From: Vicia villosa
Taxonomy: Eukaryota > Streptophyta > Magnoliopsida > Fabales > Fabaceae
Assembly: GCF_029867415.1 (NCBI RefSeq)
Contig: NC_081183.1
Location: 118,782,514 to 118,846,513 of the forward strand
Reading direction: 5' to 3'
Length of the DNA: 64,000 nucleotides
Position numbers and translations under genes: made by a program. Shown one piece after another: positions 1 to 64,000 of the stretch. Every line of letters starts with the position of its first letter. The first letter of the stretch is position 1. The notes under the pieces were generated by a model. That model was not told the DNA's origin. It did not search any database and saw only the letters and a program-made list of their open reading frames with translations.

Positions 1-599
1 TAACATCTCCTTTCCCAATGGCCAAATGATCGGAAAGGGCAATACTCAACATTTTAGAACCTTTAATCTTAAATCAAGAACAACCTCAAATAACGAAACA
101 CACAAAGCTTTCTACTACTGACTTGTACAACTGCAGTGTCATTCTAATATTGTAAGCTTTGCCAGACATTATCTCATTAGCAAAGAACAATAACTTAAAG
201 GAATAAGTTTTACATTTAACTTTTTTGGAAAGTCAATAACTTGTAATTGAGATTTATTAGGTTTACAACTCTTCCAAAATAGCTGTATACAAAGTACTTT
301 GCAATTTTTCTAAAGCCCTTAGATCAGCAAGTCATTAAAACTTTAAGGCATGGAAGCTTTTAAAGGAGATTAGGCAATAAATCTTATTGATTGTCTGTAA
401 TCAATTAAGATTATAGTAGAAATGTCTCAAGTTATTAGCCAGTATAATTTTTTTATTTTTTTTTGTGTTTGATCTTCTCTATCCCTAATCTGTTATTATT
501 CTGTTGCAATGCATTTTGTGCTTGATAATATGGAAAAAGCAACACAATTCAAGCCCCATCTCTACATATTTATGTTTCTCTTAGCTTTAAAATTCATTT
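1..599. other. AT-rich intergenic DNA, nothing recognised
   Basis: No ORF of note, RNA gene or element end was seen. The sequence is plain AT-rich DNA lying left of a terminal-inverted-repeat element. Confidence 0.5.
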
Positions 600-608
600 A
601 AAATTTAA

Positions 609-1760
609 GAGTGAAGACCCATTTTGGTCCCTCACAAATATTACACGAGTCAAATTAGTCCTTCACAATAAAATAGACCCAATTTAATCCCTTATAAAAT
701 TTAACCGGATCATATAAGTCCTTCTGTTAATATTTTTTTCAAATCGATTTTTTCCTAGTTTTAAACCGTGATGGACTGCCATGTTGGATTTTATTTATTT
801 TTCATTTTTTAAATACTAAATTGATTTTTATTTTTAAACTCATTTTTAAACAATTATAAATTAATAATATAAAAAAACCAAAATTGTTTCTTATAAGAAG
901 TTGAACTCAGACCATGTGGTTAATCTTAAACAATTCTAAATTTAAAATAAAAAATACAAAATTTATATCAATATGGTCTCAAACCTAATTACTTAAGTCT
1001 CTTCAGACTAAATGACAGTCAATTTAATAAAATAGAAATTGATTTGTCTATTTGTAAATGATAGTCACTTTACTAACAATAGAAATTGAGTTGTCTAGTT
1101 GCTATTGATAGTCATTTTACTAACCGTAGAAATTGATTTGTCTAGTTGTAAATGATAATCACTTTATTAACAATAGAAATTGATTTATCTAGTTGTAAAT
1201 GATAATCACTTTACTAACAATAGAAATTGACCTTTCTTGTTGTAAATAATAGTCACTTTACTAACAATAGAAATTAATTTTTCTAGTTGTAAATGATAGT
1301 CACTTTATTAACGATAGAAATTGATTTGTCTAGTTGTAAAGTGAAAATCATTTAACTTGAAGGGACTTGAATTTGAGACCTCATAGGTAAAAATTTATGT
1401 ATAGAATTTGTTAATATTAGAAGAAATCATGGAAATGACTGGTTTAAAAATTACTTTATAAGAAATAATTTTGGCTTTTTTGATATTAATCATTGATAAA
1501 TGTTTAAAAATGAAATTAAAAATAAAAAATAATTTAGTATTTAAAAAATAAAAAAATCCAACGTGTCAGTTCAGTCACGGTTTAAAAGTATGAAAAGAAC
1601 CGATTTAGAAGTAGGAAAAAACCGTTTGAGAAAAATATTAGCAGAATGACTAATATGATCCGGTTATATTTTATAAGGGATTAAGTTGGGTCAATCTTTT
1701 TTGTGATGGACTAATTTGACTCGTGTAATATTTGTGAAGGACCAAAATGGGCTTTCACTC
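609..1760. mobile_element. Non-autonomous MULE-type element with long TIRs
   Basis: The two ends are long inverted repeats. The left arm starts GAGTGAAGACCCATTTTGGT, and the reverse complement of the right end starts GAGTGAAAGCCCATTTTGGT. Similarity continues inward for about 290 bp on each side (roughly 609-900 and 1455-1760). The element is flanked by a perfect 9-bp direct repeat AAAATTTAA at 600-608 and 1761-1769. Long TIRs with a 9-bp target duplication are the known signature of Mutator-like (MULE) elements. No transposase ORF is present, so it is non-autonomous. The centre holds a 47-bp tandem repeat, annotated separately. The class is inferred from structure alone. Confidence 0.85.
1026..1349. 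repeat. 47-bp tandem repeat inside the MULE
   Basis: About seven head-to-tail copies of a 47-bp unit centred on GATAGTCACTTTACTAACAA and a TAGAAATTGATTTGTCTAG tract. The recurring GATA(G/A)TCA starts fall at 1060, 1107 and 1154, exactly 47 bp apart. Copies differ by a few substitutions. The array fills the space between the two TIRs. Confidence 0.85.
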
Positions 1761-2136
1761 AAAATTTAAACGAAATATGATTTATGAAACAAACTAAAAC
1801 ACGTTACAAAAATAGATAAGTCATCAAAATAATTGATAAACCTACAAATAAAAATGAATATGTAGTAATTCTCCCTAAATTGATTCATTTCATTACTAAA
1901 AATTGATAATTAAAAAATATGCAATAACAAAATAACAAATGAAAACAACATGTTGTTTTTACAAAATACAGTTTTTGGACCATAACTCTCAAATAAACTA
2001 ACAAGACAAATAGAACATATTCAGTGTCTTCAAATCAAAGTATATAGTAACTCAAATGATGCCATATTGATATTGCAAAATGGTATATTTTAACATGGAA
2101 CAATGCAAACAAACTTAAATTTGAAGCTCTTTAATA

Positions 2137-2280
2137 AGTCTCGTATGAAAGAAAAGAGAGCCAACGTGAGCAAGGACTACTCGCCGACGACACTCAAATG
2201 AGAAAGGATTCTACATTGATAGTTGTTGCCGGCAAGTCATCCTTGGCTCAAATCCACTCTCCCTGCCTTTTCATGCAAGA
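2137..2280 (-). ncRNA. MIR169: MIR169 precursor, copy D
   Basis: Read on the minus strand, the 5' arm contains TGAGCCAAGGATGACTTGCC followed by GG (2229-2250). This is the recognisable plant miR169 family sequence in its usual 5p position. The 3' arm, at about 2168-2187 on the plus strand, reads GGCGAGTAGTCCTTGCTCA on the minus strand and pairs with the mature segment with a few G-U pairs and mismatches, as a star strand should. Pairing continues below the duplex between the GCATGAAAAGGCAGGGAGAG side and the CTCTCTTTTCTTTCATACGA side. Known role: miR169 guides cleavage of NF-YA (CCAAT-box factor) mRNAs in drought, nutrient and nodulation responses. A TATA box lies upstream at 2366-2373. Folding was judged by eye. 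The strongest alternative is a non-expressed duplicate. Confidence 0.88.
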
Positions 2281-2365
2281 CATTAGAGCAAATCAACAAC
2301 ATCTTTGAAACTTAACCTATTATCTTCTAAACTGTAATGTGTGTCACACCCTTCATTCGGCCATG

Positions 2366-2373
2366 TATTTATA
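2366..2373 (-). promoter_or_regulatory. TATA box of MIR169 copy D
   Basis: TATAAATA on the minus strand, about 86 bp upstream of the hairpin's 5' arm. The same octamer occurs at the matching place in copies A, B and C, although the surrounding sequence has diverged. That suggests it is the pol II core promoter of the primary transcript. Confidence 0.7.
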
Positions 2374-2696
2374 AGCACAAAATTAATGTCAAAGGGTTAT
2401 AGTTTTAATTTCTTCAAAGGAAATATTCCATATTAGACATTGATCCCTTTTACCAATATATCAGTGTCCTTGATGCTTCTTATCCAAAACCGTAATTGCT
2501 GTATATATAGAATCAAATTTTTGCTACAGAAGAAAAATATAGTTGACAATTGGCTCATTTTCTTGCCAAAAATGTTTGTTGATTGATTAACATTACTTGT
2601 TGTGGGAATAGAATATAACAAGGGGAACTAAAGCAGCTAGAGGAGTGGTTACCCGTGTGATTTGGTATATATTGTCAATGTCAACAGTTCTAGATA

Positions 2697-2926
2697 TTGT
2701 GTGGTGTATTAAAACTATGGTTTGGAGATGGATGTTCATCGGGAAGATTACTTATCCAAATTGCAATTTTTATGAATTCATCAAAAATCCTTTGTTTTAT
2801 TTATATTAAGTGCGATTGGTTTGTAATTTTTCTTTTTATCGAGCTTGGCCTCGTTTCCTTTTGTAATCTGGTTGAGAACATTTAGTTCTCTTTGCAATAT
2901 ATCTGGCTTACAAAAAAAAAAAAAAA
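2697..2926 (+). mobile_element. 5'-truncated L1 LINE tail
   Basis: The sequence matches the 3' end of the full L1 at 4246-10130. It shares the C-terminal codons of the zinc-binding region (a TVW..MVWRW segment, then PNCNFYEF), the 3'UTR words TTGGTTTGTAATTTTTCTTT and GGTTGAGAAC, and a poly-A tail of about 15 bases at 2912-2926. Only the last 230 bp were inserted. No clear target duplication was seen. Confidence 0.8.
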
Positions 2927-3505
2927 CAATTTTTTCTCAAAAATATAGCTTATCAGAAGATCGTATATAATAAGATTTTGACTTAATTAATATTAATGGG
3001 TTTTGTAAGAATATGTGCTAAAATACATAGGTGTTCTTCATCATTAAATCATTATCTGTACGTTCTATGCTTGTGTACGGTTTTCCCAATGTATACATCT
3101 AGTATGGTCCGATAAAAAAAATTAATTAAGAGTTAAATATATAATACCCAATACTTTTGTAATATAGGTGAAATTTGCTTTATCCCTAGTAATAAAAATT
3201 GAATCACTTTTTTTAAATGTTTAAATCTATGTCTTTTGTCTGATAAGTTCACAAGTTACCTCCGATAATATATTTTTTTTATTTGCGCTCTAAATTCAAT
3301 GTTTAATTAGTATGCTTAGAAGAATAATCCAAAAAAAATGTTACAGTGTGTAAAACAAAAATCGCCTACATTACAGAAGTAAAGTCGTATTAAATCTAAA
3401 ATCTTAAAAGATGACATATTCTTTATGGACATCTAATATGTAGATTATAAAAAAATATATTTTAAATTGAATATTATTATTTTTAGTAAATTTTAATTAT
3501 TTCAA

Positions 3506-3723
3506 TTATTATTATTATTATTATTATTATTATGGTTAAATAAATTTTTTGTCCCTATAATATTGTATTTTAACTTTTAGTTCTTCCTGGATTTTAGCTG
3601 GTTTTGGCAACGGATTTTTTGTAAAAACCGTTGCCTAAAGTCAGGAGGGACTAAAAAAGAAAACTGTAATATTTATAGGACCAAAAACTTATTTAATCCT
3701 TATTATTATTATTATTATTATTA

Positions 3724-3791
<68 letters not shown>
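3506..3791. repeat. ATT/TTA microsatellite split by a MITE
   Basis: ATT repeats run from about 3506 to 3533 and again from 3700 to 3791, with one imperfect TTATCATTA. The two tracts were probably one array before the MITE at 3534-3699 inserted. Confidence 0.85.
3534..3699. mobile_element. Foldback MITE in the ATT microsatellite
   Basis: A 166-bp palindrome-like element. The left end GGTTAAATAAATTTTTTGTC pairs with the reverse complement of the right end (GGATTAAATAAGTTTTTGGT). The centre pairs GGCAACGG with CCGTTGCC around a short AT loop. It has no coding capacity. The family is not assigned; it is similar in style to short TIR MITEs of legumes. Confidence 0.75.
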
Positions 3792-3793
<2 letters not shown>

Positions 3794-4230
3794 AGTGTAT
3801 CTGAAGCTTTTGTTATAGCGTTTAAAGATCAGCTTAGATTAGGAGTTTACTTTTGGTTTTTCTTCTTCCTTATTTTATTTCACAGTTTTTTTTACTTTGT
3901 GGAAGGATTATTTTATCAAGATAAATTGTATTGGAATTCTTCTAATTTAGGAATTTGGTTTTCTTATATTTTGAATTGTGGTGAAAATATTTTATAAATC
4001 CTTGACGAGTCTTTGATTGTCGTTTCAGAAAAAGGGTTTGAAATTTGTAAGAGGAAAAGTCTTACTTCGATTTAATTTAACGGCATGGATGTTAGCAATC
4101 ACTCTATGCAAAATAGAAGCCACTGGCCAGGTATATGATCAAGAACCGAGATAAATTCATTTTCTATCTAGTTAAGAAGCTGGTTATTGCAAACTAAAAT
4201 GATAAATATTGTCTGCATGAAGAATATATA
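3792..4230. other. Non-coding spacer
   Basis: AT-rich DNA between the microsatellite and the L1 insertion. No gene, RNA or element end was recognised. Confidence 0.4.
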
Positions 4231-4322
4231 ACATCTAAGGTTAATAGCTTTTGAAAATTTCTCTCTCTAAAATGGCGCTCTAACCTCTCTCTAGAAGGGG
4301 GTTAGGGTTTGCAATCTAGCTG

Positions 4323-6319
4323 ATGAGTGGCAACCGGCAATCAAGGGTTAAGGAAGGATGGAAAACAGTTTCTGGCCGTCGAAATCAGAGGAGATTGAGC
4401 TTCAATTGGGACACTTTCCCTTTTGGGGGGAGTAACCGCAATCACCAGTCGTCTGGAGTGGAGATAACTTCTTTTTATGTTTTGGAATTCCCAGACTACT
4501 CAAGCGCGAAGGATCTTTTCGAGTTGTTTGGATGTGTAGGGAAGGCAGTGGAAGTTTCAATCTCTCCGAGGAGGAACAACAGGGGAAAACGTTTTCGTTT
4601 TATGCGTTTGGCAAGCATAGAAGATGGCAGATTGTTTGCGGGCAGGGAGGAAGATCCATGCCAATCTTCCTCATTTTCAAAGGGGTAAGCTGGTAGGAGA
4701 TTCGAGGTTTGTGAATCAGAGTATCAGAGGAGGGGGTTCCAAAGGGGTTAAGGAGGCGGCGGAGGTGAGTTTCAGAGTAGGAATGGGATCCAGAAGGGGC
4801 AACAGAACATTCGCGGCGGTGGTAGGGGGAGTTTCGGGTTGCAAAGATGTTTCAGGGGATCTGTCCACAAATTTCTGTTTCAAGTCTAATGATGAAGACA
4901 AAAAGAGATTTCTGAAAGCTTATGTTGGGAGAGTTCTCATTCCAGGGTCAGCTTACAACATTTAATCTTATATGGAGATGGAGGGTGTTTATGCTGTGAG
5001 AGTTATTCCGTTGGGAGGGGATGTCTGTCTGTTGGAGGATAGGGAGTCGTGTTTTATCGAAGATTTGACTGTAGAAGGGGAAACCTGGTGAAATAGCTGG
5101 TTCTCTTAGATTAAGAGGTGGGAGGAAGGAACGGTTGGTTAGAGTAGGGATGTGTGGCTGAGAATCTTCGGTATCCCTGCTCACGTGTGGAAGTCTGACT
5201 TTTTCGTGGCTTTGGCGGAGGTGTGGGGGAAATTCATTTGCGTGGACGAGAGAACAGCGAAAGGAGAAGCTTTTGATGCCACAAGGATTATGGTGAAGGT
5301 TAATTTAGATCTCAAAATTCCTGACTTCTTTCCTGTTAACATTGATGGTAAGATGTTCAATTTAGTGGTGCGAGAGGATGCGATGGGGTTGTTTAGAAGT
5401 AATGTAGAGCCGTCGGGAAATGGGGATTCTGCTTCTTCATCAGCAGACTCTGGAAGAATTTGGCAGGATGTTAATGGAGTTGAATAAGAGGATTTAGGAA
5501 CAGAATTCTCAACCAATTCTATTCAACAGTTTTCTTCGAAGGGAAGTTTAAACCATGGCGTTGGCGTTTCGTTCAGTGATCAAGGAGAAATTGATAAGGG
5601 AGATTCGTCAGGAGGCGGAGATGGAGGATCGAAAAATCTCCAGGGCTCGTCTTCGATTCCAGTTTTGCTGGGCAGGGAAGAAAATAGTGCTGCTGCTGGG
5701 AAGGATGCAGAATTGGGGAGTTTCGACGAGGCAGTATCACGTTTTCGGGCAGAAACTTCTTTGAATTTTGTCTCGAATAACATTTCTGGGAGTGAGAAAG
5801 GTGATGGTTCTGTTTCCTTGCAATCAGCGGTTAAGTGTTCCTTAGCTGACCTCAACCAGTGCTGTACAAAAAACGGTGCCCAAAGATTCTTAAGAAGAAG
5901 TCTGTTAATGGGTGGGGAAATTTATGTAAGGGTGGAGGGAACAAATTTTGTTGTAATGGATGTAAGATATTAAAAAAGCCAAATAACAGCCGTAAAGGGA
6001 AGAGCCGGAAAGGTGAGCACAGCGGGGAACAAAGGGGAACTTTACTGTTAAATTTCACAGCAGGGTCGGGGAGTTTAGAAGTTTCCCAATGTTCGGTATT
6101 CTATGGAGATCACATCGAGGAGTCTGATATAGTTAGAAATAACAGGCATCAATGGAAGTATTTGAAAAATGATTTCGGTGGGAATTTGTGGGATGCTATA
6201 GCGGCATTGGGTGTGGTTGATGTGGAGGGATGTGGCAAGAAAAGTTGTTTGAGTCGAGGCATTGAAGAGGGAGATTGTGAGAACCGGGAAGGACGGAAGG
6301 AGCTTACTAACGGAGACTC
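4323..6319 (+). pseudogene. L1 ORF1 (RRM / RNA-binding protein), broken
   Basis: ORF1 of plant L1s encodes an RNA-binding chaperone of the LINE ribonucleoprotein. The first 121 codons (4323-4688) hold an RRM-like fold, with ITSFYVLEFPDYSSAKDLFE as an RNP2-like strand and helix and RGKRFRFMRLA as the RNP1-like strand. Downstream frames carry WLRIFGIPAHVWKSDFF (about 5155-5205), typical of the middle domain of plant LINE ORF1 proteins. The reading frame shifts near 4640-4690 and is stopped at about 4963 and 5485, then continues in pieces to the start of ORF2. The ORF1 start is the first ATG after the GGGTTAGGGTTTGC leader. It is not translatable as one protein. Confidence 0.8.
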
Positions 6320-9300
6320 ATGATCATCGGCTCTTTGAACATAAGAGGGGGTGTCAATTCTCTTAAGAGGAAGAGAATTAGTGCTATTATTCAAAAATCT
6401 AAGGCGGATATGTTTTTGTTACAGGAAACTAAGATCACTAACATGGCGGATGGCTTGGCGAAAAGTTTTTGGAACACTCTGGAGGTTGGGTTTTCTTTTT
6501 CTAATTCTTCGGAAAGGTCGGGAGGCTTGATTACTCTATGGAAATGTAACAATGTGGAGGTTTTGTGTAATTTTAAAGGAGATGGGTACTTGGGCACTAA
6601 AGTGGAGTGGAAGAATAATATTTATTACATTGTAAACATTTATTCTTCTTGTTTATTGAGCAAGAAGAAGGAGTTGTGGAAGGAGCTTCTAGAGTTGAAA
6701 TAAATTTTCAAAGATGGTGAATGGATAATGGGAGGGGACTTTAATGCTATTGAAAATTCTATAGAGAGGAAGGGGAGGATGGTGGTGGCGAACCATTATG
6801 AAACGGAGCTTTTTTTGGAATTTATTGATAAAAGTCTTTTGGTGGATGTTCCGTGTAAAGGTAAAAAGTTTTCTTGGTTTAGTGGTGACGGCAAATCTAT
6901 GAGTTGCTTAGATCGTTTCCTTGTTTCTAGTAATATTGTCTCTAATTGGGGTGTGGTTGGCCAACTCATTAGTGATAGAGACATCTCGGACCATTGCCCG
7001 GTTTGGTTAATGATGGATAATTTGGATTGGGGACCTAAACCTTTTAGATTCAGCAATGAGTGGTTTTAGCTTAATTCTTTCCTTCCTTTTGTGGAGAAAG
7101 AATGGAAAAGTTTGAAGGTGGAAGGAAGAGGTGATTTTATTCTAAAGGAAAAGCTTCGCTTATTAAAAGATAAACTTAGAAGGTGGAACAAAGAGATCTT
7201 TGGGAAGATAGAGTTGGAGATGGAAGATGGAGTCCGGGACTTGAATATTGCCGATGAAAGGTTAGTTTCCGAAAACGTTGCTTCTTTTGATGATAATCTT
7301 GCTTTTAGGAAGGAATCTAGTGCTAAGTTTTGGAGGAATATGAGGTTAAAAGAGAATATGCTTCTTCAAAAATCTAGAGTGAAGTGGATTAAGGAGGGAG
7401 ATTCAAATAGCGGTTTTTTTCACAAGATGATGAAACAAAGGAGAAGGATAAATCATTTAGGACCCATTATTACTCCGGAAGGTGTAGCGGGTTCGGTAGA
7501 AGATGTCAAAGAGGCGGTGTTTAATTTTTTCGAGAACAAATTTATAGAAACGAAAGAGACTCGGCCGATTTTGGATGGTATCCCATTTAATTCTATCAAT
7601 GGTTTGGAAGCGACGGATCTTGAGAAGCCTTTCTTAGAAGCCGAAATTAAAGAGGCGGTGTGGGAGTGTGGCGGAGACAAAATTCCGGGTCCGGATGGCT
7701 ATTCCTTTCTTTTCATAAAGAAATGTTGGTTTTTTATTAAAGAAGATTTTATTCGCCATTTCGAGTATTTCTTTGACGGGAACTCTGTTTCGAAGGTGAT
7801 CACCTCTTCTTTTTTTACTTTGATTCCGAAGAAATCCAATCAGGTATCTTTGGGTGACTATCGACCCATTTGTTTGGTTGGTTGCATGTATAAAGTGGTT
7901 ACAAAGCTCTTGGAGGGGAGACTAAAAAAGGTGTTGTTTTCGATCATTTCTAATTGCCAAAGTGTGTTCGTTCCCGGTAGGCAATAGTTAAACGGTGTTT
8001 TGGTGGCGAATGAAGTGGTCGATTTTTCTAGAAAAGAAGGTAGTAAATGCATTCTTTTTAAAGTTGACTTTGAGAAAGTGTATGACAAAGTAAGTTGGAA
8101 TTTCTTAAGGTACATGATGAAAAGAATGGGATTTGGTCAAAGGTGGTTGAAGTGGATGGAGTTATTGGTGTTTAATAGCAACATGTCGATTCTTGTTAAT
8201 GGGAGTCCTACTAAGGATTTTATGGTTTCAAGGGGTTTGAGGCAAGGCGATCCTCTCTCTCCTTTTCTTTTTGTTTTGGTGGCTGAAGGATTATCAGGCT
8301 TGGTGACAAGATCTATTGAAGTTGGGGATTTTCAAAGGTTTGATATTAAGAGATCTTGTGGGGTGGATATTCTCCAATTTGCGGATGATACTCTTCTAGT
8401 GGGCGAAGGTAGTTGGAAGCAAATTTGGGCGATTAAGGTGGTGCTTTGTGCTTTTGAAGTGGTTTCGGGCCTCGGAATTAATTACCAAAAGAGAAAGCTA
8501 ATTGGGATTAATTCTAATGTTCATTTCTTGGAAGCGGCTTCTCATGTTCTTTCTTGCAAGTTGGAAGAGATCAATTTTTACTTTCTCGGTATTCCTATTG
8601 GCTTTAATCCAAGGAAGGAATCTACTTGGAGTCCTCTTGTGGTGAATATGAAGAATCATTTGGAGGGGTGGACTAATCGCTTTCTAAATTTGGGAGGTAG
8701 AATGACTCTTCTTAAGTCCGTTCTTAGTTGTTTATCTATCTTCACTATGTCCTTTTACAAATGCCTCCGAAAGTGGTAAAAAAGCTTAACACCATTCAGA
8801 GTAACTTTCTATGGGGGGGAGTGGAGAATAATAGGAAAATCCATTGGGTGAAATGGAGGGATGTCAATCTTTCTTTTGATAAGGGGGGTTTGGGTGTTAA
8901 AAATATTGCTTTGTTTAATTTGGCCCTTCTTAACAAATGGAGATGGAAGATTCTTCAAGGCACCGAATCACTTTGGCATAGTATTTTGAAAGCTCGTTAT
9001 GGTGACTTGTCTCATAAGATGTTGAGCGGGGATAAGGGGTCATCTCCTCCTTCTCGTTGCTCTTTTTGGTGGAGGGACCTTTTAAAAATTTCTAATGATT
9101 TTTATCCTGATCCGATTGTTGATTGTAGTAGGTTCTCCGTCAATAATGGTTTTAATACTCCTTTTTGGCATGCTAAGTGGTTGGGAGGAGTCTCCTTGAA
9201 AGTCCTTTTTCCGGGTCTTTTTGAGGCGTCTAAATTGAAGAATTTTCCGTGGCGGCAATGGGCGGTTGGGGTAATGAAGGGTAGATATGGGGTGATTTCG

Positions 9301-10019
9301 GTTTGGAGGGGATTATTCCTTCGGATAGTGTGGTGGCGTTGAGGAATCTTTTGGATGGTTCAGAAGGGCGGAATGAGGGGAGAGATGGAGTGGAGTGGTT
9401 CAACAATAAGGAGATGGATTTTTTGGTGGCTTCTTGTTATTCTTATCTTTTGAAGAGATTCACTCCCTTCGGTTCTCCTAACAAAAGTGACGAAGCTTTT
9501 GGGCTTTTGTGGAAATTGGAGGTGCCTTTCAAAATCAAAGCATTCGGATGGAGACTTTTTCACAATAGGCTTCCTATTAAGGATTTGTTGTTGCATAGAG
9601 GTATCTCTCTTTCTTTAGATAATTTATTTTGCTCTTTTTGTGGTGTCGACTTAGAAAAGTGTAGGCATACTTTTTTTGTTTGTTGGGTGGTAAAAAGGAT
9701 TTAGAATGAAATAGCTTCTTGGGTTGGTATAGGAGATAGGGTGGAGGAAGAGTGTTTACCAAGTTTTATGGAGTGGCACTCCTTATTTAAATTCAAGAAA
9801 GTTAAGAGGTGTAAATTCGGTGTGGTTTGGTTAGCGGTTACGTGGTGTCTTTGGTTAGCTAGAAACGGAGTGTGTTTCCGGAATGATGGTTGGAGCGTCA
9901 ACAATATTGTTTGGAACATAAAACTAACAGTGTGGAGATGGTCTTTTTGTGGGAATATTACTAATTCAAATTACAATTTTTACGATTTTAGTAAGGACCC
10001 ATTGTTGTTCCTTTCGTAA
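6320..10019 (+). pseudogene. L1 ORF2 (endonuclease, reverse transcriptase, zinc-binding), broken
   Basis: ORF2 supplies the enzymes for target-primed reverse transcription. Domains in order are as follows. An APE-type endonuclease lies at 6320-7069, with SLNIRGG, LLQETK, GGDFNAI and SDHCPVW motifs. The reverse transcriptase lies at about 7640-8500, with GPDGYSF, LIPKK, DYRPICLVG, KVDFEKVYDKVSW, RGLRQGDPLSPFLF and an intact FADD catalytic motif. A C-terminal zinc-binding (zf-RVT) region lies at about 9480-9990, with LLWKLEVPFKIKAFGWRLF and C-x2-C motifs. The frame is stopped at 6701, 7067 and 7986 and shifted near 8760 and 9320. A second, closely related copy is at 24172-26610. Confidence 0.92.
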
Positions 10020-10193
10020 GGGTAATTGGTTTGTAATTTTCTTTTTTATCGGGGTTTCCCGTTGTCTATTGTAATCGGGTTTGAGAACCCCTAGTTCTCC
10101 TTTATATATAATTCCTTGCTTATGAAAAAAACATGTAAGGTTAATCAAAAGCATATTTTAGATATAGATTACAAACATGTTAAGCTGAATAAT

Positions 10194-11617
10194 CACTACT
10201 AAAAAAACACGTTAAGCCTTGGACGCGAAATGCATTTAATCTCAGCTATAAAAGCGAGGTAAAGAAAGTCGTCATGAAAAATTATCAAAAATTTTTTTCG
10301 GTGTTTAGAAAATCGTGGGGTAACGTTATCTGTACATGAGTTCAAACCCCAGCATCTGACTTTAATAATTTTCAAAACTAACTCATCATAGATTGATGTT
10401 TTTTAAACTCGTTATATTATTTACACAAAATACTAATAAATAAATTGTTTACACTCACCATGTTAAGGACGGTAATCAATATCTTCAATAATCATGTCAA
10501 AATTATACTCTCGGTTTTGTCAAAAATCAAGGTAATTAAAAAATATTTTCCCCTCAATTTCAGTAGAAAACTGCGGTGAATAAGCTTTTTTTAACGTTAC
10601 ATTGTTTGCATAGAATATTAAAATACATTATTACAACAAATACAGTTTCGTCATAGTCGTTGTTGTTCCAACTTCTAAGGATTGAATGCATCCAACTTAT
10701 AAGGAGTTATTTGTTCCAAACATGGGAAAATATTTTTTCTGCACTTGATATTCAACATAGAGAACTTTTCCAAGCTTCTTTAAATTCCAAAATTTCATTA
10801 TCTTGAGCAAATGTTTTCATGACAAATGCTTTCACGAGAAAGATATATAGTGGTAAATGTAGATAGTTTGTTGTGGATTGATGACTTGAAAATATCTTGA
10901 GCATTGTTCCTCTATGAATGTAGGGTAGAGGTTAGTTATTGTGACTGTGTAACAAAACCCCTCAGTGTTTTTAAAAAATTGAAGGAAAAAGTATTTTCTT
11001 TTTTAATAAAAAAATTAAATTGAATAAGGTAACCCCTTGGTTTTAGTAAAAAACCAAGGTAATAGGGTTCAAGCAAAAAATGGTGAATGATAAAAAATTG
11101 AAAGTAACATGTCATATTTCCCTTTAACAAACACCATTTTTTTTATACAATTTATACCATTTTTAGGAATAAATTTCTCAATGTTGTTAACCTAGGAAAA
11201 TAAGTGTTGTTTTCTTTGATTGGCAACAATGGAAGGTTATTCCAAAAATATAACAACAATATCAACACCATTATGTGAGATAGATTGCAAGAGATGGAAA
11301 AAAATTTTGTTCAAGATAGAATAACATTGAAGATTTTTTATGTCTTGTAATCCACCCAAAAAGAATTATGCATACGAATGTGAGGAGGCTACATATAAGG
11401 TAAGATTAGGGTGAAATCTTTTTAACGAGTGCTTTTAAAATAAAATCTGATTATTTTATCACTCGATTATTACGTAAACTAAAGGAATAAATCATTTTGT
11501 TTACACTTATAATGAAATAAAAAATAAACTGCAATAACTTGGATTTGAAGCATATCCTGTATTGTTTGTCCCATCAATGATATTAAAAAGCGAAGAAGTA
11601 TGTTCTTTTATTTAAAG
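10194..11617. mobile_element. CACTA element, A copy, right end lost
   Basis: It begins CACTACTAAAAAAACACG and aligns along its length with the complete CACTA at 26654-28656, including the AGCGAGGTAA and CCTCGGT-type subterminal repeats. Similarity stops at about 11617, where an L1 fragment with a foldback starts. The terminal TAGTAGTG seen in the B copy is missing here. No transposase ORF is seen. Confidence 0.75.
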
Positions 11618-11935
11618 AAATAATCCCACATTAAAATTACCGGAGTTAAACAATATTTCTTTACGCATACACCATACCTGTTGGGCATTATGGTGTATGC
11701 GTAAAGAAATATTGTTGAACTCCGGTATTTTTATTGTGGGAGATGTCGTGCATAAAATTAAATTGCTCTCTTGGCTTTGGAACATTATAGGTTTCAAGTT
11801 TACCGTCAATTGTAATTTTTATTTATGGTGTCAAATTCCTTTGGAATCATCGAATTCCCCCATTTGTATTATTCATGATTGAACACCCCTTATGTTCTTA
11901 TTATTATAGAATTCCATTGCTTATAAAAAAGTCTA
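11618..11935 (+). mobile_element. L1 tail with inverted 5' end (foldback)
   Basis: The right part (about 11690-11935) is an L1 3' end. It encodes RKEILLNSG and a WNIIGFKF segment like the C-terminus of other LINE ORF2 proteins, followed by GAATTCCATTGCTTATAAAAAA. The left part (about 11627-11683) is an inverted copy of the first 57 bp of that tail. AATCCCACATT..CACCATA faces TATGGTGT..TGTGGGAGA across a 12-base loop. Known L1 'twin priming' yields such 5' inversions. It replaced the right end of the CACTA element. Confidence 0.7.
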
Positions 11936-13569
11936 AGTTTGGAATCATTCCACCTAGATATTGAGATCGAGATTTTTCTTCTTTGTCAATCGTTTTCAGT
12001 TCATAACACAATTTACACGACTTTGGTTAGATTTTAGTTTCTTGAAACCGATAAATTGTGATTCATACCTCGTGTTCTTAAACAAAACAATCAATGAAAG
12101 GAAGAATTGAACTGGAGAGCATTGTGACAAGCCTCATGAAAAAAAATCATCATGCTGCCACGTCAAGTACGCGTGATTTTCAGTATCAAATGTGTGATTC
12201 TCAATAATGAGGTATCAAGGTGGAATAGTATAATTCGTAAGTTGTGGTGGAAGCTTGTGAACCCTTATGATTCTTTCAACTTGCTGATTCTTTTGAATCA
12301 TCAAACTTAATAGCACTACTATAAAAAAGCTATTTAATAGCGTTTTTTTTTGTTTTTGATAGCGCTACTGACCAGGCCGATATTATAAATATTTCTATTT
12401 AATAGCAGTTTAAAAGCGTTATAGTAACGATAATTAATAGCGTTTTTTTAAAAGCGCTATTATAGTATCAGTATTTAATAGCATTCTTTCAAAAGCGCTA
12501 CAAAAATAGACATTTAGCGCTTTATAATTTGTCTTCTGCTTTGATTTTGATAGCACTTCCGGCCAAACTGCTATTATAAGGCACAATTTTGATAGTGCTT
12601 TTCCATAAAAGTGCTATTATAGCATGTCTCATTAATAGCACTTCCTATAAAAAGCGCTATTCTAGCACAACTGTTTTTTTTTACAAAATCATTCTTTTGG
12701 TCTATTTATATGGTATTTGCATTTTATGACATAAGAATTCATTAAAACAATGATTAATCAACTAAAATATTTGAAAATAAAATATAACCACTTATTCAAG
12801 AACAAATTTGTGAAACCATATCTACCATTGCCATATAATTAATTAATAAATATGGAAGGAACTGTATCTATGTATATAGATCAATCCACACTACATAATA
12901 GTGTTAAATGATATAACAAACCAGATTCAACATTGATCTCAATGAAATTAAGCTAAAACTTTTGCCACAAGTTGGTCCAAGTGCATCAAACTAAATTCCA
13001 AACAAAAAGTACAACATATTCTACACTAAAGAAAAAACATCTAAAAAATCAAGAAATGACAACAAAACAACATCAAGTAGTAATCCCTTCGTGAAACAAA
13101 GCACTTCCGAATCCAGACATCGAATCACTTTGCTAGCTAGGCAAAATAATTGCTTCTTGTTTTCCTGTATCATAGAAAGAATATTAATTATGTTTTGTGC
13201 AATAATCAAAAAACCAAAACCTAAATATATATATTCATATAAATAACAATATAAAGTTTAATATCAAATGTATGTATGTCATATATTACAGCCTTATCAT
13301 GAAAATATAAACTAAGTGAGGTATCAAATGTATGTATGTCATGTATTATGCCAACAATATAATTGCCCTTGTCATGCATAAAAGGAGATATAATATTTCA
13401 CTTCCTGGAATGACAGTACTAATATTAAAATTAATAAGGATAATGCAATAAATAAGTAAGTTATATTTCAACATGTTTTTAAACTGTAAATCTCACATTT
13501 GAATACAACACTCTATACTTATCTTCCGTAACATTCTGTAAATATTTTAGGAAATATTAATTGTAGGCT

Positions 13570-14640
13570 TTAAAAAACTCACCGAACACATCATCCACCA
13601 TATAGGTAGCCCAATCCTCCTTGACCTCAGTTAACTTATCGTTAGAGTAGGTACGGCATTTGTGGTCAGGAAAGTACTTCAAATATAAAAACATCAACAA
13701 TTTTATTAGAATTTAATCACATTAATTTACAAATTAATAACAACTAAAATCACGTACATTTACGGGGATCATAATTTCATTTTCCATGATGACCTCTTTC
13801 ATAAATCGCTTCACAAAATATCCACAGTCAATGCTATTAATTTGACGGGGACACTGCAAAAAAAAACATTTCATATATTACTTTTACTCTACATAGTTGT
13901 TTAAAAATAACATTAATTTGGACATACCCGAATTTTTGACCATGAAATTTTCTTTGACTTGGAGACTTTAGGCACTTTAGAATTACTATTAGCACGATAA
14001 ATTTGCAACGCACTAACAAAATGAAATTAACTTCAAATAAGTAATTATTATAACTAAGAATACTTATATAAATGTTAAACTAAAAGAGTCTATACTCACT
14101 TCTCAAACTTGGTTTTTAAATTTTGATATTTTGTTGGCTCACCATTCAACGGGTCCATGTAATATATCACCTCAGCATCGAGATTGATGACAAGTAACAC
14201 CCAATGTTTTCTGTACCCAACATTTGAATATTGCAATAAAAATTTACATTGAATATATAGTTTGTTCTCGTAAATTTAATAACATTTTGAATAGAATTCT
14301 CACCCTAGATTGCAAGGTGCAAGAATCATTTTATCCTTGAAGTGCTCCTCATCTTTCAAGAGTATTTTTGCTACAGCATTTCCTATATTATCCTACCGTG
14401 ATACATGTGGGGATATGAAGGAGAACTTATTTATTAATCCATTTGGACTAATAAACTTGTCATACAAATACCTAGAAATGAACGACAACAATTGGTATTA
14501 ATATATTTGTCAGATTAGAGAACATTTGTAATAATATAGGTACCTGGCAAATACAGTGATAGTAGAGGCACTTAACCAGTTGTGATCAAGAATCTCTTTT
14601 ATATTCTCTACACGTAGATGCTCTAAAAACTCCTCACCAA
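13570..14640 (-). pseudogene. Ulp1-like C48 cysteine protease, spliced, one stop
   Basis: Minus-strand exons can be read as a SUMO-protease-like (Ulp1, C48) domain. The exon at about 14640-14545 gives ESIFGEEFLEHLRVENIKE and LDHNWLSASTITVFAR. The exon at about 14480-14300 gives YLYDKFISPNGLINKF, an in-frame TAG (14393-14395), then FKDKMILAPCNLG. The exon at 14217-14100 gives KHWVLLVINLDAEVIYYMDP. The exon at about 14010-13930 is basic. The exon at 13847-13758 gives CPRQINSIDCGYFVKRFMKE. A last exon near 13680-13570 ends the ORF. The catalytic His (codon 14204-14206), Asp (14153-14155), Gln (13842-13844) and Cys (13824-13826) are all present. Splice sites GTATG and TTTGCAG are visible. Similar genes travel in CACTA and MULE elements. 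The single stop makes it a probable recent pseudogene. The exact 5' end is unknown. Confidence 0.8.
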
Positions 14641-14654
14641 ATATACTTTCCGAT

Positions 14655-15032
14655 TCAAACAAAACCAAACATGATTGCAAGAGAAAAAAAGCTCAAAATA
14701 AAAAAGAATTCGTAACCTACCTTCAAAGATTTCGACGAAGACTTCAACTCCGGTACGGTCTCTCGTAGCTTGATCCTCCTTCTGGTGGTGTGTGCGACTG
14801 GGTTTGACGATTGGAAAGAGTGTTTGACGGCGTGAATAGGGTTTGACAATTGGAAAGAGTGTTTGACGGTGTGAATAGGGTTCGATGGCTTGGCAGAAAA
14901 TTGAAAATCGACGTGAGAGAAGGGTTTGAAGATAAGGTTTTTGGAGCAATATGAAAAGTTTAGCGGATCGAAGAGTTTGGGGATAAGGTTTTTGGAGGCA
15001 ACATGAAAATTTCCCCCAATGTTATGCGCCAA
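14655..15032 (-). CDS. Hypothetical ORF in CACTA, possible first exon
   Basis: An ORF of 125 codons upstream of, and co-oriented with, the Ulp1-like exons. The protein is basic and Ser/Asn/His-rich, with an internal direct repeat (HTVKHSFQLSNPIH, then HAVKHSFQSSNPVA) that mirrors a DNA repeat GAAAGAGTGTTTGACGG at about 14813 and 14853. A hydrophobic stretch ends it. It may be a leader exon of the protease gene or chance coding. No family was recognised. Confidence 0.3.
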   Translation of the reverse strand: MAHNIGGNFHVASKNLIPKLFDPLNFSYCSKNLIFKPFSHVDFQFSAKPSNPIHTVKHSFQLSNPIHAVKHSFQSSNPVAHTTRRRIKLRETVPELKSSSKSLKVGYEFFFILSFFSLAIMFGFV

Positions 15033-15803
15033 AACTAAAAAGTGCCCTTTTTAATTTTTTTTATTTTATTATTAGCGTTGCATAGAAAAACGCTATTTAA
15101 TTAAAACTATTTTTTTACAAAAATAAAGTTGAAGTATTAGTAGCGTTTCATAGAAAAGCGCTATTTATTGAAATTTTTTTTTTTTACAAAAAAAGAGGTT
15201 GAAGAATATTAGTAGCGTAGAGATGTATTGATCGTAGGTTCTAAAGATTTTCTTTGTGGTAGACCCATCTTGTCGTGTATATGAGAGTTTGGAAACATAA
15301 TTAAAAGTCATGGATATGGCTAATACGCTCATGATATTTTTGAAATATGTGATTGTAGGTACAACTACTGGCAACCATTATACAACCATGACGATTTTGA
15401 TTATGACAACTTCTTCTGTCCAACAATCTCTAATGATGATATATGTCAAAGAAGCTATATCAAGCATCATCAATTAGAAGTAAGTTTCAGATGAAGACTA
15501 AATTAATAATGAATCTAGCAAAGGAACTTGATGCTTGAACACTACGAAAAAGAGGAAGCGTAAAAACTTGTAAGATAAGGTCATGCGCTTAGCGTGTGTC
15601 TGAGTGACCAGTTAAAATGTAAAAGCTCAAGAGTAAGTACTGATATACTATGGCAATCACAAACACACGTGGAAAAAATTTTAAAACCCCCTCTTTTATA
15701 AAAACTTATTGAAAATCTTTCTAGACTTGTACGGAATTGATAAAAATATATAATTGTCAAATGGGAAATTTTTTACATTGTATATTCGATTAAGTATAGG
15801 GTC

Positions 15804-15928
15804 TAATCGATTAGATCAATGTAAACAACATCTTAATCGATTAGAAATACTTTGAATCAATTAAAACATTTAACCATTGCTGTCTTTTTTAAACTCTTAA
15901 TCGATTAGATCATAGGGTTAATCGATTA
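15804..15928. repeat. Cluster of TAATCGATTA palindromes (unit A)
   Basis: The 10-bp palindrome TAATCGATTA occurs four times, at 15804, 15834, 15898 and 15919, with further half-matches (ATTCGATTAAG, GAATCAATTAAA) between. The homologous place in unit B (29706-29857) retains three perfect copies. It resembles a dispersed plant repeat or a homeodomain-type binding array. The function is unknown. Confidence 0.7.
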
Positions 15929-16272
15929 AGTCAATAAAAAGGTCCATGGATCTTTTTCTAGTTTGAGCCAAAAAATTTTTTTATATATATATATATATAT
16001 AAAAGAGGTTTCTCTTCATTCAAAAATACAATAAGTTTCTGAACGAAAATCTCTTCTTTTATTCTCTGTTGTTTTTATCTGTATTGAGCAAACATGTGTC
16101 GTTCGCAAGATATAAATTTTTCAAATAATCTCAATTTTTAAATAACACAATTTACTCCCTCCCTTTTATATTTATAGTCACTTGCTCAACGGATACCATA
16201 TTAAAAATTTGTAGGGGGAGAGAAGATTCTATTGCCTAGAATATTCTACAAAAAGAAAAGAGAGAGAATTCT

Positions 16273-16340
16273 TTTTTTTAATAAGCAATGGAATATAAGA
16301 AATCGCACTAGGGGTGCAACCCTTACAACAAGAACGCACT
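16273..16340 (-). mobile_element. Very short L1 tail (68 bp)
   Basis: The minus-strand sequence ends CATTGCTTATTAAAAAAA, like other L1 3' ends here. It is bounded by the 8-bp target duplication AGAATTCT at 16265-16272 and 16341-16348. Unit B reads straight through (GAGAGAATTCTATTTGGAG), confirming a small insertion specific to unit A. Confidence 0.8.
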
Positions 16341-16408
16341 AGAATTCTATTTAGAGAATATTATTGAATTGATAGAAACCGGTTCAATTGTTATAGGAAA
16401 CAACTTAT

Positions 16409-16687
16409 CAGGACCGGCCTAATCAATTCAGGGTCCTCTTTTAATTTAAGAAATGAACCTAAAATTTTTTTTAAAACAAAATTAACTTTAATGATTAAAA
16501 ATAATACATCTAAAATACAATTGTATATTAACCAAACAAAACACTAAAAAATTCAAAATATTATTTAAATTATAAATTTTATGTTTTTAATATTTTTTAT
16601 CTATTTTTGAAAAGAAAAATTGAACCCCTAAAATTTGTGGCTTAGCACATGCAGCATGCACTTGTGCAGCGCCGGGCGCCGGGTCTG
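16409..16687. mobile_element. hAT-like MITE (279 bp)
   Basis: The terminal repeats are CAGGACCGGCC at the left and GGCGCCGGGTCTG at the right (reverse complement CAGACCCGGCGCC). Flanks are CAACTTAT at 16401-16408 and CAACTTAC at 16688-16695, an 8-bp target duplication with one change. Unit B has the uninterrupted site (AACAGCTTACTCTA near 30240). An 8-bp duplication and CAG-type ends fit hAT elements. There is no coding capacity. Confidence 0.75.
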
Positions 16688-17030
16688 CAACTTACTCTAA
16701 CAAAAACCACCACCACTTACCAAATTACTTGTAGTCATCAAAATGTTTGTTTATAGTTTCTCACCTCAATCAAAGTTTGCAAACAATATATACACGCCTA
16801 AATGTACTATTCAAGATCCAAATCCTTGAGTTGTACGTGTTCTTATCCCACTTACATGCATTCCTCAAGCAAACATGACAATTTTTAACATATATTCAAT
16901 ATCTAATTTGAAACTTTCTGACGAATCATGATTGAAAAGAGAGTAAAAATGGGATAGGAAACCAAGAAATGAGACATTCAAGTGTAGTTGAGGTTCTTCT
17001 TTCTCTCCTATTTATTTGAAGCTCTTGAAT

Positions 17031-17168
17031 GAGTCTCATATGAGTGGAAAGAGAGCAAATATGAGCCTAGATTCCTCACCAGCAACACCCTTAGAACTTA
17101 GAACTGCAGTAGATGCCGGCAAGTCATCCTGGCTCAAATATACTCTCTCTGCCTCTTCATGCAAGACT
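17031..17168 (-). ncRNA. MIR169: MIR169 precursor, copy A
   Basis: On the minus strand the 5' arm carries TGAGCCAGGATGACTTGCCG followed by G (17116-17136). This is a miR169-type sequence with one A fewer than copy D after GAGCCA. The 3' arm (about 17060-17082) reads CTGGTGAGGAATCTAGGCTC and pairs with it with G-U pairs and small bulges. The stem extends through GCATGAAGAGGCAGAGAGAG against CTCTCTTTCCACTCATATGA. The terminal loop includes a small duplication (AGTTCTAAGTTCTAAG) not found in copies B or C. The TATA box is at 17241-17248. Known family targets are NF-YA mRNAs; whether the shortened form keeps them is inference. Confidence 0.87.
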
Positions 17169-17240
17169 ATTGAGCATTAATTCTAACTATCACATTTCAT
17201 ATTTGATTTTCTATGCTCTTGGGATTCATGTTTGTCAATG

Positions 17241-17248
17241 TATTTATA
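17241..17248 (-). promoter_or_regulatory. TATA box of MIR169 copy A
   Basis: TATAAATA on the minus strand, about 73 bp upstream of the hairpin. It sits in a block (GACATTTTTCAACTTATAAA on the minus strand) that is nearly identical in copies B and C. Confidence 0.7.
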
Positions 17249-17599
17249 AGTTGAAAAATGTCAAAGGCTTAAATTCCAACTTGCATTATTTCACCAACTG
17301 ATTCTTGATTCTCTAGAGGGAAAAATATTCATTCCCTTTTAACTTGTTGAGGTTTCATGCAACACACCAAATATGAGAATTTGACAACTCGTTTTTATCA
17401 TATTTATTATATTCCCTTCATTTTACTTTTTTAAGTCAAACTTATGATTATTTTAGTGCGTTTTGATTCAATTTTTCTTATCAAGTAGTTTTGTGATTGC
17501 AATTCATTATTTTAAAAGCGAACAAATGAGATGTTACGAGTTTAAATATGCATTTCAGCATCTAATGTTCTTGTATAGTTATCATCTGAATTACCTTAA

Positions 17600-20530
17600 C
17601 TAGATTGTGACCCGCGCAATGCGCGGCTATCTCATTTATTTTTGTCACTACCAACTCCCTGAATGTTAAAATCTTTATTATTTTCATATTCTATATTTCT
17701 CAACTGACACATCTCCTCATAATTGTAGTTTTTTTTATGCAGCAGAATAAAATATAGAATAATAAATCAATTTATTGAAATTTTTTTTAAAAGGATGTTT
17801 ATAACAATTAAGTGAAAATTAAATATTATTTATATGGTCATATTCGAAAGATATCATAAATGAAAGAAGGAAATTAATTAATAAAAATAATTTAATTGGT
17901 ATGATTAGATCTAGACGAAAGCAATGACAGTGTATATTTCAATCTTCATTTTAAGATTGTTATCCGTAGAGACCATAAACTATAAAACTGCTAGACATGT
18001 AAATTTATGTGAATCTTTATTACAAAGACAATAAACAATCTATATCAAAATAATTATGAGTACAAAATATGATTAAAATAATAATTAGAATTTATATTAA
18101 AAAAAGAAATAAAAGAAAATAGTTATTTTAGACTTGTGAAGAAAGAGGAAGGAAATTAAACCCACAAAAATAAATAAAAATTAATATAAAAAAAATATCT
18201 GAACTCAATTTCTAAAATTGTGATGCTCCAAATGATTGTAAGAGTAAGAGACTTATATTTTGATCTTCATTCTAAGATCGTTCTTTGTAGAAATTGAAGT
18301 CTATTGGACTCTTATTCAAATTGCAAAAGCTGCAAAATAACAATTAAAAATTATATTAGATAATATGAATATAAGTATGAAATGAATTTAAACATGATCA
18401 AATTAATATTTATAAAATGAATTGGAATATGATCAAAACAATAAAATTAAAATTTATAGAGAAAAATATGGATATGAAATTGATTTGAATTGTTGTAAAA
18501 AAATGAAATCTTTCATGATTAGATAAAGATAGAAAAAACAATTTTGTTTTTTAATGGGTGTTGAATAGTTTGCCCATTCATCTCATGCTTTTTTATTTTA
18601 TGCATGTTCTAAAATATACGTGTCATGAAGACAGCAAAAGGAGTTTATCTATTTAAGATAGAAAGTGAGACAAATTGACAATTTAAAAATAACAAAATGA
18701 TATTATGGAAGGAAAAAAAACATCACATATATTTTGATTGAATTTATAAAGAAAATTTTATAAATTCAAATAATTAGAATTAACCGTTAAACTCTTTCTT
18801 TTATAAATATTAACTTTTACAATAATTAGAAAATTGTAACGGATAGTTGTACTTAAAATAAATCGTAACTGATATACAATATAATTATGATAACATTAAA
18901 ATATAAAAACAAAAAATTATATAAATTAATAATTACTACTAAAATATAATTTACTACAAAAAAATAGAGTAAGAATAAAATTATTATATATTACTTTATA
19001 TAAATTTTAAATTGCTTCATTTTTTAAAAGTATTTGTAAAATGATTATTAGAAACTTCAATGATAGTAATCAAAACAAATATTGTTGGTGGATATCAAGA
19101 ATAAAATAATATAATAACAATGTAAATAAAATTAAAAAAAAATAGATTAATTTTTTTTATTTAGAATGAAAAATGATATATCATAAGACATTACATTGTA
19201 ATTAATTTTCATTGAATTAACCGTTTTATAAAACTCTTCCTTTTATAAACATTAATTTTTATAATAATTAAAAAGAATATAATTAAAATTTGTAACTGAT
19301 AGTTGTACTAAAATTAAACTGTAATTGCTATACAATATAATGAAGATAACATTAAAAAATAAAAATGAAAAAATTAAATAAATTAAAAATTAATACTAAA
19401 ATACAATTTGCTACAAAATAAATAGAGTAAGAATAAAATTATTATATATTACTTATATAAAATTTTAAATTGCTTCTTTTTCAAAATTATTTGTAAAAAC
19501 GGTTATTAGAAACTTTAATTAATTTTTAAAAAATTTATTTTTTATTTTGAGTGAAAAATGATATATCAAAAGACATTACACTAAAACTAATTTTTAATAA
19601 ATGCAATGTTAACATTATTTTTTGATACAAAAAGTCATATTATTATACATATTTAGTTATATTTTAAAATATATAATATTAACTTTTAATATTTAACTTA
19701 TAATTTAAATTTCTTATTTAAATTTAAATATAAATTGAAGAAGAGAGAGATTGTTCAACTTATATTTTAGAAATGATAAATATATATTAAAATTTTATTT
19801 AGATTTTTATATTTCTTCTCTATTGAAAATTATTTATACTTATTTAAATATTTTAATATAAATATTTATTAAAATTGTATTTTTATTTTTATTTTCGGCT
19901 ATTGTATAATATACAAAAAATTATAATATTTATAAATAATATTATTTCTAATAGTGTTATCTGGATAATTTATTAATATTAATATTATTGTTATTATTAT
20001 TATTGGTGGTTTAATAATATTATTTTTAATAGTGTTATCTGGCTAGTTTATTATTATTATTATTAATATTATTATTATTATTGGTGGTTTATTATTTTTA
20101 TTATTTTTATTATTATTTTATTAATATTATTTTTAATATGTTGATTGTTATGATATTATTATACATTTATTAAAATTGTATTTATATTTTTTATTTTCGG
20201 CTATTGTATAATATACAAAAAATTATAATATTTATAAATAAAATTATTTCTTATATTGTTATCTGGATAGTATTAATATATATTATATTATTATTTATAT
20301 GATTATTATTAATAGTAGTGCTGAAATATTATATTATTATTATTATAATAATAATAATAATTATTATTATTATTATTTATTTTTAATGTAGGGCCAAATT
20401 AGTAAATAATATATTAGGTGTAGGGTCAAATTAGTAAATAACACATTAGGATTTTTGCTAAGAATGGCTATCATGATGACACGTGGCTAGGGTTGCCATC
20501 ATGACAACCTTCCATTTATATATATTAAGA
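17600..20530 (-). mobile_element. Non-autonomous Helitron
   Basis: On the minus strand the element starts TCTTAATATATATAAATGG and ends with the hairpin CCGCGCATTGCGCGG, eight bases, then CTAG (17600-17603). It lies between a host A (17599) and T (20531). A 5' TC, a 3' hairpin about 10 nt before CTAG, and insertion between A and T with no target duplication are the defined features of Helitrons. The homologous part of unit B (about 31060-31100) lacks it. There is no Rep/helicase ORF. The inside is extremely AT-rich with long direct repeats. Confidence 0.82.
18777..19520. repeat. Direct repeat of about 300 bp inside the Helitron
   Basis: About 18777-19058 is repeated at about 19210-19516. Both copies begin AATTAACCGTT, continue through GTAACnGATAGTTGTACT and end with TTTTAAATTGCTTC and GGTTATTAGAAACTT-like sequence. 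A smaller repeat (TTTTCGGCTATTGTATAATA) occurs at about 19890 and 20195. These are likely internal duplications of the element. Confidence 0.75.
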
Positions 20531-21400
20531 TGGAACAAATCAATTTTAAGATAAAAGTGAACATTAAATACAAATTTTATTGACATGTCTCAATGAATTG
20601 GTAATAATCATAAAAACTCACACATATAATTGTGAAGTCTATGATTTAAACACAAGACAAAGAGTTTAATCTAACAATACTAGCATCTTTTAGAAATTTA
20701 ATTTGTGATAAATTTTAAATATAAATCATCATTCCATAAATTAAATAAAAAGAGTGTTATTCAAATTTCAATTTTAAATTATAAAATAAATTAAAAATTA
20801 TAATTTTTAAACTATTAAATCTAATCAAAGATTCTATCATTATTTCATTAGGTTAAGTTATGCAGAAACATTATATTATAAGAACATTTTATTTAACTTT
20901 AAAGAATGAAATTGGACAATCAAATTATTAAAGAAAAAAAAAAAGCCTAATGTCCGATATATATGAATGTTGTAAATCTCTGACTAGATGAAATTTGAGT
21001 TGTGTAGAAAGAGATGTACTCGAATTGATAAAAGAACAAATCTCAAACAACGCTGGTCTATCCAAAACCGTTGTTCTTGTCTGGAATCAATTTTCATCTT
21101 ACTACTTGTAACTAGCTAGCAATAAAATTTGGATATGTTAGAACAATCAAACTTAAGTTGACTTGGCACATTTTCTTCTCAATACTGTTTTGTTGATTGA
21201 ATAATTACTGTTATTGTGGGAATAGAATAAAATAAGGAAAAGAGACTAATAGTGTTAACCACCATTGAAAATGAGAATTTTTGTAGATAATCAAAGAGTG
21301 TTTTAAGATCTTATTTTTTGATGGAACTTTTTCTTTATCCGAAGAGTGCATCACTATAATCCAGGTGAGGCTCATACAAAAGTTAAAATATTAGCTAGCT
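20531..21400. other. Unit A distal region, upstream of MIR169
   Basis: Non-coding. The 20531-20995 part aligns with unit B 31100-31747. The 21030-21400 part aligns with the reverse complement of 34650-34997 and, over 21220-21310, with unit C 46970-47060. Conserved words include TTAACCACCATT and GATAATCAAAGAGTGTTTT. It may hold distal regulatory DNA of the miRNA genes; none is proven. Confidence 0.5.
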
Positions 21401-21589
21401 TTACTACTATTTGTTGCTGATTTTGGTAAAGAATCACTTATTTTTATATTTATTACTTAAAGAAGTAAACTAGTAAATCTTGGGATATACTGTGTGATTT
21501 CACTATAAAAAATGTGCATTCAAGTTGTAGTGATTTTAGTGTCATTTGTGTTGAGAAAAAAAATTATGTAAAATGCAGTAAGAGTTAAA

Positions 21590-23045
21590 AGAAATAGCAA
21601 TTCGACAAGGCCGAATGGGTGGTTTGAATAGAAAGTAAACAACCTTAGAAAGAATTAAAAGACTTTATTTACATAAGTAAAAATTGGTAGACAGTTTCAT
21701 ACATTTCTTTTAGAGATTCGTTTCTCGCTAATGTATATGATTGAAGTTTACAATAATTTTGCCACCCCGAATCCTAATACTAGAATTCCTATTTACAACA
21801 TTTATAAAAATAATCGTCTTTAATGTTCGACTAACTTCCAATCAACACGTCATTCTTGCATGTTTCACTTGCCCTCGATCGATCTCCACGTGTCTCTGGC
21901 ACTTTTGGATAAGATAAAAAAACAGTTACTACGTCTGATTTTGAAATTGACTCAGACGAATCTCCTTCGATCCGTCGAACTAGCCATCTTCAAACCTTTG
22001 GAATTTTTGCTAAGTTTCTAATAAAAAATCTCAGCAAGTCGAACATTGAACACTTTGCTTTAAACTTGCCTCTGGGCAAAAAGTATAAAACCTTGTTTTA
22101 CGCTTGTGCATAATTTTTGACCACTTCCTCTCGTCGAGTTACCATAGTAAAAAATTTTGGCTAACAAATTATCCTCCGAAAATGCCACTTTCGTTTCAAT
22201 TCGAGAGATAGGTGGCATTTTTGAAGACCCATCACTATTTTAAGTTGTGCTCTGACGTCACTACCATCATGACTACCTATTAAAACATCTTTTTGAGACG
22301 TGCGAAGTCAGAGAAAATCATCATGGTTCTGATTTCCTAGGAGATCGTGGGCCACACGAAGTCTCAACTTCTTTTTTCTCGCCTATCGTGGGACACTTGA
22401 CAAAATATTTTTTGATTTTCTTGGAAAAAAGAAAAAACGAAAAAAAATTTCCCTAAAGTTATAAATAGCTTTCTTCTCCATTTTATCTCTTTTCTCTCAC
22501 TTTCTCTTCTATCTTCAGCAAAAAAGTTTAGAGAACTTCAAGCTTATTCTTTGCAAAAACTTTAATTTTTTTTATCATCTTTACTCGTTTCAACTCAAAT
22601 GGCGCCCAAAACAACATTTAAACCACAGATACCTCTTGATGCATCTATTAGAACGTCCATTCTTGCTGTAAGGGAAAAAAACCCTAATCTAAAAAACAAC
22701 TGTTTGTTTCTGATACTACCCATGCTTTTTCAGGCCTTTTCCCTAGTCTTAACATGAATATAGAAAAGGTTAGTCGGATTTTCCCTTGTTATGAACATTA
22801 TACCAAATCTTTTGCAGGTTTAAACAAACCTTTAGACTTCACATATATGTCATGACACATTTTTGTTCCGCCCCATATATTGATCAGTCGAACTATATTG
22901 ATTGGCTAAATAAGGTAGAAGCAGCTAAAAAAGGATAAACCTAGAAAGACCAAGGTCTTTTCGACTTGATTCAACTATCTAGGGTGAGTTGAAGATTTCG
23001 ACAGGCGAATACAATTTGTTAGCTGATTATTTTAATTGGTGAATA
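21590..23045 (+). other. Unclassified repeat-like DNA with a decayed ORF
   Basis: No element ends were fixed. An inverted repeat at about 22178-22220 pairs AAAATGCCACTTTCGTTTC with a GGTGGCATTTTT arm. A TATA-like GTTATAAATAGC at about 22456 is followed by a CT-rich leader and an ATG at 22599. The ORF starting there (MAPKTTFKPQIPLDASIR) runs about 52 codons, after which the reading continues only with stops and frame changes to about 22940. No family could be named with confidence. Confidence 0.3.
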
Positions 23046-23050
23046 TGTGA

Positions 23051-23887
23051 TGTTCTAAGTATTATGCTTCGAAGTATAACCATGAAGAGTGGCTTTGTAA
23101 GGCCATTTCGAGCTTCTTTATATAGGGAAGAGTTTACCATGTCGAAGTGGAGTCCAAGTTGAAATGTCTTCGAAGTTGAAGAAATAAAAGACTTAGAATA
23201 TTTTGGGATATTTGGAAGATACGCTTCGACAACCACGTTGGTCACGCTTCAAGATTTCAAGCGGGAAGGTTTTGAAATTCAAATTAATTTATTTTAGCCA
23301 GAGGGGCGCGTGGAAGTCTCAGAGAAGCGAAACGCGTGCAGAAGGAAAATGTGGCATTTGGTTAGAGAGAGACCGTTAGGATCGAATTAGTATAAATAGG
23401 ACTCTTAGTGTTAAGATTTCGGGGTGTTCATTTTGTACAAAATCACTCAATATACTCAAATTACCATCATAAAGAAACGAGTTTGCAGAGAATGTACGTA
23501 TAAGAAACACGATTATTATCTTTTCAGTGTTATTTACTTTATCAATGCAAAGTTCTTTTCATACTTTTTCGAAGTCCTTTACTTTCTAGTCGAAATCTCT
23601 AGTTTTAGGATCATTTATATGTTTTTATAATTTTCTTTAGTTTTTTACAATTGAAACCTTTATTCCAGTCATTTAATCGAAACCATTTCAATTTACATTC
23701 TCTATAGTTATAAACATTTAAGGAACTTTCAACACCTTTGTTAAACGAATAGAACATGGATTCAATTACAAGTGTAATAACCAAAACTTTGACACATGTC
23801 CTAGGATCAATCTAGTCAATCCTGTAAGTTACCAAATAATTCAATTTGGAAGACTAGCAATTATTTTACCAAAAATCACTGTAAACA
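23051..23887 (+). mobile_element. Solo or orphan LTR of a Ty3-like retrotransposon
   Basis: The region begins near TGTTCTAAGTATTATGC, has a TATA box (TATAAATA, about 23390) in the expected U3/R place, and ends with CACTGTAAACA. It is followed by the primer-binding-like TGGCACGCCCAGTGGGAC (23891-23908). The same signal occurs on the minus strand at 44673-44690 next to a Ty3 gag leader, so it marks the LTR/internal junction of that family. The internal part was cut short by the L1 at 24172. The left boundary is approximate. Confidence 0.6.
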
Positions 23888-23890
23888 AAT

Positions 23891-23908
23891 TGGCACGCCC
23901 AGTGGGAC
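23891..23908 (+). other. Probable primer-binding site after the LTR
   Basis: TGGCACGCCCAGTGGGAC starts three bases after the LTR-end CA, the expected place for the tRNA primer site. The partner tRNA was not identified. Confidence 0.55.
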
Positions 23909-24171
23909 TGTGTCGAAGTTTGAAACTTACTTTTCTTGTGTGAATGCCTGTTTTTGTTGGTTATCTTTAGAGTACACCTTCGTTGTTGTTGTTGTTGTAT
24001 GAACCTTATAAGTGGTAAAATAGCCACCAGTGACCAACCAATACCTAAAAGAAAATACACAAGGAAGATGGTTAATACATCTAGCCATCGTGGGGAACAA
24101 AACCCTCCCCAAGGATCAGGCACAATAGTTGCCAGTTCGAATGATGTATCTACCATGATCCCCAGTTCATA

Positions 24172-26510
24172 GGATATTCTTTTCTCTTTATCAAGAATTG
24201 TTGGCATTTTCTTAGAGATAATTTTATTAATTTCTTGAATTATTTCTTTAATGGTAGAGCTCTTTCCAAGGCAATTACTTCCTCCTTCTTGGCCTTGATT
24301 CTGAAGTTGCAAAACTCTTTATGATTGGATGATTATAGATCTATTTGCTTGGTAAGATGTATGTACAAAGCGGTGGCTAAACTATTGGCAAGTAGATTGA
24401 AAAGTGTTTTGCATTCGATAATATCTCCTTGTCAAAGTGCGTTTGCTCCCGGTAGACAATTGTTGGATGGGGTTTTAGTTGCTAACAAGGTTGTGGATTA
24501 TGCGAGAAAAAAAAGGTACTAGTTGCACTCTTTTTAAAGTTGATTTTGAAAAGGCATACGATAAAGTGAGTTGGAACTTCTTGAGGTACATGTTGAAGAG
24601 GATGGGTTTCAGAACCAAATGGCGGAGGTGGCTGAAATTATTGATTTTTAATAGCAACATGTCGGTTCTTGTTAATGGTAGTCCCACTAGGGAGTTTGGG
24701 GTTTCTAGAGGTTTGGGACAAGGTGATCCGCTATCACCTTTTCTTTATGTGATAGTGGCGGAAGGTCTAACGGGGTTAGTTAGGAAATCCATCGAGGTTG
24801 GAGATTTTTTTAGAGGTACTATAAATGGCTCTTGTTGGGTGGATATTCTTCAATTTGCGGACTACACTTTAATAGTGGGAGAAGGTTCTTGGAAAGATGT
24901 TTGGGCGATAAAAGTGGTGCTTCGAGCGTTTGAATTTGTGTCGGGTCTCGGTATTAATTATCATAAGAGTAAATTGATTGGAATTAATACTTCTAACAAT
25001 TTTTTGGAGGCCGCTTCTTTTTTTCTCTCTTGTAAGGTGGAGGAGAGCAATTTCTATTTCCTTGGCATTCCCACAGGTTTTAATCCAATGAAGGAGTCTA
25101 CATGGAATCCTCTTTTGTCAAAGATGAAGAATCGTTTGGAGGGGTGGACAAATTGGTTTCTAAACTTGGGAGATAGGATCACTCTTTTGAAGTCTATTTT
25201 GAGCTCTTTAGCAATATTCACCATGTCTTTTTATAAAATGCCGGCGAAAGTGGTGAAAAAGTTTACTAGGATCCAAAGTAAATTTTTGTGGGGGGGCTTG
25301 GAGGAAAGAAGGAAGATTCATTGGGTGAGTAGGAAGGATGTCAATTTACCATTTGAGAAAGTGGGATTGGAGGTGAAAAATATTGCGATGTTCAATTTAG
25401 CTCTTCTTAACAAATTAGATGACAGATTTTGCAAGGTAAAAATTCACTTTGGTTTGACATTTTAAAAGCTCTTTTTGGAGATTTATCATCTCAAGTTTTT
25501 TGTGGTGTTGAAGGAAAATTTTCTTCTTCTTTTTCTTTTTGGTGGAGAGATATTTTAAAAATTGGCAAAGATTCTATTCTTGATCCAATTGTTGCTTTTT
25601 GTAATTATGTTATGCATGATGGTTTTAATACCCATTTTTGGGAATCAAGATGGATTGAAGGAATTGTTTTGAAGGAGGAATATCCGGATTTATTCTTGGT
25701 GTCTAGCTTGAAGAGGGTGTTGGTGGCGGTAATGGGGGCTTGGAAAGAAGTTATGTGGCAATGGGGTGATTTTGGCATTAATCCGGCGTTTTTGGAAACT
25801 CTCAAATTTTTGGTTCATTATAATTCTTTTCTCGAGCGGTTGGAAGGTTTTAATAGGCATGAGGAAGGAAAAGACAAGGTAGAATGACACTTTTCTTCCA
25901 ACGATGAATTTTCGGTGTCTTTGTGTTACGGTTTTTATGGTAAATTTCAAATTCCATTTGGTCCGTCTAACAAATTTATTGGTGCTTTTGGGTTAATGTG
26001 GAAATTGGGTGTGTCTTTCAAAATTAAGGCTTTTGGTTGGAGGCTCTTTCTCAATAGACATCCAACAAACAATCTTTTGGTAAATAGAGGTATTTCTCTT
26101 ACTCTTGATAATTTAAAATGTACATTTTGTGGGATTGATTTGGAGAATCAAGATCATTCCTTTTTTAGTTGCTTTGTGGTTAGGAAGATATGGAGTGAGA
26201 TTGCTTGTTGGGTAGTTAAATTGGATAGGATGGAGGATGAGTGGTTATCGTATTTTATAGATTGGCACTCCTTTTTTCAGTTTCATAAAGTTAAAGATAC
26301 TAAGTTAGGAGTAGTTTGGCTTGCCACTTTTTGGACGATATGGTTAGTGGGGAACGGGGTTTGTTTCTGAAATGATGCTTGGAACTTGAACAACACCGTT
26401 CGGAACATTAAGCTTTTGGTTTGGAAGTGGTCTAATTATGGGAAAATTACACACTCCAATTATTCCTTTTACAAGTTTAATAAGGATCCGCTTTTATTTC
26501 TCTCGTAATT
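24172..26510 (+). pseudogene. L1 ORF2 fragment (RT and zinc-binding), broken
   Basis: The region encodes most of the reverse transcriptase and the C-terminal zinc-binding region. Visible motifs are GYSFLFIKNCWHFL, DYRSICLVRCMYK, APGRQLLDGVL, KVDFEKAYDKVSW and GLGQGDPLSPFLY. The catalytic FADD motif reads FADY (about 24857-24868), which removes one of the two metal-binding aspartates. A C-terminal FGLMWKLGVSFKIKAFGWRL block follows. The frame shifts near 24520 and 25430 and is stopped near 24310, 25885 and 26368. It cannot make active enzyme. Confidence 0.88.
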
Positions 26511-26610
26511 TTAATTGGAGTGTAATCTTTCTTTTTTTTTGAGTTATCCCGTTTCTTTGTGTAATCGGGTTGGAGAAACCTTATATAATTCATTGATTAC
26601 AAAAAAAAAA
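24172..26610 (+). mobile_element. 5'-truncated L1 LINE, copy B
   Basis: It is homologous to the L1 at 4246-10130 (roughly 80% identical by eye) from the GYSFLFIK part of the RT domain to a 3' poly-A at 26601-26610. Target duplications were not found. It lies exactly at the left edge of unit B, where the other L1 sits at the edge of unit A. Confidence 0.9.
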
Positions 26611-26653
26611 GCATATTTCATATATAGATTACAAATATGTTAAGTTGAACAAT

Positions 26654-28656
26654 CACTACTACAAAAAACACATTATAACTCGGACGTAAAATACATTTAA
26701 TCTCGGCTACAAAAGCGAGGTAATAAAGAATGTCGTGAAAAATTATCACTTTATCCGTCAGTGTTTAGAAAACCGAGTTGTAAAGTTTTCAGCACATGGG
26801 TTCAAACCCCAGAATCTCTTTTTTAATCATTTTCAAAACTAGCGCATCATGTCTCTCAATTTATCAATAAAATCGAAGGGTAAGATAGATTTTTTTAACT
26901 CGTTACATTATTTATAAAGAATATTAATAAATTAATTTGTTTACAAATTATATTGTTTACCCATAATATTACATTATTTATACATAATATTAAAGTAAAA
27001 GTTAATTTGTCGGTGAAGATAAACTGCTGGATCTTCGATTCATTGAAATTTGGGGAAGATTAAATGTTGGGTGCCAAGATATTTTCAATTGCTTTTGCTT
27101 GCATTTATTTCTGATATAAACACAAAAAATGTTTGAAAAATTAATGATTTCCAGCTCAAATAAATATTTAAGAACACAAATTTTAAACCCAAATAATTTT
27201 CTGTTCTTGCAATTCATCATAGAGATTTTTTGTTGGCAAATGTTCTTGAAAACTTTAGAGTGTTGAATGTAGATATTTTCAGGCGCTTCATGATGTTTCA
27301 TTATTTTTTTTTTTGATATTCAGAATGCTTTTATAATGGAAGTTTTTTTATGTTTCACGCGGATCACTAATGGTAGTGTCTTGAGCGTTGATTTTCATGA
27401 AATGGACGAAGAAATTTGTTTAAGGACGGTGATCAATATTCACAATTATCACGCCAAAATTATACTCTCTATTTTGTCAAAAACTGAGGTAAAAAATACT
27501 TAACCCCCGATTTCAGAAGAAAACCGAAGTGAATAAATTTTTTTTTAACATCGCATTGTTTACATAGAATATTAAAATACATTATTACAACAAATGCAAT
27601 TTTATCATAGTCGTTGTTATTTCAACTTCTAAGGATTGAATACGTCCAACTTCTAAGGAGTTATTTGTTTCAGACATTGTAAAATATTTCTTTTTACACT
27701 TGCAATCCATCACATAGAACTTTTCCAAGCTTCTTTAAGTTCCAAAATTTCATTATCTTGAGAAAATGCTTTCATAAGAAAGATATATAGTGGAGGACGT
27801 AGATAGTTTATTGTGGATTGATTTCTTAGAAATATCTTGAGTGTTGTTCCTTTATGAATGTAGGGTAGATATTAATTGTTCTGGTTGTGTAACAAAACTC
27901 CTCGGTGTTTTTCAAAAACCGAGGGAAAAAGTATTTCCGTTTTTAATAGAAAAATAAAATAAAAATAAGGTAACTCCTCAGTTTTAGTAAAAATCCAAAG
28001 AAATAGGATTCAAGAAAAAAATGGTGAATGATAAAAAATTGAAAGTATCATGTCAAATTTTCATTTCAACTTTTTACCGGTCACTATTTTTTATATGCAA
28101 TTCACACTATTTTTAGCAATAAATTTTTCAATATTGTCAATCTAGGGAAATCAGTGTTGTTTTCTTTGATTGAAATCATTGGAAGATTATTCCAAAAATA
28201 TAACAACAACAACATCAACACCAATATGTGAGATATATTACAAGGATAGAAATAATATTTTGTTCAAGATAGAAGAACATTGAGGAGTTTTCTGTCTTGC
28301 AATTCATCCCAAAAGAATGATGGATACGAGTGTGGGGCAGCTACATATAAGTTATGATTAGGGTAAAATATATTTAAGAAGCGCTTTTATATGAAAATTT
28401 GATTGTTTTAGCTCTTGCTTATTGCTGAAATTGAAGGGATAGATCATTAAGTTTACACTTATAAAAAATAAAAACATAAACTGCAATAGTTGAGAGTCGA
28501 TGCATGTCCTAAATTGTCTGTCCCCACAGTTATATTAAAAACCGAAGAAATAAGTTATTTTTTAAATAAAAAACACGGCATGCCTTGGCATTATACCTCA
28601 GTTTATTTTTAGTTGAGGTGAAAGTTTTGTCATGAAATGTATTATTTGTAGTAGTG
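26654..28656. mobile_element. Non-autonomous CACTA element with intact ends
   Basis: It starts CACTACTACAAAAAACAC and ends GTAGTAGTG, flanked by the 3-bp target duplication AAT (26651-26653 and 28657-28659). Subterminal repeats of the type CTCGG..AACCGAGG are found near both ends. No transposase-like ORF occurs; the 99-codon minus-strand ORF at 27002-27301 has no recognisable domain. The A copy at 10194 shares the left end. Confidence 0.87.
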
Positions 28657-29705
28657 AATGTTTTTTGTTACTATAAATATATGCGACATAAGTCTAAGTT
28701 TGAATTCATTCCGCCTAGATATTGAGATCGACATTTCTCTTCTTTGGCAGCAGTTTTTAGTTCATAACACAATTTACACGACTTTGGTTTGATTTTAGTT
28801 TTTTAAAACCGATTAATTTTGATCCATACCTCGTGTTCTTGAACAAAAGAAACAACAAAAGGAAGAACTGAACTTTAGAGCATTGTGTCAAGCATCATGA
28901 AAAGAAAAGAATCATCATGCTGCCACATCAAGTACGCGTGATTTTCAGTATCAAAGGTGTGATTCTCAATAATGAGGTATCGAGGTGGAATAATATAATT
29001 CCCAAGCGGAGGTGGAATCTTGTGAACCCTTATGATTCATTCAACTTGCTTATTCAAGAGATAGAATTCGAATCATCAAGCTTAATAGAGATGTGTTGAT
29101 CGAAGGTTCTAAAGATATTCTTTGTTGTAGACCCATCTTGTTGTGTATATGGGAGTTTGGTAACATAATTAAAAGTCATGGATATGGATTATAGGCTCAT
29201 GATTTTGTCGATATATGTACTTGCAAGTACAACTGCTGACAACCATTAAATACTCATGATGACTTTGATGATGACAGCTTCGTATGTCGAACGACATTTG
29301 GTGAAGTCTCTAATGATCTTCTGTCCAACAATCTCTGATGATGATATTTGTTTAAGAAGCTATATTAAGCATCATCAATTAAAAGAATTAAGTTTCAGAT
29401 GGTGGTTAAATTAATAATGAATCAAGTAAGGGAACTTGAATCTTCAAAACTATGTAAGAGAGAAAGCGTGAAAACTCGTTTGGTCATATACTTAGTGTGT
29501 GTCTGAGTGATCAGTTAAAATATAAAAGTTCAATAGTAAGTCTTGATGTACTATGGCAATCACAAATACACATAGAGAAACTTTTAAAAACCTCTCTTTT
29601 CATAAAAACTTATTGAAAATATATCAAAACTTGTATGGAATTGATAGAGAAATATTTGTTAAATGGGAAGGTTTTTACACTACATGATCGATTAAGTATA
29701 GGGTC

Positions 29706-29857
29706 TAATCGATTAGATCAATGTAAACAACATCTTAATTGATTAGAAAAACTTTAATCGATTAAAACATATAACCATTGTGGGTTTTCCTTTTTTGAAT
29801 TAGGGTTCTTGTCTTTTTAAAACTCTTAATCAATTAGAACTTATGGTTAATCGATTA
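29706..29857. repeat. TAATCGATTA palindromes (unit B)
   Basis: Perfect copies lie at 29706, 29755 and 29848, with decayed ones (TAATTGATTA, TAATCAATTA) between. It is the counterpart of the 15804-15928 cluster. One site is perfect here but altered in A, and the reverse is true of others. Confidence 0.65.
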
Positions 29858-30543
29858 AGTTAATAAAAAGGCCTATGGATCTTTTTCCTTTTTGAGCCTA
29901 ATTTTTTCGTATGTAAAAGAGGTTTTTCTTCATTTCAAAATACGCCAAATCTCTAAATGGAAATCTTTTTTTTTTCTTCTTCTCTGTTGCTTTATCTTTA
30001 TTTAGCAAACATATATCGGTTGTAAAAAGGAAATTTTTAAAATAATCTAAACTTCTAAATAACAAAATTTACTCCCTCCCTTTATGTTTGTAGTTTCTTG
30101 TTCAACGGAAACCATATTAAAAATGTAGGGGGAGAGAAGATTTTATAGCCTAGAATATTGTAGAAAAAGAAAAGAGAGAGAATTCTATTTGGAGAATATT
30201 ATTGAATTGATTGAAATCGATTCAATTGTTATAGGAAACAGCTTACTCTAATGTTTGTTTATAGTTTCTCACATCATCAAAGTTTGCAAGCAATATATAC
30301 ACGCCTAAATGTACAATTCAAGATCCTAATCCTTGAGTTGTACGTGTTCTTATCCCACTTACATGCACTCCTCGAGCAAACATGATAAGTTTTAACATAT
30401 ATTCAACATCATTTTCTTATTTGAAACTTTCTGACGAATCATGATTGAAAAGAGAGTAAAAATGGGATAGGAAACCAAGAAATGAGACATACAAGTTTAG
30501 TTGAAGTTCTTCTTTCTCTCACCTTTATTTGAAGCTCTTTCAT

Positions 30544-30679
30544 GAGTCTCATATGAGTGGAAAGAGAGCAAATATGAGCCTAGATACCTCACCAGCAACA
30601 CCCTTATAAGATTCTTGCAGTAGATGCCGGCAAGTCATCCTGGCTCAAATATACTCTCTCTGCCTCTTCATGCAAGACT
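30544..30679 (-). ncRNA. MIR169: MIR169 precursor, copy B
   Basis: The minus-strand 5' arm contains the same mature sequence as copy A (TGAGCCAGGATGACTTGCCG then G, 30627-30647). The 3p side is CTGGTGAGGTATCTAGGCTC. The lower stem (GCATGAAGAGGCAGAGAGAG against CTCTCTTTCCACTCATATGA) is preserved. The terminal loop differs from A and C (CAAGAATCTTATAAGGG). Loop change with arm conservation is the usual pattern of a constrained miRNA precursor. The TATA box is at 30752-30759. It has the same family role as the other copies. Confidence 0.87.
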
Positions 30680-30751
30680 TTTGGGCATTAATTCTAACCA
30701 TCACATTTCATATTTGATTTTCTATGCTCTTGGGATTCATGTTTGTCAATG

Positions 30752-30759
30752 TATTTATA
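30752..30759 (-). promoter_or_regulatory. TATA box of MIR169 copy B
   Basis: TATAAATA on the minus strand, 73 bp upstream of the hairpin, in the same sequence context as copies A and C. Confidence 0.7.
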
Positions 30760-31750
30760 AGTTGAAAAATGTCAAAGGCTGAAATTCCAACTTGCATTAT
30801 TTCACCAACTGATTCTTGATTCTCTAGAGGGAAAAATATTCATTCCATATAACTTGGTGAGGTTTCATTCAACACACCAAATTTGAGAATTTGACAACTC
30901 GTTTTCATCCTATTTATTTTGTTCTCTTCATTTTTACTTTTTTTAAGTCAAACTTAGGATTATTTTAGTGCATGTTTTGATTTTAAAGTAGTTTAGCAGT
31001 TAAAATTAATTCTTTAAAATTGAATAAGTGGATATTTGCGAGTTTAAACTTACACTTCTACAATAATTTTTGTAAACAACTATCAACGGAATTTTCTTTC
31101 AATTTTAAAATAAAAAGAAATTTTATTTACATATTTCAATGAATTGATAACAATTATAAAAATTCACGCATATAATTATGAAGTCTAGAATTTAAACGCA
31201 AGATAGAGTTTAATCTAACAATATCAAGCATCTTTTAGAAATTTATTTTGTGATAAATTTTAAATATAAATCATCATTCCATAAATTAAATAAAAACCAG
31301 TTTTATTCAAATTTCAATTTTAAATTATAAAATAAATTTTAATTTATAATTTTTAAAATTTTTGGGTTTAATAAATATGCACTAACAGTATAAAATAGTT
31401 TTACAATGTCATTTGATAAAAAATCAACAATCTTCTATTTCATTAATTTTTTTTAAAAATAAAAGAATAATTTAATTAAATATATAGTTGTAATTAGTTG
31501 ACAGTTTAAAATATTTTACAATGCATCACCTATTTTCTCTAAATTTAATCAGATTCTAATATTATTTCATTAAGTTAGTTAAGTTAAACAGTTAATTATG
31601 CAGAGACATTAAATTATACTGACACAAATTTAAATCGGTGACATGTCATTTTATTGAGCTTTAAAGAATGAACTTCGACAATTAAATTATTAAAGGAAAA
31701 AAAAAGCCTAATATCCGATATGTATGAATGTTATTAATCTCTGACTAGAT

Positions 31751-32850
31751 TTTTTTTTTCAATAAGCAATGATATTAATCAAGGGGAGTATAATAGATAC
31801 TCCGCCCAAGGATACAAACGGAAAGCTCTCCCTACTCGAGACAGGCGAGAGGTAAGATATTCCAAGTATGGTAATTACAAAGGTCACCTAGCTTATAGAA
31901 AGCTAACATGTAATTCCATGAAAACATGATAATATTCGCATAACATTCGGTAAAACAAAAACTCTCCTTCTTAAAAATAATGTCATTCCTCTTCTTCCAT
32001 ATGCACCAAATAGTAGTCAACCAAATCACTCCTACTAATGATCTCTTCGCCGGGCACTTCACGGAATCGCAAAATAAAAAGAAAGAGACAAAACTATCAA
32101 AGGACATATCAAGGGAAGGACCTAACCAACAAAACACCCTCCTCCAAATATTATGAACAACTTCACAATCACCAAATAAATGTTCCAAGTTTTCCTCCTC
32201 TTTCAAGCACAACACACATAATAAATCTATGTTCTCCACCAAAATCCCTCTCTTGCACAATTGGTCTTTTGTTGCAACTCTATTATGCAAAAATTTCCAA
32301 GCAAAAAAGAGAATTTTTGAGGGGATTCTAACCTTCCAAAGGAAATTCAAGGCCTTAACCAAAGGAACTTGCAAGGGAGGACCCGATAAGCACGACTTGA
32401 ATCGCCCATAACAAGACTTGACGCTAAAAGAACCGGACGTATCTTCCATCCAAGAAAAGGAGTCACGAACATTCTTTTGCGGGGAGCATTGGTTCAGCAC
32501 TTCTTCTATTTCCTGCATCAAAAAAGTGAAGCCATTGCTGGCCGAATTCAGCAGACCAACAGCGGAAATAGTGCTGGCCGCTGGCAGCAAGGATGTGCTG
32601 GCCGCTGGCAGCAAGGCTGCTGCAGTATCTGGCAGCAAGGGCCGCAAATTCCATTGCCAACCATCTTCTCCGAATTTCCCCAAATCAGCCACCGCTAAAA
32701 GATGATCCGATGTCACCTGAAATAAATCCGGAAAGACTTCCAATAAAGGTTGTTTGTCAATCCAACAAGCATACCAAAACGGAATATCTTCACCATTACC
32801 AACACTACAGTTAATTGCTCGCGAATAACTAAAACCGTTCAAATTCCATG
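31751..32850 (-). mobile_element. 5'-truncated L1 LINE (different subfamily)
   Basis: It starts at a poly-T (31751-31759, the poly-A on the minus strand) followed by the complement of an L1 3'UTR. It holds a 336-codon uninterrupted ORF (31832-32842) on the minus strand. It lies at one breakpoint of the inverted block 31751-34997. Confidence 0.82.
31832..32842 (-). pseudogene. L1 ORF2 C-terminal part (zinc-binding zf-RVT)
   Basis: An open frame of 336 codons covers the C-terminal region of a plant LINE ORF2. Near residues 5-40 is GNGEDIPFWYACWIDKQPLL. Near 135-240 is the zf-RVT region, with SFSVKSCYG, FLWKVRIPSKILFFAWKFLH, RNRVATKDQL-like sequence and CVLCLKEEENLEHLFGDC. Near 265-290 is GVIWLTTIWCIWKKRNDIIF. 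The reverse transcriptase part is absent. Around residue 70-95 is an unusual tandem LLPAAST repeat. Being open for 336 codons suggests a fairly recent insertion. It has no function of its own. Confidence 0.82.
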
Positions 32851-32992
32851 GTTAAATTCGTCTTTTTGATAAATAAATAGAAATGTGATTTGGAGATAGA
32901 AAGCAATCAGTTTGTTGTTTGAAGTGATGAGAAAGGAAGAGGTTTATCGAAAAATTTAAATTGATTTAGAGAAGTTGTAGGAGAATGAGTTT

Positions 32993-33152
32993 TTTCTTTT
33001 TGGTTTATCACCACTGGGTTAGTCTGGTTCGGGGGTCAGTTCTGGCATCAAGTGGTTTCAGTCCCCTCCCGATCGCAATTTCGGCGGATCGAACTGTGAT
33101 TCTCCCTACCAAGTCTAGCGCCAATCACCACTAAACCAACTAACGATTGGTT
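32993..33152 (-). mobile_element. tRNA-derived SINE
   Basis: The minus strand begins with a pol III promoter: a box A-like GGTTTAGTGGTGATTGG (33121-33136 region) and a box B-like AGTTCGATCC (33086-33095). It ends in an A-rich tail (AAACCAAAAAGAAA). Flanks are AGGAGAATGAGTTT at 32979-32992 and AGGATAATGAGTTT at 33153-33166, a 14-bp target duplication with one change. Confidence 0.82.
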
Positions 33153-33166
33153 AGGATAATGAGTTT

Positions 33167-33546
33167 ACTTAGGAGAGAAATATGAGTTTTAGAAAAATTG
33201 CAATGAAAGAGAAACTTGTTTTAATGTAACATCAATCAGAAAATGTTAAAAAAATATTAGTATATAAATCAAATAAGTGGTACTAAAATGTAAGTGCCAC
33301 CTTTTTCCAACCTTTGTCTCCCACTAGTTAGAAATACTAAAAAAAATGGAGAGAATTAAAAGGATGAAGTGACGTGAGGTTGAAAATAAATAAATAATGT
33401 TTCTTTTAAGTAGATGAAGTATAGTGTTTTGAGTAAGTTGTGTTGAAGGAAAGAAGCCTTGGGGCATTTAAAAGCCATCCACATAGTGGCCTGTAGAAGC
33501 AGAAGAGCGAAAACATATTTTTTAGACCATAGACTTTTCTTATATA
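33167..33546. other. Non-coding spacer
   Basis: AT-rich. The overlapping minus-strand ORFs of 60-70 codons show no family resemblance. Nothing was recognised. Confidence 0.4.
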
Positions 33547-34225
33547 TATTTTTTGAAACAACCAAAAGAAATGTATTACTTTAATGCACAAGCAATGCTA
33601 AATAAGTTTATTACAAACCAAGCTGCAATATACTTGCACTTGCAGAAAAACCAGAAAAAGAATTGGACATAAAAACATACTCATAACATCATTGTATGAT
33701 CAGCTCCAATACTAACTCTACAACTAAAATAGGCTAAAACAACCAGCTAATGACAAGACAGCAAAACAATCCACGATAATAAAGACTCTGACTTAGAGCA
33801 AGCTAGAATGAAACTTCATGACATTGGTCGACAAGAGCTGTGCTCAAAGAAGATGAAGGTATCCATCCGCTGTGTCGACCTGAACCGGGATGGAACTCTA
33901 ATCACCTAACCCCAAGCAGTGTCTTGGGCTGCATCACCACAACCCGAGAGAGTAATTGAATCGCGTTACCTAGCTCTTGAACCACTTCCACGACAAATTT
34001 TTTACTGCTTCAACTAGGAGCTTAACTGATATATCTTTTCCTCTAAAAAATTTCTCGTTACGCCATTTCCATATTAACCAAATACACGCATACCATATAA
34101 CATTGAATTTTTCAGTCTTGATTCTGCCTGTTCTGCACAGTCCGCTGAATTGTTGAAAGTTTGGAATAATTGAATTATGTAGCGCAGTAGAGATATTTAA
34201 CCATCGATTGATCGCCATCCAAAAC
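33547..34225 (-). mobile_element. L1-type LINE tail
   Basis: The minus-strand ORF at 33970-34218 encodes FNVIWYACIWLIWKWRNEKF and VEAVKNLSWKWFKS, the C-terminal end of plant LINE ORF2. It is followed by about 420 bp of 3'UTR and an A-rich end (reverse complement of TTTTTTGAAACAACC at 33550). Truncated at its 5' end. Confidence 0.75.
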
Positions 34226-34649
34226 TGCAGTTTTAAATCACACTAAAAAAATGTGAAAGTTATCCTTAGATAGAATTCTATTTTAAAATAATCGCCACAC
34301 CAGAATTGCTACTTTTAAAGGAATACATTTATTTCAAATTTCTGCTAGTTTCAGCATTTCAACATCAATCGAATTCTCCGTAATTACACTTTACGCCTCC
34401 TTTAACACTATGGATTATAAAATCGAATATAGATTACAAAATCAACTAGAAGTACAAAGTCACCATCTTTCACCAACAAGTCTTTCATTAAATTAAGTCA
34501 TATGGGTAACTAATTGACATGTCATCTGATGTCACGCATCATGGCCTACTTTGCCTATCCTCCCAACTTTTTCATTATGGAGAGTGACATTAATTAAGCT
34601 CTCTCCCAAATCACAAAGACATCTTTCGATTTTTAACCTTCCAATATTA

Positions 34650-34997
34650 TCATATGGAGTATTTAACTTTTGTATGAGCCTCACCTGGACTATAGCGATG
34701 CACTCTTTTCATAATCAAAGATCTTAAAACACTCTTTGATTAACTACAAAAATTCTCATTTACAATGGTGGTTAACACTATTACTCTCTTTCCTTATTTT
34801 ATTCTATTCCCACAATAACAGTAATTATTCAATCAATAAAACAGTATTGGGAAGAAAATGTGCCAAGTCAACTCAAGTTTGATTGCTTGTTCCTACATAT
34901 CCAAATTTTATTGCAAGCTAGCTACAAGTAGAAAGATGAATAATTTATTCCAGACAAGAAGAACGTTGTTCGAGATTTGTTCTTTTATCAATTCAAA
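34650..34997. repeat. Distal unit B segment, inverted
   Basis: The reverse complement of this stretch aligns with unit A 21030-21400. It contains GGAACAAGCAATCAAACTTG, TTAACCACCATT and GCCTCACCTGGACTATAG-type matches. Its orientation is opposite to the rest of unit B. Confidence 0.8.
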
Positions 34998-36005
34998 CTA
35001 GTAGGAAACCTGTGCTATCGCACAGGTCTGGTCGAGGTTTCACATTACATGTATCAAAATATCACTTGTAGAGTTCTTTTATATAAATCAACCATATATA
35101 TTTAACCAAAATGCAAATAAATTTTAGTGAATGTTAATCTCAAAAACATAATAGTTAACAATAAAAGAGTTAACAATACATCAAATTTTTTTTTAGCTCT
35201 TTAAGTAAAAACAATAAACATACGGATTAATATTACACGTATTAATGACTAAATTTTTAAATATGACATCATATTTTCAGTTAAATAACATTAATATAGT
35301 TATAACTTATAATCATTTATCAAAATTTAATTCATTTGTTTGAAATATCAAACATAATATAACTTATTTTACAATTCATAAATATTCAGGTAATTTCAAT
35401 CAATAACTGATATCTCATAGATACATTCACATCTACCAGTCAATTAATTTTATAACTTCAAATATATAAAACAGTAACAAAACAAATAGTTAAAAGATAG
35501 ACATTAAAATGATTCGTCAATCACTGGTATCTCATAGATACATTCACATCTACCCGTCAATTCAGATGAGTTAAGAAACCTCAATTGAATCCAAATGAGT
35601 TAATTCTAAAAATTTATTAAACCTATTTGAGATATTAGCCCATTTTCCCAAACGTAAAATGTATAACAACTCCTCTTAAATGCTTAAGAGTTTCTACATT
35701 TAAAGTATAATATTATACAATATAAAAAATATAATTTTATAAGTTAAAAAAATATAATTTTAATTAAGAAATAAACATAGCCAGAGAATAAAATTTATTA
35801 AACCTATTTGAGATATTAGCTCATTTTTTTCAAAACTAAAATGTATGACATCTCCCGTCAAATATTAAAAGTTTCTACATTTAATGTATACTTAAAATAT
35901 TTAAAAATTAAACAAATAATAAAAATATGAATATGTTAATAGAGTAATTAGATCTTGAATATGTATAATTATAAAAAAAAATAGAAATTTAAAACCTATG
36001 TACGG

Positions 36006-37020
36006 TAAATAATATATATTTATTCTCATATATTTAAAATAGTCGCATTAAGTAGTCTCCATTGGATAGTGTAATAAATATAAAATATCAAATTTAAAAT
36101 GCTTTGTAACTTATTCCCGTTTATAAAAACAATCATAGTTTATTCAATTTATAAAATTGACTATATTAATAAATTTTTATCTTTTATCATTATTTTTTAT
36201 GATTATCATTTATCATTAAGTTTTCATGACTACCCATTAACATATTTTTAACATGATTACAATTATGAAGTTAATTTGAAAAAATTCTGAGAAGTTTTAG
36301 TTATTTCATAAGTTTACAAAAATTACAAAATCTCAATTAATTTTATTTTGTTTTATTAACCTTTCTATAAAAGTCTAAATAATTTCAAAATAAATTTTAT
36401 CTCAAATAAGGATCTAAATAATTACAAAATAATTTTTATTCTTATATTTTTATAATGAAAAACTAAATATTTAACTTTGGAATAAAAAAAGATATAAGTT
36501 GTAGTAAAAAGTTATAAATTTTATCTCTATTGATTTAGATTTGTTTTTATTAACCTTTTTCTAATAATCTAAATGATTACAAAATATATTTTATTTCAAG
36601 TTAGAACTTTTAATTTTAATAAGAAAATTAAATAAAAAACAAATTAGAAGTTTAAACAAATTAGTTGTATTATAAATAAATTTTAAATTAATAATTATGA
36701 GAAATTATTTAGTTTTCAATTCAATAATAATAATTTCATTCAATATTATAATTATCATTTAATTGAATTTAAGATTTAAAAAAGTCCACCTTTTGAATGA
36801 AAAGCTAAAAAGATTGAGTTTCCGTATCTGCATTAAGAAAATTTTCATCTTCCCGTGTGACCTTTCAAATTAATTGCATTGAGCAACGAAAAATTGATTT
36901 TACGTTAAAAAGTTAAAAACATGTGTTTTAATAGCTATGATAATTACATAGTCATTTACTAGTGTATGTCTGTGCCATTAGCCTTTAACTTCATGAATTA
37001 TTGACATATTTTAAACATAA

Positions 37021-37077
<57 letters not shown>

Positions 37078-37728
37078 TCACTTATATTACTTTAGGATGA
37101 TAAAAAACACGTAAATGAAATTTATTTCATTTTTAACTCCTAAGAATTGTTTTGATGATATACATTAATAATAATAATAATCAATAAATATTATTTAATT
37201 TTATAATAATGGTGATTGATTTTGTAATAGATAATAGATTGTATGACAGTACCCGTCAGGATACTTTTTAAATAAATTCATAAAATCACTTTTAATTATG
37301 ATTCTTCTTAATTATTATTTTTATATCAGTTAGTTCATATTTGTCGTATCATCTTCCATTTTTATTATAGTTTAAAAGTATTCACAATTATAGTTAATAC
37401 AATAGATATATTTTAAAAAGAGTATCACAAATAAATAAAATATGTATGATAAACAACATATATTTATTTTCATAAATTTAAAATAATCACATTAAGTAGT
37501 CTCAGTATAATAAATATAAAATCTCTAATTTAAAATTCTTTGTAACTTATTCTCATTTATAAAAACAATCGTAGTTTATTTAATTTATAAAATTGACTAT
37601 ATTAATACATTTTTATCTTTTATCATTATTTTTTATGATTACCATTTATCATTAAATTTTCATGACTACCCATTAACATATTTTTAACATGATTACAATT
37701 ATGAAGTTAATTTGAATAAATTCTGAGA
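36006..37728. repeat. Direct repeats of about 280 bp
   Basis: About 36006-36296 is repeated at about 37452-37728. Both contain ATTAAGTAGTCTC, TTTATAAAATTGACTATATT and CCATTTATCATTAA. They end TGATTACAATTATGAAGTTA. Smaller direct repeats lie at 35398/35515 (ATCTCATAGATACATTCACA) and 35618/35793 (CCTATTTGAGATATTAGC). Confidence 0.75.
37025..37074. repeat. AT microsatellite
   Basis: An uninterrupted TA dinucleotide run of about 50 bp within the Helitron-like region. Confidence 0.95.
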
Positions 37729-38065
37729 AATATTTGAAAAAATTAGTAAAAATATTTGAAATTGAATATTAATAAAAAAAAATCAAAGATTAAATAGAGT
37801 ATTAAATTTTATATACAGGAATAACTTATAAATAGGTAAATAAAATTATAATAATTTAGTATTTATTAATTAGTGTTGATATTTGTAGGTAAAAAAAAAT
37901 CATATCTAGGAATAACTAAAATCAATTGAAATATTGTATAATAATTTGACATTTATTTTTTTACACAACTTAATACATATTTATTAATTTCGGAGGCTAC
38001 GTGGGGAGCTTAAAAAACTCCTCTCGGATGGATTAGTCGGCACGGAAGGAAGGATACCACTCTAT

Positions 38066-38068
<3 letters not shown>

Positions 38069-38127
<59 letters not shown>
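38069..38127. repeat. AT microsatellite
   Basis: An uninterrupted AT dinucleotide run of about 58 bp at the right edge of the Helitron-like region. Confidence 0.95.
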
Positions 38128-38129
<2 letters not shown>

Positions 38130-38513
38130 AAATTATAATAAATTATTAAAATATCTAAAATAGTACTTATAAGAAATTATTTAAACCAATATTCTTTAAG
38201 TTCTTTTAAAAAGAAAAAAACTTATAAAAGATTTTTGAACAAAATATTCAAATTATAAAAAATATTTAAAATAAAAATCTGAGATTATATGAATACTGAG
38301 ATTGTTTGTTGCTGGTTATGTCATGCTGCAAGTTGCAACTCAAAACATGTTTAAATCAGATATCTATATAACTCGAAATCATATATCTCATTTTATAGGG
38401 AAGCATTAGAAACCAAGCATGCAAATACTAATAATGTATGTAATGTTAAGTTGGTGAGAAGCATAGCTGAACAACTATTCGAAAATTACAAAAACAGTGA
38501 CAAAGATGAGATA

Positions 38514-38619
38514 AAGGCTACATTGAAATGAAAATGCATCAGCAGTTTCTCCGGCAAAATCATAGGAAGGCTACATTGAAATGAAAATGCATCAGCAGTT
38601 TCTCCGGCAAAATCAGAGG
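38514..38619. repeat. 53-bp tandem duplication
   Basis: Two nearly perfect head-to-tail copies of a 53-bp unit starting AAGGCTACATTGAAATGAAA and containing CAGCAGTTTCTCCGGCAAAA. The second begins at 38567. It lies in a minus-strand ORF of 71 codons, where it gives a repeated HFHFNV-like peptide; that ORF has no known family. Confidence 0.9.
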
Positions 38620-38859
38620 CGGGATTAGAAGCATCAACAACACACACTCCTATAGATCTCAATATATAAATTATTAAATCAAACAAAACAAAATCGAACA
38701 AAACATCAAAAACAGTTTCAATTTATAATAAACAAACTAATCAATATAATGGAAATAATTATATTACATATGTCAGTAGAAATCTTCAATTATTCATAGC
38801 ATATATAACTGCACTTTCATTTCGGCCATATTGTAGATTCAACCATATTACAGATTCAG

Positions 38860-40110
38860 CGATATGGCTATTCCAAAACATCTTCAAGAGTGATTATTGG
38901 AGAAGAAGCCGTGTTGTTTGATTTCGCGCATAACCAATGAGGCGAAAATATTGAAGACTTCTGATATTGTACAAAACCAAGCAAAACAGCCCATACTAAC
39001 TACATGAAAATCACAATCTGACCAGAACATATCAGGCTAATTGGGCCGTATAAACCACCTGTGAAGGAAAGGATTGCCCTCTGCTGCAAATGGACCCTGC
39101 ATAAATTAAGGAAACAAAAATGGCTTCAAGTTCAAAATAGAAAAAAGTGGGAATAGAAATAAATATGTGGTGTCAAGCCAACCAACAAAACAAAAGGTTA
39201 AATTAGATTCCAAAGATTAACAAACTTGGAAGCATGCTTGTACAATAACAAAAGACAACACTAAAAAAAATTCTTATCTTTTCTCAGTCTACCATTCTAC
39301 TGAGTTTGAAAAGTAAACAAATATATTTAATATAAATTGATTTAAGTGATGATTTAATAGTTACTTATATGTACTCATTTTTCTATTCATTTTTCAACGC
39401 ATAATAAGTTTTTTATGTGAAGTTAGAAAGATTGTTTACCTGACAGAAGACAAATGTGTTGAAAATATGTTTAAAACTATATTAGCATTGTGACCCATGA
39501 AGAAAAAGATCCATTTCTCCACTGTCTGAAGAAACCATATTATCACAAATTGACACCATACTTGTCGTAAGATTTTTCTCCATATGACACTACTAATGAA
39601 ATCCCTTTTCCTTCCTACCGATTCATGCTTCATCAAATCATCGATTCTTGCTCTCATTTTCAAACTCACCTTTGTATAATATCCGTTGGATTGAAAAGTG
39701 TACTTATAGGAGAGAAAACCTCCATGTCTGCCTTAAGAGCATAGTCCTGTAGTAACAAAACAAAAATCAAAATGCCTTTAACTCATTATTAACTCTCATT
39801 CCAAGCCAAGCATATAACCGCAAACCGCAAAGTAGCTTAGTAACTGCAATAGCAGAAAAACACAGGGAAATAGTAAGAACCCAAATTTGTCGCACAAATT
39901 AGTATCAAATTAGTACGTAGAATCATCAAATGTGCATATCGAAAAACTAAACGTACCGGGTAGTTAAATCTAAAGTTTCACAATGTATTCTGATGATGTG
40001 GTAGCGAGTTTCAATTTCTGACGCGGTGGCTCTCGAGGCGGAGGCATTATGATGGAGGTGACCAGATTTGCATTGTGGAGGGCGATTTGACCAGAGTTTC
40101 ATTGCTAAAA
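38860..40110 (-). other. Possible spliced gene remnant, not recognised
   Basis: On the minus strand, short stretches look like exons. An ATG near 40102 opens about 49 codons (MKLWSNRPPQCKSG..) ending at a GTACGT donor (about 39955). A segment preceded by CTACAG (about 39750) runs to AAAG/GTGAG (39665). A segment after TTTATGCAG (39100) encodes GPFAAEGNPFLHRWFIRP. The base composition here is less AT-rich than around it. Joining the first two pieces in frame gives an early stop, so this may be a decayed gene, a non-coding RNA or chance. No function is proposed. Confidence 0.25.
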
Positions 40111-40559
40111 CAATCACACGAAAAACATGATGTTAGCTTTAGATTCAAAAATTTCAAACAATTAAGCATCATATAAGCAAATCAAGTAAAGCTGAGAGAA
40201 AGGGAAATCAGAAAAAAGGGAAATCAAAGATAGAAGGAATAAGATTAGACGGAGATAGTGATAAGCAAGAGTTGGGAAGATGTTGTATGCACAGAAAGAA
40301 ATTAGATACATGGGTTTTGGTTTTGAAATGCATAGAAAAGAATAGTTTAGGGTTTGAAGAATAAACTCTGGTATATTTATGGTTGGTTTGAAATAACCCA
40401 ATTGAAATAGTGGGCTTATCGGAAGTTGTGTAGTTGTTGTTTTGGTTGCAGTAATTGAAGGAGTTCTGTGTTTTCCAAGCCAGATTTTGTGGCTTTTTTT
40501 CTTTCATTCACGTGGCCAAGGGAGTAATAATGGGTTTGCTTAGATATTTAAACCCAATT

Positions 40560-40850
40560 ATATTCTCAATGCAGCTGAATAAATTATTGCACATATAATC
40601 TATTATAATATAAAATAGTATTATATAATAACAATTAAAAAAAGGAAAAACCAAATAAATTAAAATAAAATCCACCAATCAAAAAGTGACACAATAGATA
40701 GCATTTAATGTCAAATGAATATGGTGGCTTTATTTATCAAAAAGACTAAAGTGGCATAATGTTCAATCCTTTGATTCAAAAATACTAAAAATTACCAATA
40801 GTTAGCACAATAAATGGGTCAAATCACTGATTTCTTTGACGCCCCTAAAG
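40560..40850. other. Non-coding spacer
   Basis: AT-rich DNA between the unrecognised region and the Ty3 remnant. Nothing was identified. Confidence 0.4.
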
Positions 40851-41742
40851 TGTCATCCCAACAGTTTCCAGGCGTTCGGCCTCAACGATAAGCAATGTTG
40901 GTTGAAAGGTAGTTGAATGATCTGTGGGACAAGAGGGCCCTGGATTGATTGTAGTTTAAAGAAATCAAGATCGAGAACAAGTACTTGGAAATGTTTGACA
41001 CAATAATTTTGTCGGACATAACCATATAAATAATGTTGTGGAGCAAATATTAGCCCAAAATGGTCTAAATATAGGCCTTCATAGGCCGAATTTTGTGTCT
41101 CCATTCTCATAGTATGTATTACAAACCGAACTACCCTGGGTTGGAAAATTCTAAAGTTTACCTAATTTGTAGGAGACACAATTGATTTGACTGTCGAGCA
41201 CATTGCTCAATATCAACCAGAGGCTGGAGATCTAGCCAACAATGAAAATTTAAAAATGAGATTCTTCCCAACTCCGTGATAAAGAATACTTTCACATGGT
41301 TCACTATGCTTCCCCCACATTTAATCCATGACTGAGGGTAATTAGATAGAGTGTTCCATGAGCAATTCTATATGGGTTAGTCAAAAATAAGCATTAAGGA
41401 TTAAGCCAGTGTTATGCAGAAGGTGGTAGTATCCATTAGCGACTATCTCAACAGGTTCAGGGTTATGAAATCAAGATGCTTTACCCAAGTACCTGAACAC
41501 GATTTAGTCAAACTAGTTACTGGGAGTCTAGACTATTCAATTAGGAAAAGTTAGATACCCAATATTTAAGATACATGGCTAAATTAGAAGATAGAGTTTG
41601 ATAGATCCAACGCTTAAAATCCGAAAAAGCCATGTCGAACAATTTTCATAAGAAAGAGAAAGTCTCTTACATCGAGGTAAATGAAAGAGACCCAGAGTAT
41701 GAGATAGGGTATGAGGTAATAAAATAAAATGAATTAAAAGTG

Positions 41743-42503
41743 CACTACAAGAAAATTAGGGTCTTACGACACAAAAATTGCGACAGTTACCTGATAACCG
41801 TCGTAACTCTAATATAGAGACACATATCACGATGGTATACACCTACCGCCCTAAAAATACATTCACGACTATCTTAAAAACCACCCTAAATTTTACATCA
41901 CGAATGTACAACAACATTCGCCCTCTATTACTAAAAAATTATCAAAGGTCACAACGGTGAACCTATCGTCGTCCTCTATTTATGAAAAATTATCAAAGGT
42001 TACGATGGTGACCTACCGTCGCTTTGTTCAATTACTAGAGTTTTGTGACTTCAAAATAAGATGCGTTTTCATCTTCCCTCTTCATTTTCATATGTCCCAT
42101 GCGAGCCCTAAAATTCTTAAACATCTTCTTCCAAAACATCATTTTTTCTTAAAATTCCTAAATTTCTTATAAAAAAACAAAATTCAACGAACCAGTTTCT
42201 CCCAAAATCTGATTCATGTCAAAAACCTAATTTCTCAAATCCCTATTATGGTACTTCCATTAATGTAAGGTAAACCACCACCAGCACGAATCAGAACTGG
42301 TTTGTCTTCTCAAACCCAAATTCGGTAAGCTGCTTTTACTGTGAAGATGGTAAATTAACAAGCAGATCGAATTCCCAATTCGTCAGTTTCTTGTTGACTC
42401 TAGTCCGATTTTTATCCCAAAACACCACCACCACTACGAAGAGCGTCACCAAACTTCTAACCTGAGTCGATTCCATTTGTAAAAAGTTTGATAAATACGA
42501 CCA
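41743..42503 (+). mobile_element. CACTA-like insertion inside the gag relic
   Basis: It begins CACTACAAGAAAATTAGGG, a typical CACTA terminus. It has subterminal words such as CCGTCGTAAC, ACGATGGTnnACCTACCG and TTATCAAAGGT(C/T)AC in tandem. The gag reading stops at NELKV just before it and resumes at ELKP..PSYVCKLL after about 42505, which sets the right limit. The right terminus does not show a clean TAGTG; a possible 3-bp duplication is GTG (41740-41742 and about 42504). Confidence 0.6.
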
Positions 42504-42928
42504 CGTGGTAGAGTTAAAGCCATGACCTTCCTACGTCTGTAAACTGTTGAAACCTTCTGAGGGAAAAACCCAATCAAGTCCAAAAATGATAACCAAAACT
42601 TAACATTTCGATGTAATTAGGTGTTACGAGATCTTCGATCTCTTAATTTCCGATGCACATATTATTATCCCCAACAAGGTAAAGATGCCACCTTTAGAGC
42701 AACGGAAGAAAAATGGGTTTTGTAAGTTTCACTATTTCCTTTGTCATAAAACTTCCTATTGTGTCCTTTTCAGTGATTTAGTGTAAGGTGTGTGAAACGA
42801 GGGAAGACTCAAGTTTGCTGATAAAGAAAAAAAATCACATGCAATTGTATGTTGACCCACTGCAGATAAATGATATGAAATACTATAGGCCGGTCCAATG
42901 CTTGGAAGTCGAGACTACTGAAAGCCCG

Positions 42929-43115
42929 AACGAGAAGGTTACTAAAGGCCTGGAGAAGTGTAAGCCAAAAGGAAGTGTTCCCACAAGATGAAGAGGAACT
43001 CATAGATTTACTCAACAGGTGGAAGTTGAAAGATTCTAAAGTTATGTTGTGTCCATGGTGCAACTCAATGTTCGACGAGAAGGTTACTGAAGGCCTGAAG
43101 AAGTGTAAGCCAAAA
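42929..43115 (+). repeat. Direct repeat within gag relic
   Basis: GAGAAGGTTACTAAAGGCCT at 42929 recurs as GAGAAGGTTACTGAAGGCCT at 43077, each followed by a GAAGTGTAAGCCAAA tract (about 38 bp per copy, 148 bp apart). It gives a repeated NEKVTKGLEKCKPK-type peptide. Confidence 0.8.
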
Positions 43116-43779
43116 CATGCAATGAAGAATAACTGGTCCCAAGCAAGGCTAAATTATGCCTTCAACAAAAGGGGCGTCCCTTACAGGACACAAAACATGG
43201 CCTTTGGGCACAAAGGGGGTCGAAATAAAATGTATATGCCTTCGTCGAGGGTACGTCTTCACTACAAAAGGGACCTTAGCCAGAAAGGTTGAGAAATGTT
43301 CATACTGAATTCGACTTGGACTCACTAGAAAATCCTCCAAGTCTCTAAGAAATACACAAGTAGTCCTAAATACAAGGGAAAAATCCATATGAACATGACC
43401 TAGTGTAGACATTATCAGCGTCAAAAGAAAGCTTCTCGAGAGATGGCAAGTTCTAGCAGCCATAAAGTATAGGAACTAACCAACAAGGTTTCTAGAAGGC
43501 CAGCAAAAGAAAGAATCGCACTCATAACATCACCCATTAAATCAAGGGTCAAAGTGGCCAGGACACCAGCTACAGAGAGATCAACCATCCCCCAAGAAAA
43601 AAAAATGCTAATAGAGAAGATTGAGAGATGGTGGTAGAAGATTCCTCAAGCCAAGAGAATGATGGTGATACATGCAGTGTGGAGTTAGTTTTGTCTATCT
43701 AATGTGATGTGGTAACTAAAGTGATCGACGAAGATGGGGAATTTCCTACAGGAAATCTTGGCTGGACACAAGCCAATAT

Positions 43780-43782
<3 letters not shown>

Positions 43783-43843
<61 letters not shown>
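43783..43843. repeat. AT microsatellite at an inversion junction
   Basis: A TA run of about 60 bp lying exactly between the plus-strand gag relic and a minus-strand gag N-terminal piece. Confidence 0.95.
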
Positions 43844-43846
<3 letters not shown>

Positions 43847-44693
43847 AAATTTATTGGTTATGAGTCAGTTTCCACACTTTACAGAACCTTTAATCCTCTT
43901 GGCCTCTACATTCAAAATCCAAAAATCAAATATATTAGTCATATCTCCGGCCGTCGGTCTCAGAGGATTGAACATTGTGCCTACTTGTTACGTGAGCAAA
44001 TTGACCATTTCATGGATACTCTCATCCATCTGTTGTCTTACAAATTTAAGGGTATTATTGGTCATAGTTTGTTGTCCCGTAGAAGAAAAGATGGTTCCTA
44101 CTGGTGGTATTGCTAAACCTTGAAAATTCACTACCGGCCCTCGTGGTAAATAAGGGTTACCAGGAGATGTGATATTCATTGTGTTATCTGTGAACGTAGA
44201 TGCACTAGGTTGAAGGCATGCCATCACTGATGTTGGAATGCCATAAGGATGTTCCTTACCATTTAGAGGCAATGATAAATTTAATGGGAAAATGGGCCTT
44301 TGTTATACTACCACACTTTGGGGTTTCCTAGGGGTAGTTGGTATACTAGACACTCGTGGCTGCGTGACTACAACCCCTGGTGGTGCTATCGGGTTAGTTA
44401 TTTGACTAATGGTGGCAAGATTTTCTCCTATCATATTCGGAGTTCCTACTGCATCTAGCGATACTACGTTCGTCTGTCCTTTTGTGTTTGGAAGGTCATT
44501 TTAGGGAGGGAGACTCTTTCTTGGTGGTGGATGTGTCATGTCTAACAGTTTTTTACTGCTCCTCAGGTGCATACATGCACAACTAACAACATTTCACTCG
44601 TGAAGGAAAAAGATTTTGTAAAAAAGACACACTTTTATGTAAAAATTCCTCTGAGAATTTGACATAAAAAGGGTCCCACTAGGCGTGCCAATT
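43844..44693 (-). pseudogene. Ty3-type gag leader and N-terminus, inverted
   Basis: On the minus strand, a primer-site-like TGGCACGCCTAGTGGGAC (44673-44690) is followed by a leader and a gag N-terminus. That includes the 94-codon ORF at 43988-44272 (GIPTSVMACLQPSASTFTDN, LKFVRQQMDESIHEMVNLL), then TMFNPLRPTAGDM towards 43850. It is the same family as the plus-strand relic to its left but in opposite orientation. Together they look like one element broken by an inversion. Confidence 0.7.
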
Positions 44694-44744
44694 TGTTTAA
44701 TGTGAATTTTGGTAAACAAGCACTAGCCTACGAAAAATGGTTGC

Positions 44745-45410
44745 TTGCAAAATCGACTAGAAAATTATAGTCCGGACATCTCTTGTGATATCCACCAGGT
44801 GTGTCTTCAAATCCATGCTCCTTGCACCGACCACATTCTTGCATTTAAATGCATCACATGTTATGTTCAGTGCATCTACAGTATGGCTTGCATCTCTATC
44901 CTTCTCTTACCGAGATGCTTGTTTCCTACATAGAAGCTTATTGGGTGGTTGTCACGACACCCGTTAATCTACTACCGATTATTGTGTTTTTTCATGGTGA
45001 TAACCTAATTTCATGGTCTTCCAAGAGACAACCCACGCTTTCTCATTTCAGTGTAGAGGGTGAATACTGGGGCGTTGCTAATGTGGTTTCAGAATCATGT
45101 TGACTCCTCAACCTTCTCTTGAAGCTTCATTTTCCCCTTTCCTTGGTACTCTGATGTCCTATGAAAATGTTAGCTCTATCTATCAATCTATCTATCCTAC
45201 AACCTTGTCTAGCATTAGCGTACTAAACATATTGAGATTGAAATTCACTTTATTTGGGAGAAGGTCGTTTGTGGTCAGGCTTGCGTTCTTCATGTTTCTT
45301 TCTGACAATAGATTGTTGTTATCTTCGCCAAAGACATCCCTAAATTTCTCTTTGATGATTTTCAGACCAATCTAAACGTCTATCGACCTCCTAGTTCGAC
45401 TGCGGGAGTC
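44745..45410 (+). pseudogene. Ty1/copia pol C-terminus (RNase H), decayed
   Basis: Plus-strand frames give LHLYPSLTEML, then GDNLISWSSKRQPTLSHFSV and GEYWGVANVVSESC. These are well-known words of the copia RNase H region. They are followed by frameshifted remains up to PPSSTAGV-like codons at about 45395. Stops and shifts rule out function. The copia 3' LTR appears to start next. Confidence 0.8.
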
Positions 45411-45520
45411 TGATAGAATCTGTAATTATGCCAAATCATGTCAACTCTAATTTATTATATGTACATTTTATCTGTAATGAAAAAACACATAGAAAACAAA
45501 TTATCATACATTTTGTCTAC
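45411..45520 (+). mobile_element. Possible copia LTR start
   Basis: TGATAGAATCTGTAATTATG starts directly after the pol stop, where a 3' LTR beginning TG is expected. Only a short piece is recognisable before unrelated AT-rich DNA. Confidence 0.4.
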
Positions 45521-45893
45521 TACCATGTAAGATAATTAGTTTTTTTATATATTTTCTCATTATTGATATAGAATATATAAATAGTACATGGGAATTGATC
45601 TGATTTGAGATAATTACATGTAAATTATAATCACAAATACAAATAAATGCAAAACAAATACATATTCTATTAGATTTGATAATCTAGAATATTCTAAAAA
45701 GAGAAAAGAAAAAATTTGTTGAGAGAATATTATTGAATTGGACAGGAAACCTCACCAGCAACAACTGCAACACGTCAGAGTATACATCAAAGAAAAGAAA
45801 AATGGATCATCATGGAAGAAACCAAGAAAAGAGACATGCAAGTTCAGTTGATGAAGTTCTTCTTTCTCTCACCTTTATTTGAAGCTCTTTTAT

Positions 45894-46024
45894 GAGTCTC
45901 ATATAAGTGGAAAGAGAGCAAATATGAGCCTAGATTCCTCACCAGCAACACCCTTAGAATTGCAGTAGATGCCGGCAAGTCATCCTGGCTCAAATCTACT
46001 CTCTCTGCCTCTTCATGCAAGACT
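45894..46024 (-). ncRNA. MIR169: MIR169 precursor, copy C
   Basis: The minus-strand 5' arm carries TGAGCCAGGATGACTTGCCG then G (45972-45992), identical to copies A and B. The 3p side is CTGGTGAGGAATCTAGGCTC and the lower stem is the same. The loop is the shortest of the group (CAATTCTAAGGG). The TATA box is at 46092-46099. The precursor arms are nearly unchanged although the flanks have diverged, which suggests constraint or a recent duplication. Confidence 0.87.
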
Positions 46025-46091
46025 CTTGAGCATATAACAATCATATTTAGTATTTGATTTTCTATGCTTTTGGGATTCATGTTTGTCAATG

Positions 46092-46099
46092 TATTTATA
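46092..46099 (-). promoter_or_regulatory. TATA box of MIR169 copy C
   Basis: TATAAATA on the minus strand, 68 bp upstream of the hairpin, in the same context as copies A and B. Confidence 0.7.
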
Positions 46100-46564
46100 A
46101 GTTGAAAATGTCAAAGGCTGAAATTCCCACTTACATTATTTCACCAAATGATTCTTGATTCTCTAGAGAGAAAAATATTCACTCCATTTAATATGTTGAG
46201 GGTTCATGCAACATATCAAAGTTGAGAAATTGACAACTCGTTTCTACCTTATTGGTTTTATTCTCTTCATTTAACTTTTTCTTAGTCAAACTTTTGATTA
46301 TTTAAGTGCTTTGTTTTGATTCAATTTTAAGATAAGAGTGGATCTAGAATATAAAATTTATTGACTTGTTTCAATCACTTTTTTTTAAGTACAATTGTTA
46401 TTTTATCTCTTAAACTAAGTGACCGTAACCATAAAAAATCAATTAAACTGTAAGTCTTAGGTTTTGAACTCCAAAACAATGTATTTAGCCTAATAATTTC
46501 GGCTGTTATCAATATGATTTTAAATGTAATGGTAATAGTTGATACAATTGTGATTGCGGTTATT

Positions 46565-46965
46565 ACAATTAAGTTTTGTTTGCTAAAAATAGCGGTCGGC
46601 TGATAAGTTAAATGATAGTTTATAACTTATGACAGATGGTTGATGACTGATAGCATATAGCTGATGATTGATGATTTATTACTGATAAGTTAATTGAACT
46701 GTTTGGTAAAATTAACAGTTCAATTAGTTGATAAATTAAAATGACCCAAAAACATTTAATATACAACTATTTTATTTTAAATTAAATTAAATTATAAAAG
46801 ATTTTAGTGAGTTTTATTTAAAATAATAAGGGCAAAAAAGGAAGAAAAAATGATAATTTATAAGTTAAAACGCTATTTAAAATAACGTTTAAAAAATAAA
46901 TTATAAGTCAATCAAATAAACTATAAACTTGTGATAAAAAGACAGTTATCAAACCGATCTTTTGT
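46565..46965. mobile_element. Possible MITE interrupting unit C
   Basis: Bounded by imperfect inverted ends (TTTGCTAAAAATAGCGGTCG at the left, TTATCAAACCGATC at the right). The inside is AT-rich with repeated GATAAGTTAA / TGATGATTGATGA words. It sits where units A and B have other sequence. The family and exact ends are uncertain. Confidence 0.35.
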
Positions 46966-47399
46966 GGGAATAGAATAAAATAAGGGAAGAAACTAACAGT
47001 GTTAACCACCATTGTAAATGAGAATTTTGGTAGATAATCAAAGAGTGTTTTATAAGATTTTGACTTAATTTTGGTATGAGAGAAAATGCTTAAGGTACAT
47101 TACTTTGTTAGGACAAATATTTGTGCATGTGTCAATGTGTTATTGTCGGTACTTTGTATCAATAAAAGTATCATATAGATTCCCAACTAGCCAGCCACTA
47201 TATTCTTTCCTTCTTTTGAACACGGAATTTTGAAAATTTGATAAGAATCAGCTATGTGGTGTGATTTATATTTATGGATTTTCCGTGTGAATTAGGAATA
47301 TTGGTTTATCTCCATAATTAGTTAATCAATTTGTTATTTTGATTGTATTTTAATTAGTAAGATCTCCAAAAAACACGATGATGAATGATCTCCATTAGT

Positions 47400-48520
47400 C
47401 ATTCATCCTAGTGAAAATTTAAAAATACCATGTTTGTACCTCAGAATTTTAAAATTCGGACGCACCATAATACTACAAACCCAATAGTAGGATCACGCCA
47501 AAAGCAAGTAACGAATATGTTTGGAAATTGAAATCCGAATTCACCCCTATGATATCATGTAATACATATTCAATGTAGTTTAAGGGGTTCGTTCGAATAT
47601 TGAAATTTCAATTCACCCCTTTATTATTAAGTATACACGTAACACACATCCAATATCATCTCAATGATTTGTTCAGATATTGAAATTCATACTCACCCAT
47701 TTGGTATCACACAAACACAATTCATAATATAACTTCAACATAAATCTTTGTTATCACATACACATAATACATAACATAAATCTAAAATATTAATATAACT
47801 TAAATGCAACATAACATTAACTTCATATTTCATCACTAAAAGATGGTTCATAACATTTTATCATCTTTAGAATATTGTTAATTGATCTTGCAAGATTCAC
47901 ATCCACCTTGATTGGGCCCTTTTATGTAAGATATAAAATATACTCTACATAACACTTACATTTGTATTCATTTTCAGCTCAAATTTACTGAACTTGATCT
48001 TTCACTCATTATCAATCGTAACATGGGTTAATAACATTCTATCTTAGCCACTTTTCGATTGATTGTGTAGTGTAAGATATTCTCCAGTTTGAATTTCAGA
48101 TTTTGAAGAGAGTTGCTATTTGTGATCCCAAATTCAAAAGGAGACCCATATTGTTGAAGTAAACAAATGCAATATACCAATATTAGATCAATTTGGAGTG
48201 TTTGTGTTAACAACATATGGACGATAAAAATGCGATCATGTCTCGGGTATTGGTCTGAATATTGAAATTTGGATTACCACTTATCATATATATGAAGCAA
48301 ATACAAGTAGGATTGTCCCAGAGATTTATCTGGAGATTGAAATATAGCTTCACTCCATTTTTATCATGCAAGAAGAAGACACTAGTTGGAATATATCCCA
48401 TAGGTGTATTCAAAGATTAAAATTTGGGTTTCACCTTTATCATATATGAATCAAGCATAAGTAGGTCTGTCCCAAGGGTGTATATGAATATTGAAATCCA
48501 GAATAACTTTGATTCTCAAA
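47400..48520. repeat. Degenerate direct-repeat field, unexplained
   Basis: A loose motif of the form GnnT(A/G)TTnGAATATTGAAATTnnnATTCACCC(C/A)TTTnATCAT recurs near 47520, 47590, 47670, 48245, 48335, 48410 and 48480, at roughly 70-90 bp spacing within two groups. No ORF of note and no known element was recognised. Confidence 0.5.
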
Positions 48521-48789
48521 TATTAAATGTCATTATTTTTTTTATGCCATGCAAACACATCAAAACCTTAATTCTAGTGTTTACATAAGTAATATTAGAT
48601 ATACATTAAAACACATTAAAAATGTGTCCTGATTACATCCAAGAAATTACAAAATTAACATTGATTACATTATGCATTGTATGATAAAAATTAAAAAAAA
48701 GTGTCACCACCAAAATTTAAGGTTGGTTCCGCCTTTGAATTTTCCTTACTATATTCTCTTTCAATATCATTCTATTTGATAAACTCTTC

Positions 48790-49920
48790 TATCCTATCCA
48801 AAAAATTATCCTGTCAATTTGAGCTTCTTTTGTGGAATGTGATGTCCATTTAGGGGGTGTTCGAGGTATAGGACTTCTTGATTTCAAATAAACTTGAGTA
48901 AAATATTGTGATTCTGAAATTCATCCAATACACATAATGCATCCTGTAGGATTTTAAGGTGGGACACTTTAAAGTGGAAAAAATGTTTATAGAAAAATCA
49001 TATCTTGTTATATGCATTTGCGATAAGATGACCCGTTTCATGGAAACACGTCCATTTTTTCTCAGGTGGTGTAGCATTAAAACAAAGAAGAAGAAGAAGA
49101 AGAAGAAGAAGAAGATAATCGTGAATGTCATCGTAATGTTTTTTCTGTAAAGCCCTGAGTATGATTCTTTATGGGCTTCCAACTCTTACATAAGATGTTA
49201 GATGACAAGTGTATGATTCTCCTCGCCATTAACTAGAAAAGTTGAAACAGTGTGATAACCACAGTTACCATCAACTTTAACATATATAATAAGGTCAATC
49301 GATATGTGCATAAAAACTAGCATCTCTACAATGTGTATCATTTTTAGTAAAGGTGGTGGTAGCGATGATTTGCTAACGTGAGCACCTTTAATGTAACTTT
49401 TTTGGAGTGTGAAATTGTAAAATTTGGATAAAGTTAGTCAACATGTTCAAAATAAGATGGTGACCTCTTCATTGAGTTGTTACTCAGTGTTGGTTTCACC
49501 TTATGAGGAGCACCATTAGTGTTTACTAGAATTGCGAGTGGTTTCATATTTATGGTTTCTAGAAAGGCTATCTTGTGCATCTGCTTTTTGATGTGAAATT
49601 TCATATTATAATCATCATTTAAAAACCTCTCTTGAATGGCCTATCATTCTGTCATAATAAAAATATCTAAATTACCATCCTTGATCACACTATCTTCATC
49701 AGACCGAAGCCTTTTCTAGTGCGTGTAAACCTCGTCCATACATATAGTTCTTTAAAGTTTTAACTTCTTGGAAATTAAACAAGCACAGGTATACCATATG
49801 TTCTTCTAAGTGTACAACCACTCATTGAGCCATCTAGAGATGTTTACTTTGCTTGCATAGTTTTGTGATAAATAAAGTTCAATCTCGCTCGAGATACATT
49901 GTCGACAACCTGTGAATACA
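48790..49920 (-). pseudogene. Decayed MULE-type protein with OTU-like domain
   Basis: Minus-strand frames, read through stops and shifts, match a plant transposon protein family with a C-terminal OTU protease domain. About 49720-49440 gives FLNDDYNMKFHIKKQMHKIA and NTNGAPHKVKPTLSNNSMKR. About 49050-48800 gives MGHLIACIYNKI, FFHFKVSHLKILQDALCVLD and a tail LYLEHPLNGH. An AAG/TTC microsatellite at 49085-49114 has expanded inside it. Family assignment rests on remembered motif order and is moderate. It is not functional. Confidence 0.5.
49085..49114. repeat. AAG microsatellite
   Basis: About ten AAG units inside the decayed MULE/OTU region. Confidence 0.9.
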
Positions 49921-50276
49921 AATTTTTGTCTATGAATTTATGTTCTAATAGAGTGATGTTGCAACAAAATGATATATGTATCTTGTTAGGCTAATTTTGT
50001 TAGAATTGTGGGTCATAAATTTCTAAGCTTTACATAAATCTCCCTTATTATTTCCCAACTATTTCTTCATGTTAGAATTGTGGGTCACAAATATAATATT
50101 AAATGTGTTAAGTTCATTATTTAATTAGCAAAACCACAGTAGTCTAATTGATATTAAGTATATGGCTTAGGGCATATATGTCATGAAAGGTTATTGTGTG
50201 GACACCACATGTCAATATTCTGATTTGATGAGGGGCCAAATAAGAATATTCAAAAGTAAGTAGAAACCCTAAGGGA

Positions 50277-50277
<1 letters not shown>
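49921..50277. other. Non-coding spacer
   Basis: No gene or element end was recognised. Confidence 0.4.

Positions 50278-50315
<38 letters not shown>
50278..50315. repeat. AT microsatellite
   Basis: A TA dinucleotide run of about 38 bp. Confidence 0.95.
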
Positions 50316-50318
<3 letters not shown>

Positions 50319-50329
50319 TATCCTCAACT

Positions 50330-51130
50330 GTAGAGTGTAGCGGCCGACCGAAAATACCCGAGGGCTCTCGCGCTCGAGATACAAACAGAGTCGCCACCGA
50401 TCTTTATTTATTCCAAAAAGGAAAGGGAAAATATCGAATAAAACCCATGAATAAAAAGAAATGGATAAGAAGGTCATCGCAACCAAATTAGGGTTCGGGA
50501 GTCGGTTATGCGAGGGGAAGGTATTAGCACCCCTCAAATCCATCGTACTCGATGGTACCCATTTAGTTAGTTTATGAATGATTGTTAGCGTGATGTTTGC
50601 GTTCTTTTGCTTATTAATCGAGAAAAGAGAAAAGGAAAAGGATTTTTATTTTTTATTATTTTAAAGAAAAATAAATGTTTTTTTATTATTGTGCTCGCCA
50701 AGTCATTTGTGTCTTGTGCCTACGTATTCCCTTGTGAAATGGGAAAGTCAGAGCAATCGTAGTCGGGAGAAGAACCACGAAAGTTTGTTGGTTTATTTTA
50801 GCGAGAGTTACTCGATCGCTTTCAAATGGAGACAATATTACGCGCACATGGATAAGAGATCACTACAAGAATGGATAACTAAATCAAGAGTAAGACGAGA
50901 TTTTGACCATCATCGCATTCGAGTTGAAGATATTCGATCTTCACATGTGGAAGTATGTTCACATTTTAAATTGATTAAGTGTCTCCTTTATGAAAGTTTT
51001 AAAATGAAAAGGCCATAAGGCAAAAAGGTTTGAATGAAATTGAGGTTGTTTTTTAAAGGGGTGTTTAGTGAACATTTTGAGCATAGGTGTACACCTAGCG
51101 CGTTGTTCACCAAAGATATTCGAAAGGATG
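50330..51130 (+). mobile_element. LTR fragment, probably Ogre-like
   Basis: The region contains GAGTCGCCACCGATCTTTAT, GCGAGGGGAAGGTATTAGCA and CGTATTCCCTTGTGAAATGG. I associate these words with Ogre/Tat-type LTRs of legumes. Neither LTR end nor internal coding was found. The 109-codon ORF at 50689-51018 has no domain. Confidence 0.4.
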
Positions 51131-51149
51131 TGCTTCCAATCGTCACTTG

Positions 51150-52011
51150 TTATCCAAGTTGATAGAAATATTTGGCTCAACTGAAAAACACAAAGCAAGT
51201 CTAGTTGCTAGAGGGTTTCTTTAGAAACCTAGGCTAGATTACTTTGAGGTGTTTGCATCTGTAGCTAGACATGAAACAATCAGGTTGGTGATTGCTATAA
51301 CTGCTAATAGAAATTGGTATATGATACATCGGGATGTTAAATATGCATTTATTAATGGTCTTTTACAAAAAAATTATGTGTCACAACCTTCTGGATCTGT
51401 GTAAAAGAATTAAGAAGGGATGGTGTACAAGTCGCATAAAGCCTTATATGTATTGAAGCAAGATCCCAGAGCCTGGAATTTGAAGATTGATTTGTTTTTC
51501 AAGAAGCAGGGGTTTCAGAAATGTGAGATGGAATATGGTGTTTATGTTTAACATACTTCTGAAAGCAATATGGTTCTAGTATGTCTCTATGTTGATGACA
51601 TATTGTCGACTGGAAGTTGTTCTGATGAGATAGTCAAGTTCATGAAGGTACTAATAAATGAGTTTGAGATGACTGATATGGGAAATATGGTATATTTTCT
51701 AGGGATCGATATTTTTTACTATGAGAAGGGTATCATTTAGCATCACATGAAGTATAAACTTGAACTTTTGAAGAGATTTGAGTTAATAAATTGCAAGTCT
51801 GCAGTCACACCTGCTGAGACGAATCACAAGGTGGATTTTGATGTTGCAGGTGATGATGTAGATGCTACAACTTTTAAATAGTTGGTTAGCTCGCTGAGAT
51901 ATCTCTGTAATACCATACCTGACATTTCCTATGCACTTGGAATGATGTTGTGAACAAATCAAAGTGGTCACAATACCAAGCTGTAGTTAGGATTATGAGG
52001 TATATTAAGGG
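51150..52011 (+). pseudogene. Ty1/copia reverse transcriptase fragment (left part)
   Basis: Plus-strand frames give KHKASLVARGFL, KPRLDYFEVFASVARHETIR, NWYMIHRDVKYAFINGLLQ, VCLYVDDILSTGS and YFLGIDIFYYEKG. These are the ordered motifs of the copia RT, with the YVDD catalytic box intact. At least six stops interrupt it. The reading is cut at 52011 by the Tekay insertion and resumes at 60134. Confidence 0.9.
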
Positions 52012-53774
52012 TGTAACATCCCGAAAATTCTTATTTAATTAATTTAATCAAGTTTTAAATTAATTATGAGAAATTAACATTTTGTTGAATTATGGGGAAA
52101 AATAATGAAATGTTAAGTCATTGGGCCATGCGGTGGAATTAGTAAAGTGGGGGTGTAATTGTGTAAGAGCCCATTTCTAATTTTATGTTTTTCATAAAAT
52201 AAAGGAAAACAAGAAGAGAAGGAAAAATTAGAACGTGGAAACCAGAAGCTGTGAGAAGAGGAACTGAAGAGCGTGAAGGAGAGCCAAAGAGGAAGAGGAA
52301 TCAATTCAAGAATTTGGCTAAGGTAAGGGGGGATTCTTCTCATTAACCTCTATTATGGGTTGTATGAATGATTCGATGGAATTTGTATGTTAGGATTTCG
52401 AATTGGATTATATGTCGGGTTTGGGGTTTTGGGGTTTATAGAACTTTGATTCAATTTAGGTTGTGAATGATGATTGGTGATGAATAATGATGTTAAACAT
52501 GATTAGAAGTATGTGTAAACGTGCAATTTATGTCGTATGTGTGATTTATTTTTCTGAAATTCGTACTGGTATGATTTGAGAGTATTTGGGAGGTATAGAA
52601 TGTTGTTTTCTGCAGGTTGGGGTTTCTGAAATCACCGGTTCGCGCCGCGTGCACAGGGTGGCGCCGCGAACAGGTGGGCTGAATGTCAGGATGTTTTGAT
52701 ACGCACAGGTCGCGCCGCGTACCTGTGTTGGCGCCGCGAAGGCGTAACTTTTTCCTCGCTTCGCGCCGCATGTGGATGTTGGCGCCGCATGCTGTGCTGT
52801 TTGGGATTTTTGTTAAAGTTTAACGATGTATAACTTTTTAACTGTTAGTCTGTTTGATGTGCCGTTTCGAACATAGTGAGGCTAATTCAGTGATATATGC
52901 AATAAAATAGTGTTTGAGTTGTGACTCGAATTTAATTTAAACACTTGATTTAATTGGTTGTGGTGGTTTATATTGTTATTGCATTGGTTGATGATTATGA
53001 TTGTTCAGTTGTTTGGTGTTGATGATTAGCATGTGGTATGTGATGCATGCATTTCATAATCATGTTGTGGGCTGTATCCCTTATGGTGGTGGGACAGCGG
53101 TAGCTAATTTTCATTGTGTGGAATTGGTGAGAGAAGTAGCCGAATCTTTATGGTGGTGGATCGGTGAGATGGGTTATCCCATGTTTGGTACCACATGCAT
53201 TTAGTTGCATTGCATTAGGTTGTTGTGTATAATTGTAACATGAATGGAAGTTGTCCAATGTTATAATTTGTGTGTATTTTGGTATGAATGTTGCTATATT
53301 ATCTGAATATAATTGATTTTGGGTGAATAATGTATGGATGAAGTTGTATTGTTTATATACCTATAACATTTGTTAATGCGAATGAAACTCACCCTTACTG
53401 TTGTTATTTTTCAGATTGAGGAGTAGCTTGTGTACTTGGTGAGGATTAGCTCGTCAAGTAGTTCGATAGAGTCAGTTGGGTCTGTGTCATGCTCTGGTCG
53501 TGTAACACCGGGAACGTTATTTTAGAATTGACTGATAAACTTCTGTTTTGCTTATGGTTTATGGTTGAATTATGAGTCTTCGACTCCAGATGTTTGATTA
53601 TTCAGTTGTTAAGAATATTCCGCTGTGTTAACATGCTACCTGAATAATTTTTGGTTTATCGTTCCTTTATGGCATGACATGAATATTGTTTATTTTGTTG
53701 GCGTTGTAATACTCTTCTTCATGTTTTACTCCGATTTTAATGTTAATTTCCGCGGGGTTTAGAAGGGTGTTACA
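52012..53774 (+). repeat. 5' LTR of Tekay element
   Basis: 1763 bp, from TGTAACATCCCG to GGGTGTTACA. It contains a GC-rich cluster (about 52640-52790) built from GCGCCGCG words in both orientations, strikingly unlike its AT-rich context. Confidence 0.95.
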
Positions 53775-53778
53775 ATAG

Positions 53779-53790
53779 TGGTATCAGAGC
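53779..53790 (+). other. Primer-binding site (tRNA-iMet)
   Basis: TGGTATCAGAGC, four bases after the LTR end, complementary to the 3' end of plant initiator methionine tRNA. This is the usual primer of Ty3 and copia elements. Confidence 0.92.
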
Positions 53791-53910
53791 ATAGTCGGTC
53801 GTTTGAGTCAGAGTCTTAGTGTCGGTTAATCCTTCGTATACGATTAGTGTAAAGTTGACACTGTCGATACTTCTTGTTCTAATGAATATTGTCTGATATT
53901 TAGCAGAACA

Positions 53911-56900
53911 ATGGCCGGAAGAGGAGGAAGAAATGACGACGCGATTGCTGAGGCTCTGGGCATGATTGCTGGTGTATTAGGAGGGAATGCCAATGGAGCT
54001 GGTATTGGTTCTGACAGGCAGCTGAATAGCTTTCAGAGGAACAATCCTCCGTTGTTCAAGGGCACGCACGATCCCGAAGGAGCTCAGAGGTGGCTGAAGT
54101 AAATCGAAAGGATCTTCAGAGTGATCGATTGTGCTGAAAATCTGAAGGTGAGGTATGGGACTCATATGCTGTCTGAAGAAGCTGATGATTGGTGGATGGC
54201 TAGTAGAGATGAACTTGAATCTGCAGGTGTAGCGATCACTTGGGCTGTATTCAGGCGAGAATTCCTGAGGAGGTACTTTCCTGAGGATGTTCGAGGCAGG
54301 AAAGAAGTTGAGTTTTTGGAGCTGACACAAGGTAACATGACGGTGCCGGAGTATGCTTCAAAGTTTGTTGAGCTGGCCAAGTACTATGTCCACTATAACA
54401 ATGATGAAGCGAGCGAATTTTTGAAATGTGTTAAGTTCGAGAATGGTCTCCGTGATGAAATTAAGCAGGGAATCAGGTACCAGAGGATTCGTCAGTTTAC
54501 AGATTTGGTGGACTGTAGTAGGATCTATGAAGAGGATAACCTCAAGCTGAAGTCATCTCACTCTCGCGAGTTAGTTGACAAGAAAGGGAAGAAGCCTATG
54601 GACCGTGGTAAACCATATGGTAGAGGTAATTATAAAGCTGGAAGTTGGAAGAAGCCTAGTGGGGGAGACTCTAGTGCTCCTGTTAAGTGCTTTAAGTGTG
54701 GGGAACCTGGACATCGTGTTCACGAGTGCAAAAGCGAAGAGAAGAAGTGCTACAGGTGTGGTAAAGCAGGCCACATTGCTGTTGACTGCAAGGGAAGGAC
54801 GGTGACTTGTTATAACTGTGGTGAAGAAGGTCACATTAGTCCACAGTGTCCTAAGCCAAAGAAGAATCAAGCTGGGGGTAAAGTCTTCGCTTTATCTGGT
54901 TCAGAGACTACTCCAGAGGATCGGTTGATTAAAGGTACGTGTTTTATCCATGGCACTCCTTTAATTGCAATAATAGATACTGGAGCGACTCACTCGTTTA
55001 TTTCATTGGATTGTGCTAAACGACTGAATTTGGAAATATCTCAGATTAATGGAAGTATGATCATTGACACTCCTGCGTCGGGTTCAGTGACTACTTCGTT
55101 TGCCTGTTTGAACTGTCCAATTGATATTTTTGATAGAGAGTTCGGAATGGACTTAGTGTGCCTTCCGTTGGAACAACTTGATGTCATCCTGGGTATGAAT
55201 TGGTTGCAATTTAATCGAATTCATATCAACTGTTTCACGAAGACGGTTATTTTTCCGGAAGATGTCGGTGTTGAGGGTGTAGCAGTGACTGCTAGACAAG
55301 TGGATGAAGCAATGAAGGACGGGGCTGCCGTGTTTATGGTGATTGCATCCATGGAAGTGAAGAAGAAAGTGGTGAGTAGAGACTTACCGGTAGTATGTGA
55401 ATTTCCAGAAGTTTTTCCAGAAGATGTAAGAGAGTTACCGCCAGAGAGGGAAGTAGAATTTGCTATTGAGTTAGTTCCTGGAACTAGTCCGGTGTCGATG
55501 GCGCCGTATCGTATGTCGGCATCTGAGCTAGCAGAGTTGAAGAGTCAGCTAGAAGAGTTACTGGAAAAAGAATTCATTCGTCCTAGTGTGTCGCCGTGGG
55601 GTGCGCCGGTGTTGTTGGTAAAGAAGAAAGAAGGTTCTATGAGATTGTGTGTGGATTATAGACAGCTGAATAAAGTTACTATCAAGAATCGGTATCCATT
55701 ACCGAGGATTGATGATTTGATGGATCAATTGGTTGGTGCGAGTGTGTTCAGCAAAATTGACTTGAGGTCGGGATATCATCAGATTCGGGTGAAGACAGAC
55801 GATATTCAGAAAACAGCATTTAGAACAAGGTATGGCCATTACGAATATACAGTGATGCCATTTGGAGTAACTAATGCACCAGGAGTTTTCATGGAATATA
55901 TGAATAGGATCTTTCATCCTTACCTGGATCAGTTTGTGGTGGTATTTATCGATGATATTCTAATATATTCTAAGAGTGAAGAAGAACATGCAGAGCATCT
56001 AAGAGTGGTATTAGAACTACTGAAGGAAAAGAAACTTTATGCGAAACTGTCAAAGTGTGAGTTCTGGCTAAGTGAAGTAAGCTTTCTTGGGCATGTAATT
56101 TCTAAAGATGGTATTGTCGTTGACCCAACGAAAGTAGAAGCAGTGTCTCAATGGGAAGCTCCGAAGTCAGTTTCCGAAATCCGTAGTTTCCTTGGTCTTG
56201 CGGGTTACTATAGAAAGTTCATTGAAGGTTTTTCAAAGTTAGCGTTGCCGTTAACTAAGTTGACTAGGAAGGGTCAAGCATTCATCTGGGATTCGAAATG
56301 TGAAGAAGGATTCCAAGAGTTGAAGAAGAGGTTGACTAGTGCGCCGATCTTGATTTTTCCGAATCCGGCGGAATCTTTTGTGGTATATTGTGATGCTTCG
56401 TTGTTGGGACTAGGAGGTGTACTAATGCAGAATCAACAGGTAGTCGCTTATGCGTCGAGACAACTCAAAGTGCATGAGAGAAACTATCCGACTCATGACT
56501 TAGAATTGGCAGCAGTGGTATTTGTGTTGAAGTTGTGGAGACATTATCTGTATGGTTCGAGGTTTGAAGTGTTTAGTGATCACAAGAGTCTGAAGTATCT
56601 CTTTGATCAAAAAGAGCTGAATATGAGGCAAAGGAGGTGGTTAGAGTTCCTTAAGGATTATGATTTTAGGCTGAATTACCATCCGGGTAAAGCAAACGTG
56701 GTTGCCGATGCTTTGAGTAGGAAGTCCTTGCATATGTCTATGCTGATGGTAAGAGAATTGGATTTAATTGAACAATTCCGAGATTTGAGTTTAGTATGCG
56801 AAGACACTCCTGTCAGTGTTAAGTTGGGAATGCTGAAGCTGACTAGTGGTATTCTGGAAGAAATTCGAGAAGGTCAGAAAGCTGATGTAGAATTGGTGGA

Positions 56901-58278
56901 CAAGTTGACTCTGATTAACCAAGGCAAGGGAGGTGAATTCAGAATCGACGAGAATGGTATTATCAGGTTTGGTAACCGTGTTTGTGTTCCTAATGTTTCC
57001 GAATTGAGGAAGAGTATTCTCGAAGAAGGACACCGTAGTGGATTAAGTATTCATCCTGGTGCTACCAAGATGTATCATGACTTGAAAAAGCTGTTTTGGT
57101 GGCCTGGAATGAAGAAAGAAATTGCCGAGTTTGTGTATTCTTGTTTGACTTGTCAGAAGTCAAAGGTTGAACATCAGAAGCCATCTGGATTTATGCAACC
57201 GATGTTTATTCCTGAGTGGAAATGGGATAGCATATCAATGGATTTTGTTTCGGGTTTGCCGAGAACTGTTAAAAATTGTGAAGCTATCTGGGTCGTGGTA
57301 GACAGATTGACGAAGTCTGCACATTTTATACCAATAAGAATGGATTATCCGATGGAAAAGTTGGCTCAATTGTATATTGAGAAGATAGTTAGTCTACATG
57401 GTATTCCTTCGAGTATCGTGTCAGATAGAGATCCAAGATTTACGTCGAAGTTCTGGGAGGGTTTGCAGAAGGCTTTGGGTACTAAGCTGAGACTAAGTTC
57501 TGCTTATCATCCGCAGACGGATGGACAGACTGAAAGGAAAATTCAGTCGTTAGAAGACTTGTTACGTGCTTGTGTGTTAGAAAAAGGAGGTGCTTGGGAT
57601 AGTTATCTGCCTTTGATTGAATTTACCTACAACAACAGTTTTCATTCGAGTATAGGTATGGCTCCGTTTGAGGCATTGTATGGTAGGAGATGTAGAACTC
57701 CATTGTGTTGGTACGAAGCTGGTGAGAGTGCTGTGATTGGACCAGAAATTGTACAACAGACTACGGAGAAGATTAAGATGATTCAAGAGAAGATGAAAGC
57801 TTCTCAGAGTGGTCAAAAGAGCTATTATGATAAAAGGAGGAAGACACTTGAGTTTCAAGAGGGAGATCATGTGTTTATGAAGGTTACTCCTATGACGGGT
57901 ATTGGTCGAGCTTTGAAGTCAAAGAAGTTGACTCCGCGTTTTATTGGACCATTCCAAATTTCGGAAAGAGTGGGAGAAGTGGCATATCGTATTGCGTTAC
58001 CGCCAATGCTTGCCAACTTGCATGATGTATTTCATGTGTCTCAATTGAGGAAATACATTTCGGATCCGTCCCACGTGATCCAAGTGGATGATGTGCAGGT
58101 TAAAGACAACTTAACGGTTGAAACGTTACCTGTGAGGATCGAAGATAGAAGACTGAAGCAATTGCGGGGCAAGGAAATAGCTTTAGTCAGAGTAGCTTGG
58201 GGAGGACCAGCTGATGGAAACGTCACCTGGGAGTTAGAAAGCCAGATGAAAGATTCCTATCCGGAACTATTTGCTTGA
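53911..58278 (+). pseudogene. Tekay gag-pol polyprotein with one premature stop
   Basis: One frame of 1456 codons starting MAGRGGRNDDAIAEALGM. It is broken only by a TAA at 54100-54102 in early gag. Gag capsid follows ([27 protein letters not shown]). There are three CCHC zinc knuckles at about 54685-54855 ([42 protein letters not shown]) and an aspartic protease [10 protein letters not shown] at about 54970. The reverse transcriptase has [20 protein letters not shown] and FIDDILIYS (about 55945). RNase H shows [11 protein letters not shown] (about 56390). The integrase has an H-x-H..C-x2-C zinc site (about 57030-57160), [13 protein letters not shown] and the E of the DDE triad (about 57534). 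A chromodomain-like tail has [14 protein letters not shown] (about 58190). It copies and integrates the element. The rest is open, so the stop is probably recent. Confidence 0.93.
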
Positions 58279-58304
58279 GGTATGTTTTCGAGGACGAAAA
58301 CTCT

Positions 58305-58319
58305 TTAGTGGGGGAGAGT
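58305..58319 (+). other. Polypurine tract
   Basis: A purine-rich AGTGGGGGAGAG run directly before the 3' LTR, the primer for plus-strand DNA synthesis. Confidence 0.85.
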
Positions 58320-60133
58320 TGTAACATCCCGAAAATTCTTATTTAATTAATTTAATCAAGTTTTAAATTAATTATGAGAAATTAACATTTTGTTGAATTA
58401 TGGGGAAAAATAATGAAATGTTAAGTCATTGGGCCATGCGGTGGAATTAGTAAAGTGGGGGTGTAATTGTGTAAGAGCCCATTTCTAATTTTATGTTTTT
58501 CATAAAATAAAGGAAAACAAGAAGAGAAGGAAAAATTAGAACGTGGAAACCAGAAGCTGTGAGAAGAGGAACTGAAGAGCGTGAAGGAGAGCCAAAGAGG
58601 AAGAGGAACCAATTCAAGAATTTGGCTAAGGTAAGGGGGGATTCTTCTCATTAACCTCTATTATGGGTTGTATGAATGATTCGATGGAATTTGTATGTTA
58701 GGATTTCGAATTGGATTATATGTCGGGTTTGGGGTTTTGGGGTTTATAGAACTTTGATTCAATTTAGGTTGTGAATGATGATTGGTGATGAATAATGATG
58801 TTAAACATGATTAGAAGTATGTGTAAACGTGCAATTTATGTCGTATGTGTGATTTATTTTTCTGAAATTCGTACTGGTATGATTTGAGAGTATTTGGGAG
58901 GTATAGAATGCTGTTTTCTGCAGGTTGGGGTTTCTGAAATCACCGGTTCGCGCCGCGTGCACAGAGTGGCGCCGCGAACAGGTGGGCTGAATGTCAGGAT
59001 GTTTTGATATGCACAGGTCGCGCCGCGTACCTGTGTTGGCGCCGCGAAGGCTTAACTTTTTCCTCGCTTCGCGCCGCGTGTAGGTGTTGGCGCCGCGAAG
59101 GCGTAACTTTTTCCTCGCTTCGCGCCGCGTGTGGATGTTGGCGCCGCGTGTTGTGCTGTTTGGGATTTTTGTTGAAGTTTAACGATGTATAACTTTTTAA
59201 CTGTTAGTCTGTTTGATGTGCCGTTTCGAACATAGTGAGGCTAATTCAGTGATATATGCAATAAAATAGTGTTTGAGTTGTGACTCGAATTTAATTTAAA
59301 CACTTGATTTAATTGGTTGTGGTGGTTTATATTGTTATTGCATTGGTTGATGATTATGATTGTTCAGTTGTTTGGTGTTGATGATTAGCATGCGGTATGT
59401 GATGCATGCATTTCATAATCATGTTGTGGGCTGTATCCCTTATGGTGGTGGGACAGCGGTAGCTAATTTTCATTGTGTGGAATTGGTGAGAGAAGTAGCC
59501 GAATCTTTATGGTGGTGGATCGGTGAGATGGGTTATCCCATGTTTGGTACCACATGCATTTAGTTGCATTGCATTAGGTTGTTGTGTATAATTGTAACAT
59601 GAATGGAAGTTGTCCAATGTTATAATTTGTGTGTATTTTGGTATGAATGTTGCTATATTATCTGAATATAATTGATTTTGGGTGAATAATGTATGGATGA
59701 AGTTGTATTGTTTATATACCTATAACATTTGTTAATGCGAATGAAACTCACCCTTACTGTTGTTATTTTTCAGATTGAGGAGTAGCTTGTGTACTTGGTG
59801 AGGATTAGCTCGTCAAGTAGTTCGATAGAGTCAGTTGGGTCTGTGTCATGCTCTGGTCGTGTAACACCGGGAACGTTATTTTAGAATTGACTGATAAACT
59901 TCTGTTTTGTTTATGGTTTATGGTTGAATTATGAGTCTTCGACTCCAGATGTTTGATTATTCAGTTGTTAAGAATATTCCGCTGTGTTAACATGCTACCT
60001 GAATAATTTTTGGTTTATCGTTCCTTTATGGCATGACATGAATATTGTTTATTTTGTTGGCGTTGTAATACTCTTCTTCATGTTTTACTCTGATTTTAAT
60101 GTTAATTTCCGCGGGGTTTAGAAGGGTGTTACA
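58320..60133 (+). repeat. 3' LTR of Tekay element
   Basis: 1814 bp, the same ends as the 5' LTR. It is longer by 51 bp because a unit containing GCGCCGCGAAGGC and CTTTTTCCTCGCTTC is present twice at about 59040-59140. Confidence 0.95.
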
Positions 60134-60718
60134 AAGGGGACTCTAAAGTTCAGAGTTTTGTTCCCTTTTGGTGCTAAATGCGAGTCAGAACTGATGTGCT
60201 ACTTAGACTCAGACTGTGTGGTGATAGATTTGACAGAAGAAGTACTTGATGGATATTTTTTAAAATATATGGGAAGCCTCATTTCTTGGTGCTTCAAGAA
60301 GGAAAACCTGTGGTTCCCTTGTCAACTTGTGAAAATGAATACATTGCAGGTGTTTTGTCTACGTGTCAAGCTCTTTGGCTGATAAATTTGTTGCAGGATT
60401 TTGAAGATCAAGGTGAGCAAGCCTATGAAGCTGATGATAGACAACAAGTCACCTATAAGCCTTACCAAGAAAAAATGGAAAAAACGAAAGAATTAAAATT
60501 TACTACTGTCAGTTTATGTTTTCTAGAGACTAGAATTTAATATAAATGAGTAGTGTCGGGGACATTAAAATATTTTTGTGGGGTCAATATATAAAAAATA
60601 ATTATTATTAGTGTTAAAAATAAAAGTCAAGTGGGGTCACTTGACCCCAAATTACTACCATTTAGATCCGTGCCTGTGCAGATGTGCTGACTAAAGCAAT
60701 AAAACTTAACAATTACAG
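60134..60718 (+). pseudogene. Ty1/copia pol fragment (right part, RNase H end)
   Basis: It continues the relic split by Tekay: CYLDSDCVVIDL, GSLISWCFKKEN, STCENEYIAGVLSTCQALWL, KPMKLMIDNKSPISL, then CADVLTKAIKLNN at about 60680. The last words are the copia pol C-terminus. A foreign stretch at about 60541-60672 interrupts it. Numerous shifts are present. Confidence 0.85.
60541..60672. mobile_element. Possible hAT-derived fragment in copia relic
   Basis: AT-rich insert ending GTCACTTGACCCCAAATTAC and CCATTTAGATCCGTGCCTG. The reverse complement CAGGCACGGATC resembles hAT MITE termini. The matching left terminus is not evident, so it may be truncated. Confidence 0.4.
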
Positions 60719-60942
<224 letters not shown>

Positions 60943-61298
60943 AAACAATGAATTGGAAATCTAATAAAACAGTGTCGCGTTTATCTCATGTGAAGACAAC
61001 AGTGTTGTGTTTATCTCATGTAAAGACTAAAGAAAACAAATCATCAAGACATATATCGGCGATTGCAGAAAATAACATCGGTATGAAAGAAGATAATGAT
61101 TAACAAGTACGACAAAGAGTAAATTGATAGTTAGTTTCAGTGCCATAATTCTACGTTGGAAAACAATTGAAGGAGATAAGAAAAAAAAAATTATCTACGA
61201 TACTACATCATAAGATTAATTGGAATTAGTTCATCTAAGAGTGTTTAATGATGGTTCAATGTGAAACACTTGATAGGTGGTTCACCTTAGACTTCACC
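60943..61298. other. Non-coding spacer
   Basis: A 30-bp direct repeat (GTGTCGCGTTTATCTCATGT, then GTGTTGTGTTTATCTCATGT at about 60972 and 61002) is the only structure noted. Confidence 0.5.

Positions 61299-61382
<84 letters not shown>
61299..61382. repeat. ATT microsatellite
   Basis: About 28 perfect ATT units. The poly-tyrosine ORF over it is an artefact. Confidence 0.97.
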
Positions 61383-62357
61383 GTTTTTGTAAAAATATTG
61401 TTGTTTACCTTCATTTTATATATTTCGATGCTTATGATTAATTAATAGCCCTGTATTCAAATGATATGGCGTTCATTTTAATGATATGGAGTTGATATTT
61501 TTATGTAGCTCATGTGAGATCTACTCCATGCATGTTGAATTAATGACTCAACTTAAACCTCACAACTTTTAAAATCACAAGTAAGTGAACACCTATAAGA
61601 AGTAGTGGTTTTGGTGAAAATCATCAAGAGGTTGAACCTTGAACACTTATAAATTGTTTAAGAATTTATTTTATTTATTTTTAATTATTCAATTTTCTAT
61701 CTTATTTTGAATCAATAGGTATCAACATGCTAAGAAGCGAGATATTAAACTTTTCCACAACATTAAACTTTTTTTATGGTTAGTTTGCTTCTTATTCAAG
61801 AAAAAAATTGTTGAAGAACTTAGATTGTAGAAAATAGAGCTATATTAGAAAATAACATTTATAACATTAGTTATTTAATTCATTTTTATTAGTCAATGTT
61901 ATAATATATTTGAAGTTTATTAATTTTGTTAATTCTTGATTTTTTTTAGATATAAGTTTAAGTTATTCTAATTTTATTGATTTTTGTCAATTTTTGATTT
62001 TTTTTTGTAGGTAAACATTTTGAAATATTACAAAATATATCTTATTATAAAAAAATTGTTGAAGAAGATGGGGATTTTGAAGATAAATGTTAAAATATTT
62101 TGTTGAAGAATTAATAAATATTTGTCCCTTTGTTTCAAATATAAACATAAATCGATGTATTTAATCAATTTTTAGTAATATTTCAATCAAGTTTTTGTTT
62201 GACCTTCACCTATGTAAATTTAATTACGTTCATGAAATCTAATTCTAGGTATAACTTCTTTAAACCCTACAACTTTATCATTTATCATTTAAAAATATCT
62301 GTTATTACTTTTAATTTTATTGTTGCTATACACATCTCTTATGATTCAATTAAAAAT

Positions 62358-62360
<3 letters not shown>
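61383..62360. other. AT-rich DNA, nothing recognised
   Basis: No coding, RNA or element ends found by eye. Confidence 0.4.

Positions 62361-62447
<87 letters not shown>
62361..62447. repeat. AT microsatellite
   Basis: An AT dinucleotide run of about 87 bp. Confidence 0.97.
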
Positions 62448-62449
<2 letters not shown>

Positions 62450-62741
62450 TAAAATATTTATAAATGATATTTTTTCCACTAATTATGTTATTTATTTCAA
62501 AAAATATAATTAATTTTGATAGAGTTAACTTATTTTAAATGATATTATCAAATGATATTATTTAATTATGCAATTATATTAATTTATTATATAACTCAAA
62601 TTTTTATTCTTCTATGACATGTTTCTATTTCTTGCCATCTTTTCATTTATTTACTATTATTTTCCCTTTTTTTCTTTCTCATGAATTGTCTACTTTTTAT
62701 TTATTTTTAATTTTGAATTTAATTATTTATTATTATTATTT

Positions 62742-63140
62742 TTTCGATAAGCAAGATTAATTAATTATATAAATGAAGTGAGTACTAGGGATACACACAA
62801 CCCATTACAAACCAAGAACATACAGTAAGTTATACAATCTTCAGAACATCCATAGATGATTGAAGCCAAGAGTAAAAAGAAATAAATCTGCGACTTTTCA
62901 AACCAATCGCGTGCCAAATTCAATACACCATTTTAACGCTCAAGATGAAATCTTCCAAAACACAAAACACGCTGCTGAAAATGAAATTGTTTCTTGTATT
63001 CCATATCAACCAAACAGTTGCCAGCTAAATTAAACAGAGTTTTCTTCTCTTTTGTCCTCCAACCCAACGCCTGAACAAACTAATCTTCTAATTCTGCAGA
63101 ACAAAGAATACACAATTTATCTTGTTCCTATCAAAGTAAA
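62742..63140 (-). mobile_element. L1-type LINE tail, decayed
   Basis: The minus strand reads like the end of LINE ORF2 (LFNLAGNCLVDMEYKKQFHF) with stops, then a 3'UTR ending ATCTTGCTTATCGAAAAAAT. The CTTGCTTATnGAAAAA end is the same as in the L1 at 10110-10130. Truncated at its 5' side. Confidence 0.6.
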
Positions 63141-63790
63141 TTTGTAGAATATATATTACTATTATTGTAGGAATTATTATCATATTTTTACACTTTGAAA
63201 TTTTTATTATATTTTAATTCTTCAACAAATATCTATTATTTTTACCCTTTAACAATTTTTATTATATTTTTATGTAGGGGTATTTTTAAAATAAGAGATG
63301 AGAGGAACAAATATCTACCATTAGATTAATCAAGAGAGACAAATTAATAATCACATTAATGTTTCAATAAACAATTTTAATTAATTTAATGATAGATATT
63401 TATTCCTCTTATTTCTCATTTTTAAATATATATATTTATTATTAATAATTTAATAAAATGTATCTGTAGGCATAAATAGGTGACAGGTTGATGACTGGTA
63501 TTACCATAGTATAAACAACTAAAATCTTGCTCAAAGTAATATGTAAGATGTTGATATTTTAAATGGGTATTCCATAACAAATTAAACGAATAAAAATATA
63601 TATAAATAAAACAAAAGTTAGTTTCACTAGATATTTGAAGAAGGACGTATACAACATAGAAAACATAATAAAAAAAAAGGGTAACATCTAAGGTGACACA
63701 CTAAAGATGTGGTTCTCCAGTGAGACAGATAAAAATAGAAAAAAATTTAAATAAAGTTTAATAAAAAACCATATTTTTAGAATAATTACC
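63141..63790. other. AT-rich DNA, nothing recognised
   Basis: No gene or element found by eye. Confidence 0.4.
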
Positions 63791-63799
63791 AAAATGTCT

Positions 63800-63970
63800 A
63801 GGTTTGGAACCCTAGATAGGTGGATGCGTCAACTGAAATGGCGCACAAGTGTTTTATAGGGGTGCATGCGCCAATTCAAATGGCTAACCCTAAATTTTCA
63901 TGTGATTACGCCAAATGGAATGGCGCATTAGGGTATTTTTCCCTTTTAGCCAAACCATTTGGCGCCTAAG
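63800..63970. repeat. Short-motif repeat (TGGCGCA words)
   Basis: The word AATGGCGCA and its complement recur at about 63836, 63867 (TGCGCCAATTCAAATGGC), 63908 (ACGCCAAATGGAATGGCGCA) and 63956 (CCATTTGGCGCC). The run continues towards the window edge. It is probably part of a larger repeat cut by the window. Confidence 0.5.
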
Positions 63971-64000
63971 GCCAATACCTTTTTTTTATTTTTATTTTTA

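Follow-up and report, generated by a model that had tools for sequence, protein, structure and literature searches.

A tandem array of MIR169 genes with two mature forms in Vicia villosa

Four MIR169 hairpins lie on one strand of the window (the whole 64,000-nucleotide stretch of Vicia villosa DNA analysed here), related to each other by duplication and forming part of a larger array whose copies fall into two classes. This is very probably a plant tandem MIR169 array, in which two lineages arose by duplication and the genes, each with its own promoter, act through DCL1 and AGO1 on NF-YA, class II probably being the weaker. MIR169 clusters are already known in legumes and other plants, and the array in the window is a further example. 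During nodule development, according to passages of two reports (PMC3481472, PMC4212123), the targets of miR169 are NF-YA/HAP2 genes, and a passage of PMC3384596 links it to the responses to drought, cold and salt. The array provides a natural series of two isoforms, one base apart, with one common set of possible targets, so that one can test directly whether plants maintain, beside a strong microRNA, a weaker variant of it that pairs through a bulge. Such a locus would escape annotation based on open reading frames (ORFs).

Hairpins of the window and their surroundings

An earlier note, made from the letters alone, had marked miR169 sequences at 2229, 17116, 30627 and 45972; these proved to mark exactly where the miR169 core ends, read on the minus strand, and the approximate spacings it gave (14.9, 13.5 and 15.3 kb) measure 14,887, 13,511 and 15,345 bases. 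All four hairpins (h1 to h4, Table 1) score above the Rfam gathering threshold, h1 with MIR169_2 (RF00645) and h2-h4 with MIR169_6 (RF04244; 83.5-86.3 bits, E 2.1e-17 to 3.4e-18), and they are the only matches listed in the window at that threshold. Folding of the four intervals, which the note had proposed as a check, gave stable hairpins (z -5.4 to -8.1), and none of 200 shuffles folded as well as the real hairpin in any of the four cases. Chance hairpins were rejected on the strength of these matches and folds. The mature sequence lies on the 5p arm with two or three unpaired bases in each hairpin, and a star strand of 20-21 nt, earlier judged plausible, can be drawn from every fold, which makes a mature/star duplex possible. 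The covariance model, the fold and the mature sequence all bear out the assignment to MIR169. Compared with the two Rfam families, h1-h4 vary in loop length and sequence, and no other difference was seen. Plus-strand Rfam matches of the four hairpins (34-37 bits) fall below threshold and mirror the stems; further weak matches in the window (mir-17, mir-1, MIR859 and others), also below threshold, were set aside. A scan with the bacterial code found no tRNA genes in the window.

Upstream, the four copies share an aligned TATAAATA box, as had been claimed, and CTTATAAATACAT is identical in h1-h4 at one aligned position. Taken by itself the box is weak evidence, as the window is AT-rich and has TATAAATA 14 times on one strand and 18 times on the other. 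Across the genome, upstream DNA was examined for 24 mature-bearing copies, and 21 of them have the box.

The surroundings contain LINE remnants and an LTR element, and h2 and h3 belong to two copies of a larger duplicated segment. ORFs of 95 aa or more number 55 in the window, and the 17 scanned against Pfam gave reverse-transcriptase families or no match. The view that there are almost no host genes fits these 17, but a host gene is possible, since the ORFs are unspliced and 38 were unscanned. We infer that the four hairpins are expressed and that they may be, as the note had it, the "functional content of the locus".

Table 1. Features of the window, with positions counted from its first letter
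Feature	Position	Strand	Remarks
MIR169 hairpin h1	2137..2280	(-)	class I, canonical; Rfam MIR169_2 at 2155-2260, 62.0 bits, E 4.1e-15; -67.3 kcal/mol, z -8.1
h1 predicted mature 5p arm	2230..2250	(-)	UGAGCCAAGGAUGACUUGCCG; mature core and fold
h1 predicted star	2165..2184	(-)	drawn from fold, 2-nt 3' overhang imposed
h1 TATAAATA box	2366..2373	(-)	alignment of four copies
MIR169 hairpin h2	17031..17168	(-)	class II, one-A; Rfam MIR169_6 at 17052-17146, 83.5 bits; -59.2 kcal/mol, z -5.4
h2 predicted mature 5p arm	17116..17136	(-)	UGAGCCAGGAUGACUUGCCGG; mature core and fold
h2 predicted star	17060..17080	(-)	drawn from fold
h2 TATAAATA box	17241..17248	(-)	alignment of four copies
MIR169 hairpin h3	30544..30679	(-)	class II; Rfam MIR169_6 at 30565-30657, 86.3 bits; -57.9 kcal/mol, z -5.6
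h3 predicted mature 5p arm	30627..30647	(-)	one-A form; mature core and fold
h3 predicted star	30573..30593	(-)	drawn from fold
h3 TATAAATA box	30752..30759	(-)	alignment of four copies
MIR169 hairpin h4	45894..46024	(-)	class II; Rfam MIR169_6 at 45915-46002, 85.4 bits; -61.1 kcal/mol, z -6.6
h4 predicted mature 5p arm	45972..45992	(-)	one-A form; mature core and fold
h4 predicted star	45923..45943	(-)	drawn from fold
h4 TATAAATA box	46092..46099	(-)	alignment of four copies
Duplicated segment, left copy	7697..17546	.	with h2 and LINE sequence; collinear pieces match 24172-31048 at 70-90%
Duplicated segment, right copy	24172..31048	.	with h3 and LINE sequence

Copies and classes in the genome

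At least 27 places in the genome match the gene, a lower bound, in a homology search that scored the best candidates only. The mature core is kept in 25, all on the minus strand. A four-gene cluster, as first described, is what the window holds, on one strand, but the chromosome carries at least eight copies: eight on the same strand of C4, the window's chromosome, span 240 kb, and the array thus extends outside the window. The remaining copies lie on three unplaced contigs (C1378, C355 and C1145). The Rfam gathering score is reached by 23 of the 27 places, and four truncated copies fall below it; two of the 27 have lost the mature sequence and two more the 3' arm. With one strand and homologous flanks, the eight C4 copies form a homologous tandem miRNA cluster. 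A rule given in a passage of PMC2812943 places neighbouring hairpins of a cluster less than 10 kb apart; spacings in the window, at 13.5-15.3 kb, exceed that limit, and those on C4 run from 7 to 116 kb, with only one below 10 kb. The copies separate into two clean classes (split at 100/100 support), with 14 class II and 11 class I members among those bearing a mature sequence.

The copies on the three unplaced contigs may be other haplotypes. There is about an even chance that these contigs are haplotigs of the C4 array, in which case the copies of the true array would number approximately eight and the haplotypes would have gained and lost some; this bears on the copy count and leaves the main reading as it is. 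The closest relatives of h2 lie on C1378 and C355 (98.4% and 97.5% identity over ~755 bases, grouped at 98/96), and the order of class I followed by class II on C355 and C1145 resembles that on C4. On the other hand, the order on C1378 differs (II, II, II, I, I, II), the remaining contig copies resemble their best C4 match at 79-96%, and collinearity of the flanks is often lost.

Mature forms and their pairing with NF-YA

The mature form of h1 is the canonical GAGCCAAGGATGACTTGCCGG, while h2-h4 carry TGAGCCAGGATGACTTGCCGG, a "one-A" form with one A fewer. The canonical core AGCCAAGGATGACTTGCC is present in h1, and h2, h3 and h4 lack one A of it, in agreement with the Rfam MIR169_6 consensus, whose alignment itself contains the one-A core. 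In ungapped class I pairing, canonical miR169 sites occur in 9 of 11 NF-YA 3' flanks with penalties of 1.5-5.5 under a plant-target scoring rule. By the same rule the ungapped one-A form scores 8.5 or worse at all 11 flanks, and it fits NF-YA only through a one-base target bulge, in the same nine flanks and with the bulge itself unpenalised. The NF-YA genes were found by domain only, and their 3' flanks are genomic stretches with introns not modelled; those on C611 and C1151 are nearly identical and could represent two haplotypes of a single gene. Given the ungapped scores of the one-A form, NF-YA is no more than a candidate target of class II.

The hairpins, the copies, their classes, the conservation of the mature stretch and the NF-YA sites were established directly; the transcription, processing and cleavage ascribed to the array microRNAs follow what is generally known of plant microRNAs. 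Local duplication of one MIR169 gene together with its TATA promoter would have founded the two lineages, class I keeping canonical miR169 and class II a mature form one A shorter, and both would have multiplied, class II more so. Each copy is most likely under its own RNA polymerase II promoter. A polycistronic transcript was rejected as first choice, since the spacing of 13-15 kb and the TATA box before each window copy argue for separate transcripts. DCL1 would cut the precursor to a 21-nt 5p microRNA, which, loaded into AGO1, would act on NF-YA mRNAs. Class I would pair with the NF-YA sites without gaps; class II pairing would need a one-base target bulge after microRNA position 6, and for that reason class II probably regulates these genes more weakly.

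A stronger version of this proposal, which we regard as possible but unlikely, makes class II a "detuned" miR169: with its conserved one-base loss near the seed region and a bulge in every NF-YA pairing, it would serve as a weakened regulator or as a competitor for AGO1 and so set the strength of the canonical miR169 that the array also makes, while copy number would tune the dosage. Improbable is the suggestion that class II has dropped NF-YA and serves targets of its own, complementary to the shortened sequence. Ungapped NF-YA pairing is indeed lost at 11 of 11 flanks although the mature sequence is fixed. However, the 19-mer complementary to the one-A form has 14 exact matches in the genome, each inside a class II gene, and an ungapped pattern search allowing up to three mismatches found no place with one mismatch, two with two and 41 with three, the 43 non-exact matches comparing with 39 for a reversed-pattern control. 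On this ungapped search, a dedicated near-perfect target of the one-A form was rejected.

Conservation and related legume genes

The mature sequences of both classes look constrained, the mature stretches being more conserved than the hairpin flanks and the upstream DNA. In class II, no change was seen against 7-9 expected from the surroundings (P 8e-4 to 1e-4), in 11 copies that exclude three of the 14 with long branches and broken flanks, whose mature cores are also unchanged; this result is partly circular, because the classes are defined by mature sequence. In class I, two changes compare with 12-14 expected among nine copies, excluding two of the 11, one lacking the 3' arm and one cut short by the fetched stretch. 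As a check on the circularity, no class II copy whose mature core carried a mismatch turned up, either among the best candidates scored by the homology search or among the hits of the pattern search at up to three mismatches. Covariation adds nothing independent to the main reading, doubly changed pairs numbering 0 of 49 in class II and 1 of 51 in class I. A point against that reading is that, in class I, the star side varies more (0.26) than the loop (0.16), with one copy without the 3' arm included.

A passage of PMC3481472 describes tandem MIR169 clusters in soybean, with MIR169n, -d and -e on chromosome 9 and MIR169l and -c on chromosome 15. That system resembles the present array, so far as the passage describes it, in its tandem MIR169-family genes, its NF-YA targets and its extra MIR169-like copies that come and go, and differs in that here all copies found on a contig share one strand, and one-A is the mature form of the larger class. 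For Medicago, 18 miR169 genes in miRBase and two legume-specific isoforms diverging from the conserved mature sequence are described in a passage of PMC4212123; the likeness, drawn from that description, is a large family with divergent isoforms. For chickpea, Table 2 of PMC4190074 lists miR169_10, which agrees letter for letter with the one-A 21-mer of h2-h4; the table gives it a star strand and notes its occurrence in Medicago. This match suggests a legume origin of the window. A search through the main texts of papers returned no report of the one-A sequence beyond this table.

We consider it improbable that the hairpins are silent, decaying MIR169 relics in repeat-rich DNA under 24-nt siRNA silencing: LINE remnants and an LTR element do surround them, some copies have lost the mature sequence or the 3' arm, and soybean clusters include "MIR169-like" genes without an accepted mature RNA (a passage of PMC3481472), but the mature stretches are conserved above their surroundings, all four window hairpins are intact, and the chickpea 21-mer is reported with its star.

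Table 2 of PMC4190074 also lists miR169_9, without a star, which has the mature letters of h1, a likeness by those letters only. Its listed start and that of miR169_10 are 50 kb apart, in figures that come without the chromosome. No 76-mer of the window matched the listed figures for miR169_10 within the limits tried. Among many 86-mers tried, the one at 2253-2168 of h1 equals the listed miR169_9 precursor in GC count and fold energy.

The hairpins and their two mature forms

The four minus-strand MIR169 hairpins proposed in an earlier note, h1 to h4, were recovered at the same places by Rfam covariance models above the gathering threshold; four matches were listed in the window, all MIR169, and the core ends agreed exactly with those given before. 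Each hairpin folded better than 200 of 200 dinucleotide shuffles, and a mature/star duplex could be drawn in all four, as had been thought plausible, with 2-3 unpaired mature bases and a 2-nt overhang that is set by the drawing procedure and is no observation. The TATA-type promoter box TATAAATA, likewise claimed for every hairpin, does not vary across the four-way alignment and precedes the mature sequence by 108-124 bases; by itself it turns up 14 times on one strand of the window and 18 times on the other. The locus is securely a MIR169 array, and its expression is predicted.

In soybean, a tandem MIR169 cluster that includes MIR169-like relics and targets NF-YA genes has been described (PMC3481472), and a survey covering Arabidopsis, rice and poplar describes homologous miR169 clusters under 10 kb (PMC2812943), so that such an array is an already known type of locus. 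Tandem miRNA arrays are also reported in chickpea, where the relevant passages do not list miR169 as one of the families involved (PMC4203128). The point of interest here is that the majority of copies carry a mature sequence one A shorter: h1 has the canonical GAGCCAAGGATGACTTGCCGG (class I), and h2, h3 and h4 have in common GAGCCAGGATGACTTGCCGG (class II, the one-A form). The Rfam MIR169_6 consensus, aligned to the window hairpins, also has the one-A form, and chickpea miR169_10 has exactly this 21-base sequence; Table 2 of PMC4190074 lists it together with a star and flags it as occurring in Medicago. The form is therefore no damage peculiar to Vicia villosa. Judging from the general canonical miR169 letters, the A would have been lost in class II.

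Features of the window
Feature	Position	Strand	Details
h1	2137-2280	minus	core end 2229
LINE remnant	7-10 kb		reverse transcriptase or zf-RVT domains
h2	17031-17168	minus	core end 17116
Insertion	17600-20530		2.93 kb, 17.5% GC
LINE remnant	24-26.5 kb		reverse transcriptase or zf-RVT domains
h3	30544-30679	minus	core end 30627
LINE remnant	31.8-32.9 kb		reverse transcriptase or zf-RVT domains
h4	45894-46024	minus	core end 45972
LTR element	52012-60133		single 1391-aa open frame; AAGGG flanking both sides
Serine-leucine frame	60666-61103		CT-rich simple repeat

Copies across the genome and their constraint

The window occupies C4:118782514-118846513 of a 2.03-Gb assembly. A homology search of this assembly with a 305-base stretch from h2 matched at least 27 places, all on the minus strand of their contigs: eight on the window's chromosome, C4 (118619843 to 118859462), and six, five and eight on the unplaced contigs C1378, C355 and C1145. 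The mature core is kept in 25 (14 one-A and 11 class I, the latter comprising eight fully canonical and three with one substitution). The Rfam gathering score was reached by 23; the four that fall short are truncated, and two of these lack the mature core. Upstream DNA was examined for 24 mature-bearing copies, of which 21 have TATAAATA. A tree of the 25 copies separated the classes at 100/100 support, its midpoint root giving no relative age. A class I copy at C355:87412 has a mid-mature substitution (GAGCCAAGGATGGCTTGCCGG).

The unplaced contigs are either haplotigs of the C4 array or further array units. In favor of haplotigs, h2 is matched at 98.4% by a copy on C1378 and at 97.5% by one on C355, and the class order of C4 (three class I copies followed, towards higher coordinates, by five of class II) is also found on C355 and C1145. 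However, the remaining contig copies are 79-96% like their best C4 match, flanks are frequently non-collinear, and the order on C1378 differs; the two readings are about equally probable.

Among class II copies, the mean pairwise difference was 0.000 in the mature stretch and 0.03-0.13 in the remaining hairpin. It ranged over 0.10-0.26 in the DNA upstream of the TATA box and was as high as 0.52 downstream, with a low-difference stretch (0.02) at -80 to -61, between TATA box and hairpin. Class I gave 0.009 in the mature stretch, 0.16 in the loop and 0.26 in the star-side stretch. Trees built from the surroundings predict 7-9 mature changes across 11 class II copies, against none seen, and 12-14 across nine class I copies, against two seen; since classes were assigned by mature sequence, part of the measured mature conservation is built in. 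In mismatch-tolerant homology and pattern searches of the genome, no class II copy was seen whose mature core carried a mismatch. Hairpin pair changes were almost all single-sided and mostly pair-keeping (e.g. G-C to G-U); both bases had changed in 0 of 49 class II pairs and 1 of 51 class I pairs. These counts add little support for hairpin constraint.

Pairing with NF-YA

A PF02045 search of the genome gave 19 matches at 11 places of NF-YA genes, the usual miR169 targets. Nine downstream flanks contain a canonical site (penalty 1.5-5.5), the UGAG start being also paired at five; none was found in those of L052 and L059. At two near-identical places, L055 and L056, a second, imperfect miR169-like site lies 27 bases downstream of the first. 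For the one-A form, the best ungapped sites in all 11 flanks score 8.5 or worse. When a single target base is left unpaired after microRNA position 6, at no penalty in this scoring, the form equals the canonical score in the same nine flanks, at a cost of 4.5-4.7 kcal/mol. There is at least one plant precedent: the miR398-BCBP pair tolerates a bulge facing the 5' region, slicing rose on removal of the bulge, and the authors term the case rather unique (PMC4005643). By analogy only, this supports a predicted role of the one-A form on NF-YA that would be weaker rather than dead.

A genome-wide search with the unbulged complementary 19-mer gave 14 exact occurrences, every one within a class II gene, and 0, two and 41 matches with one, two and three mismatches (reversed-pattern control, 39). 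Because these matches fall in class II genes or at control level, no dedicated near-perfect one-A target was seen in that search.

Origin of the window copies and their surroundings

About 800 bases are 90% alike between h2 and h3, and further collinear pieces (70-86%) run through LINE sequence (7697-17546 vs 24172-31048). With both, h4 has about 510 bases in common (87-88%); h1 has only 170-190 in common with the other window copies (74-75%). The units are therefore unequal in age or extent, and what they share is the promoter-hairpin piece. The first two LINE remnants occupy matching places in the duplicated segment, yet are 70-73% alike, against 78-90% for the flanks.

The insertion sits between A and T, some 350 bases upstream of the TATA box of h2. 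Its TC...CTAG ends on the minus strand, with a hairpin before CTAG, we take to be a Helitron-like signature; related copies on C1378 and C355 have nothing inserted at this site. The LTR element, Gypsy-type by eye, has LTRs that differ in length and by substitutions at 11 of 1764 aligned sites, every one a transition, and is by this small divergence a young insertion. The serine-leucine frame, which derives from the simple repeat, is probably without meaning.
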